Shown here piece after piece: positions 1 to 64,000 of a stretch of DNA of 64,000 nucleotides (its first letter is position 1; every line of letters begins with the position of its first letter). The notes below the pieces were generated by a model that was not told the DNA's origin, made no database searches, and saw only the letters and a program-made list of their open reading frames with translations. A program made the position numbers and the translations under genes. The stretch comes from Dechloromonas denitrificans (GTDB lineage: Bacteria; Pseudomonadota; Gammaproteobacteria; Burkholderiales; Rhodocyclaceae), in the NCBI RefSeq assembly GCF_001551835.1, contig NZ_LODL01000005.1, positions 62,001 to 126,000 of the forward strand, read 5' to 3'.

Positions 1-74
1 CGGTTAGCTCAGTTGGTTAGAGCGCCACGTTGACATCGTGGAGGTCGTTGGTTCGATTCCAATACCGCCTACCA
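1..74 (+). tRNA. tRNA-Val (anticodon GAC), 5' end cut by window edge
   Basis: The cloverleaf is visible. The anticodon stem CCACG/CGTGG encloses loop TTGACAT (anticodon GAC), there is a GTTGG/CCAAT T-stem around TTCGATT, and the acceptor 3' strand ACCGCCT is followed by A and an encoded CCA. The matching 5' acceptor strand would be AGGCGGT, so about three bases lie outside the window. It sits just upstream of the thrS leader, as tRNA genes often do in betaproteobacteria. Confidence 0.96.
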
Positions 75-96
75 AATTCCCGACGGAGCTGAATTG

Positions 97-135
97 ATGA
101 ATTTCCGAACTTGCACTGCAGTTCAGAAACACTAA
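97..135 (+). CDS. Possible 12-residue leader peptide upstream of thrS
   Basis: This is a short ATG frame, [12 protein letters not shown], with a good Shine-Dalgarno GGAG at 85-88, eight bases before the ATG. Two of its 12 codons are threonine (ACT at 109-111 and 115-117). It ends 22 bases before a strong intrinsic terminator that itself lies just before thrS. This is the layout of a leader-peptide attenuator, like pheM before pheST in enterobacteria. Two Thr codons are fewer than in classical leaders, so the role is inferred. Confidence 0.35.
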
Positions 136-157
136 TCGAGTCAGCTTTCGTTCGACC

Positions 158-190
158 AAAAAAGTGCGGCTCGTCCCGCGCTTTTTTTTT
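158..190 (+). terminator. Intrinsic terminator/attenuator in front of thrS
   Basis: A 12-bp stem is formed by A6-GTGCGG (158-169) and CCGCGC-T6 (176-187), with one G-U pair and a six-base loop, and a T-run continues to 190. It lies only 15 bases before the thrS start codon. It therefore either ends tRNA-Val transcription or attenuates thrS. The segment TTGCAC at 111-116, inside the short leader frame, could pair with GTGCGG at 164-169 and act as an antiterminator. Confidence 0.8.
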
Positions 191-205
191 GCCCAGAGAT
201 TTGCC

Positions 206-2122
206 ATGCCTGATATCAAACTGCCTGATGGTTCCATCCGCTCCTTTGAGCAGCCGGTAACGATTGCCGAGGTTGCGGCAAGCATTGGTGCCGGTCTGGC
301 CCGTGCTGCCTTGGCTGGCAAGGTTGATGGCGTACTGGTTGATACCTCGTTCCTGATCGAAAAAGATGCCGATCTGGCGATCATTACGGATCGCGATGCC
401 GAAGGTGTTGAGGTGATTCGTCACTCGACCGCTCACTTGCTGGCTTACGCCGTCAAGGAGTTGTTCCCGGAGGCGCAGGTGACGATCGGGCCGGTCATTG
501 AAAACGGTTTCTATTACGACTTCGCCTACAAGCGCCCGTTTACGCCGGAAGATCTGGTGGTGATCGAAAAGCGCATGGCTGAACTGGCCAAGAAGGACAT
601 TCCGGTCAGTCGCGAAGTCTGGGCGCGCGACGACGCCGTCAAGTTCTTTCTCGATCTCGGTGAAAAATACAAGGCCGAACTGATTGGCGCTATTCCGGCC
701 GACCAGCAGGTGTCGCTCTACCGTGAAGGTGATTTCATCGACCTTTGTCGCGGTCCGCACGTGCCGACCACGGCCAAGCTGAAAGTCTTCAAGCTGATGA
801 AGGTTGCTGGTGCCTACTGGCGCGGCGATCATCGCAATGAGCAGTTACAGCGCATCTACGGTACGGCCTGGGCCAAGAAGGAAGATCTCGAGGCGTATCT
901 GCATATGCTGGAAGAGGCCGAGAAGCGTGACCATCGCCGTCTCGGCAAGCAATTCGATCTCTTTCACATGCAGGACGAGGCGCCGGGTCTGGTTTTTTGG
1001 CACCCGAAAGGCTGGGCGGTCTGGCAGGAAATCGAGCAGTACATGCGTGCCGTCTATCGCAATAATGGTTACCAGGAAGTGCGCTGCCCGCAGATTCTCG
1101 ACAAGTCGTTGTGGGAAAAATCCGGTCACTGGGAGCACTACAAGGACAATATGTTCACGACGGCCTCGGAAAACCGCGATTACGCAGTGAAGCCGATGAA
1201 CTGCCCGGGGCATGTCCAGGTCTTCAATTCCGATCTGCGTTCCTATCGCGAACTGCCGCTGCGCTATGGCGAATTCGGCTCCTGCCACCGCAACGAGCCG
1301 ACCGGCGCGCTGCACGGCCTGATGCGCGTGCGCGGCTTTGTGCAGGACGATGGTCACATCTTCTGTACCGAGGATCAGATCGAGTCCGAAGTGACCGCCT
1401 TTAATGCGCTGGTCAAGAAGGTCTATGCCGATTTCGGCTTCAACGACGTTGCCGTCAAGCTGGCCTTGCGCCCGGAAAGTCGGGTCGGTTCCGACGAGGT
1501 CTGGGATAGGGCCGAGGATGCGCTGCGTCAGGGCTTGCGTGCTTCCGGGCTGGAGTGGACGGAATTGCCGGGTGAGGGGGCTTTCTATGGCCCGAAGATC
1601 GAATTCCACATCAAGGATGCCATTGGGCGCTCCTGGCAGTGCGGCACGATGCAGGTCGATTTCTCGATGCCGGGCCGTCTCGGTGCTGAGTATGTTGCGG
1701 CTGACGATACGCGCAAGGTGCCGGTGATGCTGCACCGGGCGATCCTCGGTTCGCTGGAGCGCTTCATCGGCATCCTGATCGAAAACTTTGCTGGCGCCTT
1801 GCCGCTCTGGCTGGCGCCGACCCAGGCTGTGGTCCTGAATATTTCGGAAAAGCAGGCGGATTACGCGGCTGAAGTCGCGCAAAAGCTACACCAAGCGGGC
1901 TTCCGGGCTGAGTCGGATTTGCGTAACGAGAAAATTACCTATAAAATTCGCGAACATAGCTTGAACCGGCTGCCTTATCAGCTCGTTGTGGGCGATAAGG
2001 AAAAAGCGGACGGACTGGTAGCCGTGCGTACTCGCGGTGGTCAGGATCTCGGGCAGATGTCCGTGGATGCACTGATCGAGCGACTTCAAAGCGAAGTCGC
2101 AGCGCGTAGTGGCACGGCTTAA
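206..2122 (+). CDS. thrS: Threonine--tRNA ligase
   Basis: Charges tRNA-Thr in the cytoplasm and hydrolyses Ser-tRNA-Thr through its N-terminal editing domain. The 638-residue product has the usual order: TGS domain ([10 protein letters not shown] onward), editing domain with [11 protein letters not shown], then a class II catalytic core containing KPMNCPGH, the motif-2 region [17 protein letters not shown] and motif 3 around GSLERFIG, and finally the anticodon-binding domain. The start was set at ATG 206 because the family begins with the TGS domain. A longer frame begins at GTG 164 but would run through the terminator stem. It is first in the thrS-infC-rpmI-rplT-pheST-ihfA cluster. Confidence 0.98.
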
Positions 2123-2148
2123 TTATTGTTGTTTTCGGGGGTTTCACC

Positions 2149-2673
2149 ATAGCTCAGAACAAGGCGCATCGCCTCAACGAAGAAATTACGGTTCCGGAGA
2201 TTCGTCTCCAGGGTTTGGAAGGTGAGCAGCTGGGTATCATGAGTATCCGCGCTGCCTTGCAGATGGCTGAAGAAGCTGGCGTCGATCTGGTTGAGATCGC
2301 CCCGGTTGCCAAGCCGCCGGTCTGTCGGATCATGGACTACGGTAAGTTCAAGTATCAGGAACAGAAACGTGCGCATGAGGCCAAGCTGAAGCAGAAGCAG
2401 GTGCAGGTCAAGGAAGTCAAGCTGCGCCCGGGTACCGACGAAAACGATTACCAGATCAAGCTTCGGAATATGACCCGTTTCCTGGAAGAAGAAGACAAGG
2501 TCAAAGTGACTTTGCGCTTCCGGGGACGCGAAATGGCGCATCAGGAATTCGGTATGCGCCAGCTTGAACGTATCAAGGCAGACCTCGAGGCCGTTGGCCA
2601 GGTCGAGCAGATGCCGAAGATGGAAGGTCGTCAGATGATCATGATCATCGCGCCAGCCAAAAAGAAAGTGTAA
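2149..2673 (+). CDS. infC: Translation initiation factor IF-3 (AUA start)
   Basis: IF-3 binds the 30S subunit and discriminates start codons and initiator tRNA. Homology extends upstream of any ATG, GTG or TTG: in frame with the rest, ATA GCT CAG AAC AAG (MAQNK) precedes [16 protein letters not shown], and GGGGG at 2137-2141 is a correctly spaced ribosome site. A start at ATA 2149 gives 174 residues, close to the usual 175-180. The first ordinary start (TTG 2215) would delete the conserved N-terminal helix. A rare start codon is the known basis of infC autoregulation in E. coli (AUU), because IF-3 rejects it; ATA here should act the same way. An ATT at 2125 is also in frame but lacks a ribosome site. 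Confidence 0.93.
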
Positions 2674-2680
2674 TACGTAG

Positions 2681-2725
2681 TACCCATAAGTGCCTTCGGG
2701 TAGTGCAAGCGTTCCCGCCGGGAAC
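2681..2725 (+). promoter_or_regulatory. Structured leader between infC and rpmI (candidate L20 site)
   Basis: Two hairpins lie in this gap: TACCC (2681-2685) with GGGTA (2698-2702), and GTTCCC (2711-2716) with GGGAAC (2720-2725) around a GCC loop. Neither is followed by a T-run. In many bacteria ribosomal protein L20 represses rpmI-rplT through structured RNA in this region. That role is inferred here from position and structure only. Confidence 0.4.
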
Positions 2726-2757
2726 CACCTGACAGCATGTCATTAAGGAGCATCTAA

Positions 2758-2955
2758 ATGCCCAAAATGAAGACCAAGAGCAGCGCCAAAAAGCGTTTCT
2801 CGATTCGCGCCGGTGGCAGCATCAAGCGCGGTCAAGCCTTCAAGCGTCACATTCTGACCAAGAAGACCACCAAGGTGAAACGCCATCTGCGCGGTTCCGT
2901 CGAAGTTAACGCGCGCGATTCCGCTTCTGTCCGCGCCATGATGCCCTACGCATAA
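2758..2955 (+). CDS. rpmI: 50S ribosomal protein L35 (bL35)
   Basis: A 65-residue, very basic protein with the family signature [13 protein letters not shown] at the N-terminus and the central [17 protein letters not shown] stretch. It binds 23S rRNA in the large subunit. A strong ribosome site AAGGAG at 2745-2750 precedes the ATG. rplT follows after 11 bases, as in nearly all bacteria, so the two are co-translated from the infC operon. Confidence 0.98.
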
Positions 2956-2966
2956 GGAGATAGCAG

Positions 2967-3326
2967 ATGCCTAGAGTTAAACGTGGTGTAACAGCTCGCG
3001 CTCGTCACAAAAAGATTCTCGTTCAAGCCAAGGGTTACCGCGGTCGTCGCAAGAACGTATATCGCGTCGCCAAACAGGCGGTAATGAAGGCTGGTCAATA
3101 CCAGTACCGTGACCGTCGTCAACGCAAGCGCCAGTTCCGTGCCCTGTGGATCGCCCGTATCAATGCAGCAGCTCGCGAGCTGGGCATGAAGTACAGCACC
3201 TTCATGAACGGTCTGAAGAAGGCCAACATCGAAGTGGACCGCAAGGTTCTGGCTGACCTGGCTGTCTTCGATCAGCCGGCATTTGCTGCTCTGGCTGCTC
3301 AAGCCAAGGCAAAGCTCGGCGCCTGA
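2967..3326 (+). CDS. rplT: 50S ribosomal protein L20 (bL20)
   Basis: A 119-residue protein starting [16 protein letters not shown] with the conserved [18 protein letters not shown] and [14 protein letters not shown] segments. L20 nucleates early 50S assembly on 23S rRNA and in several bacteria also represses its own operon; the structured gap upstream of rpmI is the probable target here. AAGGAG at 2955-2960 is the ribosome site. It is followed by an intrinsic terminator that separates it from pheS. Confidence 0.98.
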
Positions 3327-3338
3327 GCGAAAGCGTAA

Positions 3339-6802
<3,464 letters not shown>

Positions 6803-6816
6803 TGGATAAAACAACG

Positions 6817-7119
6817 ATGACGCTCACCAAAGCCGAGCTCGCTGACCTTCTTTTTGAGAAGGTTGGTCTCAATAAGCGTGAGGCGAAAGATATGGTCGAG
6901 GCTTTTTTCGAAGAAATTCGTAATGCGCTGGAGACTGGCGACGGCGTCAAGCTGTCTGGTTTCGGTAATTTCCAGTTGCGTGACAAGCCTCAGCGCCCAG
7001 GGCGCAACCCAAAAACCGGTCAGGAAATTCCCATCACGGCTCGCCGTGTGGTGACTTTTCACGCCAGTCAAAAGCTGAAGTCCGATGTTGAGTTAGCCTA
7101 CGATGGAACAGCGGCATAA
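6817..7119 (+). CDS. ihfA: Integration host factor alpha subunit
   Basis: Nucleoid protein that, as a heterodimer with IhfB, bends DNA sharply at specific sites and assists sigma-54 promoters, recombination and replication. The 100-residue product has the HU/IHF fold with [13 protein letters not shown], the intercalating-arm region [20 protein letters not shown] and FHASQKLK. The start was placed at MTLTKAE because E. coli IhfA begins there. An in-frame ATG at 6802 would add MDKTT and overlaps the pheT stop, so it may be the coupled start. pheT-ihfA adjacency is conserved in many proteobacteria. Confidence 0.95.
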
Positions 7120-7480
7120 AGCCTCCGGTGGGGATGAACTCCCGCCCATTCCTGCCAAGCGCTATTTCACCATTGGTGAAGTTAGCGAATTATGTGGTGT
7201 TAAACCCCACGTACTGCGTTATTGGGAGCAGGAATTCAATCAGCTCAAGCCGGTAAAGCGCCGGGGGAATCGGCGCTATTACCAGCATCATGAGGTTTTG
7301 CTGGTTCGGCGTATTCGCGAGCTTCTTTATAATCAGGGCTTTACTATCAGTGGCGCGCGTAATCGACTGGATGATGGTCCGGCGGTTGAGGCTGTTGTCA
7401 TCGACAAGCAGGTCTCGTCAAAAATCGAAACAGGCCTGCGCGCTGAATTGAAGTCGGTTATTGAAATGTTACGGCTTTGA
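7103..7480 (+). CDS. MerR-family transcriptional regulator
   Basis: A 125-residue protein with a MerR-type winged helix at about residues 19-85 ([48 protein letters not shown]). It has only a short C-terminal tail and no cysteines placed for metal sensing, so the effector is unknown. It begins inside the end of ihfA (17-base overlap), a pairing seen in many beta- and gammaproteobacteria where the ihfA neighbour is annotated simply as MerR family. The tRNA-Pro promoter lies across its stop codon. Confidence 0.9.
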
Positions 7481-7503
7481 TTCCTGGTAATTTCAGGTAT
7501 AAT
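7477..7503 (+). promoter_or_regulatory. Promoter of tRNA-Pro
   Basis: A perfect -10 TATAAT lies at 7498-7503, 11 bases before the mature tRNA 5' end. The best -35 candidate is TTGATT at 7477-7482 with a short 15-base spacer. The -10 box is convincing; the -35 is weak. Confidence 0.65.
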
Positions 7504-7513
7504 GCTTGGCTTG

Positions 7514-7591
<78 letters not shown>

Positions 7592-7599
7592 AATTAAAT

Positions 7600-7621
7600 A
7601 ACCGGCTTTTGCCGGTTTTTT
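7600..7621 (+). terminator. Terminator of tRNA-Pro
   Basis: AACCGGC (7600-7606), TTTT loop, GCCGGTT (7611-7617) and a T-run to 7621, nine bases after the tRNA CCA end. Confidence 0.88.
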
Positions 7622-7632
7622 AATTTTTAACG

Positions 7633-7661
7633 TTGAAAAATATATTAAGACAAATTAAATT
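7633..7661 (+). promoter_or_regulatory. Possible promoter of the H-NS-like gene
   Basis: TTGAAA at 7633-7638 and TAAATT at 7656-7661, with a 17-base spacer, lie in a strongly AT-rich gap unlike the rest of the window. H-NS-type genes often autorepress through such AT-rich DNA. The -10 matches four of six consensus bases. Confidence 0.35.
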
Positions 7662-7691
7662 GTTGCCACCTATTTAATTTCGGAGGTAATT

Positions 7692-8015
7692 ATGGATTTG
7701 TCGACATTGTCTGTTCCCCAGTTGCGTGAATTGCAGCAACAGATTCCCGCCGAATTGAAGCGCCGTGAGGTTCAGGATAAAGCGAATATCCTGAATGAAG
7801 TTCGCGCCTTTGCTAAAGCTCGCGGTTACGCCATTGAGGACTTGCTGGGTAAGGAAGCCAAGATCAAGGCGGTTTCCTCTTCTGGCAATAAGGTTAAAGT
7901 CAAATATCGCCATCCGGAAAATCCAGAACTGGAATGGACCGGTCGTGGCCGCAAGCCGAAGTGGGTTGAGGTTTGGGTAGCTACTGGCGCCAGCATCGAT
8001 AATCTATTGGTTTGA
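7692..8015 (+). CDS. H-NS-family nucleoid protein
   Basis: A 107-residue DNA-binding protein. The N-terminal half is helical and should oligomerise (MDLSTLSVPQLRELQQQIPA). The C-terminal domain carries the H-NS signature KYRHPENPELEWTGRGRKPKW, whose RGR-type loop inserts into the minor groove of AT-rich DNA. The family silences AT-rich, often acquired, genes. Ribosome site CGGAGG lies at 7681-7686. The gene has its own AT-rich upstream region and is followed by surE after three bases, so it could be co-transcribed with the stress operon. This is one of the many betaproteobacterial H-NS paralogues, so no specific name is given. Confidence 0.92.
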   Translation: MDLSTLSVPQLRELQQQIPAELKRREVQDKANILNEVRAFAKARGYAIEDLLGKEAKIKAVSSSGNKVKVKYRHPENPELEWTGRGRKPKWVEVWVATGASIDNLLV

Positions 8016-8018
8016 TAT

Positions 8019-8759
8019 ATGCGTATTCTGCTCAGTAATGACGACGGTTATTTTGCGCCCGGTTTGGCGGCACTGGCGGAGGCGCTATCTGCTATTGGTG
8101 AAATCGTCGTCGTTGCTCCCGAGCAGAATCGGAGTGGTGCCAGCAATTCACTGACTCTTGATCGCCCGTTGTTGTTGAAAAAGGCGGCCAGTGGTTTTCA
8201 TTTTGTGAATGGTACCCCTACGGATTGCGTGCATCTGGCGGTGACCGGCATGCTGGATAGATTGCCGGATATTATTGTTTCCGGAATTAATCACGGTGCC
8301 AATATGGGCGATGACACCATTTATTCCGGTACGGTTGCTGCGGCAACCGAAGGTTTTTTGCTGGGCATTCCATCGATCGCAATTTCGCTGACCAGTTTTG
8401 AAGGCAATAATTTCGAGACTGCCGGCCAGGTTGCCAGAGAACTGGTCGAGCGCTTTATTCGTGATCCGATCAAAGAGCCGGTTTTGCTGAATGTGAATGT
8501 GCCGGATATTCCCTATGCAGATATCAAGGGCATGGAAGTCACTCGGCTGGGCCGGCGTCACAAGGCGGAGCCGGTGGTGAAAATGACCTCGCCGCGCAAG
8601 GAAACGGTGTATTGGGTCGGTGCGGCCGGCGCTGCTGCCGATGCCGGCCCCGGTACCGATTTCAACGCGGTCGAACGGGGTTGTGTGTCGATTACGCCGC
8701 TGCAGATCGATTTGACCCATACGGCCCAGTTGCCGGCGATCCGTCGCTGGGTGCAATGA
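8019..8759 (+). CDS. surE: 5'/3'-nucleotidase SurE
   Basis: Metal-dependent phosphatase acting on nucleoside 5'- and 3'-monophosphates, with exopolyphosphatase activity known in E. coli. The 246-residue product starts with the diagnostic [16 protein letters not shown], whose Asp pair binds the metal, and has [25 protein letters not shown] and [25 protein letters not shown]. It heads the conserved surE-pcm-nlpD-rpoS order and overlaps pcm by four bases, so it should be translationally coupled. Confidence 0.97.
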
Positions 8760-9418
8760 GTTCAAGCGTGCTTCGCGGTATTGGGATGACCTCGCAGCGA
8801 ACGCGGGCGCGGATGATCGAGCGCCTGCGTGAAAAAGGCATCCGCCATGAATCGGTACTGGCGGCGATGGCAGCCGTGCCGCGCCATGTCTTTGTCGAGG
8901 AGGCCCTGGCCTCGCGCGCTTATGAAGATACGGCCTTGCCACTCGGCATGGGACAGACTATTTCGCAGCCCTACGTCGTCGCTCGAATGATCGAGTTGCT
9001 GCTCAATGGCCGTCCGTCACTGGGTAAAACGCTGGAAGTCGGGGCTGGTTGCGGTTATCAGGCGGCCGTACTGGCGCAACTGACCAACGAGGTTTTTGCC
9101 GTCGAGCGCCTCGGGCCCCTGCTCGAAAAAGCCAAGGCCAATATGCGGGCCTTGCAGCAATTCAATGTTCGTCTAAAACATGCGGATGGTCAGTTCGGCT
9201 TGCCTGAAGCGGGGCCGTTTGACAGTATCATTGTCGCAGCGGCCGGCATGCATGTGCCGCAAGCCTTGCTGGAACAACTGGCGCTTGGTGGCCGGCTGGT
9301 CTTGCCAGTCGGGACATCCGAGCAGTATCTTAGCTTCATTGAACGAACGCCTCAGGGATACACCGAGACGCGGCTCGATGCCGTGCGGTTTGTCCCGCTT
9401 CTTGCAGGAACGCAATGA
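8756..9418 (+). CDS. pcm: Protein-L-isoaspartate O-methyltransferase
   Basis: Uses S-adenosylmethionine to methylate isoaspartyl residues and start repair of aged proteins. The 220-residue product carries [38 protein letters not shown], the SAM-binding [17 protein letters not shown] (motif I), VFAVERL and the post-motif region [25 protein letters not shown] 8756 overlaps the surE stop by four bases and the pcm stop overlaps nlpD, so it was preferred over the longer in-frame upstream reading, which runs inside surE. Confidence 0.97.
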
Positions 9419-10344
9419 TTCGAGCTTTTGTCTTTGCCCTCCCTTCGCTGTTGTTGGCCGGTTGTTTCTCACAGCAGCCGGCACCTGCGGTCGACCGTAA
9501 TTCGACGGCACAATCCCGTGTCTCCCAGCCGGCTCAGCCGAGCGGGCCCGGTTATTACACGGTGAAGCGCGGCGATACCCTGTACCGGATTGCGCTGGAA
9601 AATGGTCAGGACTACAAGGATGTGGCGGCCTGGAACAATCTGGTCAATCCTTCGGCAATCAAGGAAGGCCAGGTTCTGCGGGTGGCACCGCCGGGAACGA
9701 CTGAGGCCGGTGGCGCGGTGGTCAGCAAACCGATTGCTTCGGGGGGCATCATCGAGTCGAGATCACTCGATCAGCCGGTCAATGGCGCGCAGTCGCTGCC
9801 GGCGGACGGGGTCAAGCGTGAGCCGCGGGTGGGCAAGGAGCCTTATTCCGACGAGGCGTATGCCCGCCTGAACCGGATGCCGGAGCCGGCCAAGCCGGTC
9901 GAGACCAAGGTGGAGCCGAAGCCCGAGGTCAAACCGGAACCGGCGCCCGCTGCGGCGGCGGTTGCGGCTGGTCCGGATGATGTCCCATGGATCTGGCCTT
10001 CGGCGGCCAAGGTGGTGACCCCGTATAGCGAGTCGGCCAACAAAGGACTTGATTTTGCCGGCAAGGCGGGCGACCCGGTAATTGCCGCAGGCGATGGCAA
10101 GGTCGTCTATGCCGGGGCCGGACTGCGCGGCTATGGCGAACTGGTCATCGTCAAACACAACGCGACCTTCCTTTCCGCTTATGCCCACAATCGGAAAATT
10201 CTCGTCAAGGAAGGGCAGCAAGTGACGCGGGGCCAGAGAATTGCGGAAATGGGCAATACCGATGCGGATTCGGTCAAGTTGCATTTCGAAATTCGCAAGC
10301 AAGGCAAGCCGGTCGATCCTGCCCAGTATCTGCCCAAAAGATGA
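9415..10344 (+). CDS. nlpD: Murein hydrolase activator NlpD-like lipoprotein
   Basis: A 309-residue envelope lipoprotein. The signal peptide ends in lipobox LLAGC with Cys at residue 16. A LysM peptidoglycan-binding domain covers about residues 45-90 (YYTVKRGDTLYRIALENG). A Pro/Glu/Lys-rich linker follows, then a C-terminal M23/LytM domain from about residue 185. The LytM zinc ligands are degenerate: NKGLDF replaces the HxxxD site and KLHFEI replaces HLHFE. As in E. coli NlpD it should therefore activate amidases at the septum and not cleave murein itself. In enterobacteria an rpoS promoter lies within nlpD. It overlaps rpoS by four bases. Confidence 0.95.
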   Translation: MIRAFVFALPSLLLAGCFSQQPAPAVDRNSTAQSRVSQPAQPSGPGYYTVKRGDTLYRIALENGQDYKDVAAWNNLVNPSAIKEGQVLRVAPPGTTEAGGAVVSKPIASGGIIESRSLDQPVNGAQSLPADGVKREPRVGKEPYSDEAYARLNRMPEPAKPVETKVEPKPEVKPEPAPAAAAVAAGPDDVPWIWPSAAKVVTPYSESANKGLDFAGKAGDPVIAAGDGKVVYAGAGLRGYGELVIVKHNATFLSAYAHNRKILVKEGQQVTRGQRIAEMGNTDADSVKLHFEIRKQGKPVDPAQYLPKR

Positions 10345-11267
10345 GCACTGAGGCCGTCGAGGAGGATGAGTTCGAAGGGCAGCCGGATGACTCTGCGCTT
10401 CTTCCCGAGCCTGAGCCGGTGGCGCCCGAACTTGATCTGCTCGAGGATGTCACCCAGCTCTACCTGAATGAAATTGGCGCCAAGCCCTTGCTGACCCCTG
10501 CCGAAGAGGTGGCGACGGCGCGTCTGGTGTGTTCCGGTGATTTTGCGGCACGCCAGAAGATGATCGAGCACAATCTGCGGCTCGTCGTGAATATTGCCAA
10601 GCATTATCTGAACCGCGGCATTCCCTTGCTGGATCTGATCGAGGAGGGCAATCTCGGCCTGATTCATGCCCTCGAGAAATTCGATCCGGAACGCGGCTTC
10701 CGCTTTTCGACCTACGCCACCTGGTGGATACGCCAGAGTATCGAGCGCGGCATCATGAACCAGTCGCGGACGATCCGTCTGCCGGTGCATGTCGTCAAGG
10801 AAATCAACGTTGTGCTGCGTGCCATGCGCCATCTGGAGTCGGCCGAGCGGCGCGAAACGACCATCGAGCGTGTCGCGCTGCTGATCGACAAGCCGGCGGC
10901 CGAAATACGCCGTATCCTGTCGCTGAATGAGCATATCGCCTCGCTCGACGCGCCGCTGGAAATCGACCCCGGCCATACGATGGCCGAATTGATTGCCGAC
11001 GATACCGGGCGCGATCCCGAGTCCTTGTTGCAGACCAGCGAGATCGGTGACTTGCTCGAGGACTGGCTGCGTCAGTTGACCGAGCGGCAGCGGGTGGTGA
11101 TCGAACGCCGTTACGGCCTGAATGGCCAGGATATTGCGACGCTGGACCTGATTGCCGGCGATCTCGGTCTGACCCGCGAGCGGGTGCGGCAGATCCAGAT
11201 GGAAGGTCTGGACCGGCTGCGCAAGATCATCAAGCGGGGCAATATTTCGCGGGATTCCCTGCTCTAG
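10341..11267 (+). CDS. rpoS: RNA polymerase sigma factor RpoS
   Basis: Group 2 sigma-70 factor of the general stress and stationary-phase response, 308 residues. It has an acidic N-terminal tail, region 1.2 (DVTQLYLNEIGAKPLLTPAEE), region 2 (NLRLVVNIAKHYLNRGIPLLDLIEEGNLGLIHALEKFDPERGFRFSTYATWWIRQSI), region 3, and region 4 with the helix-turn-helix DLGLTRERVRQIQMEGLDRLR. Region 1.1 is absent, as in RpoS. It is last in surE-pcm-nlpD-rpoS and its start overlaps nlpD by four bases. Confidence 0.97.
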   Translation: MSTEAVEEDEFEGQPDDSALLPEPEPVAPELDLLEDVTQLYLNEIGAKPLLTPAEEVATARLVCSGDFAARQKMIEHNLRLVVNIAKHYLNRGIPLLDLIEEGNLGLIHALEKFDPERGFRFSTYATWWIRQSIERGIMNQSRTIRLPVHVVKEINVVLRAMRHLESAERRETTIERVALLIDKPAAEIRRILSLNEHIASLDAPLEIDPGHTMAELIADDTGRDPESLLQTSEIGDLLEDWLRQLTERQRVVIERRYGLNGQDIATLDLIAGDLGLTRERVRQIQMEGLDRLRKIIKRGNISRDSLL

Positions 11268-11323
11268 TTTGCTAGCCGTTGCCGGGTAGTCTCTCTTCCT
11301 GATATTGAACGGCGGTAGCCTTG

Positions 11324-12646
11324 ATGTTGAAGCGTTTTCTCACCTCTCTCCTGGCCTCGGTGCTCATCCTGATTGGTCTCGCCTCGCCGGCCGTGGCGGC
11401 GGAAAAACGGGTGGCGCTGGTGATTGGCAATGCCAAATACCGCGACGCACCGCTCGGCAATCCGCTCAACGACGCCCGCGACATGGCCAACATGCTGCGT
11501 CAGACCGGCTTCGAAGTCATCGAGTTGATCGATGGCACGCAGAAGGAGATGAATCGGGCGATTGCCAAATTCAGCGATCGGCTGAGCAAGGATGCCGTTG
11601 CTCTGTTCTATTACGCCGGGCACGGCATGCAGGTGCGCGGCAAAAACTACCTGATTCCGGTCGATGCGAAAATCACCAATCAAACCTCGATTCGCGTCGA
11701 GTCAGTCGATGTCGATGGCGTGCTGGATCAACTGGCCAGCAGCGAACTCAACGTGATCATTCTCGATGCGTGCCGGAACAACCCGTTCGAGGGCCGCTTC
11801 CGCAGTCTCGGCGGCGGTCTGGCCCAGATGGATGCGCCGAAGGGAAGCCTGATCGCCTACGCCACGGCTCCCGGCAAGACGGCGGTCGATGGCGATGGTC
11901 GCAACGGCCTGTTCACGCAGGAACTGCTCAAGCAGATGCAGGTGCCCGGCCTGACCATCGAGCAGGTGTTTAAGAATGTCCGTCGCGAAGTGGCGCGGGC
12001 CACCCGTGATAAGCAGATTCCGTGGGAATCCTCGTCGTTGACCAGCGATTTCTACTTCGTTCCGGCGACTCCGCCTGCCGCTGCTGCCAAGCCATCGGTG
12101 GCGGATGCGGTCGAGGAGCAAGTGATTCGGACCGACAGCTTTACCGTGACCGGCAAGGTGGTGCTGGATACGGTGACCGGTGCGATGACCGGGGAGGGGC
12201 GGATCGCGTGGCTGAATGGTGATCGTTACGAGGGCACCCTGGTTAACGGCAAGAAGCAGGGGCGGGGCAGTTTCACCTGGGCGAACGGACAGCGCTACGA
12301 CGGCGAGTGGTCGGAGGACCGGATCAATGGTGTGGGTACCCTGCATTACACCAATGGCGATCGTTACGAGGGCGAGTTCCGCAATGGCCAACCGCATGGC
12401 AAGGGCACTTACACCCTGCATAACGGCGATGTCTATGTCGGCGCCTGGCTCAATGGCAACAAGCACGGCCAGGGGCGCTTGACCTGGGTGGGCGGTGATT
12501 ATTGGGAAGGCGAGTTCCGCGACGATCGGCAGACCGATAACGGCCGCCTGGTCTACGGCGATGGGGTTGGCGCCGCCGAGCAAGCTGTAGAGCAAGCGCC
12601 GGTCGGCAAGGCTGCCAAGCCGGCGGTCCAGAAAAAGGCCAAATAG
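11324..12646 (+). CDS. Secreted caspase-like (C14) protein with MORN repeats
   Basis: A 440-residue protein with a signal peptide (about residues 1-26, ending ASPAVAAE). A caspase/metacaspase-fold domain spans about residues 28-245, with the catalytic dyad visible as His100 in YYAGHGMQ and Cys150 in ILDACRNN. After a Pro/Ala linker there are about six MORN repeats at residues 285-410 (NGDRYEGTLVNGKKQGRG, NGQRYDGEW, NGDRYEGEFRNGQPHGKG). MORN repeats commonly bind membranes or lipids or act as spacers. The mature protein should be periplasmic or surface located, and its substrate is unknown. It stands between rpoS and a convergent mltB with six bases between stops. ATG 11324 follows GGCGG; a TTG one codon upstream is less likely. 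Confidence 0.9.
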   Translation: MLKRFLTSLLASVLILIGLASPAVAAEKRVALVIGNAKYRDAPLGNPLNDARDMANMLRQTGFEVIELIDGTQKEMNRAIAKFSDRLSKDAVALFYYAGHGMQVRGKNYLIPVDAKITNQTSIRVESVDVDGVLDQLASSELNVIILDACRNNPFEGRFRSLGGGLAQMDAPKGSLIAYATAPGKTAVDGDGRNGLFTQELLKQMQVPGLTIEQVFKNVRREVARATRDKQIPWESSSLTSDFYFVPATPPAAAAKPSVADAVEEQVIRTDSFTVTGKVVLDTVTGAMTGEGRIAWLNGDRYEGTLVNGKKQGRGSFTWANGQRYDGEWSEDRINGVGTLHYTNGDRYEGEFRNGQPHGKGTYTLHNGDVYVGAWLNGNKHGQGRLTWVGGDYWEGEFRDDRQTDNGRLVYGDGVGAAEQAVEQAPVGKAAKPAVQKKAK

Positions 12647-12652
12647 ACCGGT

Positions 12653-13657
12653 TTACCGCGGCATTCGCTTGCGGATTTCCTCGGCCAATTGGAAGACCGA
12701 CATCGCGTAGAAGCTGGAGCGGTTGTAGCGGGTGATGACGTAAAAATTGTCGAAGCCGAGCCAGTATTCCGTCTCCCGGCCCGGTGAGACGAGATCGATC
12801 AACGCCACGGTAGCGGCCGGATCGGCATCGCTGAACACCCCTTTGGCACTCAGTTCGGTGACTTTCAGGCTGGGTCGGAGGCCGGCTTCGAGCAGGCTGC
12901 GTTCCGGCTCGCCCTGGCTGCTGGCCGGCACGGCGATGCCTTGCCCGGCTTGCCAGCCGTGTTGTTCGAGAAAGCGGCCGACACTGCCGATCGCGTCGTC
13001 GACGCTGTTGCCGAGGTCGACGCGCTGGTCGCCGTCGAAATCCACCGCGTAGCGGCGCTGGCTGCCTGGCATGAATTGCGGAATGCCGATTGCGCCGGCA
13101 AACGACCCCTTGACCGCCAGCGGGTCGAGATTGTTTTCGCGGGCGAGGAGCAGGAACTGCTCGAGTTCGGTGCGGAAAAACTCGGCGCGTGGCGGGTAGT
13201 GGAAAGCCAGCGTCGCCAGCGCTTCGAGAACGCGGAAGCCGCCGGTGTTGCGACCGTATTCGGTTTCGACGCCGATGATGGCGACGATGATTTCCTCCGG
13301 TACGCCATACAGGGCACGGGCCCGCGCCAGCTTGGCCTGGTTCTCCTGCCAGAAGCGGATGCCGCCGTCGATCCGGCGCTCGTTGAGGAAGCGCGGCCGG
13401 TAGCGTTCCCAGGAACGTTGCAGCGGTGAGGTCGGTGGCTTGATCAGTTGCAGAACCTTGCTGTTCGGGCGGGTTTGCGCGAATTGGGCGAGCAGTTCGT
13501 CGGCATTGAAGCCCTGGCGCTGCTCGAGATCGCGGGCGAAGTCGATGACCGCCTGCTCTCTGGCGAAGCTGGGCGGGGTCTGGGCTGCGGCGCAGTTCAG
13601 GCTGGTCAGGGCCGCGCAAACGAGGGCGGCAAGGGTGTGCTTCAAGTTCATCTCCAT
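12653..13657 (-). CDS. mltB: Lytic murein transglycosylase B family (GH103)
   Basis: Cleaves the MurNAc-GlcNAc bond of peptidoglycan to form 1,6-anhydromuropeptides. After an N-terminal signal (ALTSLNCAAAQ), the 334-residue product shows the SLT-B core: VPEEIIVAIIGVETEYGRNTGG with the catalytic Glu, LDPLAVKGSFAGAIGIPQFMPGSQRRYAVDFDGDQRVDL, and the C-terminal WLGFDNFYVITRYNRSSFYAMSV. No proper lipobox is seen, so it is probably soluble and periplasmic. An ATG at 13651 overlaps the stop of the upstream transglutaminase gene (ATGA) and could be the true start; 13657 was kept as the longest reading. Confidence 0.93.
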   Translation of the reverse strand: MEMNLKHTLAALVCAALTSLNCAAAQTPPSFAREQAVIDFARDLEQRQGFNADELLAQFAQTRPNSKVLQLIKPPTSPLQRSWERYRPRFLNERRIDGGIRFWQENQAKLARARALYGVPEEIIVAIIGVETEYGRNTGGFRVLEALATLAFHYPPRAEFFRTELEQFLLLARENNLDPLAVKGSFAGAIGIPQFMPGSQRRYAVDFDGDQRVDLGNSVDDAIGSVGRFLEQHGWQAGQGIAVPASSQGEPERSLLEAGLRPSLKVTELSAKGVFSDADPAATVALIDLVSPGRETEYWLGFDNFYVITRYNRSSFYAMSVFQLAEEIRKRMPR

Positions 13658-15597
13658 CGGGGCAGTTGCGCGATTGCTTCGCGCAGGTTTTTCAGATTAT
13701 TCGTTGGCCTACCGTAGCGGGCCTGCAGGTAGGCGTCGGCGACGCGGCGGAAAGCCTCGGCCAGTTCCGGTCTTTCCTCGTCCACGCGGCGGGCGATGGC
13801 CAGCGGCGTTTCCCAGGGGGCGCAGTTTACTTGTCTTCGCGCCAACTGTCGCAAGGCTTTATGCCAAAGGAGAGTCGCCGGGTCGAGGCGCGGTCTTTGG
13901 TACAGGGTCCAGGCGGTGATGGCGGTGAGCAGCAGGCTGCAGGCCAGGCCGAGGGCGATCGCCAGACTGCGCCATTCGGTGTCAGGCAGGCCGAGCCGGG
14001 CCAGCAGTTCGCGCTGGCGCTGCGGGTCGTAGCCGAGAATCTGCTGGTTCCAGGCATTGTTGATCGCCTCCCAGCGGTGGCGCATGTGGCGCAGCCAGTC
14101 GGCCCGCATCTGGATCAGGCCGGGCAGCGGTTCGCCGGCGGGCAGGGCATCGGCAATGCCGGTTTCGATACGGGCCGGGGCGACGACGGCGGTCGGGTCG
14201 ACCCGTACCCAGCCCCTGTCCTCGAGCCAGACTTCGGCCCAGGCATGGGCATCGGACTGGCGGACGACCAGATAACCGTCAAGCGGATTGGCTTCGCCGC
14301 CCTGGTAGCCGCCGACGACGCGGGCCGGAATGCCGGCGGCCCGCATCAGCACGACGAAGGCGGCGGTGTAGTGCTCGCAGAAGCCGCGCCGGGTCTGGAA
14401 CAGGAACTGATCGATGCCGTTTTCGCCGAGCAGTGGTGGTTGCAGCGTGTAGGCGAAGTCGCGGCTGCCGAACAGGGCGATGGCCTGGCCGATGATGGCG
14501 GCCGGCGATTTTTCGCTGGCCTGCCATTGTCGGGCCAGGGCCAGTGACTGCGGGTTGCGACCGGCCGGTAGTTGCAGGTTGCGGCGCAAGACGGCGATGT
14601 CTTCGCTGGCGTTGAAACGGTAGTCGAGGCTGGCCGCCAGGCGAAAACGCTGGCGCTGGGTGATCGGCAGGCGGAGCCCGGCGGTCAACGTGCCGTTCAG
14701 GGCACTTTCCGCCGGCAGCCCGGTCGGGGCGTCAAGGGCCAGTAGCCAGCGCTGGTTGTGGGCTTCGAGCGTGGTTTCGTAGCTGATTGGCGATGAAATG
14801 ATTTCGATGCGCTCGGCCGGGTGGCGGCCGGGGAAGGGGCGCCAGCTGGTGCCATCGAACTGTTCCATGACCGGGCCGCGCCAGTAGAGCTTTTCCCGGG
14901 GCGGCAGCGGGCCGTCGAAGCGGACGCGAAAGGCGATCTCGGCACTTTGCGCCAGATTGGCAATGCTGCCCGGCGACATGGTGTCCGACAGCCCGGTCTT
15001 GCCGGCGTGGGCATCCTGCGGTAAGCCCCAGAGCGGGCCGGAGATGCGCGGGAAAAGCAGGTAGAGGACCAGCATGAAGGGTACTGCCTGCAGGCTGAGC
15101 ACCGCAGCGTAACGTAGCGTCGCGCGCAGCGTGCTGGCCGGGCCGCCGTGCAGGCGGATCAGGGTGGCGGTCACCAGCCACATGGCAAGGAGCAGCCAGA
15201 GCCCGGTCGGAATGCTCTGCGAATAGAAATAGTGGGTGAGCAGCAGGAAGTAGCCGAGCGTGACGACGACCATGCCGTCGCGCCGGCTTTTCAGTTCGAG
15301 CAGTTTCATCGCCATGAAAATGACCAGCATGGCGACGCCGGCATCGCGGCCAAAGAGGGTGCGGAATTCAACGAAGATGCCGCTGCAGGCGGCGATGACC
15401 AGCAGGATCAGCAGCCAGCGCCCGGGCAGGCGTTGGTCCTTCCACCACAGCCAGGCCCCCCAGGCAAAGGTGAGGCCGGTAAACAGGCTGAGCCAGGCTG
15501 CCTGGTGGGCGAAATGCGGCAGCGTGGTGACGAGGGCGGCGGCAAACAGCCAGGGGACGGCCGTCCGATCCAGGGCCTGGCTGGCGGGCGTGCTCAT
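13648..15597 (-). CDS. DUF3488/transglutaminase-like membrane protein (TgpA type)
   Basis: A 649-residue inner-membrane protein. About six hydrophobic segments occur in residues 15-190. A periplasmic part follows with a transglutaminase core whose triad is visible: Cys in GFCEHYTAAFVVLMRAAGIPARVV, His in QSDAHAWAEVWLED and Asp in WVRVDPTAVV. A further transmembrane helix (ALGLACSLLLTAITAWTLY) lies near residue 555, followed by a cytosolic DUF4129-like tail. The P. aeruginosa homologue TgpA is essential and thought to act on the envelope. ATG 15597 was chosen because it overlaps the DUF58 gene by four bases; the longer in-frame reading has no ribosome site. Confidence 0.92.
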   Translation of the reverse strand: MSTPASQALDRTAVPWLFAAALVTTLPHFAHQAAWLSLFTGLTFAWGAWLWWKDQRLPGRWLLILLVIAACSGIFVEFRTLFGRDAGVAMLVIFMAMKLLELKSRRDGMVVVTLGYFLLLTHYFYSQSIPTGLWLLLAMWLVTATLIRLHGGPASTLRATLRYAAVLSLQAVPFMLVLYLLFPRISGPLWGLPQDAHAGKTGLSDTMSPGSIANLAQSAEIAFRVRFDGPLPPREKLYWRGPVMEQFDGTSWRPFPGRHPAERIEIISSPISYETTLEAHNQRWLLALDAPTGLPAESALNGTLTAGLRLPITQRQRFRLAASLDYRFNASEDIAVLRRNLQLPAGRNPQSLALARQWQASEKSPAAIIGQAIALFGSRDFAYTLQPPLLGENGIDQFLFQTRRGFCEHYTAAFVVLMRAAGIPARVVGGYQGGEANPLDGYLVVRQSDAHAWAEVWLEDRGWVRVDPTAVVAPARIETGIADALPAGEPLPGLIQMRADWLRHMRHRWEAINNAWNQQILGYDPQRQRELLARLGLPDTEWRSLAIALGLACSLLLTAITAWTLYQRPRLDPATLLWHKALRQLARRQVNCAPWETPLAIARRVDEERPELAEAFRRVADAYLQARYGRPTNNLKNLREAIAQLPRWR

Positions 15598-16547
15598 GGC
15601 TGCACGAGGGCGAGGGCTTCGAGGCAGCGCTGGCGCTGCTGTTCGCCGCCGCCGGGCGGGATCTGCCGGTCGGGCAGGTGGAGGGCGTAGAGCGCCCCCG
15701 CCGCTTCGGCCGCCAGTACCCAACCGCAGAGGATGGAGAGCCGACTTTCCGTACTCTGCGCTGGATCGGTCCGCGCCCAGTTCAGTTGCAGTTCAAGCTG
15801 GCCGCCACCTGCAAACTGCTTGATCAGCAGCGGGCGGTTGCTGGTGTCACGGGCGCTGGCCTTCCAGGCGACGTGACGCGGTGAGTCGGCGGGCTGGCGT
15901 TCGCGAAAACCGGCGAAGTCTTCCTGACCGCCATCGCCGCTCCTTTCGCCGGGATTGGGTGTCGAGCTGACGGCGGGCAGCGGCGAGTCGACCGGTTGCG
16001 GGTACACCAGGCAGCGCATGGCCGGTTGCAGGTAGCACCAGGCGTAGAACATGCCGAGCGGATAGCGGGTGGACATCTTGACCTTGGGCAGCGTCAGCCA
16101 GCCGCGCCGTGTTGCCGTTACCGGAATGGCGGTTTTTGTGTTTTCCAGGGCGTCGACCGCAGCCATCACCGTTTTGCCTTCTTCTACACCCAGTTCCAGC
16201 GCCAGGCGCGGGGAGCTGCGCTCATTGCCCAGCGTCAGCTGGAAGAGCGCGGTTTCGCCGACAAAAACCGGCTCGCAGCGGCCCGGCATGATCAGCATGC
16301 CGTACAGGTTGCGAAAGGTATGCACCATGCCGGTCAGGCCAAGTCCAGCGAGCAGGAAAACCAGCGCGTGGCCGAGGGCGAGGGTGTAGTTGATCGCCCC
16401 GAGCAGCATGACGATCAGGGCCAGTGCGAAGAGCAGGCCGCCGCGCGACGGGATGATGAAGATGCGCCGCTGGCCGAGCCGGAAGGGGGCGCTGCCATCG
16501 CTTTGCCAGCGGAAAAGCTGCTGCTTAAGGGTTGCGAAAATGCTCAC
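15594..16547 (-). CDS. DUF58 domain protein
   Basis: A 317-residue protein with two adjacent transmembrane helices at about residues 35-85 (GGLLFALALIVMLLGAINYTL, ALVFLLAGLGLTGMV). A soluble part carries the DUF58 signature, seen as EDFAGFRERQPADSPRHVAWKASARD near residues 220-245. DUF58 proteins usually pair with MoxR ATPases and transglutaminase-like membrane proteins. The present order moxR-DUF58-transglutaminase, with a six-base gap and a four-base overlap, is that conserved unit. The biochemical role is not established; a chaperone or assembly function for envelope enzymes is inferred from the MoxR pairing. Confidence 0.9.
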   Translation of the reverse strand: MSIFATLKQQLFRWQSDGSAPFRLGQRRIFIIPSRGGLLFALALIVMLLGAINYTLALGHALVFLLAGLGLTGMVHTFRNLYGMLIMPGRCEPVFVGETALFQLTLGNERSSPRLALELGVEEGKTVMAAVDALENTKTAIPVTATRRGWLTLPKVKMSTRYPLGMFYAWCYLQPAMRCLVYPQPVDSPLPAVSSTPNPGERSGDGGQEDFAGFRERQPADSPRHVAWKASARDTSNRPLLIKQFAGGGQLELQLNWARTDPAQSTESRLSILCGWVLAAEAAGALYALHLPDRQIPPGGGEQQRQRCLEALALVQP

Positions 16548-16553
16548 GGCAGA

Positions 16554-17507
16554 TCAGGGGATGGCGACGCTGCGGATCAACAGGGCGATCTCCTCGGCAC
16601 TGGCGTAACCGCCGCCCTGGGCCGAGCGCAGCCGATGGCGGGCGACGGCCGGCAAGACGGCCTGGACGTCGTCGGGCAGTACCATGTCGCGGCCGCTCAG
16701 CCAAGCCCAGGCGCGGGCGGCGGCGAGCAGGGCCAGTCCGGCGCGGGGCGACAGGCCGTGCTGGAAGGCGGGGTTTTGCCGGGTGGCGTCGATCAGCGCC
16801 TGGACGTAATCGATCAGCGGCTCTGCGGCATGAATGCCGGCCACCTCCCGTTGCAGGGCGGGCAAGTCGTCGGCACTGAGTTGGGCCGGCAATTGATCGG
16901 CCTGCACGCGCTGGCTGCCGGCGGCAAGCAGGGCACGCTCGGCGCTGCGCTCCGGGTAGCCAAGTTCGATGCGCATCAGGAAGCGGTCGAGTTGCGATTC
17001 GGGCAGCGCAAAGGTACCGATCTGATGGGCCGGGTTTTGCGTCGCTATAACGAAGAAGGGGCGGGGCAGGTCGCGGGTCTGGCCCTCGCTGGTGACCTGG
17101 CCTTCCTCCATCGCTTCAAGCAGCGCGCTCTGGGTTTTCGGCGTGGCGCGGTTGATCTCGTCGGCCAGCACCAGTTGGGCGAAAACCGGGCCGGGCAGGA
17201 AGCGGAATTCGTTTTTCTCGCGCTCGAAGATGGAGACGCCGGTAATGTCGGCCGGCAGCAGGTCACTGGTGAACTGGATGCGCGAAAACTGCAGGCCGAG
17301 CAGGCGGGCCAGGGCGTGGGCCAGCGTCGTCTTGCCCATGCCGGGCAGGTCTTCGATCAGCAGATGTCCCCCGGCCAACAGACAGGCGAGGGCCTGGCGG
17401 ATTTCCTTGTCCTTGCCGAGAATGACCCGGCCGGCGGCGGCCAGTACGCCGTCGAGGGGGCGCGGGCGGCCCGCGAGAATGGATAGTTTGCTTCCGAGCA
17501 TCGTCAA
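16554..17507 (-). CDS. MoxR-family AAA+ ATPase
   Basis: A 317-residue AAA+ ATPase, probably a chaperone that assembles or activates partner proteins encoded downstream. Walker A is GHLLIEDLPGMGKTTLAHAL near residues 46-65, Walker B is LVLADEINRATPKTQSALLEAMEE, sensor 1 lies in VIATQNPAHQIG, and the C-terminal lid includes SPRAGLALLAAARAWAWLSGRDMVLPDDV. It is the first gene of the minus-strand unit moxR-DUF58-tgpA-mltB and reads divergently from the histone-deacetylase-family gene. Confidence 0.95.
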   Translation of the reverse strand: MTMLGSKLSILAGRPRPLDGVLAAAGRVILGKDKEIRQALACLLAGGHLLIEDLPGMGKTTLAHALARLLGLQFSRIQFTSDLLPADITGVSIFEREKNEFRFLPGPVFAQLVLADEINRATPKTQSALLEAMEEGQVTSEGQTRDLPRPFFVIATQNPAHQIGTFALPESQLDRFLMRIELGYPERSAERALLAAGSQRVQADQLPAQLSADDLPALQREVAGIHAAEPLIDYVQALIDATRQNPAFQHGLSPRAGLALLAAARAWAWLSGRDMVLPDDVQAVLPAVARHRLRSAQGGGYASAEEIALLIRSVAIP

Positions 17508-17540
17508 ATCTCACAAAATCTGTCAAACCGATTCTAATGC

Positions 17541-17570
17541 TTGAAGCAGCGCGCTGAATCGGACGATAAT
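17541..17570 (+). promoter_or_regulatory. Possible promoter of the deacetylase-family gene
   Basis: TTGAAG at 17541-17546 and GATAAT at 17565-17570 with an 18-base spacer, about 50 bases before the GTG start at 17621. The -10 matches five of six consensus bases. It lies in the divergent gap with moxR, and nothing else was recognised in that gap. Confidence 0.4.
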
Positions 17571-17620
17571 GACATTTCGACGTGCGCCGCCTGGCGCGCC
17601 GGCTCGGAGAGAGAGAACAA

Positions 17621-18547
17621 GTGACAACCACTGCCTTCATAACCCATCGCGACTGCCAGTTGCACGACATGGGGTCGCATCACCCGGAATGCCCGCAACG
17701 TCTTACCGCCATCAACGATCACCTGATTGCCCAGGGCATCGATGCCTATTTTGTTTATTACGATGCGCCGCTGGCCACTTTTGAGCAGTTGTTGCGCGTC
17801 CATCCAGCCTCGCATCTTGAGCGCATCAAGCGCGCCTCCCCGGAGCTCGGCGTCGTCCATCTCGATCCCGATACCGCGATGAATCCGCATACCTGGCAGG
17901 CCGCACTGCGCGCCGCGGGGGCCGGTTGCCTGGCGGTCGATCTGGTCGTCAACAAGGAAGTCGAAAACGCTTTCTGCGCCGTCCGTCCGCCCGGTCACCA
18001 CGCCGAAAAAGCCAATCCGATGGGCTTTTGTTTCTTCAACAACATCGCGGTTGCCGCTCGCCATGCCATCAAGGCGCATGGTCTGGAGCGCGTCGCCATC
18101 ATCGACTTCGACGTGCACCATGGCAACGGTACCGAAGACTGTTTTGCCGGTGACGAACAGGTCCTGATGTGCAGCATTTTCCAGCACCCGTTCTACCCCT
18201 ACAGCGGGGCCGACAAGCCCGCCGCCAACATGTGCAACGTGCCGCTGGCCGCTGGTTCGGGGGGCGAAGAGTTCCGTGATGCCGTACTGCAGGTGTGGAC
18301 GCCCCGCCTCAAGGAATTCAAGCCGCAGATGATCTTCATCTCGGCCGGTTTCGACGGCCATTACGAGGACGACATGGGCGGCCTCAAGCTGGTCGAAAAG
18401 GATTTCGCCTGGTGCACCGAGCACCTGAAAAAGCTGGCTGCCGAAATGTGCGACAAGCGCATCGTTTCCATGCTCGAAGGCGGCTATGTCATGACCTCGC
18501 TGGCGCGCAGCGTTGGCGCCCATTTGCGCGTTCTGGGCGATCTCTGA
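17621..18547 (+). CDS. Histone deacetylase-family protein
   Basis: A 308-residue zinc-dependent amidohydrolase of the class II HDAC/acetylpolyamine amidohydrolase type. Visible active-site motifs are VRPPGHHAEKANPMGFCFFNNIAVAA (His pair), IIDFDVHHGNGTEDCF (metal-binding Asp and His) and FISAGFDGHYEDDMGGL (second Asp). Bacterial members deacetylate polyamines, small amides or acetyl-lysine; the substrate here is unknown. The GTG at 17621 was chosen because GGAGAG stands just before it and the protein then begins VTTTAFITHRDC as homologues do. The next gene, lysC, starts 84 bases later. Confidence 0.92.
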   Translation: MTTTAFITHRDCQLHDMGSHHPECPQRLTAINDHLIAQGIDAYFVYYDAPLATFEQLLRVHPASHLERIKRASPELGVVHLDPDTAMNPHTWQAALRAAGAGCLAVDLVVNKEVENAFCAVRPPGHHAEKANPMGFCFFNNIAVAARHAIKAHGLERVAIIDFDVHHGNGTEDCFAGDEQVLMCSIFQHPFYPYSGADKPAANMCNVPLAAGSGGEEFRDAVLQVWTPRLKEFKPQMIFISAGFDGHYEDDMGGLKLVEKDFAWCTEHLKKLAAEMCDKRIVSMLEGGYVMTSLARSVGAHLRVLGDL

Positions 18548-18631
18548 AATTCGTTTTCTTCGGAAAAAGTGCCGGGTGAGGTAAAATCCCGCGCTCTTTT
18601 TCATGTTTCCAACGTTTAACCGGACAAATCC

Positions 18632-19852
18632 ATGGCGTTGATTGTTCAGAAATACGGCGGCACTTCGGTCGGTAATCCCGAGCGCATCAAGAACGTCGCC
18701 AAGCGTATTGCCAAGTTCCAGGCCCAGGGCCATCAGGTGGTGGTGGTCGTTTCCGCGATGAGCGGCGAAACCAACAAGCTGATCGCGCTGGCCAAGGAAG
18801 TTCAGGCCAACCCCGATCCGCGCGAGCTGGATGCCATCATGTCCACCGGCGAACAGGTCACCACCGGCCTGCTCTCCATGGCGCTGATGGATATCGGCTG
18901 CAAGGCCAAGAGCTACACCGGCGGCCAGGTCAAGGTGCTGACCGACAGCACGCACACCAAGGCGCGCATCCTGTCGATCGACGAATCCAACATGCGGCGC
19001 GATCTCGATGCCGGCCATGTCGTGGTTGTCGCTGGTTTCCAGGGCGTCGACGAGCATGGCAACATCACGACGCTCGGTCGTGGCGGCTCTGATACCTCGG
19101 GCGTGGCGCTGGCCGCTGCGCTGAAGGCCGACGAGTGCCAGATCTATACCGACGTCGATGGCGTCTACACCACCGACCCGCGTGTCGTACCGGAAGCCAA
19201 GAAGCTCGATACCATCACCTTCGAGGAAATGCTGGAAATGGCCAGCCTCGGCTCCAAGGTGCTGCAGATCCGCTCGGTCGAATTCGCCGGCAAGTACAAG
19301 GTCAAACTGCGCGTTCTTTCCAGCTTCCAGGACGAAGGGGAAGGCACGCTGATCACTGTTGAGGAAGACAAGAACATGGAACAACCGATCATCTCCGGGA
19401 TCGCTTTCAATCGCGACGAAGCCAAGCTGACCATGCTCGGCGTACCGGACACCCCGGGCATCGCCTACCAGATCCTGGGCGCCATCGCCGACGCCAACAT
19501 CGACGTCGACATGATCATCCAGAACGTCGGCCATGACGGCACCACCGATTTCTCCTTCACCGTCAACCGCGGCGAATTCGCCAAGGCACAGGGCATCCTC
19601 GAAGGCGTCAAGGCCAAGCTGGGCGCTCGTGAAGTGACCGGCGACAACAAGATCTGCAAGGTCTCCGCCGTCGGCGTCGGCATGCGCTCCCATCCGGGTG
19701 TCGCCAGCCAGATGTTCAAGGCACTGGCCGACGAAGGCATCAACATCCAGATGATCTCGACCTCCGAGATCAAGATTTCCGTCGTTCTCGACGAGAAATA
19801 TCTGGAACTGGCCGTCCGTGTCCTGCACCGTACTTTCGGTCTTGATCAGTAA
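18632..19852 (+). CDS. lysC: Aspartate kinase
   Basis: First enzyme of the Lys/Thr/Met/diaminopimelate pathway, phosphorylating aspartate. The 406 residues comprise an amino-acid-kinase domain (MALIVQKYGGTSVGN, VVVVVSAMSGETNKL, TLGRGGSDTSGVALAAAL, TDVDGVYTTDPR) and two C-terminal ACT domains (LGVPDTPGIAYQILGAIADANI, GMRSHPGVASQMFKALADEGI) that bind the allosteric inhibitors. The length fits the monofunctional enzyme of Pseudomonas and Corynebacterium type. In some bacteria a separate beta subunit starts inside such a gene; a Met near residue 250 (MEQPIISG) could serve, but no strong ribosome site was seen. Confidence 0.97.
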   Translation: MALIVQKYGGTSVGNPERIKNVAKRIAKFQAQGHQVVVVVSAMSGETNKLIALAKEVQANPDPRELDAIMSTGEQVTTGLLSMALMDIGCKAKSYTGGQVKVLTDSTHTKARILSIDESNMRRDLDAGHVVVVAGFQGVDEHGNITTLGRGGSDTSGVALAAALKADECQIYTDVDGVYTTDPRVVPEAKKLDTITFEEMLEMASLGSKVLQIRSVEFAGKYKVKLRVLSSFQDEGEGTLITVEEDKNMEQPIISGIAFNRDEAKLTMLGVPDTPGIAYQILGAIADANIDVDMIIQNVGHDGTTDFSFTVNRGEFAKAQGILEGVKAKLGAREVTGDNKICKVSAVGVGMRSHPGVASQMFKALADEGINIQMISTSEIKISVVLDEKYLELAVRVLHRTFGLDQ

Positions 19853-19855
19853 GGT

Positions 19856-19884
19856 TTGACCAAACGGCGCGGAGGCTATATCAT
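19856..19884 (+). promoter_or_regulatory. Promoter of tRNA-Ser
   Basis: TTGACC (19856-19861) and TATCAT (19879-19884) with exactly 17 bases between; each matches five of six sigma-70 consensus bases. The expected transcription start is near 19891, about 18 bases before the mature tRNA. The spacer and the bases after the -10 contain a GGCGCGGA...TCCGCGCC inverted repeat across the promoter. Confidence 0.75.
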
Positions 19885-19908
19885 CCGCGCCTCGTTGAGG
19901 GCAGGAAC

Positions 19909-20001
19909 GGAGACGTGGCCGAGAGGTCGAAGGCACTCCCCTGCTAAGGGAGCATGCGGGCAAAACCTGCATCGAGGGTTCGAATCCCTCCGTCTCCGCC
20001 A
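19909..20001 (+). tRNA. tRNA-Ser (anticodon GCT)
   Basis: 93-base class II tRNA with acceptor GGAGACG/CGTCTCC, anticodon stem CTCCC/GGGAG around CTGCTAA (anticodon GCT), long variable arm (GCATGCGGGCAAAACCTGCATC region), T-arm GAGGG-TTCGAAT-CCCTC, discriminator G and encoded CCA. It has its own promoter and a terminator downstream. Confidence 0.97.
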
Positions 20002-20038
20002 AAATGTTTGGTGAAACCTGCCGGCAACGAATTAGATG

Positions 20039-20070
20039 ACCCCGCTCAGCGCAAGCCAGGCGGGGTTTTT
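20039..20070 (+). terminator. Terminator after tRNA-Ser
   Basis: ACCCCGC (20039-20045) pairs with GCGGGGT (20060-20066), a 14-base loop lies between, and a T-run reaches 20070. It separates the tRNA from the fatty-acid operon. Confidence 0.8.
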
Positions 20071-20226
20071 CTTTTCTGGCCTGTCGGTGGCGATCCGCCG
20101 AAAATGAAGACTTGAGCTGATTCAGAATTTTCCTACACGGAGTCGGGAAGTTTCTGACTTCGCTGGTCGCGCCCTTTGTCTATCTTTACCCCTCGAGATA
20201 TCACCAATAAATCCGAGGAGACAAAA

Positions 20227-21873
20227 ATGGCGTTCGAATCCGTAGCGGTTACCCCGTCGGCCTATACCTATCCGCTGCTCATCAAGCAGCTCCTGCACAC
20301 GCCGCTGGCCACTTCGCTTGATCAGGAGATCGTCTATCGCGACAAGTGCCGCCTGACTTACCGTGACCTTTCGCAGCGCATCGGTCGCCTGGCCAATACC
20401 CTGACGCGCCAGGGCGTCACGTCCGGCAGCACGGTCGCCATGATGGACTGGGACAGCCACCGTTATCTGGAATGTTTCTTCGCCGTGCCGATGATGGGCG
20501 CCGTGCTGCAGACGGTCAATATCCGCCTTTCGCCGGAACAGATCCTGTACACGCTGAATCACGCCAAGGCGGATGTCGTGCTGGTGAACGCCGAATTCAT
20601 TCCGATGCTGGCGATCATCAAGGACCAGCTGGAGACGGTGAAGAAGTTCATCCTGATCAGCGACGACGGCGCCGACATGGCCTCGTTCAAGATCCCCTAT
20701 GCCGGCGAATACGAAGCTTTGCTGGCTGCCGAATCGGCCAGCTACGACTTCCCGGACTTCGACGAAAACACGCGCGCCACGACCTTCTACACAACCGGTA
20801 CGACCGGCCTGCCGAAGGGCGTCTACTTCAGCCATCGCCAACTGGTGCTGCACACCCTGGCGGTGGCGGCCCATCTCGGCACCGCGCCGGGACAGGGCCG
20901 GCTGCATCGCGACGATGTATACATGCCGATCACCCCGATGTTCCACGTCCATGCCTGGGGCCTGCCCTACATCGCCACCATGCTCGGCGTGAAGCAGGTC
21001 TATCCCGGCCGCTATGCGCCGGATACGCTGGCACAGTACATTCGCGACGAGAAGGTGACTTTCTCGCACTGCGTGCCGACCATCCTGCACATGCTGCTGT
21101 CGAGTGCTGCCGCCAAGGATGTCGATTTCTCGAACTGGAAAGTCATCATCGGCGGCGCCGCCTTCCCCAAGGGCATGGCGGCCATGGCGCTGGCCCGTGG
21201 CATCGACGTCTTTGCCGGCTACGGCATGTCGGAAACCTGCCCGATCCTGACCATCGCCCGCCTGCCGTCCGAGATGGCCGAGGCCGATCTCGATCTCCAG
21301 GCCGATCAGCGCATCAAGACCGGCTATCCGATTCCGCTGGTCGATCTGCGCACGGTCGATGGCGAGATGGTCGATACGCCGCGTGACGGCAAGAGCGCCG
21401 GCGAGATCGTCGTCCGCGCGCCGTGGCTGACCATGGGCTATCTGCACAACCCGGCGGCTTCCGAGGATCTGTGGGAGGGCAATTGTCTGCATACCGGCGA
21501 CATCGGCGTCATCGATGCCAAGGGTTGCCTGATCGTGACCGACCGTCTGAAGGATGTGATCAAGACCGGTGGCGAGTGGGTGTCGTCGCTGGAACTGGAA
21601 AACATCATTTCGCAGCATCCGGCGGTCAACGAAGTCGCCGTCATCGGCGTCAAGGACGACAAGTGGGGCGAGCGGCCGATGGCGCTGGTCGTTCTCAAGG
21701 AAGGGCAGAGCGTTTCGGCTGACGAGATCAAGGCCCACGTCATGAATTTTGCCGAAGCCGGCCACGTCTCGCGTTATGCCGTGCCCAATCAGGTGCGTTT
21801 CGTTCAGTCGCTGGCACGGACCAGCGTCGGCAAGATCAACAAGAAGGCCATTCGCGAAGAAGTCGCGGGTTGA
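20227..21873 (+). CDS. Medium/long-chain fatty acid--CoA ligase
   Basis: ATP-dependent acyl-adenylate-forming enzyme that makes acyl-CoA from free fatty acids, 548 residues. The AMP-binding P-loop TTGTTGLPKGVYFSHRQ lies near residue 190, with VPMFHVHAWG-like ITPMFHVHAWGLPY, AGYGMSETCP, the hinge region TGDIGVIDAKGCLIVTDRLKD and the C-terminal catalytic Lys region ARTSVGKINKKAIRE. Sequence style resembles the AlkK-type (medium-chain) branch; chain-length preference cannot be read off. ATG 20227 has GAGGAG just upstream and was preferred to the in-frame start at 20176. First gene of the beta-oxidation operon. Confidence 0.93.
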   Translation: MAFESVAVTPSAYTYPLLIKQLLHTPLATSLDQEIVYRDKCRLTYRDLSQRIGRLANTLTRQGVTSGSTVAMMDWDSHRYLECFFAVPMMGAVLQTVNIRLSPEQILYTLNHAKADVVLVNAEFIPMLAIIKDQLETVKKFILISDDGADMASFKIPYAGEYEALLAAESASYDFPDFDENTRATTFYTTGTTGLPKGVYFSHRQLVLHTLAVAAHLGTAPGQGRLHRDDVYMPITPMFHVHAWGLPYIATMLGVKQVYPGRYAPDTLAQYIRDEKVTFSHCVPTILHMLLSSAAAKDVDFSNWKVIIGGAAFPKGMAAMALARGIDVFAGYGMSETCPILTIARLPSEMAEADLDLQADQRIKTGYPIPLVDLRTVDGEMVDTPRDGKSAGEIVVRAPWLTMGYLHNPAASEDLWEGNCLHTGDIGVIDAKGCLIVTDRLKDVIKTGGEWVSSLELENIISQHPAVNEVAVIGVKDDKWGERPMALVVLKEGQSVSADEIKAHVMNFAEAGHVSRYAVPNQVRFVQSLARTSVGKINKKAIREEVAG

Positions 21874-21896
21874 GTACAATTTTCCGGGAGATTGAA

Positions 21897-24293
<2,397 letters not shown>

Positions 24294-24313
24294 TTCGCGA
24301 AGAGAGACAAGCA

Positions 24314-25513
24314 ATGAGCAAACAGATCCAGGATGCCTACATCGTCGCTGCCACCCGTCTGCCGGTGGCCAAGCGCAACGGCATGTTCAAGAACGTGCGG
24401 CCGGACGACATGCTGGCCCACGCCATCCGTGCCGTGGTCGGCCAGGTGCCGGGCGTCGACCCGGCCCGCATCGGCGATGTCATCGTCGGCTGCGCCATTC
24501 CCGAAGCCGAGCAGGGCATGAACATCGCCCGCATCGGCGCCTTGCTGGCCGGCCTGCCGGATACGGTACCGGGCATCACCATCAACCGCTTCTGCTCATC
24601 CGGCCTGCAGGCGGTGGCCGATGCCGCCAACCAGATCCGCCTCGGCCTGGCCGACGTGATGATCGCCGCCGGTACCGAGTCGATGAGCGCCATGTCCAAC
24701 ATCATGGGCAACAAGGTCATGCCGAACCCGGCGCTGTTTGGTGCCGACGAAAACCTCGGCATCGCCTACGGCATGGGCCTGACCGCCGAACGGGTCGCCG
24801 AGCAATGGCAGATCAGCCGCGACGAACAGGATGCCTTCGCCGAAGCCTCGCATCGCAAGGCCTGCGCGGCGATTGCCGCCGGCCATTTCAGGGCGGAAAT
24901 TTCACCCTACACCGTCTGCGATTACCTGCCCGACCTGAACAGCGGCGAGATCCGCCAGCGTCTGCGCACCCCGGAAAACGACGAAGGGGCGCGGGCCGAC
25001 ATCTCGGTCGAGAAGCTCGCCAAGCTGCGCACCGTTTTCCACGCCAAGGGCTCGGTGACGGCCGGTAATGCCTCGCAGATGTCGGATGGGGCCGGCGCCG
25101 TGATGCTGGTTTCGGAGAAGGTCTTGAAGGAACACAACCTGACGCCGCTCGCCCGCTTTGCCGGCTATGCGGTCGGCGGGGTGGCGCCGGAGATCATGGG
25201 CGTCGGCCCGATCGTGGCGATTCCCAAGGTCTTGCAGCAGGTCGGCATCCGCCAGCAGGAGCTCGACTGGATCGAACTCAATGAGGCTTTTGCGGCGCAG
25301 GCGCTGGCTGTGATCAAGCACCTCGACCTCGATCCGGAACGCATCAATCCGCTCGGCGGCGCCATCGCGCTGGGCCATCCGCTCGGCGCCACTGGCGCCA
25401 TCCGCACCGCAACCTTGCTGCACGGCATGCGCCGCAGCGGCAGCAAGTACGGCCTGGTCAGCATGTGCATCGGTACCGGCATGGGCGCCGCCGGCATTTT
25501 TGAACGTATTTGA
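24314..25513 (+). CDS. Acetyl-CoA C-acyltransferase (thiolase)
   Basis: Catalyses the last beta-oxidation step, cleaving 3-ketoacyl-CoA with CoA to acetyl-CoA and a shortened acyl-CoA; it could also split acetoacetyl-CoA. The 399-residue product has the nucleophilic Cys in INRFCSSGLQAVADAAN, the conserved NEAFAAQALAV and GGAIALGHPLGATGAIR, and the C-terminal Cys/Gly motif MCIGTGMGAAGIF. The start after AGAGAGACAAGCA was chosen over a much longer frame that runs inside the preceding gene. It lies 20 bases after the FadN-like gene. Confidence 0.95.
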   Translation: MSKQIQDAYIVAATRLPVAKRNGMFKNVRPDDMLAHAIRAVVGQVPGVDPARIGDVIVGCAIPEAEQGMNIARIGALLAGLPDTVPGITINRFCSSGLQAVADAANQIRLGLADVMIAAGTESMSAMSNIMGNKVMPNPALFGADENLGIAYGMGLTAERVAEQWQISRDEQDAFAEASHRKACAAIAAGHFRAEISPYTVCDYLPDLNSGEIRQRLRTPENDEGARADISVEKLAKLRTVFHAKGSVTAGNASQMSDGAGAVMLVSEKVLKEHNLTPLARFAGYAVGGVAPEIMGVGPIVAIPKVLQQVGIRQQELDWIELNEAFAAQALAVIKHLDLDPERINPLGGAIALGHPLGATGAIRTATLLHGMRRSGSKYGLVSMCIGTGMGAAGIFERI

Positions 25514-25539
25514 ACCAAAAAATAAAAGGAGATAACAGC

Positions 25540-27336
25540 ATGAGCGATTACAAAGCACCCGTCCGGGATATGCGATTTGTGATGGACGAGATCGTCGGCC
25601 TGGCCGAGATTGCCAGTCTGCCGGGCTACGAGGAAGCGACGCCGGATATGGCCGATGCCATCCTGGAAGAGGCGGCCCGTTTCACCGGCGAGGTGCTGGC
25701 GCCGCTCAACCGCATTGGCGATACCCAGGGCTGCAAGCTCGGTCCCGATGGTGTGATCACGCCCGATGGCTGGAAACAAGCCTACAAGGCCTTCTGCGAT
25801 GGCGGCTGGAACGGGCTGGCCTCGCCGGTCGAGTTCGGCGGCCAGGGCTTGCCGGAAACCTTCGGCATCGCCATCAAGGAAATGGCGGCTTCGGCCAACC
25901 TGTCCTTCTCGCTCGGCCCGATGCTGACTGGCGGCGCCGTTGCGGCGCTGCTGACCTGTGCCAGCGACGAACTGAAGGCGATCTATCTGGAAAAGATGAT
26001 CACCGGCGAGTGGACCGGCACGATGAACCTGACCGAGCCGCAGGCCGGTTCCGACCTGGCGCTGCTGCGCAGTCGGGCCGAGCCGCAGGCTGACGGCAGC
26101 TACCGCGTCTTCGGCCAGAAAATCTTCATTACCTACGGCGACCACGACATGACGGACAACATCGTCCATCTCGTGCTGGCCCGCCTGCCGGATGCACCGG
26201 CCGGGGTGAAGGGGATTTCGCTATTCCTGGTTCCCAAGTTCCTGGTGAACGCCGATGGCTCGCCCGGCGAGCGCAACGACGCCCACTGCGTCTCGATCGA
26301 ACACAAGCTCGGCATCCACGCTAGTCCGACCTGCGTCATGGCTTTCGGCGATCACGGCGGTGCCGTTGGCTACCTGCTGGGCGAGGCCAACCGCGGCCTG
26401 GAGTACATGTTCATCATGATGAACGAAGCCCGCCTCGGCGTCGGCCTGCAGGGTATCGCCGTCGGCGAACGTTCCTACCAGCAGGCCCTGGGCTATGCCC
26501 GCGAACGCAAGCAGGGGCGCGATGCGGTGACCGGCGAGGCGCTGGTCACCCTGGAGCATCACCCGGATATCCGCCGCATGCTGATGCTGATGAAGTCGCG
26601 CATCGAGGCCTGCCGGGCCATCACCTACTACACGGCCGGCCTGCTCGACCGGGCGCATGCCGGGACCGACCCCGAGCAGAAAAAGCGCGACCTGTTCCTG
26701 GCCGAGTTCCTGATCCCCATCGTCAAGGGCGGCGGGACCGAAATGGGCATCGACGTCACTTCGCTTGGCATCCAGATTCACGGCGGCATGGGCTTCATCG
26801 AGGAAACCGGCGCTGCCCAGCACTGGCGCGATTCGCGGATCACGACGATTTACGAGGGGACGACCGGCATCCAGGCCAACGACCTGATCTTCCGCAAACT
26901 GATGCGCGACCAGGGCGCCACTGCCAAGGTCGTTTTTGCTGAAGTCTACGCCACCGCCAAGGCGCTCGCTGACTCCGGCAAGCCGGAACTGCAAGCCATC
27001 GGCCAGCGCCTCAACGCTGCCTTGAAGGCATGGCGAGAGGTCAGTGAATGGCTGGCCGCCAACACGAAAAATGCCGTTTCCGGGGTGTTGACCGCAGCCG
27101 TGCCCTATCTGAACATCGCCGTCGCCGTCTGTGGCGGCTGGATGATGGGCAAGGCGGCGCTGGCTGCGGTGGCACGCCTCGACCAGGGCGAGGGCGATCC
27201 GCGCTTCTATCGCAACAAGATCGCCACCACCCGTTTCTACGCCGACCAGATGCTGCCGCAGGCCGAAGCCTGGGCGCAGACCGTAATGGCCCGCGATCTG
27301 GCGATCAAGGATATCGGCAACGATTTGTTCGATTAA
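25540..27336 (+). CDS. Acyl-CoA dehydrogenase with C-terminal extension domain
   Basis: FAD enzyme that introduces the trans-2 double bond in acyl-CoA, passing electrons to ETF. The 598-residue product is longer than classical 380-residue dehydrogenases and belongs to the branch with an extra C-terminal domain. Visible are the N-terminal helical domain, MNLTEPQAGSDLALLRSRA, the FAD-binding GGMGFIEETGAAQHWRDSRITTIYEGTTGIQANDL segment containing the catalytic Glu (YEGTTGIQ), and an extra domain of about 130 residues. A strong ribosome site GGAG precedes ATG 25540. Last gene of the operon before a terminator. Confidence 0.95.
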   Translation: MSDYKAPVRDMRFVMDEIVGLAEIASLPGYEEATPDMADAILEEAARFTGEVLAPLNRIGDTQGCKLGPDGVITPDGWKQAYKAFCDGGWNGLASPVEFGGQGLPETFGIAIKEMAASANLSFSLGPMLTGGAVAALLTCASDELKAIYLEKMITGEWTGTMNLTEPQAGSDLALLRSRAEPQADGSYRVFGQKIFITYGDHDMTDNIVHLVLARLPDAPAGVKGISLFLVPKFLVNADGSPGERNDAHCVSIEHKLGIHASPTCVMAFGDHGGAVGYLLGEANRGLEYMFIMMNEARLGVGLQGIAVGERSYQQALGYARERKQGRDAVTGEALVTLEHHPDIRRMLMLMKSRIEACRAITYYTAGLLDRAHAGTDPEQKKRDLFLAEFLIPIVKGGGTEMGIDVTSLGIQIHGGMGFIEETGAAQHWRDSRITTIYEGTTGIQANDLIFRKLMRDQGATAKVVFAEVYATAKALADSGKPELQAIGQRLNAALKAWREVSEWLAANTKNAVSGVLTAAVPYLNIAVAVCGGWMMGKAALAAVARLDQGEGDPRFYRNKIATTRFYADQMLPQAEAWAQTVMARDLAIKDIGNDLFD

Positions 27337-27431
27337 GGGCTGGTGCAGCGCGAAAACTCTCGCACTGTTGCCGCCGGGATCACTCTGCGGGTGGGGCAAA
27401 AGTGAAGGGCGCTTTTGCCGGCATCGCTTTC

Positions 27432-27459
27432 GAGGGGGGAGGTTTCCCCCTCTTTTTTT
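27432..27459 (+). terminator. Terminator after the beta-oxidation operon
   Basis: GAGGGGG (27432-27438) pairs with CCCCCTC (27446-27452), followed by seven T. It lies 95 bases after the acyl-CoA dehydrogenase stop and 63 bases before the sensor kinase gene, so the kinase probably has its own promoter. Confidence 0.88.
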
Positions 27460-27522
27460 GCCGGTCTTTGGTCGGCCTGCCTTGTGCGCGCCGGATGAAG
27501 GGCTTGTAATACGGGTTGGCGG

Positions 27523-28593
27523 ATGATGACAGAGCGAGGCGAGGCGATGGATGACGAAACGATGGAGGAAATCCCCTTTCGTGGGCTGGTCGAGCAGTCC
27601 CTGGCCGGCATGTACGTCATCCAGGACGAGGTTTTCCAGTATTCCAACGCCACCTTTGCCGGCATGTTCGGCTACACCGCCGAGGAACTGACAGGCATGC
27701 ACCTGAAGGATCTGGTGGCGCCGGATTGCCTGCAGCAGGTGGTCGGCAACTATCATTTGCGGGTCAGCGGCGAGCGGCCGAGCATCCGTTTCACGACCCG
27801 GGGTGTGCACAAGAACGGTAGCTTGGTGCACCTCGAAGTGCACGGCTCCAGCCTGGATTTCCGTGGCCGGCCGGCGGTGGTCGGCGTCGGCATCAACATT
27901 ACCGAGCAGGTTCGCCAGCAGGAAGACTTGCAGGCATCGCGCGAACGGCTGCGCGAACTGGCCCGTTACATCAACACCATGCGCGAGGAACAGCGTTCTC
28001 GGATCGCCCGCGAACTGCACGACGTGGTCGGCGGCATCCTGACTTCGATGAAGCTGGATATCCAGCGCATCAACCGGCGGGTCGATGATCCGGAGGTCAC
28101 CGGCATCGTCGATGATCTGCTGGGCCTGGTCCAGGAGAGCATTTCAGCCGTCCGCCTGATTTCCGAAGACCTGCGGCCGGGCATCCTTGATCATCTCGGT
28201 CTGCATGCCGCGCTGCAATCGGCCCTGCGCCAGTTTTCGGAGCGGACCGAAATCGCTGCCACGCTGTCGCCCGGGCATTTCGATGTCGAGCTGTCGCAAA
28301 GCCGCGCCACCGCCATCTACCGGATCTTCCAGGAGGCGCTGACCAATATCGCCCGCCACGCCAAGGCGCACCGGGTCGAAGTCAGCCTGGCGACCGACGA
28401 TGGCGAACTGCATCTCGACATCGTCGATGACGGGCAGGGCCTGGCCCACAGCAACCGGACCGGCAAAAGCATCGGTCTGGTCGGCATGGCCGAGCGGGCG
28501 CGCGAACTGGGCGGCACTCTGAGCATCGGCGAGGGCGCCAACGCTTGCGGCACCCGCATTTCCCTGCGCATTCCCCTGGAGCTGAATCAATGA
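27523..28593 (+). CDS. Soluble PAS-domain sensor histidine kinase (NarL/DegS type)
   Basis: A 356-residue kinase with no transmembrane segment. A PAS domain covers about residues 20-135 (LAGMYVIQDEVFQYSNATFAGMFGYTAEELTG). The HisKA_3 dimerisation helix has the phospho-acceptor His in SRIARELHDVVGGILTSM. A HATPase domain follows with FQEALTNIARHAKAHRVEV and DDGQGL. It should autophosphorylate in response to a cytosolic signal and pass phosphate to the regulator encoded next, whose ATG overlaps its stop. Adjacency to the fatty-acid operon suggests, but does not show, that it controls it. Start choice among ATGs at 27523, 27526 and 27547 is uncertain. Confidence 0.93.
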   Translation: MMTERGEAMDDETMEEIPFRGLVEQSLAGMYVIQDEVFQYSNATFAGMFGYTAEELTGMHLKDLVAPDCLQQVVGNYHLRVSGERPSIRFTTRGVHKNGSLVHLEVHGSSLDFRGRPAVVGVGINITEQVRQQEDLQASRERLRELARYINTMREEQRSRIARELHDVVGGILTSMKLDIQRINRRVDDPEVTGIVDDLLGLVQESISAVRLISEDLRPGILDHLGLHAALQSALRQFSERTEIAATLSPGHFDVELSQSRATAIYRIFQEALTNIARHAKAHRVEVSLATDDGELHLDIVDDGQGLAHSNRTGKSIGLVGMAERARELGGTLSIGEGANACGTRISLRIPLELNQ

Positions 28594-29222
28594 TCGATGT
28601 CCTGATCGCCGACGACCATGCCATTTTTCGCAGCGGCATGCGCCGCCTGCTCTCCGATGAACCCGACATGCGCGTTTCCGGCGAAGCGGCCAATGGCCAG
28701 GAAGTCATCGACCTGCTGCAGGCCGGCAAATACTCGGTCGTCCTGCTCGACATCAACATGCCGGGGCGCAGCGGACTGGAAACCCTGAAGCGCATCCGCG
28801 CCTCGTGGCCGGCGCAGCCGGTGCTGATGCTGTCGATGTACCCGGAGGAGCAGTACGCCCTGATCGCCATCGAAGGCGGGGCGAACGGCTATCTGTCGAA
28901 GGATCGCGACGCCGGCGAACTGCTCCAGGCGATCCGGGCGGCGGCGGCGGGGGGAAAGTACATTTCGCCGAATGTCGCCGTCCAGCTGCTGACCAAGCCG
29001 CGCCACGAAGCCAGCCAGGCACCGCATCTCGGCTTGAGTGCGCGCGAGATCGAAATCATGCACCTGATCGTGCAGGGGGTGTCGCTGACCGAGATCGGTG
29101 AAAAACTGTTTCTCAGCGTCAAGACGATCAGTACCTACCGGACCCGCCTGCTCGCCAAGCTCGGCCTGGAAAGCAATGCGGATCTGGTGCGCTACGCCCT
29201 AAGACACGAGCTCATTGACTGA
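28590..29222 (+). CDS. NarL/FixJ-type response regulator
   Basis: A 210-residue DNA-binding regulator. The receiver domain has acidic pocket Asp8-Asp9, phospho-acceptor Asp54 in VVLLDINMPG and the conserved Lys in LSKDRD. The LuxR-type helix-turn-helix at about residues 145-205 has LSAREIEIMHLIVQGVSLTEIGEKLFLSVKTISTYRTRLLAKL. ATG 28590 overlaps the kinase stop by four bases, so the two form a translationally coupled two-component pair. Its 3' end overlaps the convergent DsbA-like gene by 24 bases. Confidence 0.95.
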   Translation: MIDVLIADDHAIFRSGMRRLLSDEPDMRVSGEAANGQEVIDLLQAGKYSVVLLDINMPGRSGLETLKRIRASWPAQPVLMLSMYPEEQYALIAIEGGANGYLSKDRDAGELLQAIRAAAAGGKYISPNVAVQLLTKPRHEASQAPHLGLSAREIEIMHLIVQGVSLTEIGEKLFLSVKTISTYRTRLLAKLGLESNADLVRYALRHELID

Positions 29223-29846
29223 ACGCTGGATCGCTTCGCGCAGCGTGGCCGGCGGATGGGCGCCGGACAGCGCGAAGCGATCATTGAAAACGTAATAAGG
29301 CACGCCGGAGACGTTCACCGCGCCATTGGCCGACTTTGCCGTCGAACTGGCGCTGACCAGTTGCTGCAGGCTGATCGTCAGGCCGCATTCGCCGGCGATG
29401 TCGAGCAGGACGGCAAGATCGCCGATGTCGCGGGCGTCCATGAAATAGGCCTGGAACAACGCCTCGATCAGCTGCTCCGTTTGCGCCTCGTCGCCGTTCC
29501 TGGCCACCAGTTCGACCAGGGCATGGGCGGCCAGCGTATTCGGCAGCACGGTAATGTCGTCGAAGGCGAAGTCGACGCCAGCCAGCTGCCCGGCTTCCCG
29601 CACCTGGGCCCGGCGTGCAGCCACGGCGGCCGGGCTGCCGAGGCGTCGAAGATAGAATTCCTGATACGGTTCGCCGGCCGGTGGTGTCGCCGGCAACAGT
29701 GGCAAGCCACGCCAGACGATGCGCAGCTGGATATCCGGGCGGCTTGCCCGGAACTCTTCCAGGGCGGTATTCAGATTGCGTTTTCCGATCAGGCACCAGG
29801 GGCAGATCAGGTCGAAACAGACGTCGATAGTCAGGGTCGGGGTCAT
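29199..29846 (-). CDS. DsbA-family thioredoxin-fold protein (FrnE-like)
   Basis: A 215-residue protein with the active-site CPWC in VCFDLICPWCLIGKRNL near residue 15 and the FrnE/2-hydroxychromene-2-carboxylate isomerase-like fold, including the cis-Pro loop VSGVPYYVFNDRFALSGA. There is no signal peptide, so it is cytoplasmic, unlike DsbA itself. FrnE-type proteins act as oxidoreductases or isomerases; the substrate is unknown. It is last in the minus-strand chain that starts with the Rieske gene, its start overlaps the MFS stop by one base, and its end runs 24 bases into the convergent regulator gene. Confidence 0.9.
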   Translation of the reverse strand: MTPTLTIDVCFDLICPWCLIGKRNLNTALEEFRASRPDIQLRIVWRGLPLLPATPPAGEPYQEFYLRRLGSPAAVAARRAQVREAGQLAGVDFAFDDITVLPNTLAAHALVELVARNGDEAQTEQLIEALFQAYFMDARDIGDLAVLLDIAGECGLTISLQQLVSASSTAKSANGAVNVSGVPYYVFNDRFALSGAHPPATLREAIQRSVNELVS

Positions 29847-31063
29847 CAGATTTCCGAATGCAGGTGGGAGGTGGCGGCGCCCGGCAAGCCGGCCTTGTGC
29901 TCGAGATAGACGGCGACGCCGCCAATCAGGGTCAGCAGGCCGGTGCCGAGAGCCAGCGTGAAGAGGGAATCCCAGAGCCACGGCGCGATCAGGCCGGCGG
30001 CCAGGGCGATCATCGTGAACTGGAGGAAAGTTTGCAGCGAGGCGGCGACCCCGGCGCTCTGCCGCAAGGGTTCGATGGCGCCGCCGATCAGGATGGGCAG
30101 GGCGAGGGCCAGGCCGAACGAATAGGCGAAGAGTGGCAGGACGGCACTGAGGCCGGCTGGCAGCAGGCCGCTGATCAGCAGATTGAGGCCAACCGCCAGC
30201 GCCAGGACGCGATAGGCGGTCGCCAGCAGTTGGCCGCTTTTCAGTTGCCGCAGCAGATGGGGGAAAGCCCAGAAACCGGCGGTCAGGCCGAGGGTGATCG
30301 GGCCGTAGATCAGGTAGATCTCGGTGGCCGCCTTGCCGAGCAGATGAATGACAATGGTCGGGGCCGAGACGACGTAGATGGCCATGCTCGTCCAGTTGGC
30401 GACATGGGCCACCGACAGCCGGACGAAACGCGGCGTGCGCAGCGCATGCAGGTAGGCGCGAGCCAGCGCCGCCGGGTGCAGGCTCAGGCGGCGCTCTTGC
30501 GGCAAGGTCTCCGGCAGCCAGCGCCAGTAGATAGCGGCCAGCATGAAGGCCGTTGCGCTCAGGGCGACGAAGACGGCGCGCCAGCCGAAATGTGTGCTCA
30601 GCCAGGCGCCGATGACCGGCGTCGCGATCAGGCTCAGGGTCTGCAGCATGGTGATGCGGCCAAGCAGGTGCTGGGCTTCCGGGCCATGATGCAGGTCGTG
30701 CAGGATGGAGCGGCTGACCACCATGCCGGCACCGGCGGCGACGCCCTGCGCAATGCGCAGCCCCCACAGCATTTCGATACTGGCCGGAAAAGCCGAGGCC
30801 GCCGCCGCAATGGCGAGCAGGAGCAGGGAAAACAGGATGGTGCGCCGTCGACCGTAGGCATCGGCCAGTGCGCCGTACCACAGCGACATGAAGGCGCTGG
30901 CGAAGAAGAACAGCGAGATGGTCTGCTGCGCTTGCCAGCTACTGATGTTCAGGTCACTGCGCATGGCCGGCAGGGCCGGGATGAGAATGTCCGAGCCTAG
31001 GGAATTGAGCAGGCCCATGACGGCGAGCAGCACAATCAGCACGGCTGGTTGCATCGCCTTCAT
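29846..31063 (-). CDS. MFS transporter, Bcr/CflA (drug efflux) type
   Basis: A 405-residue inner-membrane protein with 12 predicted helices. The first carries MGLLNSLGSDILIPALPAM, typical of Bcr/CflA, the loop motif is WYGALADAYGRRRTILF and the motif-C-like region is ARRIAQGVAAGAGMVVSRSI. Such proteins export drugs, dipeptides or sulfonamides by proton antiport. It sits 21 bases after the small hydrolase gene, so it probably belongs to the same transcript and could export a product or toxic intermediate of the pathway. Confidence 0.9.
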   Translation of the reverse strand: MKAMQPAVLIVLLAVMGLLNSLGSDILIPALPAMRSDLNISSWQAQQTISLFFFASAFMSLWYGALADAYGRRRTILFSLLLLAIAAAASAFPASIEMLWGLRIAQGVAAGAGMVVSRSILHDLHHGPEAQHLLGRITMLQTLSLIATPVIGAWLSTHFGWRAVFVALSATAFMLAAIYWRWLPETLPQERRLSLHPAALARAYLHALRTPRFVRLSVAHVANWTSMAIYVVSAPTIVIHLLGKAATEIYLIYGPITLGLTAGFWAFPHLLRQLKSGQLLATAYRVLALAVGLNLLISGLLPAGLSAVLPLFAYSFGLALALPILIGGAIEPLRQSAGVAASLQTFLQFTMIALAAGLIAPWLWDSLFTLALGTGLLTLIGGVAVYLEHKAGLPGAATSHLHSEI

Positions 31064-31084
31064 GGGGTCGCTTTGCCGGTCGCC

Positions 31085-31639
31085 TCAGACGAGCCGGCCG
31101 AGCAGTTCTTCCGCCTGCGGCCATTCGCCGAAGCCGGCGGCCGGGTTGAGGTGGCCGACGGCGCCGATGTCGACCAGTTCGCTGCCCCAGTCGGCGGCAT
31201 ACTGCTTGACGCGCTCGAGATCGGCCAGCGGGTCGTTGGTGCTGGCTGCGACGATGCTCGGGAAGGGCAGGCGACTGCGCGGGACCGGCAGCCAGCCGTT
31301 GTCGCGCAGCGCGTCGAGGGTCGGGTAGCCGGCCGGCAGCGGCGATTCGAGATCGGCCGGAGCGGCGAGCAGGGCGCCCTGGATCGGCCGGTCGTATTTC
31401 TGCGCCCAATGCACGGCGATCATCACGCCGCCGCTGTGGGCGACCAGGACGAGCGGGCCGTCGATTTTGGCGATGGCCTGCTGCAGAGCCTCGATGCGGG
31501 CGGCACAGCTCAACTTGTCGTGTTCCAGCGGTGCCACCGAGCAGGCCTTGGGCAGCTTGCGTTCGAGAATGGTTTGCCAGTGTTCTTCGACGTGGTCGCG
31601 CAGACCGGGAACGATCAGGATGGTTGGGGAAGTGCTCAT
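31085..31639 (-). CDS. RBBP9/YdeN-family serine hydrolase
   Basis: A 184-residue small alpha/beta hydrolase. The oxyanion region is ILIVPGLRDHVEEHWQ near the N-terminus, the nucleophile Ser is in LVAHSGGVMIAVHW (near residue 74), an acidic residue is in ASTNDPLA and the catalytic His is in GAVGHLNPAAGFGEWP at the C-terminus, so the triad is complete. The family has weak esterase activity and few known substrates. It lies 29 bases after the upstream MFS gene and so could hydrolyse an ester or thioester within this catabolic set. Confidence 0.9.
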   Translation of the reverse strand: MSTSPTILIVPGLRDHVEEHWQTILERKLPKACSVAPLEHDKLSCAARIEALQQAIAKIDGPLVLVAHSGGVMIAVHWAQKYDRPIQGALLAAPADLESPLPAGYPTLDALRDNGWLPVPRSRLPFPSIVAASTNDPLADLERVKQYAADWGSELVDIGAVGHLNPAAGFGEWPQAEELLGRLV

Positions 31640-31668
31640 GGTGGTCTTGAAAAAATCGAGGTTGAAAA

Positions 31669-32979
31669 TCAGATCTGCATGGCACGCATGCGCTGCAGGT
31701 CTGCGGCGTAGTAGCGCTTGCCGATGACGAATGCGGCGGCGGCACCGAGGGCGATCAGCGGCACGACCTGCATGGCGCCCATCAGCCCGATACGGTCGGC
31801 GAGGATGCCGGTGACGAAGGGGCCGGGAGCGAGGCCAAGCAGGTTGTTGGCCAGGGTCAGCGTGGCAAAGGCGGTCGCATGGATCGACGGATGGGTCAGG
31901 TTGGCGACCATGGCGCCGGCCGGGCCGGTGGTGCCGGCGACCAGCGCCATGCCGAGGGCGATCAGGACCAGTTGCGCCGTGCCGGGGGGCAGCATGAAGC
32001 CGATCAGGAGCAGGCTGGCCGAGATCAGGGCGTAGGCGATCGCCACCGTCCATTTGCGGGACGGCACGCTGCGGCTGACCCGGTCGGTGATGACGCCGCA
32101 GACGGTCATGCCGATGGCGCCGATCAGGATGAAGGCGGCGGCGGCGACACCGGCCTTGTCGGTGGGCAGGCCGTAGTAGCGGTTGAGGAAACTGGGCAGC
32201 CAGGCGAGCATGGCGGCCATGATGAACAGTTGCAGACCGCTGCCGATGTAGGCGGCAATGACCGCGCGTGACGAGAACAGGCCCGAGAAGATGGTGCGCA
32301 GCTTGGGGCGCTGGAGGGCGGGTGCCTTGCCGGAGCGGGCCGCATTCTCTGCTTCCGAGCTGATCCGGCTTTCGCGGACGATGAAGGCGTAGAGGATGAC
32401 CAGGACCAGGCCGAAGGCGGCCATCGCACCAAACGACCAGCGCCAGCCGAAATGGGTGGCGACGATACCGCCCAGCGCCATGCCGATCACCGAGCCGACC
32501 GGGCCGCCGGCCATGAAGGCGCTGGCCAGGGTGGAACGCATGTGGGCCGGGAAGATGCTGAGAATGAGGGCGATGCCGACGCTGCCGTAGGCAGCTTCGC
32601 CGACCCCGACGAAGAAGCGGGCGATGAACATCTGGTTGTAGCTGGCGGCCAGCGCGCAGGCGAGGGTGGCCAGGCTCCACAGGCCGGCCATCAGGATGAC
32701 GCTCCTGACTCGGCCCCAGCGGTCGGCGACGACCGACAGCGGAAAAGTGAGCAGGCCGACGAGCAGCGCGACGATGCTGCTGAGCGAGCCAAGCTGGGTG
32801 TCCGACAGGCTCCATTCGGCCTTGAGGATCGGAAAGACGGCATTGAGCACCTGGCGCGACATGTAGTCCGACAGGAGCAAGCCGAAGGTCAGGGCGAAGA
32901 CGATCCAGGCATAGGTGCGCGGAACGCTCGGGGGGGCGGCCGAGACAATCGGCGGCGAATCTGCAATGTAAACGGCCAA
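31669..32979 (-). CDS. MFS transporter (organic anion/aromatic acid type)
   Basis: A 436-residue inner-membrane permease with 12 helices (WIVFALTFGLLLSDYMSRQVLNAVFPILKAEWSLSDTQLGSL at the first helix; VVADRWGRVRSVIL loop motif). The general look is that of the anion:cation or aromatic-acid:H+ symporter branch, so uptake of an organic acid is the likely job. The start is TTG at 32979, supported by AGGAG seven bases upstream. It follows the BKACE gene after 133 bases containing a strong hairpin. Confidence 0.9.
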   Translation of the reverse strand: MAVYIADSPPIVSAAPPSVPRTYAWIVFALTFGLLLSDYMSRQVLNAVFPILKAEWSLSDTQLGSLSSIVALLVGLLTFPLSVVADRWGRVRSVILMAGLWSLATLACALAASYNQMFIARFFVGVGEAAYGSVGIALILSIFPAHMRSTLASAFMAGGPVGSVIGMALGGIVATHFGWRWSFGAMAAFGLVLVILYAFIVRESRISSEAENAARSGKAPALQRPKLRTIFSGLFSSRAVIAAYIGSGLQLFIMAAMLAWLPSFLNRYYGLPTDKAGVAAAAFILIGAIGMTVCGVITDRVSRSVPSRKWTVAIAYALISASLLLIGFMLPPGTAQLVLIALGMALVAGTTGPAGAMVANLTHPSIHATAFATLTLANNLLGLAPGPFVTGILADRIGLMGAMQVVPLIALGAAAAFVIGKRYYAADLQRMRAMQI

Positions 32980-33047
32980 GGGGTGTCTCCTGATGGTTAT
33001 GACCGTGTCGGCGAGCCGTCAGGCGCATCCGGCCGGTTTTTTATTGT

Positions 33048-33078
33048 GGGCAAGCGGTCAGGGGAGGACCGCTTGCCC
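33048..33078 (-). repeat. Perfect 12-bp inverted repeat between BKACE and MFS genes
   Basis: GGGCAAGCGGTC (33048-33059) and GACCGCTTGCCC (33067-33078) flank a seven-base loop. No T-run follows on the minus strand, so it is not a standard terminator. It may set differential mRNA stability or bind a regulator. Confidence 0.75.
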
Positions 33079-33112
33079 ATGCTACTCGTGCAAACTCAAC
33101 TAGTGCCCGGGC

Positions 33113-34168
33113 TTAGGCGTGCTGCGTGAAACCCTTTTGGCCCGGCTTGCGGCTCGGTGCGAAGCCGTTCTTGGCCAGGGTTTGATCGGCGGTTTCGTAG
33201 AAGGTGCCGATCTTGTAGATCTGGCGGGCTTCCTTGGCGTTGGCGACCTCGCGGCCGAACTCCTTGGAAATGCGCACCAGTTGCTCGATCTGCTCGACGG
33301 TGGTCATCTTGCGCGAACGGTCCTGGGTCCAGATGTTGTCTTCGATACCGCAGCGGACGTGCAGGCCCATGGCGATGGCCATCATGTTCAGCGGCAGGAC
33401 GTTGAGCATGGAGGTTTCCAGGGTCAGCACCGCGCCGTCCGGACAGGCGCGGACGAAGTTGGCCAGGTTGTAGATGTTCGGCGCATCGAAGCCGCCACCG
33501 ATCGCCACCCAGGTCAGGATCAGCGGCACGTTGCAGGCGCCGCGGCGCATGTTGCGCTCGACCGTTTCGAGTTGGGTGATGTTGGCCAGCTGGAAGTGCG
33601 TCTGGATGCCATTGGCCGACAGGCGCTTGATGTGCTCCTCGACCCAGCTCGGACCGGCCGGAATGGTCATCTCGCTGTAGGCGCGCATGCCTTCGGGCGT
33701 ACCCAGGCTGGTGCCGGCAACGTCGGCCGCGCACATCTGCTCGACCACGTTCATCTGGTTGCTGTTGATGGCGATGGTCACCTGGTCGGGCTTCGGGCTC
33801 AGTTCGGCGAGCATGTGGCGGGTGTCGTCGGACAGCCACTTGGCGGTCTCGCCCTCGCTTTCCGGGGCGAAGGAGATCGAACCGCCGACTTGCAGGATCA
33901 TGTCGGGAACGCGGGCCCGGATACCGGCGATCAGTTCATTGAACTTGGAGAGGCGCTTGGAGCCCTTGCCGTCCAGCTCGCGAACGTGAATGTGGATGAC
34001 CGTGGCACCAGCGTTGTAGCAATCGACTGCCTTCTGGATCTGGTCTTCCATGGTGACCGGGATATCTTCCGGGAAGTCCGACGGCTCCCATTCGGGGCCA
34101 TACGGGGCGCAGGTGATGACGAGTTTTTGCTGGTTTTCCGGCCAGAGGGATCCGTCGAGAAAGTTCAT
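33113..34168 (-). CDS. Beta-keto acid cleavage enzyme (BKACE, formerly DUF849)
   Basis: Zinc enzyme of the 3-keto-5-aminohexanoate cleavage family. It condenses a beta-keto acid with acetyl-CoA and releases acetoacetate plus a new acyl-CoA. The 351-residue TIM barrel begins KLVITCAPYGPEW; the metal-binding HIHVRE occurs in ATVIHIHVRELDGKGS near residues 55-72, with further family segments LQVGGSISF and VTIAINSNQMNVV. Members act on several substrates, including lysine-fermentation intermediates and 3-dehydrocarnitine; which one here cannot be read from sequence. A strong AAGGAG ribosome site precedes the ATG. It follows the dioxygenase gene after a 102-base gap. Confidence 0.92.
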   Translation of the reverse strand: MNFLDGSLWPENQQKLVITCAPYGPEWEPSDFPEDIPVTMEDQIQKAVDCYNAGATVIHIHVRELDGKGSKRLSKFNELIAGIRARVPDMILQVGGSISFAPESEGETAKWLSDDTRHMLAELSPKPDQVTIAINSNQMNVVEQMCAADVAGTSLGTPEGMRAYSEMTIPAGPSWVEEHIKRLSANGIQTHFQLANITQLETVERNMRRGACNVPLILTWVAIGGGFDAPNIYNLANFVRACPDGAVLTLETSMLNVLPLNMMAIAMGLHVRCGIEDNIWTQDRSRKMTTVEQIEQLVRISKEFGREVANAKEARQIYKIGTFYETADQTLAKNGFAPSRKPGQKGFTQHA

Positions 34169-34212
34169 GTGATGCTCCTTGAATAGATGGGGTGTGGTTT
34201 TTGGCTGTTTTC

Positions 34213-34262
34213 AGGGTCGACCGCAGGACCTGCAGTTTTTCTACTGTTCTGCGGTCGACTCT
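34213..34262 (-). repeat. Inverted repeat between dioxygenase and BKACE genes
   Basis: GTCGACCGCAG (34216-34226) and CTGCGGTCGAC (34249-34259) form a perfect 11-bp stem with a 22-base loop that contains a second small palindrome (CAGGACCTG). No T-run follows in the direction of transcription. It resembles a processing or stability hairpin, or a regulator site. Confidence 0.75.
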
Positions 34263-34270
34263 GATGTTGC

Positions 34271-35128
34271 TTAGAAAGGCTTGTCGCCGATGATGGCGGC
34301 GCGCTCCATCTTGCGATGGCACGGCGGGTAGTCCATGACCGCGTAGTGCTGCGTGCTGCGGTTGTCCCAGATCGCCATGCTGTAAGGCTTCCAGCGCCAG
34401 CGCACCTGGTACTCGGGGTTGTAGGCCTGGCTGATCAGGTACTGCATCAGGTCGCTGCCGTTCTTGTTGTAGTCCTGGCCGTAACGGACGCGGTCCTTGG
34501 TGTGGTAATTGACGAAGTGCGTCGTGAAGGCATTGACGAACAGCACCTTCTCACCAGTTTCCGGATGGGTGCGGACCACCGGGTGCTCGGCATCCGGGTA
34601 CTGGGCCTTCATCGCCAGGCGCTTCTCCTGCGGCATCGCGGCGGCGAACGAGGAATTGAAGCTGTGGTTGGCGATCAGGCTGGCGATTTCCTTCTTGACG
34701 TATTCCGGCAGCTTTTCGTAGGCTAGCACCATGTTCGCCCACATCGTGTCGCCGCCGACCGGCGGGCATTCGATGCAGCGCAGCACGCAACCGAGGGCCG
34801 GCGTCTCGCGCCAGGTGCCGTCGGTGTGCCAGGCATTCTCGTAGCGGTCGATCGGGCTGTTCGGGTCCTTGTAGATCTGGACCAGGCCCGGGGCTTCCGG
34901 GTGGCTCGGGGCCATCGGATGGGTTTCGAGCTCACCGAGGCGCTGGGCGAAGGCCATGTGGTCCTTGCGCGACAGCTTGTTCAAGTCCTGGTCGCGCAGG
35001 AAAAGTACCTTGTGCTTGAGCAGCGCGGCGTAGATCTCGTTGAACAGGCCGTCGTCGCGAACGGCATCGCCGAGATTGACGTCGAGCAGTTCCGCACCCA
35101 CGGCGCATGTCAGTTGTTCGATTCTCAT
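34271..35128 (-). CDS. TauD/TfdA-family 2-oxoglutarate dioxygenase
   Basis: Fe(II)/2-oxoglutarate-dependent oxygenase, 285 residues. The HxD iron site is His101 and Asp103 in ENAWHTDGTWRETP. The distal His is in DNRSTQHYAVMDYPP and the 2-oxoglutarate-binding Arg lies in the following CHRKMERAAI segment. Family members hydroxylate next to a sulfonate, ether oxygen or quaternary amine (taurine, 2,4-D, gamma-butyrobetaine), and the released group would then be a beta-keto or amino acid. The start at 35128 lies downstream of GGAG; the longer reading adds six residues. It is followed by the BKACE gene, which suggests sequential steps. Confidence 0.92.
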   Translation of the reverse strand: MRIEQLTCAVGAELLDVNLGDAVRDDGLFNEIYAALLKHKVLFLRDQDLNKLSRKDHMAFAQRLGELETHPMAPSHPEAPGLVQIYKDPNSPIDRYENAWHTDGTWRETPALGCVLRCIECPPVGGDTMWANMVLAYEKLPEYVKKEIASLIANHSFNSSFAAAMPQEKRLAMKAQYPDAEHPVVRTHPETGEKVLFVNAFTTHFVNYHTKDRVRYGQDYNKNGSDLMQYLISQAYNPEYQVRWRWKPYSMAIWDNRSTQHYAVMDYPPCHRKMERAAIIGDKPF

Positions 35129-35142
35129 TTGTGGTTGTCTCC

Positions 35143-36123
35143 TCAAATTACAAAAATTGATGAACCGGTCGTCTTGCGGGCTTCCAGATCACGGTGCGCC
35201 TGCACTGCCTCCCGCAGTGCATAACGTTGGTTGATTTCGATCTTGATGCGGCCGGCAGCCACATGACCGAAAATTTCGTTGGCCAGCGCACTCTTCTCGG
35301 CCGGGTCGGCGATGTAGTCGGCGAGCGCCGGGCGGGTCAGGTAGAGCGAACCCTTCATCGCCAGCAGTTGCGGGTTGAAGCCGTCGATCGGGCCGGAGGC
35401 GGTGCCGACGCAGACCATCAGGCCACGGCGCTTCAGCGAATCGAGCGACGCCAGGAAGGTGCTCTTGCCGACGCTGTCGAAGACGACATTGACGCCGACC
35501 CCGTCAGTCAGCTCGCGGGCTCGCTTGGCGACATCCTCGTGGCTGTAGTTGATGGTTTCGTCGCAACCGTGGGCGCGGGCGATTTCCGCCTTCTCCTCGG
35601 TCGACACGGTGCCGATGACGCGCAGGCCGAGCAGCCTGGCCCACTGCGAGACGATCAGGCCGACGCCGCCCGCTGCGGCATGCAGCAGGATGGTGTCGCC
35701 AGCCTTGAAATCATAGATGCGGCGCATCAGGTAGGCCGAGGTCAGGCCGCGCATGGTCATTGCAGCGGCTGTCTCGCATTCGATGCCGGCCGGCAGCTTG
35801 ATCAGCGGTGCGGCGGCGATGATGCGGGCCGTGCTGTAGGCGCCCAGCGTATTGATGAAGCCGGTGTAGGTCACCTTGTCGCCAACTGCCACATTGTTGA
35901 CGCCGGGGCCGATGGCCTCGACGATACCGGCCGCCTCGACGCCCATGCCGGCAGGCAGTGGGATCGGGTAGGTGCCGTTGCGGAAGTAGGTGTCGGCGAA
36001 ATTCAGGCCGACCGCGACATGGCGCAGGCGGACTTCGCCCGGGCCGGGTTCGCCGACTGCAACATCCTCCAGTCGCAGGACTTCGGGGCCGCCGGCCTCA
36101 TAGAATCGAATTGCCTTTTCCAC
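35143..36123 (-). CDS. NADPH:quinone oxidoreductase (zeta-crystallin type)
   Basis: A 326-residue medium-chain reductase without zinc ligands. It shows NFADTYFRNGTYPIPLPAGMGVEAAGIVEAIG, the NADPH-binding LLHAAAGGVGLIVSQWARLLG and SVGKSTFLASLDSLKRRGLMV. It reduces quinones or enones by one or two electrons using NADPH. The start is GTG at 36123, supported by AAGGAG. It lies 33 bases after the Usp-hemerythrin gene and 14 bases before the dioxygenase gene, so it is clearly within the operon and probably detoxifies or reduces an intermediate. Confidence 0.93.
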   Translation of the reverse strand: MEKAIRFYEAGGPEVLRLEDVAVGEPGPGEVRLRHVAVGLNFADTYFRNGTYPIPLPAGMGVEAAGIVEAIGPGVNNVAVGDKVTYTGFINTLGAYSTARIIAAAPLIKLPAGIECETAAAMTMRGLTSAYLMRRIYDFKAGDTILLHAAAGGVGLIVSQWARLLGLRVIGTVSTEEKAEIARAHGCDETINYSHEDVAKRARELTDGVGVNVVFDSVGKSTFLASLDSLKRRGLMVCVGTASGPIDGFNPQLLAMKGSLYLTRPALADYIADPAEKSALANEIFGHVAAGRIKIEINQRYALREAVQAHRDLEARKTTGSSIFVI

Positions 36124-36156
36124 GTGTTCTCCTTTGTGTTCTTGATGTCTGATTTA

Positions 36157-37191
36157 TTAGCCGCGCTTCGTTGCGGTATCGGTTTCTGCCAGATTGACGA
36201 TTCTCGAAAAGAGGTGCTTGAACTCGGCATCGGTTTCACCACCGAAGCGCGGGTCGCGGTTTTCCGAAAACGCCGCGTTGATTTCACTCCAGTCGGCCTC
36301 GGTCAGGTAGCGCTGCGCCTCCGGCAGAATGACCCCTTCCTCGCGCCCCATGTGCTCCCACATGAAATTGGCGTAGGCGGCAACCAGCTTTTCCAGTTTT
36401 TCGGCCGGTTTTTTGCCGGCGATATATTCGTCTACCGCTACCTCCAGGTCGGCCACCATCTGCTGGTCCCGGTCGTGCTGGCGTTCAAGTTCGTCGAGCT
36501 CCGGATTGACGGCGGACGTCCGTTCGCGCAGCTTGCGGAACAGATACTCTTCTTCTTTGGGATGGTGCAAGGCCACCGGAAATTCCCGGATGTAATGCAC
36601 CATGGCTTTCATCAGGGCCGGGTCGGGGGTGAGCGTGCCGTCGGCGGCCGGGGCCAAGGCGTGCAGCCAGGCGTGCAGGACGGCGGCCAGGGAACGATGC
36701 TCGTCACGGATGGTGGCGATGGCCTGGGCCGGGGCGGGGGGATCGGCCATCGCCGAAACGAGAACCGGAATTTCCGAATTAATCAGCACCTTCAGCGTCT
36801 GTGAGCCGAGCATCATGCCCAGGGTAGTGCGCCGGCCATGCGAAGCCATGAAGATCAGGTCGCAGCCTTCGCCGCGGGCAGCGGCAATGATCGCCTCATA
36901 GGGCGAGTCGCTGACCGTCGTGCTCGAGGCGCAGGGCACGCCGCAGGCACGGGCTGCCGATTCCGCCTTGGTCAGCAGTTCGCGGGCCCGCCCTTCGAAG
37001 TTGTAGCTGTAGTCGTCGGGCGATGTCAGGCGCACGATCTCGGCATCGCCCCGCAAGGAGGCGGCATGATCGGCGGCGGCATGGAAGAAAGTGATCCGGG
37101 CACCCAGGGTGCGTGCGAACTCGACGGCCCGGCCAACCGTGACGGTAGACAGATCGGTGTTGTCGATGGGTACCAGCAAGTGACGATACAT
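36157..37191 (-). CDS. Universal stress protein fused to a hemerythrin-like domain
   Basis: A 344-residue fusion. Residues 1-145 are a UspA domain (MYRHLLVPIDNTDLSTVTVG, FMASHGRRTTLGMMLGSQT, the nucleotide-binding GxxGS-type loop near its end). Residues 155-300 are an HHE-cation-binding/hemerythrin four-helix bundle with candidate diiron ligands in IRDEHRSLAAVLH, VALHHPKEEEYLF, LERQHDRDQQMV and FMWEHMGREEGVILPEA. It could couple ATP binding to sensing of oxygen, NO or iron. A good AGGAG precedes the ATG. It is second in the chain starting with the Rieske gene. Confidence 0.9.
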   Translation of the reverse strand: MYRHLLVPIDNTDLSTVTVGRAVEFARTLGARITFFHAAADHAASLRGDAEIVRLTSPDDYSYNFEGRARELLTKAESAARACGVPCASSTTVSDSPYEAIIAAARGEGCDLIFMASHGRRTTLGMMLGSQTLKVLINSEIPVLVSAMADPPAPAQAIATIRDEHRSLAAVLHAWLHALAPAADGTLTPDPALMKAMVHYIREFPVALHHPKEEEYLFRKLRERTSAVNPELDELERQHDRDQQMVADLEVAVDEYIAGKKPAEKLEKLVAAYANFMWEHMGREEGVILPEAQRYLTEADWSEINAAFSENRDPRFGGETDAEFKHLFSRIVNLAETDTATKRG

Positions 37192-37228
37192 GGCGACTCC
37201 TAGCGCAATATTGTTCTAAAGTTGATCT

Positions 37229-37537
37229 TCATGCCTCGACCTGCACAAAGACTTTTCCATCGTCGATCCTGACGGGAAAGGTTCTCAGCCCCTTCTCGGG
37301 GGCAACCAGCAAGGCGCCGGTCGTCACGTCGTAACGCCAGCCGTGGGCCGGGCAGGCGACGACCTTGCCGCACAACCGGCCGCCACTCAGCGCAGCACCA
37401 CCGTGCAGGCACGAGTTTTCCGTGGCGTGGATGGTGCCGTCGACATTGAAGAGGACGATATCCGTCGTCCCGATGCGCACGGGACGCGACTTGCCGGGGG
37501 CAATGTCATGCAGGGAATATGTTTCGACGAATTTCAT
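37229..37537 (-). CDS. Rieske-type [2Fe-2S] ferredoxin
   Basis: A 102-residue soluble electron carrier. The cluster ligands are visible as Cys43-x-His45 (NSCLHGGAAL) and Cys62-x-x-His65 (VACPAHGWRYD) with correct 16-residue spacing. It resembles the NirD/BphF group that feeds electrons to ring-hydroxylating or similar oxygenases. No Rieske oxygenase alpha subunit is present in the window, so its partner is unknown; the dioxygenase in this chain does not need a ferredoxin. It is the first minus-strand gene and diverges from the LuxR-type regulator. Confidence 0.93.
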   Translation of the reverse strand: MKFVETYSLHDIAPGKSRPVRIGTTDIVLFNVDGTIHATENSCLHGGAALSGGRLCGKVVACPAHGWRYDVTTGALLVAPEKGLRTFPVRIDDGKVFVQVEA

Positions 37538-37593
37538 TTTTGACTCACGGGTATCGGGCTTGGTTGAATCGTAGGGGATCGATCGTCCTCGGA

Positions 37594-37614
37594 CCCCCCT
37601 CGAAAAAGGGGGGG
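37594..37614. promoter_or_regulatory. C6/G7 inverted repeat, candidate operator between Rieske gene and regulator
   Basis: CCCCCC (37594-37599), eight bases TCGAAAAA, then GGGGGGG (37608-37614), directly followed by TATAAC. It lies between the divergent Rieske gene and the MalT-like regulator gene. A similar repeat occurs upstream of the DUF1302 operon. Binding by the regulator is inferred from this recurrence. Confidence 0.5.
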
Positions 37615-37759
37615 TATAACTATTTCAGCAAAGCAGTGATTTTGTTTTATCGTATAAATGATGACTGCTGGATTGTTCGCCTGGAGACGCGAACATGGCG
37701 GTCCGTTTCGAGTGTTGTTCGGCAAATACGATAACGATTCCATAGAGAACTCACGCCCG

Positions 37760-40444
37760 ATGAACTTCGCACCTATCGACGCCAGCGCGACTTATTCCGA
37801 GCTCGTCCTCAAGACGATGCCGCCGCGCGCGCCACGCCATCAATTGCCCCGGCCACGCCTGAGCCTGGGCGACGAACAGTTTCGCGATTGCCCGGTGATC
37901 GTGGTCCAGGCCCCACCCGGTTTCGGCAAAACCTCGCTGCTTGGCCAGTGGCGACGGGAGTATCTGGCGCGCGGCGCGGCCGTGGCCTGGATGACCGCCG
38001 ATGACGGCGACGACCTGCAGCGATTCCTGCATTGCCTGGTCCAGGCCGTTCGCTTCGGATGTGGGCGCCCGGCTTTCGGGCGCTTGCTGCTGGAAACCGT
38101 GGGTACCAAGCCGGGCGAACTGGAGGGCGTCACGGCCTGGTTGGCCGAGGTGGCCCAGAGTTCCCTCGACATGGTGCTGATCGTCGATGAGGCGGAGCGC
38201 CTGTCGAGCGGAAACTTCGCCGCGCTGACCTATCTGTTGCACAACCTGTCACCCAACTTGCATGTCGTTATCGGCGCGCGCGGCGGGCTTGATGCGGCGA
38301 TCGCCGATCTGGTCGACTATGGTCAGGCGTTGTCGCTGGGGCCGGATGCTTTGCGTTTCCGGCTCGATGAAAGCATGTTGCTGGCTCGCAATCGCTTTGG
38401 TGAAAAGCTCGATACCGACACGGCGGCGCGCCTGCACGAACTGACCGAGGGGTGGCCGCTCGGGCTGCAGATCCTGATGGCCGGGCTGGAAAAGGGCGGC
38501 GATCTGCGGGCTGGCCTGCCCTTGATGTCCGGTAGTGAGTCGGGCAGTGGTTTTGTCGGTGGCTTGCTGACTAATCTGGGGAGGGAGGATGCTGATTTCC
38601 TGGTCCGGATTTCCATTGTCGATCTCATTCATCCTGATCTCGCAGCCGCCCTGAACGGTGTCGCCGGGGCGCCGGAACAACTGGCCCGGCTGATTCGCGA
38701 AACACCGGTCTTCGTCGTCGGCGACGACAGCGACTGGGTCCGCCTGCATAACCTGGTGCGCGATGCCTTGCGCCGCAAATTGGCCGAATTGCCCGAGGCG
38801 GAACGACGCGATCTGCATCTGCGAGCGATGCGCTGGCTGGCCGACCACGGCATGATCCAGGATGCCGCCCGGCACGCCCACGAGGCCGGGCAACACGACC
38901 TGGCCTACGATCTGGCGGAAAAGTGTCTTTACGAAGCGGTCACCCAGGGCCGCCAGGAAATGGTGTTGCGCTGGCTTGATCTGTTGCCCGACGCTGAACT
39001 CAAAAAACGTTTCCGGCTGCGCCTGGCGGCTGCCTGGGCCCTGGCCCTGAGCGAGCGCCACAATGAGGCGAAGGCCTTGGTCAGTGACATTATCGACAAC
39101 CCGGCGGTCGATCCCCTGTTGCGCTATGAGTGTGCCCTGATCGCCAGTGGGGCGGCCTATTATGCCGACGAGCCGGATCTTTACATCGAGTTGCTGCAGC
39201 CCTGGCTGGCCGGACCGCCCCCTGACCGGGAGCAGCGCGTGCTGCAGATGCATGCCAACCGGCAGGCAGCGATGGCCATCATGACCGGCGACCCAGCGCG
39301 GGCGCGGCGTTGCCTGCAGGCCGTGCCGCATGCCGATTTCGACAAGCGCTATCGCTACGGGATACGCTGGGGCGAATTCATCGGCGGCCTGAGCTATTAC
39401 TGGGAGGGGCAGGGCGTGCTGGCCGAAGAAGTGCTGCGGCCGGCCCTTGGTAACGCCGATGCCGAACTCGGGCGACGTCATCCGCTATCCTGCATGATCG
39501 CCTCCTTGTTGGCTGCGTCAGTATTCGACCGTGACCGGGTCGATGAAGCGGCGGAGTTGCTGGCCAACCGGCTCGATGTCCTCGAACGGGTGGGGACGCC
39601 GGAAACCGCCTTGATCGGTTATCGGACGGCAGCCCGAATTGCCGCCGCCAAGGGCGTCGAGCATCGGGCGCTCGATTTGCTGGAGGTGATGAGTGCGGTC
39701 GGTGTCGCCCGCAATCTGCCGCGGCTCTGCGTCGCCAGTCTGGCTGAGCAGGTCAGGATGCACGCCGGGCGGTTCCGTTCCGAAACCTGCCGGGCGCTGG
39801 TTCAGCGGATTGATGAAATCGTTGCCGAGCACTTGCAGGGCAAGGGGCCGCTCTGGTGCGCCTCGGTCGAGGTGTTGCAGCGGCTGGCTCATGCCCACGC
39901 CCTGATTGCGGCCCAGGAATGGGCGGCGGCTGCCGAGGGTCTGGGGCGTGCGCTGACCATGATCGAGATCGCACGTTTGGGGCGTTGGCGTATCGAAACC
40001 ATGGCCTTGCGCGCCTTCGCCATGGAGCGCGCCGGCCAGGAGGGGCGGCCGCTGCTGCTCGAAGCGATGAATCTGGCACAGACTTTCAGTCTGTCCCGAG
40101 TCTTTGTCGATGCCCACCCGGCCCTGGCCGATTGGGTTCGGCGTACTTCGGAGGAAGATGGGGGGCAGCGGATCCAGATGGCGCGCACGGCCCGCCCGCT
40201 TCCCCTGCGCTCGACTGCGGCGCCGCGTGCGGTGCCGAGCATGGTGTTGACCCCGAAGGAGCGCGAGGTACTGGAGCACCTAGCGCGCAATCTTTCCAAC
40301 AAGGAAATTGCCCAGGCCATGGAAGTCGGCGAAGAGACGATCAAGTGGCATCTGAAGAACCTGTTCGGCAAACTCGATGCCGGCACCCGCAAGCACGTCG
40401 TTCGCCGGGCTCAGCTCCTCGGCCTGCTCGAAGGCGCTGACTGA
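37760..40444 (+). CDS. MalT-like ATP-binding LuxR regulator (LAL family)
   Basis: An 894-residue signal-transduction ATPase. A P-loop lies in VIVVQAPPGFGKTSLLGQWR near residue 60 and a Walker-B-like acidic stretch in DMVLIVDEAERL. A long helical TPR-like sensor region follows. The C-terminal LuxR helix-turn-helix reads LTPKEREVLEHLARNLSNKEIAQAMEVGEETIKWHLKNLFGKL. Family members (MalT, AlkS) bind an inducer plus ATP, oligomerise and activate adjacent operons. Here it lies directly upstream of the DUF1302 operon and divergent from the Rieske-BKACE chain, so it is the likely activator of one or both. ATG 37760 fits the usual N-terminus (LKTMPPRAPRHQLPRPRL); an in-frame ATG at 37658 is possible. 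Confidence 0.92.
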   Translation: MNFAPIDASATYSELVLKTMPPRAPRHQLPRPRLSLGDEQFRDCPVIVVQAPPGFGKTSLLGQWRREYLARGAAVAWMTADDGDDLQRFLHCLVQAVRFGCGRPAFGRLLLETVGTKPGELEGVTAWLAEVAQSSLDMVLIVDEAERLSSGNFAALTYLLHNLSPNLHVVIGARGGLDAAIADLVDYGQALSLGPDALRFRLDESMLLARNRFGEKLDTDTAARLHELTEGWPLGLQILMAGLEKGGDLRAGLPLMSGSESGSGFVGGLLTNLGREDADFLVRISIVDLIHPDLAAALNGVAGAPEQLARLIRETPVFVVGDDSDWVRLHNLVRDALRRKLAELPEAERRDLHLRAMRWLADHGMIQDAARHAHEAGQHDLAYDLAEKCLYEAVTQGRQEMVLRWLDLLPDAELKKRFRLRLAAAWALALSERHNEAKALVSDIIDNPAVDPLLRYECALIASGAAYYADEPDLYIELLQPWLAGPPPDREQRVLQMHANRQAAMAIMTGDPARARRCLQAVPHADFDKRYRYGIRWGEFIGGLSYYWEGQGVLAEEVLRPALGNADAELGRRHPLSCMIASLLAASVFDRDRVDEAAELLANRLDVLERVGTPETALIGYRTAARIAAAKGVEHRALDLLEVMSAVGVARNLPRLCVASLAEQVRMHAGRFRSETCRALVQRIDEIVAEHLQGKGPLWCASVEVLQRLAHAHALIAAQEWAAAAEGLGRALTMIEIARLGRWRIETMALRAFAMERAGQEGRPLLLEAMNLAQTFSLSRVFVDAHPALADWVRRTSEEDGGQRIQMARTARPLPLRSTAAPRAVPSMVLTPKEREVLEHLARNLSNKEIAQAMEVGEETIKWHLKNLFGKLDAGTRKHVVRRAQLLGLLEGAD

Positions 40445-40483
40445 CCGGTTCTTTCAGCCGGGGAGCTCACCCCGGCCCGTTTT

Positions 40484-40552
40484 ACCCCCCCCTTCTTTAC
40501 CTGACTAACCCCCCGTTTCTGGGGGGGGAAGCTGGCGCGCGCTCTGGATAAT
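40484..40552 (+). promoter_or_regulatory. Promoter/operator region of the DUF1302 operon
   Basis: ACCCCCC occurs as a direct repeat at 40484 and 40508 (24 bases apart). The second copy forms an inverted repeat with G8 at 40521-40528 across GTTTCT. GATAAT at 40547-40552 is a good -10 box without a recognisable -35, which is what an activator-dependent promoter looks like, with the repeat sitting over the -35 region. The same C-run/G-run design stands upstream of the regulator gene. Confidence 0.5.
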
Positions 40553-40617
40553 CAGATCCCAGAAGCAGTCTGGAAACAGACCTCTCGGATTAATCAGCCA
40601 GGAAGGAAGAGAAAATA

Positions 40618-42330
40618 ATGCATAAACGGAGACAAGGCTCGCAGTGGAATCGCATCCGTCCCATCGTGTTGGCAGTTGCTGCACTGGGAGCAGGGGGCAA
40701 TGCCGCGGCGTTCAATATCGATACCGGCAACGAGGATCTGGAGGTCCGCTGGGACAACACGATCCGCTACAACGTCGCAGGCCGTACCAAGGGGCGTAAC
40801 CCGCTGATCGCCGGCAATCAGGCCTATGATCAGGGTACCTTCAGCAAGGATCGCGGTGATGCGGTCGCCAATCGTATCGACTTGCTGACCGAGTTCGATC
40901 TTTCCTACAAGAAAATGCTTGGCTTCCGCTTCAGCGGTGCCGGCTGGTATGACGGTGCCTACGGCGACGATCCTCATCCCAACCCGAAGTTCGCGGCGAT
41001 TGGCGAATACAACGGTAACCACTACAGCTCGTATACCAAGCGCTATTACCAGGGGCCGGCAGGTGAAGTGCTCGATGCCTTCGTCTTCGCCAATTTCGAT
41101 CTCGGCAATGTGCCGACCAAGGTACGAGGCGGTCGTCACACTGTGTTCTGGGGCGAGGCATTGTTCCTTGGCGGCGCGCTGCATGGTATTTCCTATTCAC
41201 AGATGCCGCTCGATCTGCAAAAGGGGTTTGCTACTCCGGGCGTCGAGGCGAAGGAGTTGTTCCGTCCCTTGAATCAGGTCTCCGGCCAGGTTCAGGTGAC
41301 CGACACCTTGTCGCTTGCCGGCCAGTATTTCCTTGAATGGGAGCCGTACCGTTATCCCGAGGGCGGCACGTATCTAGGGCCCGCCGACTTCGCCTTCAAT
41401 GGTCCGGATCGCGTCTTTGCCGGCGCACCACTCGGCTTCGTCCCGCGCGGTGACGCCCGGGAGCCAAAGCAGCGTGGCGAGTTTGGCCTGAGCGCCCGCT
41501 GGTCGCCGGAGTTCCTCGACGGGACACTGGGCTTCTATTACCGCAATTACGCCGACAAATTGCCGCAAGCCCTGCTGAATTTGCGGACGGCGAGGAACGG
41601 GGTGCCGTTCCACCAGTACAACCTGACCTACGCCGACGACATTGACTTGTACGGCATCAGCTTCGCGAAGAATATTGGCGGCGTCAGCGTTGGTGCGGAA
41701 ATGTCCTATCGCCACAACACGCCTTTGGCAGCCAAGATTCTGGGCACGGTGACGACAGGCTTCCCGGGCGAGGGGGAAACCGTTGGTCCGCGTGGCGATA
41801 CCCTCCATGCCCTGGTCAATGTATTGGGGACGATCTCGGAAACTCCGCTTTTCGGGGCTGCTACCTGGGCGACCGAACTGGTCTGGAGCCGCCTGGAAAA
41901 GGTGCGCAGCGGGGCGAATAATTTCAGCGGGGTCGGCTACGGCGGCTGTTCCTTTGCTTTCAAGCCGGTTGGCGACGTCCATGATGGTTGTGCGACCCGC
42001 GACTATTTCGGTCTGGGCGCCAGCTTTACGCCGACTTGGTTCCAGGTTTCGCCGGGCGTTGATCTTTCAGCGCCGATGGCCTTCTCTTATGGTCTGAAGG
42101 GTAACTCCGCAACGACCTTCGGCGGCAGCCAGGCCAATGGCAACTTCACCGCCGGTCTCGGACTCGATATTTTCCAGAAATATCGGATCGATCTGAAGTA
42201 CGTCAGTTACTTCGGCCGTATCCAGGACTACGGCCAGTCGGGCGGCTCGACGAACATCACCGCCGCTGGCCTGACCACCTATCTGAAGGATCGCGATTTC
42301 CTCGGCCTGACCTTCAAGACTACCTTCTAA
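40618..42330 (+). CDS. DUF1302 outer-membrane protein
   Basis: A 570-residue protein with a signal peptide (cleavage near GAGGNAAAFNI). Beta-rich, aromatic-girdled repeats typical of an outer-membrane barrel follow, ending in LGLTFKTTF with a terminal Phe, the classic barrel-assembly signal. DUF1302 proteins are usually encoded next to DUF1329 proteins and RND permeases in bacteria that use hydrophobic compounds, so passage of a substrate through the outer membrane is likely but unproven. First gene of a six- to seven-gene plus-strand operon. Confidence 0.9.
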   Translation: MHKRRQGSQWNRIRPIVLAVAALGAGGNAAAFNIDTGNEDLEVRWDNTIRYNVAGRTKGRNPLIAGNQAYDQGTFSKDRGDAVANRIDLLTEFDLSYKKMLGFRFSGAGWYDGAYGDDPHPNPKFAAIGEYNGNHYSSYTKRYYQGPAGEVLDAFVFANFDLGNVPTKVRGGRHTVFWGEALFLGGALHGISYSQMPLDLQKGFATPGVEAKELFRPLNQVSGQVQVTDTLSLAGQYFLEWEPYRYPEGGTYLGPADFAFNGPDRVFAGAPLGFVPRGDAREPKQRGEFGLSARWSPEFLDGTLGFYYRNYADKLPQALLNLRTARNGVPFHQYNLTYADDIDLYGISFAKNIGGVSVGAEMSYRHNTPLAAKILGTVTTGFPGEGETVGPRGDTLHALVNVLGTISETPLFGAATWATELVWSRLEKVRSGANNFSGVGYGGCSFAFKPVGDVHDGCATRDYFGLGASFTPTWFQVSPGVDLSAPMAFSYGLKGNSATTFGGSQANGNFTAGLGLDIFQKYRIDLKYVSYFGRIQDYGQSGGSTNITAAGLTTYLKDRDFLGLTFKTTF

Positions 42331-42340
42331 GGAGACAAAC

Positions 42341-43690
42341 ATGCGATTTCAAAAATCACTCACTATCGTCGCCGTCGCTTCTACATTGAGCGGCCTGGCC
42401 CACGCCGGCGTCACCGCTGACGAAGCCAAGAAACTCGGCACTTCCCTGACCGCCGTTGGTGCCGAGAAAGGCGCCAACAAGGACGGTTCCATCCCGGCCT
42501 ACACCGGTGGCCTGACCAAGGCGCCGGCGGCCTACAAGGCTGGTGATGGCCTGCGCCCAGACCCCTTTGCTGACGAAAAACCGCTTTTCTCGGTTGATGG
42601 CAAGTCGACCGACAAATACGGCGACAAGCTGACCGAAGGGACCAAGGCGCTGATGAAGAAGAATCCGGATTACCGGATCGATGTCTACAAGACCCAGCGC
42701 ACGGTTGCCTATCCCAAGGCGGTCGAGGAAACCACCGCCAAGTGCGCCACCGCCGCCAAGACCAATGCCGGCGGGCGTTCCATGGAAGGCTGCCATGCCG
42801 GCTTCCCCTTCCCGATCCCGAAGACCGGCTTCGAGGTGATGTGGAACCATCTGGTGCGTTACGAGGGCGTTGCCTACACCGTGAAGTACCAGAACTGGAA
42901 TATCGACGCATCCGGTCGGCCGTCCATCTCGACCGAAGGCACTATCGTCCAGGACTACCCGTACTGGCAGGCGGACAAGGCTGATACCGGTGTCTACTAC
43001 AAGCAGCGCATCACCTACTCTGGCCCGGCCCGTCGTGCCGGCGAGGCGCTGATGCTGATCGATCCGCTCGACTATACCGACAAGGACCGCCGTGCCTGGC
43101 AGTACTTGCCTGGTCAGCGTCGCGTCAAGGTCGCGCCCGATCTCTCGCACGACACCCCGAATCCGGGCACCGGCGGTACTTCGACCTTTGACGACGTCTT
43201 CCTGTTCAACGGCTCGCTCGATCGTTACGACTTCAAGCTGGTCGGCAAGAAGGAAATGTTCGTGCCGTACAACACCTATCGTATGGCCTACAACTCGACC
43301 AAGGAAGATCTGCTCAAGCCGAAATTCCTGAATCCTGACCTGGTCCGCTGGGAACAGCACCGCGTCTGGGTGGTTGAGGCCAACCTGCGCGAGGGCAAGC
43401 GTCACGTCTATAGCAAGCGGACCTTCTACATCGACGAGGATAGCTGGACCATCCTGGCTTCCGATGAGTACGACGCCCGTGGTCAGTTGTTCCGTGCCGG
43501 TTTTGCCTACATGACGCCGAGCTACGAAGCGCCGGCACCGTATAGCGCAACGCATGGCTTGTACGACCTGGTCGCCGGCTCCTACTCACTGAGCGGCTAC
43601 ACCGCCCAGACCGGCGGCATGCGCCACAGCAAACCGGTTTCCGAGCGTGACTGGTCGCCGGAAGCGCTGGCTGGTGCCGGTATCCGCTAA
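42341..43690 (+). CDS. DUF1329 periplasmic/outer-membrane-associated protein
   Basis: A 449-residue protein with a signal peptide (MRFQKSLTIVAVASTLSGLAHAG). It shows the DUF1329 pattern: VTADEAKKLGTSLTAVGAEKGANKDGSIPAYTGG near the mature N-terminus, then a lipoprotein-sorting-like (LolA/LolB type) fold with RRAWQYLPGQRRVKVAPDLSHDTP and FVPYNTYRMAYN. It probably shuttles a lipophilic molecule between membranes in concert with the RND permease. It is 10 bases from the DUF1302 gene and has a strong AAGGAG ribosome site. Confidence 0.9.
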   Translation: MRFQKSLTIVAVASTLSGLAHAGVTADEAKKLGTSLTAVGAEKGANKDGSIPAYTGGLTKAPAAYKAGDGLRPDPFADEKPLFSVDGKSTDKYGDKLTEGTKALMKKNPDYRIDVYKTQRTVAYPKAVEETTAKCATAAKTNAGGRSMEGCHAGFPFPIPKTGFEVMWNHLVRYEGVAYTVKYQNWNIDASGRPSISTEGTIVQDYPYWQADKADTGVYYKQRITYSGPARRAGEALMLIDPLDYTDKDRRAWQYLPGQRRVKVAPDLSHDTPNPGTGGTSTFDDVFLFNGSLDRYDFKLVGKKEMFVPYNTYRMAYNSTKEDLLKPKFLNPDLVRWEQHRVWVVEANLREGKRHVYSKRTFYIDEDSWTILASDEYDARGQLFRAGFAYMTPSYEAPAPYSATHGLYDLVAGSYSLSGYTAQTGGMRHSKPVSERDWSPEALAGAGIR

Positions 43691-43759
43691 CAAGGCAAAT
43701 CAGGGCCGGGCGAGAGGCTTCTCTTGTCCGGCATGCCCTTCCTTATTGAAGAGTTCGCC

Positions 43760-44833
43760 ATGAACATCCGCAGCATCATTCTCCCTGTCATTGCGCTGAC
43801 GCTCGGCCTGCCGCTTTCGGCGACGGCCGACGGCTTTCGCGATGCGCTCGATACGCCGGCCCGGCAGAGCCCATTCGCCGCCAAGACCTTGCTCAATGGT
43901 GTGACCAATGCAGGGCACCGGGTGGTTGCGGTTGGTCAGCGCGGGCATATCGTTTATTCCGACGATGCCGGCAAGTCCTGGCAGCAGGCGCAGGTGCCGG
44001 TCAGTTCCGACCTAGTGGCAGTGAGCTTTCCGACCCCCGCGAAGGGCTGGGCGGTCGGCCATGATGGCATCGTGCTGCATTCGGCCGACGGCGGAGCGAC
44101 TTGGGCGCGCCAGCTCGATGGCCGTGGTGCGGGCAAGATCATGACTGATTTCTACGCTGCGCAGGCGGCCAAGGGCAACCTGGGTGCGCCGGAGGCAGCC
44201 GCCGCACTGATCGACGAGGCCGGCCGTATTGCCGCCCAGGGGGCGGAAAACCCCTTCCTCGATGTCTGGTTTGCGGATGAAAACAACGGTTTCATCGTCG
44301 GCGCCTTCAACCTGATCTTTCGCACGGCCGATGGCGGCAAGACCTGGGAACCGTGGTATCACCGGACGGCAAACCCCAATCGTCTCCACTTCTATGCCAT
44401 GCGCCAGGTTGGTAACAGTCTGTACCTCGTCGGCGAACAGGGCTCGGTACAGAAACTCGATGCCGGCGGTGGACGCTTCGTGGCGCTGGAAACCGGCTAC
44501 CGGGGAACCTTCTTCGGCGTCACCGGCAGCGACGGCGCAGTCATCGTGCATGGCCTGCGTGGCCACGCCTTCCGCAGCCTCGATGGCGGAGCAAGCTGGC
44601 AGAAGATCGAAACCGGCCTGCAGGATGGTGTCACCGGCAGCAGCGTCTGCGGAGAAGGGCGCATTGTCCTGGTCAGCCAGGCGGGCCGGATGTTGCTCAG
44701 CGACAACAGTGGCGCGAGCTTTCGCCCGGTCAAGCTGGAGCAGGCCGTGCCCGCCTCGGCGGTTGCCTGCCTGGGCCGTGATGTAAGCGTGATCGCCGGG
44801 GCGCGGGGTGTCCGCGCTCAGGCTATCCAGTAA
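43760..44833 (+). CDS. YCF48/BNR-repeat periplasmic protein
   Basis: A 357-residue protein with a signal peptide (MNIRSIILPVIALTLGLPLSATA). Repeats of the photosystem II stability factor YCF48/BNR type recur as VYSDDAGKSWQQAQ, LHSADGGATWARQ, FRTADGGKTWEPW and FRSLDGGASWQKI, so it is a beta-propeller. Such proteins accompany DUF1302, DUF1329 and RND genes and may hold the complex together. ATG 43760 was chosen because it starts the signal peptide and GAAGAG lies upstream; an ATG at 43724 would add 12 residues. Confidence 0.9.
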   Translation: MNIRSIILPVIALTLGLPLSATADGFRDALDTPARQSPFAAKTLLNGVTNAGHRVVAVGQRGHIVYSDDAGKSWQQAQVPVSSDLVAVSFPTPAKGWAVGHDGIVLHSADGGATWARQLDGRGAGKIMTDFYAAQAAKGNLGAPEAAAALIDEAGRIAAQGAENPFLDVWFADENNGFIVGAFNLIFRTADGGKTWEPWYHRTANPNRLHFYAMRQVGNSLYLVGEQGSVQKLDAGGGRFVALETGYRGTFFGVTGSDGAVIVHGLRGHAFRSLDGGASWQKIETGLQDGVTGSSVCGEGRIVLVSQAGRMLLSDNSGASFRPVKLEQAVPASAVACLGRDVSVIAGARGVRAQAIQ

Positions 44834-44874
44834 TTCAACGACAAAACAAGAAAAACCCACAGGAGACGCAAGCG

Positions 44875-47325
44875 ATGGCTGTCGCAACTGACCTCATGGA
44901 CCGCATGCCCATCGTGCGGAGCCTGAAAGATTTCAACCAGAATTCGGGCACCAAGCTTGAACGACTGATCTTCAACAACCGCCTGGCCGTCGTCGTGGCC
45001 TGCGTCCTGGTAACGCTGGTCTTGCTGTTTGGCGCGGCGACCAAGCTGACGCTGAATGCCAGCTTCGAGCGGATGATTCCGCAGAGCCAGCCCTATATCA
45101 AGAACTACCTGGACAACCGCGCCGAGCTGCGTGGCCTGGGCAATGTGCTGCGTATCGTCGTCGAAAACACCGAGGGCGATATTTTCGACCCGAAGTACCA
45201 GGAAACGCTGCGTAAGATCAGCGATGAGCTGTTCCTGACGCCTGGCGTCGATCGCGCCTGGGTGAAATCCCTGTGGACACCGGGCGTACGCTGGACGGAG
45301 GTGACCGAAGAGGGCTTCCGCGGTGGTCCGGTGATGCCGGAATCCTACGACGGTTCGCCGAAAGCGACCGACCAGCTACGCCTCAACATCGCCCGATCCG
45401 GCATCGTCGGCCGCTTTGTCGGCAACGACTTCAAGTCGAGCATGATCGTGGTTCCCTTGCTCGACAAGGACCCGGCGACCGGCCAGCAGATCGACTACCG
45501 GGCGCTTTCCCGGACGCTGGAAGAGAACATCCGCCATCGCTACGAGCAGGATGGCTCCGGTACACGCATCCATATGATCGGTTTTGCCAAGCTGGTCGGC
45601 GACCTGATCGAAGGCCTGTCGCAGGTCATGATGTACTTCGCGATTGCCGCCGCCATCGCTGTTGCCATCATTTATTTCTACACCCGCTGCCTGCGCAGTA
45701 CGGCGCTGGTGGTCGCCTGTTCGGTGGTCGCCGTGGTCTGGCAGCTCGGGCTGGTCGCCTTCCTCGGCTTCGAGCTGGACCCCTTCTCCATCCTTGTGCC
45801 TTTCCTGATCTTCGCCATCGGTGTCTCGCACGGGGCACAGAAGATGAACGGCATCATGCAGGATATCGGACAGGGGACACACCGCCTGGTCGCCGCCCGC
45901 TATACCTTCCGTCGCCTGTTCCTGGCCGGGATGACCGCCTTGCTGGCCGATGCCGTGGGCTTTGCCGTGCTGATGCTGATCGATATCCCGGTTATCAAGG
46001 ACCTCGCACTGTCCGCCTCGATGGGCGTCGCCGTGCTGATCTTCACCAACCTGATCCTGTTACCGGTCCTCCTGTCCTATACCGGCGTCAGTGCCGGGGC
46101 AGCCGAGCGTAGCTTGCAGGCCGACCAGGCCGAGTCTTCCGGCAAGGGCATGGCCGGCCTGTGGTCTTGGCTTGAACGCTTTACCGAACGTCGCTGGGCG
46201 CTGGGCGCGGTGGGCGTTTCCCTGGCGCTGGCGGTGATTGGCTTCGTCGTCAGCCTGCAATTGAAGATCGGCGATCTCGATGCCGGGGCGCCGGAATTGC
46301 GCGCCGACTCGCGCTACAACAAGGATAACGCCTACATTTCCGGCAGCTATTCACTGTCCAGCGACCAGTTCGCGGTGATCGTCAAGACGCCGGCCGAAGG
46401 TTGCTTAAATTATCAGACCCTGGTCGAGGCCGATCGCCTGGCTTGGAACCTGCAGCAGTTGCCCGGCGTACAGACTACCGTTTTCCTGGGCAATGCCGTC
46501 CGCCAGATTACCGCCGGTTCGAACGAGGGCAGCCCGAAGTGGCTGACCCTGGCACGCAATCAGGACGTGCTCAACTACGGCGCGCAGCAGGCTTCGGTCA
46601 ACAACCCGGACTTGTTCAACAACGATTGTTCTGTGATGCCGGTGATTGCCTATCTAAGCGACCATCGTGCCGAAACGCTGAGCCGGGTGGTCGATGAGTC
46701 GGCCCGCTTTGCCGAAGCCAATTCGACGCCCGAGCATCAGTTCCTGCTCGCCGCCGGCAATGCCGGTATCGAGGCGGCGACCAACATCGTCGTTCATGAA
46801 GCCAACCGCACCATGCTGTTCTACGTCTATGGCGTCGTGATCCTGCTCTGCTTCATCACCTTCCGCAACTGGCGTGCTGTCGTCGTCGCCATCGTGCCGT
46901 TGATCGTGACCTCGATCCTCTGCGAAGCGTTGATGGTGATCCTCGGCATCGGCGTCAAGGTCGCGACCTTGCCGGTGATTGCGCTCGGCGTCGGCATCGG
47001 CGTCGACTACGCGCTCTACCTGCTGAGCATCCAGCTTGCCCAGCAACGGGCCGGCGCCTCCCTCGCCGTCGCCTACAAGCGCTCGATCCAATTCACCGGC
47101 AAGGTTGTTGCCTTGGTCGGCATCACCCTGGCGGCCGGCGTCGTCACCTGGGTCTGGTCGCCGATCAAGTTTCAGGCCGACATGGGCATCCTGCTCACCT
47201 TCATGTTCGTCTGGAACATGGTCGGCGCCCTGATCCTGATCCCGGCCCTCTCGCACTTCCTGCTCGACAAGCCGGCGCGCAGTGCCCAGTTCAGCCTCTC
47301 CATGCTGCGCACCGCCAGCCGCTAA
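44875..47325 (+). CDS. RND/MMPL-family transporter
   Basis: An 816-residue inner-membrane permease with the two-fold RND layout: helix 1 near residue 40, a large periplasmic loop, five helices at about 250-400 (including the SSD-like LDPFSILVPFLIFAIGVSHGAQKM), helix 7 near 440, a second periplasmic loop, then five helices at about 640-800 (VALGVGIGVDYALYLLSI). Its length and companions place it with the lipid-type HpnN/MMPL branch, not with antibiotic pumps, and no membrane-fusion protein is encoded nearby. AGGAG precedes the ATG. It may drive import or export of a hydrophobic substrate together with the three genes before it. Confidence 0.92.
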   Translation: MAVATDLMDRMPIVRSLKDFNQNSGTKLERLIFNNRLAVVVACVLVTLVLLFGAATKLTLNASFERMIPQSQPYIKNYLDNRAELRGLGNVLRIVVENTEGDIFDPKYQETLRKISDELFLTPGVDRAWVKSLWTPGVRWTEVTEEGFRGGPVMPESYDGSPKATDQLRLNIARSGIVGRFVGNDFKSSMIVVPLLDKDPATGQQIDYRALSRTLEENIRHRYEQDGSGTRIHMIGFAKLVGDLIEGLSQVMMYFAIAAAIAVAIIYFYTRCLRSTALVVACSVVAVVWQLGLVAFLGFELDPFSILVPFLIFAIGVSHGAQKMNGIMQDIGQGTHRLVAARYTFRRLFLAGMTALLADAVGFAVLMLIDIPVIKDLALSASMGVAVLIFTNLILLPVLLSYTGVSAGAAERSLQADQAESSGKGMAGLWSWLERFTERRWALGAVGVSLALAVIGFVVSLQLKIGDLDAGAPELRADSRYNKDNAYISGSYSLSSDQFAVIVKTPAEGCLNYQTLVEADRLAWNLQQLPGVQTTVFLGNAVRQITAGSNEGSPKWLTLARNQDVLNYGAQQASVNNPDLFNNDCSVMPVIAYLSDHRAETLSRVVDESARFAEANSTPEHQFLLAAGNAGIEAATNIVVHEANRTMLFYVYGVVILLCFITFRNWRAVVVAIVPLIVTSILCEALMVILGIGVKVATLPVIALGVGIGVDYALYLLSIQLAQQRAGASLAVAYKRSIQFTGKVVALVGITLAAGVVTWVWSPIKFQADMGILLTFMFVWNMVGALILIPALSHFLLDKPARSAQFSLSMLRTASR

Positions 47326-47378
47326 CAACCATGACAACCCTTAGCCAATCGTCCGCCCGCGGGGCAGGAGCCGGAAAA

Positions 47379-48383
47379 ATGCACGCCTTCTTCGCCCATC
47401 GCATTCCGCACTGGAAAGCTCTCTGGCCGGGCATCTTGACCGCCATCACCATTGCCATGGCAGCAACTTTCGTCGCCGAGCACCAGGGCGGCCCGCAACT
47501 GCTCTATGCACTGTTCTTCGGCATGGCCTTCAACTTTGCGGCGCAGGGTGAGAAGGTCAAGGCAGGTATCGAGTTCACCGCACGCCAGGTCCTGCGCTTC
47601 GGTGTTGCGCTGCTCGGCGTGCGTATCACGGTCGACCAGATTACGTCGATCGGCAGCACTTCGATCACGATGGTCATCGGCGGGGTGTTCATGACCATCC
47701 TGTTTGGTGTGTCGATCGGCCGCATCCTGAAGCGACCGGCAGTCGAGGGCGTGCTCACCGGTGGTGCTGTGGCGATCTGCGGTGCTTCTGCCGCCCTGGC
47801 CATTTCAGCGGTCTTGCCGAAGAACGAGGAAAACCAGCGTTTCACGCTGTTTACCGTAGTCGGTGTCACCGCCCTGTCGACCGTGGCGATGATCGCCTAC
47901 CCGAGTATCGCCAAATTCCTCGAACTCAGCCCCAGTGCCTCAGCCGTCTTCATCGGCGGCACTATCCATGATGTTGCCCAGGTGGTGGCTGCCGGCTACC
48001 TGATTTCCCCGGAGGTCGGCGACACGGCAACTTTCGTCAAGCTGCTGCGCGTTGCCATGCTGCTGCCGGTCGTCGTCATCCTGTCGCTGCTCTTCCGCAG
48101 CCAGGGCGGCGGGCAGGGCAGCAAGCCGCCGCTGCTGCCGATGTTCCTGGTCGGCTTCGCAGCCCTGATCGTGATCAACAGCCTGGGCTGGATACCCAAG
48201 CCGGTCGTTGACGGCATGTCTGGCCTGTCGCGCTGGTGCCTGGTGGTGGCGATCGCCGCCCTCGGCGTCAAGACCTCCTTTCAGCAACTGGCTGCCCTCG
48301 GCTGGCGCCCGGTCTTGATGCTGGTGATCGATACCGTATTCCTGGCTTGCCTGATCCTCGGCGGCCTGATGCTCCAGCACTAA
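47379..48383 (+). CDS. YeiH/UPF0324-type transporter (putative sulfate exporter family)
   Basis: A 334-residue membrane protein with about ten helices. Family segments include [64 protein letters not shown] and [16 protein letters not shown]2855 members have been proposed as sulfate exporters in taurine degraders; this is family knowledge, not shown here. If right, it would fit sulfite or sulfate release by the TauD-type oxygenase. ATG 47379 has AGGAG eight bases upstream; an in-frame ATG at 47331, five bases after the RND stop, has no ribosome site. Confidence 0.88.
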
Positions 48384-48405
48384 ACCTTTTGAAAGAGCAA
48401 AGATC

Positions 48406-49062
48406 ATGAACAAGATTGTGCAATGGCCGGAAATCGGCCCGATGTTCCGGGATGGCATGACCGTCATGTTCGGCGGCTTCATGGGGGTCGGCACCCCCTT
48501 GGGGATCGTCGCCGCGCTGCGCGAAAGCCGCGTCGGCCAGCTGACCCTGATCGGCAACGATACGGCGATGCCCGATGCCGGTGTTGGTCCGCTGGTGGCG
48601 AGCGGTCAGGTGAGCCGGGTGATCGTCTCCCATATCGGTACCAACCCGACCACCGGCAAGAAGATGATCGCCGGTGAACTCGATGTCGACCTCGTGCCCC
48701 AGGGCACGCTGATCGAGCGTATCCGCTGTGGTGGCAGTGGCCTGGGCGGCGTCCTGACGCCGACCGGGGTCGGCACCGTGGTCGAGGAGGGCAAGACCAA
48801 GATGGCGGTTGGCGGCAAGGAATACCTGCTCGAGCTGCCGCTGCGCGCCGACATCGCGATCATCAAGGCGAAGCGCGCCGACCGGGCCGGCAATCTGGTC
48901 TATGAACGGGCGGCGCGCAATTTCAATCCGGTGATCGCCTTTGCCGCCGATCTGGTCATCGTCGAAGTCGATGAACTGGTCGAGGTCGGTGAGATCGATC
49001 CGGACATGGTGATGACCCCGGCCGCGCTGGTCGACAAGATCGTTCTGAGTCAGGGAGCTTGA
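48406..49062 (+). CDS. atoD: CoA-transferase subunit A (acetoacetate/acetate type)
   Basis: A 218-residue alpha subunit of a class I CoA-transferase. It shows the CoA-transferase signature [22 protein letters not shown] near the N-terminus, the [22 protein letters not shown] segment and the C-terminal [27 protein letters not shown]. Length and sequence match E. coli AtoD. With subunit B it moves CoA between acetyl-CoA (or succinyl-CoA) and acetoacetate or short acids. Acetoacetate is precisely what a BKACE releases, which links the two arms of this locus. Confidence 0.9.
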
Positions 49063-49064
49063 AA

Positions 49065-49721
49065 ATGGAAGCCAAGGAAATCATTGCCCGTCGCGTTGCC
49101 CAGGAGTTGAAGGAGGGCTATGTCGTCAATCTCGGGATCGGCCTGCCGACCATGGTGCCGCGCTTCCTGCAGAAGGGCATAAACATCACGCTACAGTCGG
49201 AAAACGGCTTTCTCGGCCTCGGGCCACTCGAAGGCGAGCCGATGCCCGGTGTCGTCAATGCCGGCGGTGTGCCCTGCGGCCTGGTGCCGGGGGCGGCGAT
49301 GTTCGACAGCGCCACCTCGTTTGCGCTGATCCGCGGTGGTCATGTTGACGTCACCGTACTGGGCGGTTTGCAGGTCGACGAAGAAGGCAGCCTGGCCAAC
49401 TGGATGGTGCCCGGCAAGATGGTGCCCGGCATGGGCGGTGCGATGGATCTGGTCAGTGGTGCCCGCAAGGTGATCGTCGCCATGGAGCATTGCACGAAGG
49501 AGGGTGAAACGCGCATCCTTGAACGCTGCAATTTACCGCTGACGGCCAAATCCCGGGTCTCGATGGTGGTTACAGAGCTGGCTGTCTTCTCGATTTCGCA
49601 TGGCGAGTTCATCCTGCTCGAAACCGCGCCCGGGGTCTCGGTCAAGGTGGTGCGCGAGAGGACCGGCGCACGTTTCGTCGTGCCCGAGAATGTCGGCCGG
49701 ATGGCGCTCGGTATCGCTTAG
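49065..49721 (+). CDS. atoA: CoA-transferase subunit B (acetoacetate/acetate type)
   Basis: A 218-residue beta subunit. The catalytic Glu is in NITLQSENGFLGLGPLEGEP, and NAGGVPCGLVPGAAMFDSATSFALIRGGHVDVTVLGGLQVDEEG is the conserved core. It begins two bases after the subunit A stop with GGGAG as ribosome site, so the pair is co-translated. It is the last gene of the DUF1302 operon. Acetate, butyrate or acetoacetate specificity cannot be fixed from sequence, so the gene symbol is provisional. Confidence 0.9.
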   Translation: MEAKEIIARRVAQELKEGYVVNLGIGLPTMVPRFLQKGINITLQSENGFLGLGPLEGEPMPGVVNAGGVPCGLVPGAAMFDSATSFALIRGGHVDVTVLGGLQVDEEGSLANWMVPGKMVPGMGGAMDLVSGARKVIVAMEHCTKEGETRILERCNLPLTAKSRVSMVVTELAVFSISHGEFILLETAPGVSVKVVRERTGARFVVPENVGRMALGIA

Positions 49722-49738
49722 GGGGGGCGTTCAGAAGA

Positions 49739-49768
49739 GCCGGGTGAAGTGTCGGCGGGGACACCGGC
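49739..49768. repeat. Hairpin in the convergent gap after the CoA-transferase genes
   Basis: GTGTC (49749-49753) and GACAC (49760-49764) enclose a six-base loop, extended by outer GCCG/CGGC pairing with a bulge. There is no T-run. It may be a weak terminator for one or both converging transcripts. Confidence 0.35.
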
Positions 49769-49801
49769 TAACGGAGCCAGGGGCCGAGCACTCGGCCTGG
49801 C

Positions 49802-50986
49802 TTACGGCCTCATCCAGGCACTGCCGACCTGGAAGTACGCAGCGGGGCCATCGCGGCTCCAAGCGATATCCAGACCCATATGGATGCCGTACTTTCTGGC
49901 CAGTTCATATCGTAGCCCCGCACCACCAGCGACAACGTTGCTGGTTTGCGTCAATTGCCGGATTTCATCCACCGCCGATCCGGCCCCGACAAAACCCAGA
50001 AGACTGAAGCGCTGCCAGAATTGCCAGCGCAATTCGGCTTCCACTTGCGCAACCTTTTCGCCCTGATAGCGCATGGCCGGTACGCCGCGCATCAGTACAT
50101 ACGGTTGCATGTAAAAAGGCGCCTCGCCATAGTTGAAGCTGATGCTCTCCCGCAAACCGAGCGACCATTTTGCATCCAGCGGGAAATACTGCATGCCGAC
50201 CAGGTTGAGTCGCGTGAACTTCAGATCGCTGCCCAATGTCTGGTCGAATATGCTGACTGACAACTCCATATAATTGCCGCTGCGCGGGGTGAAAATATTG
50301 TCGCGCGAATCATGCGAAAAAGTGGCATTGATGCCACCAAGCCTGGTTGATCGGTCGTTCTCCGGGAAATCGAAGGGAGTGTTGAAGGTGGCGCTGCTGT
50401 TGGCCAACATGTAGCCCAGCCCAACCCAGTTCTGGGATTGGCCGATACGGTACTTTGCTTGTGCCCTTGCACCCGACAGGTTCAGCGAGTAAGCGCGTGG
50501 GTGCTTGTTCAGGAAACCTTGCTCGCCGGTGCCGTAGTAATCCAGATTAACGCTGGTCTTGATGGCGCCGACCAGTGTCTGAAGTCGATCGTCCATCCAG
50601 TAGCGCATATCCCCCAGGATCAGGCCGCGTGATCCGTTGTCGGTTGCCAGGGCGCCGACCACCGAGATATTCGGACGACCAAACCCCGCCCCTGCTTCCG
50701 GGTTTTGCTTGTCAATGAAGGCCAGGGCGCCAACGGCACCCAAACCGACGGCCGGTTCCGTGATCGGAATCGCCAGTGGCAGGAAGCCATAGGCCCGATC
50801 GATGAAGTTGCCCAAGTCCGGCCAGCCATTATCGTCCGCTCCGGGCGACGACTCTTGCCGCGCATTTGCTTCTGCAGGCGTCCGCACGGCGGAGGGGGCA
50901 GTCTGCGCCCATGTGTTCATGCCGGACGAGAGCAAAGCGAGCAAGCCAAGTGCTTTGAAAGCATGAAGACGAATTTGATTGGTCAT
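49802..50986 (-). CDS. Outer-membrane beta-barrel, surface antigen (D15/BamA-barrel) like
   Basis: A 394-residue exported protein with a signal peptide (ALGLLALLSSGMNTWAQ). About 300 residues of alternating beta strands follow, ending in a C-terminal strand (AAYFQVGSAWMRP). Segments NATFSHDSRDNIFTPRSGNYMELSVSIF and LNLVGMQYFPL resemble the barrel part of Omp85/surface-antigen proteins, but no POTRA domains are present. ATG 50986 was chosen because it starts the signal peptide and GAGG stands just before it; an upstream in-frame extension of 45 residues lacks this. Convergent with the CoA-transferase operon. Confidence 0.85.
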   Translation of the reverse strand: MTNQIRLHAFKALGLLALLSSGMNTWAQTAPSAVRTPAEANARQESSPGADDNGWPDLGNFIDRAYGFLPLAIPITEPAVGLGAVGALAFIDKQNPEAGAGFGRPNISVVGALATDNGSRGLILGDMRYWMDDRLQTLVGAIKTSVNLDYYGTGEQGFLNKHPRAYSLNLSGARAQAKYRIGQSQNWVGLGYMLANSSATFNTPFDFPENDRSTRLGGINATFSHDSRDNIFTPRSGNYMELSVSIFDQTLGSDLKFTRLNLVGMQYFPLDAKWSLGLRESISFNYGEAPFYMQPYVLMRGVPAMRYQGEKVAQVEAELRWQFWQRFSLLGFVGAGSAVDEIRQLTQTSNVVAGGAGLRYELARKYGIHMGLDIAWSRDGPAAYFQVGSAWMRP

Positions 50987-51230
50987 TGCCTCGAAGCTTT
51001 TTTGGCTACTTTGTTTGATTCTGATCCCCGATTTTCTTGTTGTCGGCGAAGTTTCGACAGGGCTCATATTGCCTCTGAAATCGGTATTCAAAGCGAACAC
51101 TTGCCGGTGGTATGCTACCACTTGTCATCTTCTGGATGATCTGACCTGCTTCGATACGCGACATGAACCAGCAAAGTGTTTTACCTGCCGCATGGCGCCA
51201 GGCATTCACCTTTATGTGGAGGTTGATCGA

Positions 51231-51695
51231 ATGAAAAAGAAAATCCTTTGGGTGTTGGCCTGCAGCTTGGGGCTGATTTCCCAAGTGTTAGCCCAACAAT
51301 ACGTCTATCCGGCGCAGGGGCAGTCTCCAACGCAGCAGCAGAGCGATGAGTCCGCCTGCCATACATGGGCCGTCCAGCAGACCGGTTTCGATCCGGCGAA
51401 GCCGCTACCGCCGCAACCAGCAGCAAAGCCGCCGACGACTGCCACAGGGACAGCCCCCGGGGCTGGTGCGCGTGGCGCCATGAGAGGGGCGGTCGTCGGC
51501 GAGGTGGTCGGCGGCGATGCCGGAACTGGCGCAGCGGTCGGGGCTGTTGCCGCGCGCGGACAAAGCCGCCGGCAAAATACCGCGACCCAGCAGCAAGCCC
51601 AGCAGCAACAGCAGGCCAGTTCCCAGCAGCAACAGGGCGCCTTTGCGAAGGCACGGGCGGCCTGCCTTGAGGGGCGGGGCTACACGGTCAAATAG
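51231..51695 (+). CDS. Glycine-zipper protein with poly-Gln tail
   Basis: A 154-residue protein with a signal peptide (MKKKILWVLACSLGLISQVLAQQ). A Pro/Ala-rich segment follows, then a glycine zipper at about residues 80-105 (GARGAMRGAVVGEVVGGDAG, then TGAAVGAVAARG). Next come Gln-rich runs (QQQAQQQQQASSQQQQ) and a short end, KARAACLEGRGYTVK. This resembles the YMGG/Rick_17kDa-type outer-membrane proteins whose zipper inserts in membranes. GGAGG lies about eight bases before the ATG. Its role is unknown. It diverges from the surface-antigen gene. Confidence 0.85.
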   Translation: MKKKILWVLACSLGLISQVLAQQYVYPAQGQSPTQQQSDESACHTWAVQQTGFDPAKPLPPQPAAKPPTTATGTAPGAGARGAMRGAVVGEVVGGDAGTGAAVGAVAARGQSRRQNTATQQQAQQQQQASSQQQQGAFAKARAACLEGRGYTVK

Positions 51696-51790
51696 CCGGA
51701 GATTTGTTGCCTAAAGCCCATCAACTCTGCCATCAGCTTTGGCCGCAAAGGCCATGCAGTAGATGAATACCGTTATCGAGGATTCGCAAG

Positions 51791-54049
51791 ATGTCCAATA
51801 CGTCCAGTAAAAAACCGACCGATTCAACGGCTAACACGACGCAGGAATTGCTTCCGGGATTGGTCGGAGGCATGAATGCCATCCTGCAGGCCTGGGGGCC
51901 GGCGGGTGAATATATGATCGATGCCACCCAGCGCACTATTCTGTTCTGGGATCTGCTACGCCAGCGCAGCGATCAATACTATGAACAGAAGGCGAAGAAA
52001 GTTCCCCATGTGCTCAACTTCGATGCAGAACTGGTGCTGGATGCCCGTGGTTTCGAGCAGCCGGTCAATTACATACTGGTCAGTGTCAAGCCGCCGGCTG
52101 GCGTAACGATCGATCCCCTGAAACGTCCGTTTGTCGTTGTTGATCCGCGAGCCGGGCACGGGCCGGGGATTGGAGGTTTCAAGGCCGACAGCGAACTTGG
52201 CGTCGCCATGCGCGCCGGGCATCCCTGTTATTTCGTCGGCTTTACCCCTGAACCGATGCCGGGGCAAACCATCGAAGACATCATGCACGCCGAGGCGGTC
52301 TTCCTTGAAAAAGTCATTGAGCTGCATCCGGAGGCCGAGGGCAAGCCCTGCATTATTGGCAACTGTCAGGCCGGTTGGGCGGTCATGATGCTGGCTGCGA
52401 CGCGGCCTGAACTGTGCGGCCCGGTCATCGTTCCAGGCTCGCCGCTTTCCTATTGGGCTGGTGTCGAAGGCGAGAACCCGATGCGTTATACCGGCGGGCT
52501 GGCTGGTGGTAGCTGGATCACCGCACTGACCAGTGACCTCGGTAACGGCAAGTTCGACGGTGCCCATCTGGTCAAGAATTTCGAAAATCTCAACCCGTCC
52601 AACACGCTGTGGAGCAAGAATTACGATATCTGGTCCACAATCGATAGCGGGGCACAGCGTTTCCTCGAATTCGAGAAGTGGTGGGGCGGTCACGTCAATC
52701 TCAACGGCGAGGAAATACAGTGGATCGTCGACCAGTTGTTCGTCGGCAATCGTCTTGCAACGGGTGAGATCGTGACCAGCGATGGCAAGCGAATCGATCT
52801 CCGCAATATTCGCTCGCCGATCATCTGTTTCTGCTCCAAGGGCGACAACATCACCCCGCCGCAACAGGCCCTGGGTTGGATTGCCGATTTGTACGCCAAG
52901 GATGACGACATTCGCGTCTGCGGCCAGACCATCATCTATGCCATTCACGAAAGCGTCGGTCACCTTGGCATCTTTGTCTCGGGGGGCATCGCCAAGAAGG
53001 AACATCAGGAATTCGCTTCCAACATCGACCTGGTCGATGTCTTGCCGCCCGGCCTGTATGAGGCGGTAATGACTCCGAAATCCAGCGCAGCAGCCAATCC
53101 CGACCTGGTGGTCGGCGACTGGATTGTGCGTTTCGAGCCGCGCACCTTGAACGACATCCGTGCAATCGTCCAGCCCAGTGCCGAGAACGAGCGTCGCTTT
53201 GCCGCCGTGCAACGAGTGTCTGAGATCAATCTCGGCCTCTATCGCACCCTTCTTCAACCCCTTGTTCGGGCCGGCATCAACGAACAGACGGCGGAATGGA
53301 TGAAAAAGCTCAATCCATCCGAACTCCAGTTCGAGATATTTTCCGATCGCAACCCGTTTATGCAGCAAATTGCCCAGCTTGCCGAGGAGGTACGCCGGCA
53401 ACGCCAGCAGGTATCGGCAGACAATCCTTTCCTGGCCTGGCAATCGGCGATTTCAGAGGGGATTGTCACAGCCCTCGACGGCTATCGCGATCTGCGCGAT
53501 AGCAGCCTGGAACAGATCTTCCTGGCCACCTACAGTTCGCCGGTGTTGCAGGCATTGCTCGGCCTGAAGGCCTCGGATGCGCCGCCGCGCCAGCGGCCCG
53601 GTATGGATCCGGAACGTATTGCTTTCATCGAGCGGCGTATTGCCGAGTTGAAGTCGCGTATCGCCGACGGCGGGCTGCACGAAGCTGTCATTCGTAGCCT
53701 GGTCCATATCGGGATGGCCGGGCCTGGAGTGGATGAACGCGCGTTCAACGAATTGCGGCAAATTCGTGCTGAAAACAAGGGCCTTTCACTGGAGGCGTTC
53801 AAGCAGCTTGTGCGCGAGCAGTTTTTCGGCCTATTGCTCGACCAGGAGGCTGCGCTGGCTGCCATTCCGACGATGTTGCCGACCGAGCCCGTCGTCCGCG
53901 AGAAGTCGCTGGAGGCCATCCGGCGCACTGTCGAGGCGACCGGAAAGGTTAGCGGCGAACGGGCCGACCGCCTGGCGCAGATCGAAAAACTATTTGCCGG
54001 CACCGAGCAAAAAGTGGCGACCAAACGGATTTCCCGCAAGGCCAGCTAA
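51791..54049 (+). CDS. DUF3141 protein, PHA-synthase-like alpha/beta hydrolase
   Basis: A 752-residue protein. Residues about 70-400 form an alpha/beta-hydrolase domain with a complete PhaC-like triad: nucleophile Cys192 in IIGNCQAGWAVMM (G-x-C-x-A in place of G-x-C-x-G), Asp352 in SKGDNITPPQQA and His391 in SVGHLGIF. The N-terminal MIDATQRTILFWDLLRQRSDQYYEQ helix also recalls PHA synthases. The last 350 residues are helical and charged, of unknown function. No signal peptide is seen. It lies 29 bases before a phosphotransacylase gene, a pairing seen elsewhere in betaproteobacteria. Activity on hydroxyacyl-CoA is possible but not shown. Confidence 0.88.
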   Translation: MSNTSSKKPTDSTANTTQELLPGLVGGMNAILQAWGPAGEYMIDATQRTILFWDLLRQRSDQYYEQKAKKVPHVLNFDAELVLDARGFEQPVNYILVSVKPPAGVTIDPLKRPFVVVDPRAGHGPGIGGFKADSELGVAMRAGHPCYFVGFTPEPMPGQTIEDIMHAEAVFLEKVIELHPEAEGKPCIIGNCQAGWAVMMLAATRPELCGPVIVPGSPLSYWAGVEGENPMRYTGGLAGGSWITALTSDLGNGKFDGAHLVKNFENLNPSNTLWSKNYDIWSTIDSGAQRFLEFEKWWGGHVNLNGEEIQWIVDQLFVGNRLATGEIVTSDGKRIDLRNIRSPIICFCSKGDNITPPQQALGWIADLYAKDDDIRVCGQTIIYAIHESVGHLGIFVSGGIAKKEHQEFASNIDLVDVLPPGLYEAVMTPKSSAAANPDLVVGDWIVRFEPRTLNDIRAIVQPSAENERRFAAVQRVSEINLGLYRTLLQPLVRAGINEQTAEWMKKLNPSELQFEIFSDRNPFMQQIAQLAEEVRRQRQQVSADNPFLAWQSAISEGIVTALDGYRDLRDSSLEQIFLATYSSPVLQALLGLKASDAPPRQRPGMDPERIAFIERRIAELKSRIADGGLHEAVIRSLVHIGMAGPGVDERAFNELRQIRAENKGLSLEAFKQLVREQFFGLLLDQEAALAAIPTMLPTEPVVREKSLEAIRRTVEATGKVSGERADRLAQIEKLFAGTEQKVATKRISRKAS

Positions 54050-54078
54050 GCAATATTCATCGATGGGAAGGAAGTGAG

Positions 54079-55020
54079 ATGGAACGCAAACACGAGAAGT
54101 ATGAACGCCTGATTGCTCGCTGTAAAACCCTGTCACCAACTCCGACCGCTGTTGCCCATCCCTGTGACGAGAATTCGCTCAAGGGGGCGGTAGAGGCTGC
54201 AGAAATGGGAATCCTGCAGCCGATTCTGGTCGGCCCCCGTAGCAAGATCGAAGCAGTGGCGGCACAGTTCGGGCTCGATATCTCGAAGTTCGAACTGGTG
54301 GATGTGCCGCATAGCGTTGCCGCTGCCGAGGCTGCTGTACAGCTGGCCCGCGAAGGGCGGGCTGAGTTGCTGATGAAGGGCAGCCTGCATACCGATGAAC
54401 TGATGGCTGCCGTGGTGCGCAGCGGCACCGGCTTGCGAACGGCGCGGCGGATCAGTCACTGCTTCATCATGGATGTGCCGAGCCTCGACCGGGCGATTAT
54501 CGTGACCGATGCGGCAATCAACATCTTTCCAAGCATGGAAGACAAGATGCACATCATTCAAAACGCCATCGATCTGGCGCTCTCGCTGGGGATCGAGCAA
54601 CCCAAGGTGGCGATACTCTCAGCCATGGAAACGATCAATCCGAAACTCCAATCGACCATCGAAGCAGGTGCGCTTTGCAAAATGGCGGATCGCGGCCAGA
54701 TTACCGGCGGTATTCTCGATGGCCCGCTGGCGCTCGACAATGCAGTCGATCTCAATGCAGCCAAGATCAAGAAGATCGAATCACCGGTTGCCGGCAAGGC
54801 CGATATCCTGGTCGTGCCGGATCTCGAGGCCGGCAACATGCTGGCCAAGAGCCTGAGTTTCATGGCGGATGCCGACGCTGCCGGCATCGTACTCGGCGCT
54901 CGCGTGCCGATCATTCTGACCAGCCGCGCCGATTCGGTGCTGACGCGACTTGCTTCCTGTGCCGTTGCCGCGCTGGTTGCCCGGAACAGGCGGGAGAATG
55001 CCAGCAAGGTGGTGGCCTGA
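54079..55020 (+). CDS. Phosphate acetyl/butyryltransferase
   Basis: A 313-residue PTA/PTB-family enzyme that exchanges CoA and phosphate on an acyl group (acyl-CoA + Pi = acyl phosphate + CoA). Conserved segments are VAHPCDENSLKGAVEAAEMGILQPILVGP, LMKGSLHTDELM, FIMDVPSLDRAIIVTDAAINIFP, VAILSAMETINPKLQSTIEA and VVPDLEAGNMLAKSL. It is the short phosphobutyryltransferase-like form with no regulatory or hydratase domain. No acetate or butyrate kinase is visible nearby to use the acyl phosphate. A ribosome site GGAAG precedes ATG 54079. Confidence 0.92.
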   Translation: MERKHEKYERLIARCKTLSPTPTAVAHPCDENSLKGAVEAAEMGILQPILVGPRSKIEAVAAQFGLDISKFELVDVPHSVAAAEAAVQLAREGRAELLMKGSLHTDELMAAVVRSGTGLRTARRISHCFIMDVPSLDRAIIVTDAAINIFPSMEDKMHIIQNAIDLALSLGIEQPKVAILSAMETINPKLQSTIEAGALCKMADRGQITGGILDGPLALDNAVDLNAAKIKKIESPVAGKADILVVPDLEAGNMLAKSLSFMADADAAGIVLGARVPIILTSRADSVLTRLASCAVAALVARNRRENASKVVA

Positions 55021-55069
55021 TCCATGCCACTCGACCTTCAAGCATGCGCTGGCGCGCCTGCCTTGTACC

Positions 55070-55594
55070 TTAGCTTTGTAGTGCCAAAGAAAGGTGCACC
55101 GTGCCATCGGAAACCTCGGAAGTCATTGGCCAACCGCTACGCTTGAAGACGCCAAGCATTGCGGTGTTGTGCGGCAGAACTTCAGCGATGAAGGTCTTGA
55201 TGCCGGCGCCGATCGCAATCCGGCCGAGATGCTTGAGCAGGCGGCCGGCAATGCCTAGTCGATGAAAGTCTTCCTCAACGAGAAATGCCACTTCGGCGCT
55301 ATCCTCGCCAGCCCGGACATAGCTTGCCGAGGCAATCACGATTTCCCGACCTTCCTGCATTACGGTACAGAGCAATATGACCCGGCGATCAAAGTCGGTT
55401 TCGCGAAAACGCTGGAGTTCCGCCGGCGATATTTCTTTCTTGGGGCCGAAAAAGCGCAGATAGACTGATTCCGGATTGAGCTGATGAAACGCTTCGACAA
55501 TCCTTTCGCTGTCATCCGGGCGTGATGCCCGGATACATATGTCGAGGCCGTTTCTGAGGGATTCTGTTTCGGCGTACTGACGGATGTCGCTCAT
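55070..55594 (-). CDS. GNAT-family N-acetyltransferase
   Basis: A 174-residue acyltransferase. The GNAT core has IRASRPDDSERIVEAFHQLNPESVYLRFFG at the N-terminus, VASASYVRA, the acetyl-CoA-binding VEEDFHRLGIAGRLLKHLGRIA (Q/RxxGxG/A type) and EVLPHNTAMLGVFKRSGW. The RFFGPKKEIS region resembles the acetyltransferase domain of Pat-type protein lysine acetyltransferases, so a link to acetyl-CoA status is possible. The start at 55594 follows AAGGAG by nine bases; an ATG at 55603 is too close to it. Convergent with the phosphotransacylase gene. Confidence 0.88.
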   Translation of the reverse strand: MSDIRQYAETESLRNGLDICIRASRPDDSERIVEAFHQLNPESVYLRFFGPKKEISPAELQRFRETDFDRRVILLCTVMQEGREIVIASASYVRAGEDSAEVAFLVEEDFHRLGIAGRLLKHLGRIAIGAGIKTFIAEVLPHNTAMLGVFKRSGWPMTSEVSDGTVHLSLALQS

Positions 55595-55844
55595 GATGCA
55601 CATCTCCTTGCCAACTTTTGGTCTATCGGGAATTGCCGTGCTGAATAATAGATCTTCCGAATGCTGCTTGTTGCCGTGATCTGAGATCGAGGTGATATTT
55701 CCCAATCATATCCAAGAAAGCATCTCCGGAAAATGAAGGTTGTCGGGTATTGAGGATCTGCTTTGTGCTGCCTATCATGAACCGATAGAACCTTTGCATA
55801 ATAAGTTTCGGCCAAATCATCATTGGCGGTGCTGGAGAAAAGTT

Positions 55845-56114
55845 ATGAAGACAGTTCGCTCGCTGACATTGAATTTTATCGATGGCAAAAAAATGTCCTT
55901 TGAGTTTCCGGAGCAGGTTGAAATTAACGCCGCTCGACAGTTGATGCTGAAAAGTCTTTGGGAGAGCGATCGGCTGGTGGTCGAAGTCGATGGGGATTTT
56001 TTGATTTTCCCGATGAGTAACATCCGCTATTTTCAAATCTCTGTTCCCGGGGCACTTGAGGAGCAGTTGAAACTTCCTTCCCATACCATTTACGGAGCTT
56101 CAATCGTCGGTTGA
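55845..56114 (+). CDS. Hypothetical 89-residue protein
   Basis: A small soluble protein (MKTVRSLTLNFIDGKKMSF) with predicted beta strands and one helix, no signal peptide and no recognised domain. Its middle reads VVEVDGDFLIFPMSNIRYFQI. A proper ribosome site GGAGA lies about six bases before the ATG, and codon use resembles the neighbourhood but is somewhat more AT-rich. It stands alone, divergent from the GNAT gene, with long non-coding stretches on both sides. I do not recognise the family. Confidence 0.7.
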   Translation: MKTVRSLTLNFIDGKKMSFEFPEQVEINAARQLMLKSLWESDRLVVEVDGDFLIFPMSNIRYFQISVPGALEEQLKLPSHTIYGASIVG

Positions 56115-56521
56115 CAAGGCGATGGGGGGCGAATTGCCGGGTTGGTGAAATAACCATCAACAGCGTCAACTAACTCGCCGAGGGGCATCCGCTAAGCAAC
56201 GAGCTCAAGGCCTCTTGACGCGCAAGACGGCTTGGTTGCTCCGGCCGGGCTCAGTGCCCCTTGATTAGCGATATGTTGCAATAGCGATCTGTCGTTCGTT
56301 GGCGACAGTTAAATATTCGGAAAAACAGGCATTTAGCTGCGTGGCCCCTGCAGCTGTCGCCGTTTAACGACAATTGCAAGGGCGCTGTTTCAAAATTGTG
56401 CCGAAAAATCATCGGAATGCTGTTTGGCATGGAATTTGCTATGCCTTGTTTGCTTCCTGTGCAACCTTGCCAAGCTCTGTTTCAGGATAAATCCCGGTTT
56501 CCGAATTTGAGGTTTTTTTGT
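56115..56521. other. 407-base gap without a recognised gene
   Basis: Lies between the 89-residue gene and the His-rich gene. No tRNA, terminator or convincing ORF was found. Composition is mixed, with short AT-rich patches near 56320 and 56390. A promoter for the downstream secreted protein must be in the second half but no clear -35/-10 pair stands out. Confidence 0.5.
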
Positions 56522-56827
56522 ATGACACGTCACCCCGTCAAAGTTGTTCTTGCATCCCTGCTGATGGCGCTGTCAGTGCCGACTTTTGCCGATGGCGATG
56601 GGCATCGGCATCACCACAAGCATCATCGGCACTACGGCCATGATCATTACCGGGATGACTATCGTCGTGGGCCGTGCCGGGTCGATGGCTGGTACGACCG
56701 CCATGGTCATTATCGGGAGCGGAGCGTCTGCGGCGAGAGCAGGGTGATGGTGCCGGTACCGGCTCCGGCAATTTACCTGCAACCGCCCTCGGTCGTGATC
56801 CAGCCGCCTGGCGTTTATCTGCGCTGA
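56522..56827 (+). CDS. Secreted His-rich hypothetical protein
   Basis: A 101-residue protein with a signal peptide (VKVVLASLLMALSVPTFA). The short mature part starts with a His/Asp/Tyr-rich stretch (HRHHHKHHRHYGHDHYRDDY), has two Cys (GPCRVDGWYDRHG, SVCGES) that may form a disulfide, and ends in a Pro-rich tail (PVPAPAIYLQPPSVVIQPPG). The His run suggests metal binding (zinc, nickel or copper) in the periplasm. TGAGG lies upstream of ATG 56522; longer in-frame starts would hide the signal peptide. A terminator follows. Confidence 0.78.
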   Translation: MTRHPVKVVLASLLMALSVPTFADGDGHRHHHKHHRHYGHDHYRDDYRRGPCRVDGWYDRHGHYRERSVCGESRVMVPVPAPAIYLQPPSVVIQPPGVYLR

Positions 56828-56887
56828 GCGAATGCCTCCGGGTTGGCGATCTGCCGGTTATCAGGGCTTTTCGAATTGTTCTCAAAC

Positions 56888-56911
56888 AAGCACTTTGCGG
56901 AGTGCTTTTTT
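56888..56911 (+). terminator. Terminator after the His-rich gene
   Basis: AAGCACT (56888-56894), loop TTGCGG, AGTGCTT (56901-56907) and T-run to 56911. The A-rich left flank also gives a partial T-run on the minus strand, so it may serve the convergent GIY-YIG gene too. Confidence 0.85.
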
Positions 56912-56920
56912 GTTGCCCGC

Positions 56921-57199
56921 TCAGATTGGGGGCATGCTGCCGCTGAGGCTGGCGGCGTAGCAGCGTTTTTCCGCGGCGGATAGCTGTTTGATCCGGTATT
57001 CGGCTTTCGAGGCGGTTGAGCGATCCGGGTGGCACTCGACCCCGAGCAGCCGTGAGGGCGTATGCGAGCGGGTATAGCGGGCCCCCTTGCCGGCGCAGTG
57101 GGCGGCGTAGCGGGCGGCGACGTCGACGGTGATGCCGGTGTAGATGCTGCCGTCGCGACATTCGATCAGGTACAGGAACCAGGACTTGGGCTCAGTCAT
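56921..57199 (-). CDS. GIY-YIG domain nuclease (UPF0213 type)
   Basis: A 92-residue single-domain protein. The GIY-YIG motif appears as FLYLIECRDGSIYTGITVDVAARYAAH, with the catalytic Arg nearby and the conserved HPDRSTASKAEYRIKQLSAAEKR (Glu as metal ligand). This small family (YhbQ-like) acts on DNA or RNA ends and its cellular role is poorly known. ATG 57199 was chosen because the family starts here. It overlaps the end of the upstream 84-residue gene by eight bases. Confidence 0.9.
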   Translation of the reverse strand: MTEPKSWFLYLIECRDGSIYTGITVDVAARYAAHCAGKGARYTRSHTPSRLLGVECHPDRSTASKAEYRIKQLSAAEKRCYAASLSGSMPPI

Positions 57200-57446
57200 G
57201 ATGGTTGATGCGGCCGAGGGCAGCGCGGATGCGTTGTATGGTTTCTTCGACCGGTGCTTGGCGGGAAACCTCCAGCCCGAGATCACGGGCGATGGCATTG
57301 ACCTTGGCGGCATTGAGCGGAATACCGCCGCGGTCGACGGCTGAAATCAGCGATTTTGCCCGGGCGATTTCAGAGAGCGGTGCCTCCTTGGGTGAAAAAA
57401 GCCCTTTGATCCAGACAAAAATGCCTTTGTGCCGCTGCGATCCCAT
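57192..57446 (-). CDS. Hypothetical 84-residue protein
   Basis: A small soluble protein with a basic N-terminus (MGSQRHKGIFVWIKGLFSPK) and a helical C-terminal part (AAKVNAIARDLGLEVSRQAPVEETIQRIRAALGR) that may bind nucleic acid or a partner protein. No known domain was recognised. It overlaps the GIY-YIG gene by eight bases, which supports real translation, and diverges from the RNase D-like gene with only 32 bases between start codons. Confidence 0.7.
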   Translation of the reverse strand: MGSQRHKGIFVWIKGLFSPKEAPLSEIARAKSLISAVDRGGIPLNAAKVNAIARDLGLEVSRQAPVEETIQRIRAALGRINHHD

Positions 57447-57478
57447 ACACTTGCTTCTTTTGAAAGCGACAAGGATAC

Positions 57479-58174
57479 ATGGATGGGCCAGCCAAGGATT
57501 CCGGCAAGCAAAAATCCCTTGCCTTCACGCCGGCAAAAAGCCGCCCGGGGGCGCCTTTGAGCGAGTTGGTGATGAGTCGGGCGACGCTGGCCGAAGCCGA
57601 TTTGCCGCCTTACCCGGGGATCGCCCTGGAGAATGTGACCCTGGTCGCCTCCGAGGCACAGGCGGCAGACGCGCTGGTGGCCTTGATGGCGGCCGAGGTG
57701 ATTGGCTTCGATACCGAATCCAAGCCGACCTTCCTCAAGGGCGAGGTGTCGACCGGGCCGCATCTGGTGCAACTGGCGACCGATCGCCGGACCTACCTGT
57801 TTCCGCTCTCCCGCTCCTCCGACGGCGCGGCCTTGAAGATCGTGCTGGAGGCGACGCAACTCCTGAAGGTCGGCTTTGGCCTGGGCAACGACCGCAGTGC
57901 GCTGAAATCCCGCTTTGGCATCGATCTGCGCAATGTCCTCGATCTCGGCGAAGTACTGCGCGGCCCCGGGCATAAAGGTACCGTTGGCGCCAAGGTGGCG
58001 GTGGCGCATTACTTTGGCCAGAAATTGCAGAAGTCCAAAAAAACCGGGACGAGCAATTGGGCCAGCCGCCAATTGAGTGAACGGCAATTGCTCTATGCGG
58101 CCAATGATGCCCATGTCGCGCTGCAGATTTATCATGTCTGGCGGCGTGAGCGCGACAAGCAAGCAGCGCTTTGA
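57479..58174 (+). CDS. 3'-5' exonuclease, RNase D/WRN-like
   Basis: A 231-residue DEDDy exonuclease domain without an HRDC domain. Exo I is VIGFDTESKPTFLKGE (Asp and Glu metal ligands), exo II is LLKVGFGLGNDRSAL, and exo III is QLLYAANDAHVALQIYHVW (Tyr and Asp). About 50 residues precede the domain. Substrate may be RNA ends (RNase D) or DNA. AAGGA lies immediately upstream of the ATG. Downstream yceH starts 44 bases later, so they may be co-transcribed. Confidence 0.92.
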   Translation: MDGPAKDSGKQKSLAFTPAKSRPGAPLSELVMSRATLAEADLPPYPGIALENVTLVASEAQAADALVALMAAEVIGFDTESKPTFLKGEVSTGPHLVQLATDRRTYLFPLSRSSDGAALKIVLEATQLLKVGFGLGNDRSALKSRFGIDLRNVLDLGEVLRGPGHKGTVGAKVAVAHYFGQKLQKSKKTGTSNWASRQLSERQLLYAANDAHVALQIYHVWRRERDKQAAL

Positions 58175-58218
58175 GCCGGCCTTTTCAACCTTCGATGCAA
58201 ATAGCAAAAGAACTCAAC

Positions 58219-58854
58219 ATGCCTGACAGTTTTCCGACCCTCTCTGTTGTTGAAACCCGTGTTCTCGCCACGCTGGTCGAGAAGCAGCGGACAGTGCCGG
58301 ATACCTATCCGATGTCGCTGAATGCGCTGGCCGCAGGCTGCAACCAGAAGACGAGCCGCAACCCGGTGCTGGAACTCGGGGAATCCGACATCCTGCAAGC
58401 GATCGATAGCCTGAAAGAGGCCCGGCTGGTTAGCGAAGTCAGCGGTAGCCGGGTGCCGCGTTTTGCCCATCAGTTCGAGCGCGTGCTCGGCGTGCCGACC
58501 CAGGCTTCGGCCCTGATCACGGTGTTGATGCTGCGCGGGCCGCAAACGGCCGGTGAATTGCGGCTGAATTGCGAGCGCCTGCACAAATTCGCCGACATCT
58601 CGTCGGTCGAAGCCTTTCTCGAGGAACTGGCGAGCCGCCCCGAGGGCGGCCTAGTCCTTGAACTGCCACGCCTGCCCGGCGCCCGCGAGAACCGCTGGAC
58701 GCACTTGCTGAGCGGCCAGCCGGCCATCGAGCAAGCGCCGGCCAGCGTTTCCGGTTCGCGTTCGGAAATCGAAGAACTGCGCACGCGCGTCGCGGCACTG
58801 GAAAACGAAGTGGGCGAATTGCGGGCAGCGCTTGAGCGCGTGCTGGCTGGCTGA
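58219..58854 (+). CDS. YceH-family protein (DUF480)
   Basis: A 211-residue protein of two winged-helix domains (SVVETRVLATLVEKQRTVPDTYPMSLNALAAGCNQKTSRNPV; RGPQTAGELRLNCERLHKF) plus a C-terminal coiled coil (EELRTRVAALENEVGELRAALERV). The family is conserved in proteobacteria, and its function is unknown. ATG 58219 matches the family start MPDSFPTLS; in-frame starts at 58171 and 58195 are possible. Its stop overlaps the ATG of a 29-codon frame that leads into the DnaJ-like gene. Confidence 0.92.
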   Translation: MPDSFPTLSVVETRVLATLVEKQRTVPDTYPMSLNALAAGCNQKTSRNPVLELGESDILQAIDSLKEARLVSEVSGSRVPRFAHQFERVLGVPTQASALITVLMLRGPQTAGELRLNCERLHKFADISSVEAFLEELASRPEGGLVLELPRLPGARENRWTHLLSGQPAIEQAPASVSGSRSEIEELRTRVAALENEVGELRAALERVLAG

Positions 58855-58943
58855 TGGCAAAGCCGAGTTTGGACTGGGGCAAAACGCCTTTCGCTCCGCA
58901 AGGCGAAGGCAGCTTGCCGGCCCGTCGCCATGGTGACAAATAA
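58854..58943 (+). CDS. Possible 29-residue microprotein between yceH and the DnaJ-like gene
   Basis: The ATG overlaps the yceH stop (TGATG) and the TAA is directly followed by the GTG of the J-domain gene. The product starts MAKPSLDWGKTPFAPQGEG and ends ARRHGDK: small, polar and probably unstructured. There is no own ribosome site, so it would depend on coupling. Its last codons contain the ribosome site (GGTGA) of the next gene. It may be a coupling ORF, not a functional peptide. Confidence 0.4.
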   Translation: MAKPSLDWGKTPFAPQGEGSLPARRHGDK

Positions 58944-59960
58944 GTGAGCGCAATCGATCCCTACGCCATTCTCGGCGTTTCGCCTGAAGCCGGTCCGGCC
59001 GAATGGAAGCGAGCCTATCGCCGGCTGGCCATGCGCTGGCATCCGGACCGCAGCGATCATCCGGAGGCGACCGAGCGTTTCAAGGAGATTCGCGCCGCCT
59101 ACGACCAGCTTGCTGCGGTCGACCTGCCGGAAGAGGCAAAAACCGAGGCTGAGGAAACCGAGGCCAGCAGTCCGGAGCCCGAAGAAACGGTCGCCCGTGC
59201 CGCCGACATCCGCCTCAATCTGGAACTGGATCTGGAGGAAGCGGCCAGCGGTTGCCGCAAGACCATTCGCTATACCCGCGGCAAGGCCTGTCCGACCTGC
59301 GAGGGGAGCGGCGAGTCCGGGTTTGCCCGTACCCGCTTTTGCGAAGCCTGCCACGGCAGCGGCCGGGTACGCGATGCCCAGCGTGTCCTGTTGCCGTGCG
59401 AGGCCTGTGCCGGGCGCGGATTCTTCAGCGAGCGCATTTGCCCCGGCTGTTCGGGCAGCGGCCGCGAACTGGCCGAGGTCAGCCTGGAAATCACCGTGCC
59501 GCCCGGCATGCTGGCCGGCGACGAGCTGCGCCTGGCCGGGCAGGGCGAGCCGGGCGATGGCGAACTGCTGCCGGGCGATCTCTACCTGACGCTGATTCTC
59601 CGTTCGCACCCGCTCTATCAGTTGCGCGGGCGCGATCTGCATTTCCGGATGCCGGTCAGTGCGCTGGCCTTGATTGCCGGTGGCGACGTCGAATTGCCGT
59701 CGCTGGCCGGGCCGTTCATTCAGGCGCTGGATGCCGGTAGTGCCGAAACGCGAAGCCTGTGCCTGGCCGGCAAGGGGTATCCCGGGCGAGGCAGGAATCC
59801 GGTCGGTGATCTGCTGGTCGAGCTGACCCCGGTGTTTCCCGCCCGGCTCAGTGTTCGCCAGCGCAAACTGCTGTTGCAGGCCAATGCCGCCCTGCTCGAC
59901 GATATCGAGGCGGCACTGCCGGATATTCTGGCTTGGCGGCAGGCCAACGGGCTTGCCTAA
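58944..59960 (+). CDS. DnaJ-type (class A-like) co-chaperone
   Basis: A 338-residue J-domain protein. The J domain at residues 1-65 has the essential HPD in RLAMRWHPDRSDHPEATERF. An acidic Glu-rich linker replaces the usual Gly/Phe region. A zinc-finger domain with four CxxCxGxG repeats follows (CPTCEGSG, CEACHGSG, CEACAGRG, CPGCSGSG), then substrate-binding beta domains (LEITVPPGMLAGDELRLAGQGEPG). It is shorter than E. coli DnaJ (376) and not next to dnaK, so it is probably an extra paralogue. The start is GTG 58944 with GGTGA seven bases upstream. Confidence 0.92.
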   Translation: MSAIDPYAILGVSPEAGPAEWKRAYRRLAMRWHPDRSDHPEATERFKEIRAAYDQLAAVDLPEEAKTEAEETEASSPEPEETVARAADIRLNLELDLEEAASGCRKTIRYTRGKACPTCEGSGESGFARTRFCEACHGSGRVRDAQRVLLPCEACAGRGFFSERICPGCSGSGRELAEVSLEITVPPGMLAGDELRLAGQGEPGDGELLPGDLYLTLILRSHPLYQLRGRDLHFRMPVSALALIAGGDVELPSLAGPFIQALDAGSAETRSLCLAGKGYPGRGRNPVGDLLVELTPVFPARLSVRQRKLLLQANAALLDDIEAALPDILAWRQANGLA

Positions 59961-60137
59961 CCAAGATTTGCGGCATTTGGACGGCAACGGGGGGCGGGTA
60001 TTCCCGAAGTCGCTGTCATGCGATTTACCGATATAGTGCCTTAGCGCCAGGGTATATCCGCTGACCATAAATTGCCGATCTCCCTGGTGTCGACCGGCCG
60101 TGCCGGTCTGTTCGCTTGCCCACCAAAGGAGATCTCA

Positions 60138-60611
60138 ATGAATACAAAAAAGAAGCTGTTCGCCGCCGGCCTGCTGCTGGCCACCTCGCTGGCCGCCCAG
60201 GCCCAGTTGGTCGACAAGAAGGCGCTGACCCTGGCTGAAGCGCGCAAGGCGATGGCCGCGGCCACCGCCGAGGCCAAGAACAATGGCTGGAATGTGGTGA
60301 TTGTCGTCGCCGACGATGCCGGTTATCCGCTGACCATCGACCGTCTCGATAATGCTCAGCGGCCCAGCGTTGATATTTCGATCGGCAAGGCAAGGACTGC
60401 GGCACTCTTCCGCCGTCCGAGCGGGGCGCTGGAAGAAGCCATCAACAAGGGCCGGCCGGCGCTGCTTTCGGTCGACGGCCAGGTTTTCCTGCAGGGCGGG
60501 GTGCCGATCATCGTCAATGGCGACGTGATCGGCGCGGTCGGCGTTTCCGGTGTCCGGGCCGACCAGGACGAACAGGTCGCCATGGCCGGGGCCAAGGCGG
60601 TCAGCCGCTAA
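60138..60611 (+). CDS. Periplasmic HbpS/GlcG-family (heme-binding) protein
   Basis: A 157-residue protein with a signal peptide (KKLFAAGLLLATSLAAQAQ) and a GlcG/HbpS domain: LTLAEARKAMAAATAEAKNNGWNVVIVVADDAGYPL, KARTAALFRRPSG and the Gly-rich GGVPIIVNGDVIGAVGVSGVRADQDEQVA. Family members bind heme or corrinoid cofactors or small ligands; the function here is not known. A strong AAAGGAG precedes ATG 60138. Monocistronic, convergent with the next gene. Confidence 0.9.
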   Translation: MNTKKKLFAAGLLLATSLAAQAQLVDKKALTLAEARKAMAAATAEAKNNGWNVVIVVADDAGYPLTIDRLDNAQRPSVDISIGKARTAALFRRPSGALEEAINKGRPALLSVDGQVFLQGGVPIIVNGDVIGAVGVSGVRADQDEQVAMAGAKAVSR

Positions 60612-60640
60612 GCGACGATGGTCGGCTGCGTCTGGCCGGT

Positions 60641-61012
60641 CTAGGCCTCTTCGGCATCCTGCGGGCGGCACAGGATGCCGTTGTCGCGCAGCCAGGCCTT
60701 GTAGGCTTTCATCACCGGCCGCGAAATCATCGTTTCGGCGAGCAAGCGCTTTTCGTAGATGAACATGGCCAGCGCCTCATCCATTGCCGTCCGTGCCTGC
60801 TCGATCAGGGCGTGGTATTCCTCGCCGATCAGCTTACCCGGGCGGTTTTTCACGACGTCGTAGAGGCAGCCGATGACTACCTTGTCGTGCTCGTTCATCT
60901 TGCACTTGCCGTCGAGAATCTTGAGCATGACGGTGGTCGTGCAGTCGATGTGCACGGGATCGACGAGGTGTTGCCCGGCCCAGCGGGCAGCGTGCTCAAT
61001 GCTGTAGTTCAT
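60641..61012 (-). CDS. Conserved-looking hypothetical protein, 123 residues
   Basis: A soluble, mostly helical protein (MNYSIEHAARWAGQHLVDPVHI) with a Cys/Lys cluster (LDGKCKMNEHDKVVIGCLYDV). It has no signal peptide, membrane helix or domain I recognise. ATG 61012 was chosen as the start of the compact frame; a longer in-frame reading would run back over the upstream gene. It lies about 60 bases downstream of the next hypothetical gene and 29 bases before the convergent HbpS-type gene stop. Confidence 0.75.
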   Translation of the reverse strand: MNYSIEHAARWAGQHLVDPVHIDCTTTVMLKILDGKCKMNEHDKVVIGCLYDVVKNRPGKLIGEEYHALIEQARTAMDEALAMFIYEKRLLAETMISRPVMKAYKAWLRDNGILCRPQDAEEA

Positions 61013-61073
61013 GCTCTGTCTGTTTTCCCACAATTGGCTGACCGAGCTTCCGGTCAAGCAATAAGAAAGCCAG

Positions 61074-61616
61074 TCAGGCCTTGGGTGCGGGGTTGAATTT
61101 ATAGCGTTTTGGCAGGTCGACCGCAGCAATGGTCTGTACGGGCAGTCCTTGCCAGGCGATGTCGCCCTGGCCGCTTTCCAGCAAGGCGATGAAGGCCGGG
61201 TCGTCCACTGCTTGGCCATCCGGTGTTCGGCATTCGGTCAGAACCCGGGGCAGATCGCGGTCGTCGAGCAGGCCGATGCCGAGTTCCGTCTCCAGCAGCA
61301 GGTTGCCGTCCTCGTCGAGGTAAATGGCCTTGACGGTGCCGGTCGCCTGGCCGGTGTGGCTGAGGAAGCAGTCGGCTTCGCGGCGAAAAACCCAGGGGGT
61401 GTAGGCCAGCGCAACGAAAACCCGTTGCGGGCCATTCTGCACAAACCAGCAGCCTGATTCGTCACAACCGTACTGTCGGTTGATGAATTGAATCAGGCCG
61501 CTGTGCGTGACGCGCTCTCCCTGCAGGCGCCAGTCGCCCCGCCGGTCGAGCGACAACCAGTCGTAACAGGCGGGGACGTTGGGCCACTTGGCGATGGCAG
61601 AGAGATCGACGGTCAT
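61074..61616 (-). CDS. Hypothetical protein downstream of gcvP, 180 residues
   Basis: A soluble beta-rich protein (LAIAKWPNVPACYDWLSLDRRG-like start; VFVALAYTPWVFRREADCFLSHTGQ in the middle). Trp and Tyr are frequent, and the start codon overlaps the gcvP stop by one base, so it is translated with gcvP. I do not recognise a characterised domain; similar proteins beside gcvP in betaproteobacteria are annotated only as conserved hypotheticals, as far as I recall. Confidence 0.8.
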   Translation of the reverse strand: MTVDLSAIAKWPNVPACYDWLSLDRRGDWRLQGERVTHSGLIQFINRQYGCDESGCWFVQNGPQRVFVALAYTPWVFRREADCFLSHTGQATGTVKAIYLDEDGNLLLETELGIGLLDDRDLPRVLTECRTPDGQAVDDPAFIALLESGQGDIAWQGLPVQTIAAVDLPKRYKFNPAPKA

Positions 61617-64000
61617 CAGTCGGCGTACGCTTCCATCGGCGGGCAGGCGCAGTTCAGGTTGCGGTCGCCATAGACATCGTCAATGCGATTGACGCTCGGC
61701 CAGAACTTGTTGGCCGCCACCCAGGCGAGCGGGAAGACGGCTTGCTGGCGGCTGTACGGATGCTTCCAGTCGGCATCGATGACGTCCGCCTGGGAATGCG
61801 GGGCATTCTTCAGCGGATTGTTGTCGGCCGTCCAGACGCCATTTTCGATCTGGCGGATTTCCTCGCGAATGCTGATCAGGGCCGCAATGAAGCGGTCCAG
61901 TTCGGCTTTCGATTCGGATTCCGTCGGCTCGACCATGATCGTGCCGGCGACCGGGAAGGACACCGTCGGCGCATGGAAACCGTAGTCCATCAGGCGCTTG
62001 GCGATGTCGATCTCGGCGATGCCGGTCGCCGCCTTGATCGGGCGAATGTCGAGGATGCACTCGTGGGCGACGCGGCCATTCTTACCGGTATAGAGCACCG
62101 GGTAATGGGCGTTCAGCTGTTGCGCGACGTAGTTGGCGTTGAGGATGGCCACTTGCGTCGCCTTCTTGACGCCGGCGCCGCCGAGCATCGCCATGTACAT
62201 CCAGGAAATGGTCAGGATCGAGGCCGAACCGAAGGGGGCGGCGGACACCGCGCCCTGGCCGGCATTGACGCGGTTGGCGTCGCCGGTCGGCTGGACAGCG
62301 TGGTCGGCCATGAACGGTGCCAGATGCGCCTTCAGGCCGATCGGACCCATGCCCGGTCCGCCGCCGCCGTGCGGGATGGCGAAGGTCTTGTGCAGGTTCA
62401 TGTGGCTGACGTCGGCACCGATGAAGCCGGGCGAGGTCAGGCCAACCTGGGCGTTGAGGTTGGCGCCGTCCATATACACTTGGCCACCATTGGCATGGAC
62501 GATGGCGCAGATGTCCTTGACCGCTTCCTCGAACACGCCGTGCGTGGACGGGTAGGTGATCATCAGGCAGGCGAGGTCGTCCTTGTGCTCTTCGGCCTTG
62601 GCCTTGAGGTCGCTGACGTCCACGTTGCCGTTTTCGTCGCAATCGACGACGACGACCTTCATGTTGGCCATCTGGGCGGTCGCCGGGTTGGTGCCGTGCG
62701 CCGATTTCGGGATCAGGCAGACGTTGCGGTGTTCTTCGCCGCGACTGGCGTGGTAGCGGTCGATGGCGACCAGGCCGGCGTACTCGCCTTGGGCGCCGGA
62801 GTTCGGCTGCATGCAGATGGCGTCAAAACCGGTGACGGTCTTCAGCCATTCGGTCAGGCCGGCGATCATTTCCAGATAGCCGACCGCCTGGTCACGCGGC
62901 GCGAAGGGGTGCAGGCCGCCGAATTCCGGCCAGGTGACCGGGATCATCTCGCTGGTCGCATTCAGCTTCATGGTACAGGAGCCAAGCGAGATCATCGAGT
63001 GGTCGAGGGCCAGGTCCTTGTTCTGCAGCGACTTCAGGTAGCGCAGCATCTCGTGTTCGGTGTGATGCGTGTTGAACACCGGGTGCTGCAGCACGGCGTC
63101 GCTGCGGATCAGTTCGGCCGGCAGGGTCGGATCAGCCGCAGCCACCTGGGCGTCGATCAGGTCCAGGTCGAGCGTGACCTGGCTGATCAGCTTGAACAGC
63201 GTCGCGACGTCGTGGCGGCTGGTCGTTTCGTCGAAGGAAACACCGAGCACGCCGGCCGAGACGCGGCGCAGGTTGTAGCCGGCGGCCAGCGCATCGTGAT
63301 AAACCGTTTCGGCACGGGCGCCGAGGTCGAAATGCACGGTGTCGTAGAATTGCTTGGTCAGCAAGGTGACGCCGGCCCGCTTCAGGCCTTCGGCCAGAAT
63401 GGCGGTCAGGCGGTGGATACGGCCGGCAATGGTGCGCAGGCCTTCGGCGCCGTGATAGACGGCGTACATGCCGGCCATATTGGCGAGCAAAACCTGCGAG
63501 GTACAGATGTTGGAGTTGGCCTTCTCGCGGCGAATGTGCTGCTCGCGGGTCTGCAGCGTCATGCGGTAGGCGGTGTTGCCGCGGGCATCCTTCGAGACGC
63601 CGATGATGCGGCCCGGCATCGAGCGGACGAAGGCTTCGCGGGTGGCGAAGAAGGCGGCGTGCGGGCCGCCGAAGCCCATCGGGATGCCGAAGCGCTGGCT
63701 GGAGCCGAGCGCGATGTCGGCGCCCATGGTGCCGGGCGACTTGAGCAGGAGCAGCGCCATCAGGTCGCTGGCGACGGCTACCGTGGCGCCCTTGGCCTTG
63801 AGGCTGGCGATGAGGGCGCTCAGGTCGCGCACTTCGCCGTTGTCGTTCGGGTACTGGAGCAGGGCGCCGAAGAATTCTTCGTCTTTTACCGTGTCGACCC
63901 CAGGGCCAGCCGTTGTTTCTGTGGTCGCAGCAATCACCAATTCGAAGCCAAAATAGCCGGCCCGGGTCTTGACGACGTCGATGGTCTGCGGGAAGCAGGC
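61616..64000 (-). CDS. gcvP: Glycine dehydrogenase (decarboxylating), P protein, N-terminus outside the window
   Basis: PLP enzyme of the glycine cleavage system. It decarboxylates glycine and loads the aminomethyl group on lipoyl-GcvH. The frame runs open to the right edge (794 residues seen of about 960); the edge codes [15 protein letters not shown]. The PLP-binding Lys is in [19 protein letters not shown], and other core segments are [43 protein letters not shown] and STHGVFEE. The gcvT and gcvH genes are expected beyond the window. The C-terminal tail and stop overlap the start of the 180-residue gene. Confidence 0.97.

Follow-up and report, generated by a model that had tools for sequence, protein, structure and literature searches.

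Beta-keto acid cleavage enzymes (BKACEs) of lysine fermentation, deoxyribonate and further pathways, including Kce (2Y7F), share with the enzyme studied here their fold, metal-binding, Arg and Asp residues, and nearby acetoacetate activation genes (PMC6365646, in the part available). In the oxidative deoxyribonate pathway of Pseudomonas simiae, an SDR oxidizes a sugar acid to a beta-keto acid, a BKACE cleaves it and the acetoacetate is recycled; the available part of that source does not mention genes for sulfite or hydrophobe export (PMC6365646). The AmeABCD system of Castellaniella defragrans is induced alongside a pathway for a hydrophobic substrate, and its tested role is the export and tolerance of apolar monoterpenes (excerpts of PMC6394551). 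In Salmonella, YeiH is part of the YeiE-YeiH sulfite stress system and gives sulfite resistance (PMC12880088, in part). For TauD, taurine is hydrogen-bonded by His70 and Arg270 (PMC9304159).

We analyzed a locus that resembles each of these systems in part. It lies in a window of 64,000 nucleotides from Dechloromonas denitrificans (contig NZ_LODL01000005.1), where genes and their linkage, co-occurrence patterns, operator positions and conserved residues were computed. As in the deoxyribonate pathway, oxidation to a beta-keto acid would be followed by BKACE cleavage and acetoacetate recycling, but with a TauD-like dioxygenase in place of the SDR. A plus-strand cassette encodes DUF1302, DUF1329, PSII-stability-like and HAE3 RND proteins in the same order as AmeABCD, a likeness at the level of protein types; in contrast to AmeABCD as described in the excerpts, YeiH and CoA-transferase genes come after it and it is tied to TauD and BKACE. 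The transporter family is common to Salmonella and this locus, whereas YeiH here is placed within a putative catabolic operon. In our best explanation, to which we assign a probability of about 0.48, the locus is one catabolic module for an amphiphilic acid with a sulfur oxyanion, horizontally spread and conserved, with both arms co-regulated by a MalT-like protein.

Gene content and linkage of the two arms

Profile matches recovered all genes named in the initial annotation at or near the positions given there, and its gene list is correct. The features are as follows (window coordinates).

20176..21873, plus: AMP-binding acyl-CoA ligase (PF00501, 242.8 bits), opening the neighbouring beta-oxidation operon
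21870..24293, plus: FadB-like 3-hydroxyacyl-CoA dehydrogenase/enoyl-CoA hydratase (PF02737, PF00725, PF00378)
24308..25513, plus: thiolase (PF00108, 238.8 bits; PF02803)
25510..27336, plus: acyl-CoA dehydrogenase (PF12806, PF00441)
27523..28593, plus: PAS histidine kinase (profile match)
28545..29222, plus: LuxR-type response regulator (profile match)
29199..29846, minus: DsbA-like thioredoxin-fold protein (PF01323, 85.8 bits)
29846..31063, minus: MFS transporter 1 (PF07690, 131 bits)
31085..31711, minus: small alpha/beta serine hydrolase (PF06821, 144 bits, scored from the longer ORF 31085-33028)
31669..32979, minus: MFS transporter 2 (PF07690, 162 bits)
33113..34168, minus: divergent BKACE/DUF849 (PF05853, 211.6 bits)
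34271..35146, minus: TauD-like Fe(II)/2-oxoglutarate dioxygenase (PF02668, 204 bits)
35143..36123, minus: NADPH:quinone reductase-type MDR enzyme, QOR (NF008024, 357.7 against a cut-off of 348)
36157..37191, minus: Usp-hemerythrin fusion (PF00582, PF01814)
37229..37537, minus: Rieske ferredoxin (PF00355, 66.7 bits)
37594..37614: putative operator 1 (C6-N8-G7 dyad), 56 bp ahead of the Rieske start and 43 bp ahead of the longest malT-like start
37658..40444, plus: MalT-like ATPase/LuxR regulator (PF13401, PF00196)
40509..40528: putative operator 2 (C6-N6-G8 dyad), 89 bp ahead of the DUF1302 start
40618..42330, plus: DUF1302 outer-membrane protein, AmeA-like (392 bits)
42341..43690, plus: DUF1329/LolA-like periplasmic protein, AmeB-like (454 bits)
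43724..44833, plus: YCF48/PSII_BNR periplasmic protein, AmeC-like (81.7 bits)
44875..47325, plus: HAE3-type RND/MMPL transporter, AmeD-like (PF03176)
47331..48383, plus: YeiH family protein (PF03601, 233 bits against a cut-off of 24.5)
48406..49062, plus: CoA-transferase A, AtoDA type (NF007394, 344.5 against a cut-off of 315)
49059..49721, plus: CoA-transferase B, AtoDA type (TIGR02428, 299.8 against a cut-off of 243.6)

The beta-oxidation operon (20176-27336; ligase, FadB-like protein, thiolase and acyl-CoA dehydrogenase) adjoins the module and had been missing from the initial list. Judged by domain positions, a 560-aa ORF at 29199 and a 647-aa ORF at 31085 are mechanical extensions of the DsbA-like protein (~214 aa) and the hydrolase (~208 aa), respectively. 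The MMPL transporter scored 157 bits on the HAE3 model, under the cut-off of 352. The outer-membrane and RND proteins had been proposed to move the substrate; the set matches AmeABCD, whose tested role is export and tolerance of monoterpenes and not uptake (excerpts of PMC6394551).

The two arms are linked in Dechloromonas, Azoarcus, Denitromonas, Pseudomonas, Lysobacter and Rugamonas, in line with their proposed unity; a lack of such linkage in related genomes had been named beforehand as a possible refutation. TauD, BKACE and acetoacetate activation turned up together across loci. Acetoacetate--CoA ligase was found in 14 of 85 loci (four of four tested were far above cut-off) and CtfA in five, never both together. 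MFS transporter 2 (62 loci), QOR (59), the PF06821 hydrolase (41) and the DsbA-like protein (23) were present at varying frequency among the same 85. Of 60 Dechloromonas genomes, four had the TauD clade, and these same four had YeiH (at least 76% identity) and MMPL (at least 88%). A stop interrupts YeiH in genome G065 and MMPL in genome G082.

MMPL relatives at 57-68% identity were also present where the TauD clade is missing, in 14 Dechloromonas genomes, and pump genes were not found within the 10 kb flanks of the Rhodococcus and Novosphingobium clusters. Both observations would suit two separate neighbouring functions, a catabolic minus arm and a plus arm acting as a general hydrophobe-tolerance pump. 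However, among the 60 genomes the MMPL orthologue at 88% identity or more was seen only in the four module genomes, YeiH and CtfAB, encoded in the plus arm here, lie beside TauD-BKACE in other genomes, and the arms have in common a dyad found only twice in the genome. We therefore consider separate functions very unlikely.

The MalT-like regulator and its putative operators

The regulator scored 181.8 bits on the MalT model NF003420, under the cut-off of 537, and is MalT-like in architecture only. The 894 residues reported initially hold for a start at ATG 37760, but the longest ORF encodes 928. A C6-N(6-9)-G6 inverted repeat occurred at two sites in the 4.24 Mb genome, namely the gaps on either side of the malT-like gene; a genome-wide count of the reversed control pattern gave zero. 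A looser dyad (at least five C, 4-10 bases, at least five G) occurred 50 times across 27 MalT loci, being found in 25 of them, and never within stretches matched by the window's proteins. In contrast, only 7 of 57 loci lacking MalT had it, with seven occurrences in all, in a set of twice the total length. The two MalT loci in which the dyad was not found are L086 and L099, a point against the proposed regulation. By its pattern and position, the dyad is a candidate operator common to both arms, with one copy before each. It is this motif that bears on the second refutation named beforehand, arms answering to different inducers and minus-strand genes unaffected by the regulator.

The BKACE and TauD-like clades

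The BKACE is far above the PF05853 gathering score of 24.8, and its predicted model (mean pLDDT 68.6, medium confidence) gave DUF849/BKACE chains as best Foldseek matches. All four NCBIfam BKACE-type models that it matched gave scores under their cut-offs, and at 351 aa it belongs to a clade separate from its solved relatives (275-334 aa). His-x-His, Glu276, Arg272 and Asp277, whose metal-binding and active-site roles we take from work on Kce, are invariant in all 106 distinct clade sequences. In contrast, the Tyr reported as universal in BKACEs (PdKce Tyr173, Kce Tyr145) is replaced in 102 of the 106: 98 have Ala, Gly or Thr at this position and 4 have Val or Ser, while the other 4 keep Tyr. 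At the adjacent Glu position, 104 carry Gln. In this divergent clade with its altered active site, the acetoacetate release assigned initially is therefore deduced from the neighbouring genes, and loss of the Tyr leaves the exact reaction uncertain. The literature searched described no substrate for the clade. BsfD of flavophos biosynthesis, with Phe at the Tyr position, has divergent chemistry (PMC12871164, in part). The substitutions could likewise mean that the clade performs acetyl transfer or another non-cleaving reaction, acetoacetate coming from elsewhere. We regard this as distinctly unlikely, given the invariant residues and the repeated presence of acetoacetate-activating enzymes beside the BKACE.

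The TauD-like protein scored 254 bits on the taurine-dioxygenase model NF007104, under the cut-off of 313, and 193 bits against E. coli TauD. Its Fe(II) triad (H99, D101, H255) and R266, presumably the 2-oxoglutarate-binding residue, were found in 106 of 106 distinct clade sequences, as were the anion-binding His70 and Arg270. These residues, together with Phe159, liken it to the E. coli TauD/alkylsulfatase AtsK family. Unlike in E. coli TauD, the amine-side pocket is altered (the amine-positioning Asn95 is Glu in all 106, Tyr73 is Ala in 90), and the gene is linked to BKACE, YeiH and AraC- or MalT-like regulators of catabolic type.

Among 79 Pseudomonas genomes, the TauD and BKACE clades occurred in the same 15, and YeiH in all of these plus three without the TauD clade. 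YeiH lay within 15 kb of 16 of 19 TauD-clade genes, compared with 0 of 43 lower-identity TauD genes checked. Against the coupling, YeiH occurred in the three genomes just mentioned, 7 of 25 YeiH copies were more than 15 kb from both TauD and BKACE, and 3 of 18 clade BKACE genes had no TauD within 15 kb. By analogy with Salmonella, YeiH (47331..48383) is probably a sulfite exporter. The TauD-YeiH coupling and the retention of His70/Arg270 strengthen the sulfonated option among the substrates initially suggested. Glu in place of Asn95 would make a further negative charge close by less favourable, which counts against a sulfonated acid. Arg/His anion pockets could equally hold carboxylates or sulfate esters, a further point against the sulfonate reading.

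A TauD domain is present in gamma-butyrobetaine hydroxylase, and dehydrocarnitine is a substrate of BKACEs. Carnitine-like compounds were also among the initial suggestions, but a carnitine/gamma-butyrobetaine-like pathway, in which a 2-oxoglutarate hydroxylase and a carnitine dehydrogenase would supply dehydrocarnitine for cleavage by the BKACE, is barely credible: no carnitine dehydrogenase or betaine gene was found among the module proteins scanned, the BKACE stands well apart from the characterised families it was scored against, and the hydrophobe pump and sulfite exporter would be left without a role.

The TauD-BKACE pair occurred without the rest of the module at 18 loci (Cupriavidus, Rugamonas, Crenobacter, Paraburkholderia and others), nine with an AraC-type gene inside. 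Among the annotated neighbours, QOR was present at none of the 18 and SDR at two, adjoining the pair in neither, which fits direct ketone production. A zinc-type dehydrogenase 1.2 kb upstream of the pair at locus L028 counts against direct production. At seven Pseudomonas loci the BKACE occurred without TauD, six of them having an SDR that could form a beta-keto from a beta-hydroxy acid. TauD-family enzymes also use carboxylates, for example the phenoxypropionate dioxygenases in the PDB. Together with the L028 dehydrogenase, these findings would agree with a TauD-like enzyme that beta-hydroxylates a sulfur-free hydrophobic acid, a dehydrogenase then supplying the beta-keto acid to BKACE and YeiH serving another anion or an unrelated stress. 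The tight TauD-YeiH coupling, controlled by the lower-identity TauD genes, the sulfite-resistance function of Salmonella YeiH (PMC12880088, in part) and the small units without QOR or adjacent SDR make a sulfur-free substrate rather unlikely.

A candidate route for a sulfur-bearing acid

For the preferred reading, a single co-regulated module acting on a sulfur-bearing acid, we infer all reactions, the substrate, the transport direction and the regulation. The MalT-like regulator would turn both arms on together via the dyad ahead of each. An amphiphilic acid with a sulfur oxyanion, most simply a beta-carbon sulfonate, would come in by an MFS carrier. The TauD-like dioxygenase would hydroxylate the sulfur-bearing carbon, releasing sulfite and leaving a beta-keto acid. 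The BKACE would then move the carboxymethyl end of this acid to acetyl-CoA, so that acetoacetate forms along with a shortened acyl-CoA. Thiolase, together with CtfAB or, in some relatives, acetoacetate--CoA ligase, would convert acetoacetate to acetyl-CoA, and the adjacent beta-oxidation operon would consume the shortened acyl-CoA; the thiolase (24308..25513) could cleave acetoacetyl-CoA or 3-ketoacyl-CoA. YeiH would carry sulfite out, and the AmeABCD-like pump may keep the hydrophobic compound from harming the envelope. No clear role in this scheme falls to QOR or to the Rieske, DsbA-like and Usp-hemerythrin proteins, which counts against it.

We propose only tentatively that this is a widespread, new one-step route for beta-sulfonated or beta-sulfooxy acids, in which a single TauD reaction takes off the sulfur group and yields the beta-keto acid, cleavage by BKACE needs no CoA activation, and the MalT-like protein and dyad coordinate these steps with sulfite export and hydrophobe efflux. 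If true, the route would avoid the obstacle that a beta-sulfonate poses to beta-oxidation. The module would give Rhodocyclaceae, Pseudomonas, Cupriavidus, Lysobacter, Rhodococcus and others, with soil and water bacteria as probable users, access to carbon from sulfur-bearing amphiphiles such as surfactant residues and natural sulfonates. It would also give the divergent BKACE clade a concrete role and connect catabolism with the DUF1302/DUF1329/RND cassette and YeiH. Should the substrate guess be wrong, the pathway would still be open to direct tests, thanks to the operator, the joint occurrence of three genes and the minimal TauD-BKACE pair.

A homologue of the acyl-CoA dehydrogenase (25510..27336) was present in the Rhodococcus and P. 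resinovorans clusters. The PAS kinase/LuxR regulator pair (27523..29222), next to the module and probably outside its core, was also found at loci L019 and L021.

Linkage of the two arms across relatives

The two gene arms around the MalT-like regulator are one unit on three lines of evidence, namely linkage, synteny and a shared putative operator; the case for the module, its linkage and the placement of the putative operator is strong. The elements are as follows:

29199-37537, minus strand: DsbA-like protein, MFS1, small hydrolase, MFS2, BKACE, TauD, quinone reductase (QOR), Usp-hemerythrin fusion and Rieske protein
37594-37614: first dyad, CCCCCCTCGAAAAAGGGGGGG
37658-40444, plus strand: MalT-like regulator
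40509-40528: second dyad, CCCCCCGTTTCTGGGGGGGG
40618-49721, plus strand: DUF1302, DUF1329, YCF48, MMPL, YeiH and CoA-transferase A/B (CtfAB)

All genes named in the initial annotation were verified by Pfam and NCBIfam scans. Its proposal of a single module was borne out, as the arms are linked in relatives, gene order recurs and the putative operator is common to both. A literature search of open-licence PMC papers found no published description of the gene set as a whole.

Relatives were found by a genome scan with BKACE, and the best 80 of 169 were compared; adding one locus from the genus and four from plasmids gave 85 loci in total. Flanks were limited to 10 kb, or 15 kb in the case of locus L099, hence distal genes are undercounted. 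Genes were called with tblastn anchors and some ORFs remained fused, making the counts approximate. TauD was present in 76/85 loci (77 with L021, where ORF fusion masks it), followed by MFS2 (62), QOR (59), the small hydrolase (41), an acyl-CoA ligase (36), the MalT-like regulator (26), Rieske (24), YeiH (23), DsbA-like (23), DUF1302 (20) and CtfA (5). The Usp-hemerythrin fusion (36157-37191) recurs in 20 of the 85.

Several regions from Pseudomonas and one from Rugamonas share the order QOR-TauD-BKACE-MFS-DsbA-Rieske-YeiH, with the hydrolase and DUF1302/DUF1329 or MMPL genes beside it. The Azoarcus KH32C plasmid repeats the window's layout of both arms around a LuxR-type regulator; there a ligase gene separates the regulator from DUF1302. 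A class-wide sample was uninformative for linkage (17/184 genomes with any match, none at 50% identity or more except the window's own), and a Pseudomonas genus sample was used in its place.

A putative operator beside the regulator

Each gap beside the regulator contains one of the two C-rich/G-rich dyads listed. In a generic shared-word comparison of the two gaps, neither the window nor most loci clearly exceeded their shuffles; L031 was an exception. The dyad was picked by eye from this output, that is post hoc, and then searched as a pattern; the independent checks are the genome-wide count and the relatives, and for the latter the pattern was relaxed relative to that used on the genome. 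Within the 64 kb window, CCCCCN5-10GGGGG occurs at these two places only, as four overlapping matches, a number reached in 3 of 100 shuffles of the window. C6-N6-9-G6 occurs at exactly two places in the whole genome, both of them the gaps beside the regulator, and the reversed control pattern gave 0 sites genome-wide.

The looser form (at least 5 C, a spacer of 4-10 bases, at least 5 G) yielded 50 sites among 27 MalT-containing relatives, where it was present in 25, and 7 sites in 57 loci without MalT. None of the 50 lay within stretches matched by the window's proteins. MalT was present without the motif in L086 and L099. Counted to where the protein match begins, the usual position is ~60 bp ahead of Rieske, or ~105 bp ahead of Usp-hemerythrin where Rieske is missing; other sites lie 90-213 bp ahead of DUF1302 and 102-176 bp ahead of TauD where TauD follows MalT. 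The first site is unlikely to be a terminator, because its gap is divergent. The presence of dyads before both arms predicts that the arms would be co-regulated.

Co-occurrence and proposed chemistry of TauD, BKACE and YeiH

To reduce bias from loci chosen by BKACE, we searched 79 Pseudomonas genomes, a sample reached via the locus of Pseudomonas sp. Leaf48, whose genome (G084) is among them. The TauD clade (at least 50% identity) was found in 15 genomes, the BKACE clade (at least 64%) in exactly these 15, and YeiH (at least 50%) in all 15 and 3 others. Fisher p values were 1.9e-16 for TauD/BKACE and 1.5e-13 for TauD/YeiH, with independence overstated as the genomes are related. YeiH lay within 15 kb of 16/19 TauD-clade genes, compared to 0/43 typed TauD genes of lower identity, and TauD lay within 3 kb of 15/18 clade BKACE genes. 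Against exclusivity, 7/25 YeiH copies had neither TauD nor BKACE within 15 kb, and a clade BKACE stood without TauD in seven Pseudomonas loci, of which six contained an SDR; the genomes of all seven carry TauD-clade copies elsewhere.

Five Pseudomonas loci (L056, L075, L076, L080, L081) have a tandem TauD-BKACE-QOR-TauD-BKACE arrangement, two paralogous pairs side by side, which perhaps serve two substrates or two successive cuts. In L112 and L122, also from Pseudomonas, a TauD relative at 50% accompanies an acyl-CoA ligase and there is no BKACE match; L112 adds a small cupin along with YeiH and MFS. YeiH matches split into several pieces at G089:C43:148649-149264 and C2:199074-199477 are possibly decayed copies.

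Residues of the TauD clade were counted in 106 distinct sequences, left after removal of overlapping-locus repeats from 113 rows; the removal did not alter the result. All 106 keep the iron triad, the 2-oxoglutarate arginine, His70 and Arg270; Asn95 is replaced by Glu in all 106 and Tyr73 by Ala in 90. In TauD, taurine is reported to be hydrogen-bonded by His70 and Arg270, and its amine to be positioned by Asp94, Asn95 and Ser158 (PMC9304159). With His70 and Arg270 kept and Asn95 and Tyr73 changed, the anion end is thus retained and the other end differs. The TauD-like enzyme likely releases a sulfur oxyanion; YeiH confers sulfite resistance in Salmonella (PMC12880088), and taken together the findings point to release and export of sulfite. 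Canonical taurine catabolism was rejected: TauD scores below the cut-off, the amine pocket is changed and the genomic setting is different. A carnitine-like pathway, an option in the initial annotation, was also dropped, no gene for it being present among those scanned.

The unit is reduced to TauD-BKACE in 18 loci, mostly from Cupriavidus, Rugamonas, Crenobacter and Paraburkholderia. Neighbour annotation there is partial, with an AraC-type gene in 9/18 and QOR in 0/18. Two of these loci (L047, L100) have an SDR not adjoining the pair, and in L028 a zinc-type dehydrogenase is located 1.2 kb upstream. For the pair, the simplest chemistry would be removal of a beta-sulfonate with direct formation of the beta-keto acid. 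Judged from sequence, a beta-sulfonate substrate and canonical BKACE cleavage are plausible.

The window's BKACE belongs to PF05853. Its AlphaFold model (mean pLDDT 68.6, medium confidence) best matches DUF849/BKACE structures and seems to add little beyond the family match. Among 106 distinct clade sequences, the window counted once, the metal ligands, Arg and Asp are kept in all, and a Glu is replaced by Gln in 104. One Tyr is described as common to all BKACEs, and an enzyme with Phe at this position as having different chemistry (PMC12871164); the clade has Ala/Gly/Thr here in 98 sequences, Val/Ser in 4 and Tyr in 4. Acetoacetate is still a plausible product of this divergent BKACE on the genomic evidence of neighbouring acetoacetate-activating genes. 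CtfAB of this type is found in the window, and acetoacetate--CoA ligase in 14/85 loci (943-1001 bits for the four tested, cut-off 639); ligase and CtfA occur together in 0/85 (CtfA in 5).

The plus-arm pump and spread in the home genus

The DUF1302-DUF1329-YCF48-MMPL genes have the same arrangement as AmeABCD of Castellaniella. Deleting AmeABCD was reported to lower monoterpene tolerance and to make uncoupled cells accumulate slightly more Nile Red (PMC6394551). Because of this deletion phenotype, we read the plus-arm pump, by analogy, as probably serving protection rather than substrate uptake. Related MMPL genes (57-68% identity) are found in 14 members of the genus that lack the TauD clade.

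The host genome comprises 4.24 Mb in 41 contigs. Dechloromonas hortensis (L019), the closest named relative among the fetched loci, shares the block, most of its proteins being 91-98% identical, with lower values for DUF1329 (80-88%), DsbA-like (81%) and DUF1302 (69%). The block belongs to the accessory genome. Of 60 Dechloromonas genomes, 4 have the TauD clade, all with YeiH (at least 76%) and MMPL (at least 88%) on the same contigs as TauD, ~13 kb away in three genomes and 28 kb in G082. A stop codon interrupts one YeiH (G065) and one MMPL (G082). L023 and G082:C6:39539-54010 show three TauD-clade genes inside 15 kb in one Dechloromonas-group genome.

A beta-oxidation operon, made up of ligase, FadB-like, thiolase and acyl-CoA dehydrogenase genes, is found left of the module. 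Directly ahead of its opening ligase is a tRNA-Ser gene (19909-20001), which could mark an integration site for this accessory block. Just right of the module, 51791-55020 encodes a DUF3141 protein and then a phosphate acetyl/butyryltransferase. A metacaspase-like bacterial protein with a Peptidase_C14 caspase domain and MORN repeats is encoded at 11321-12646.
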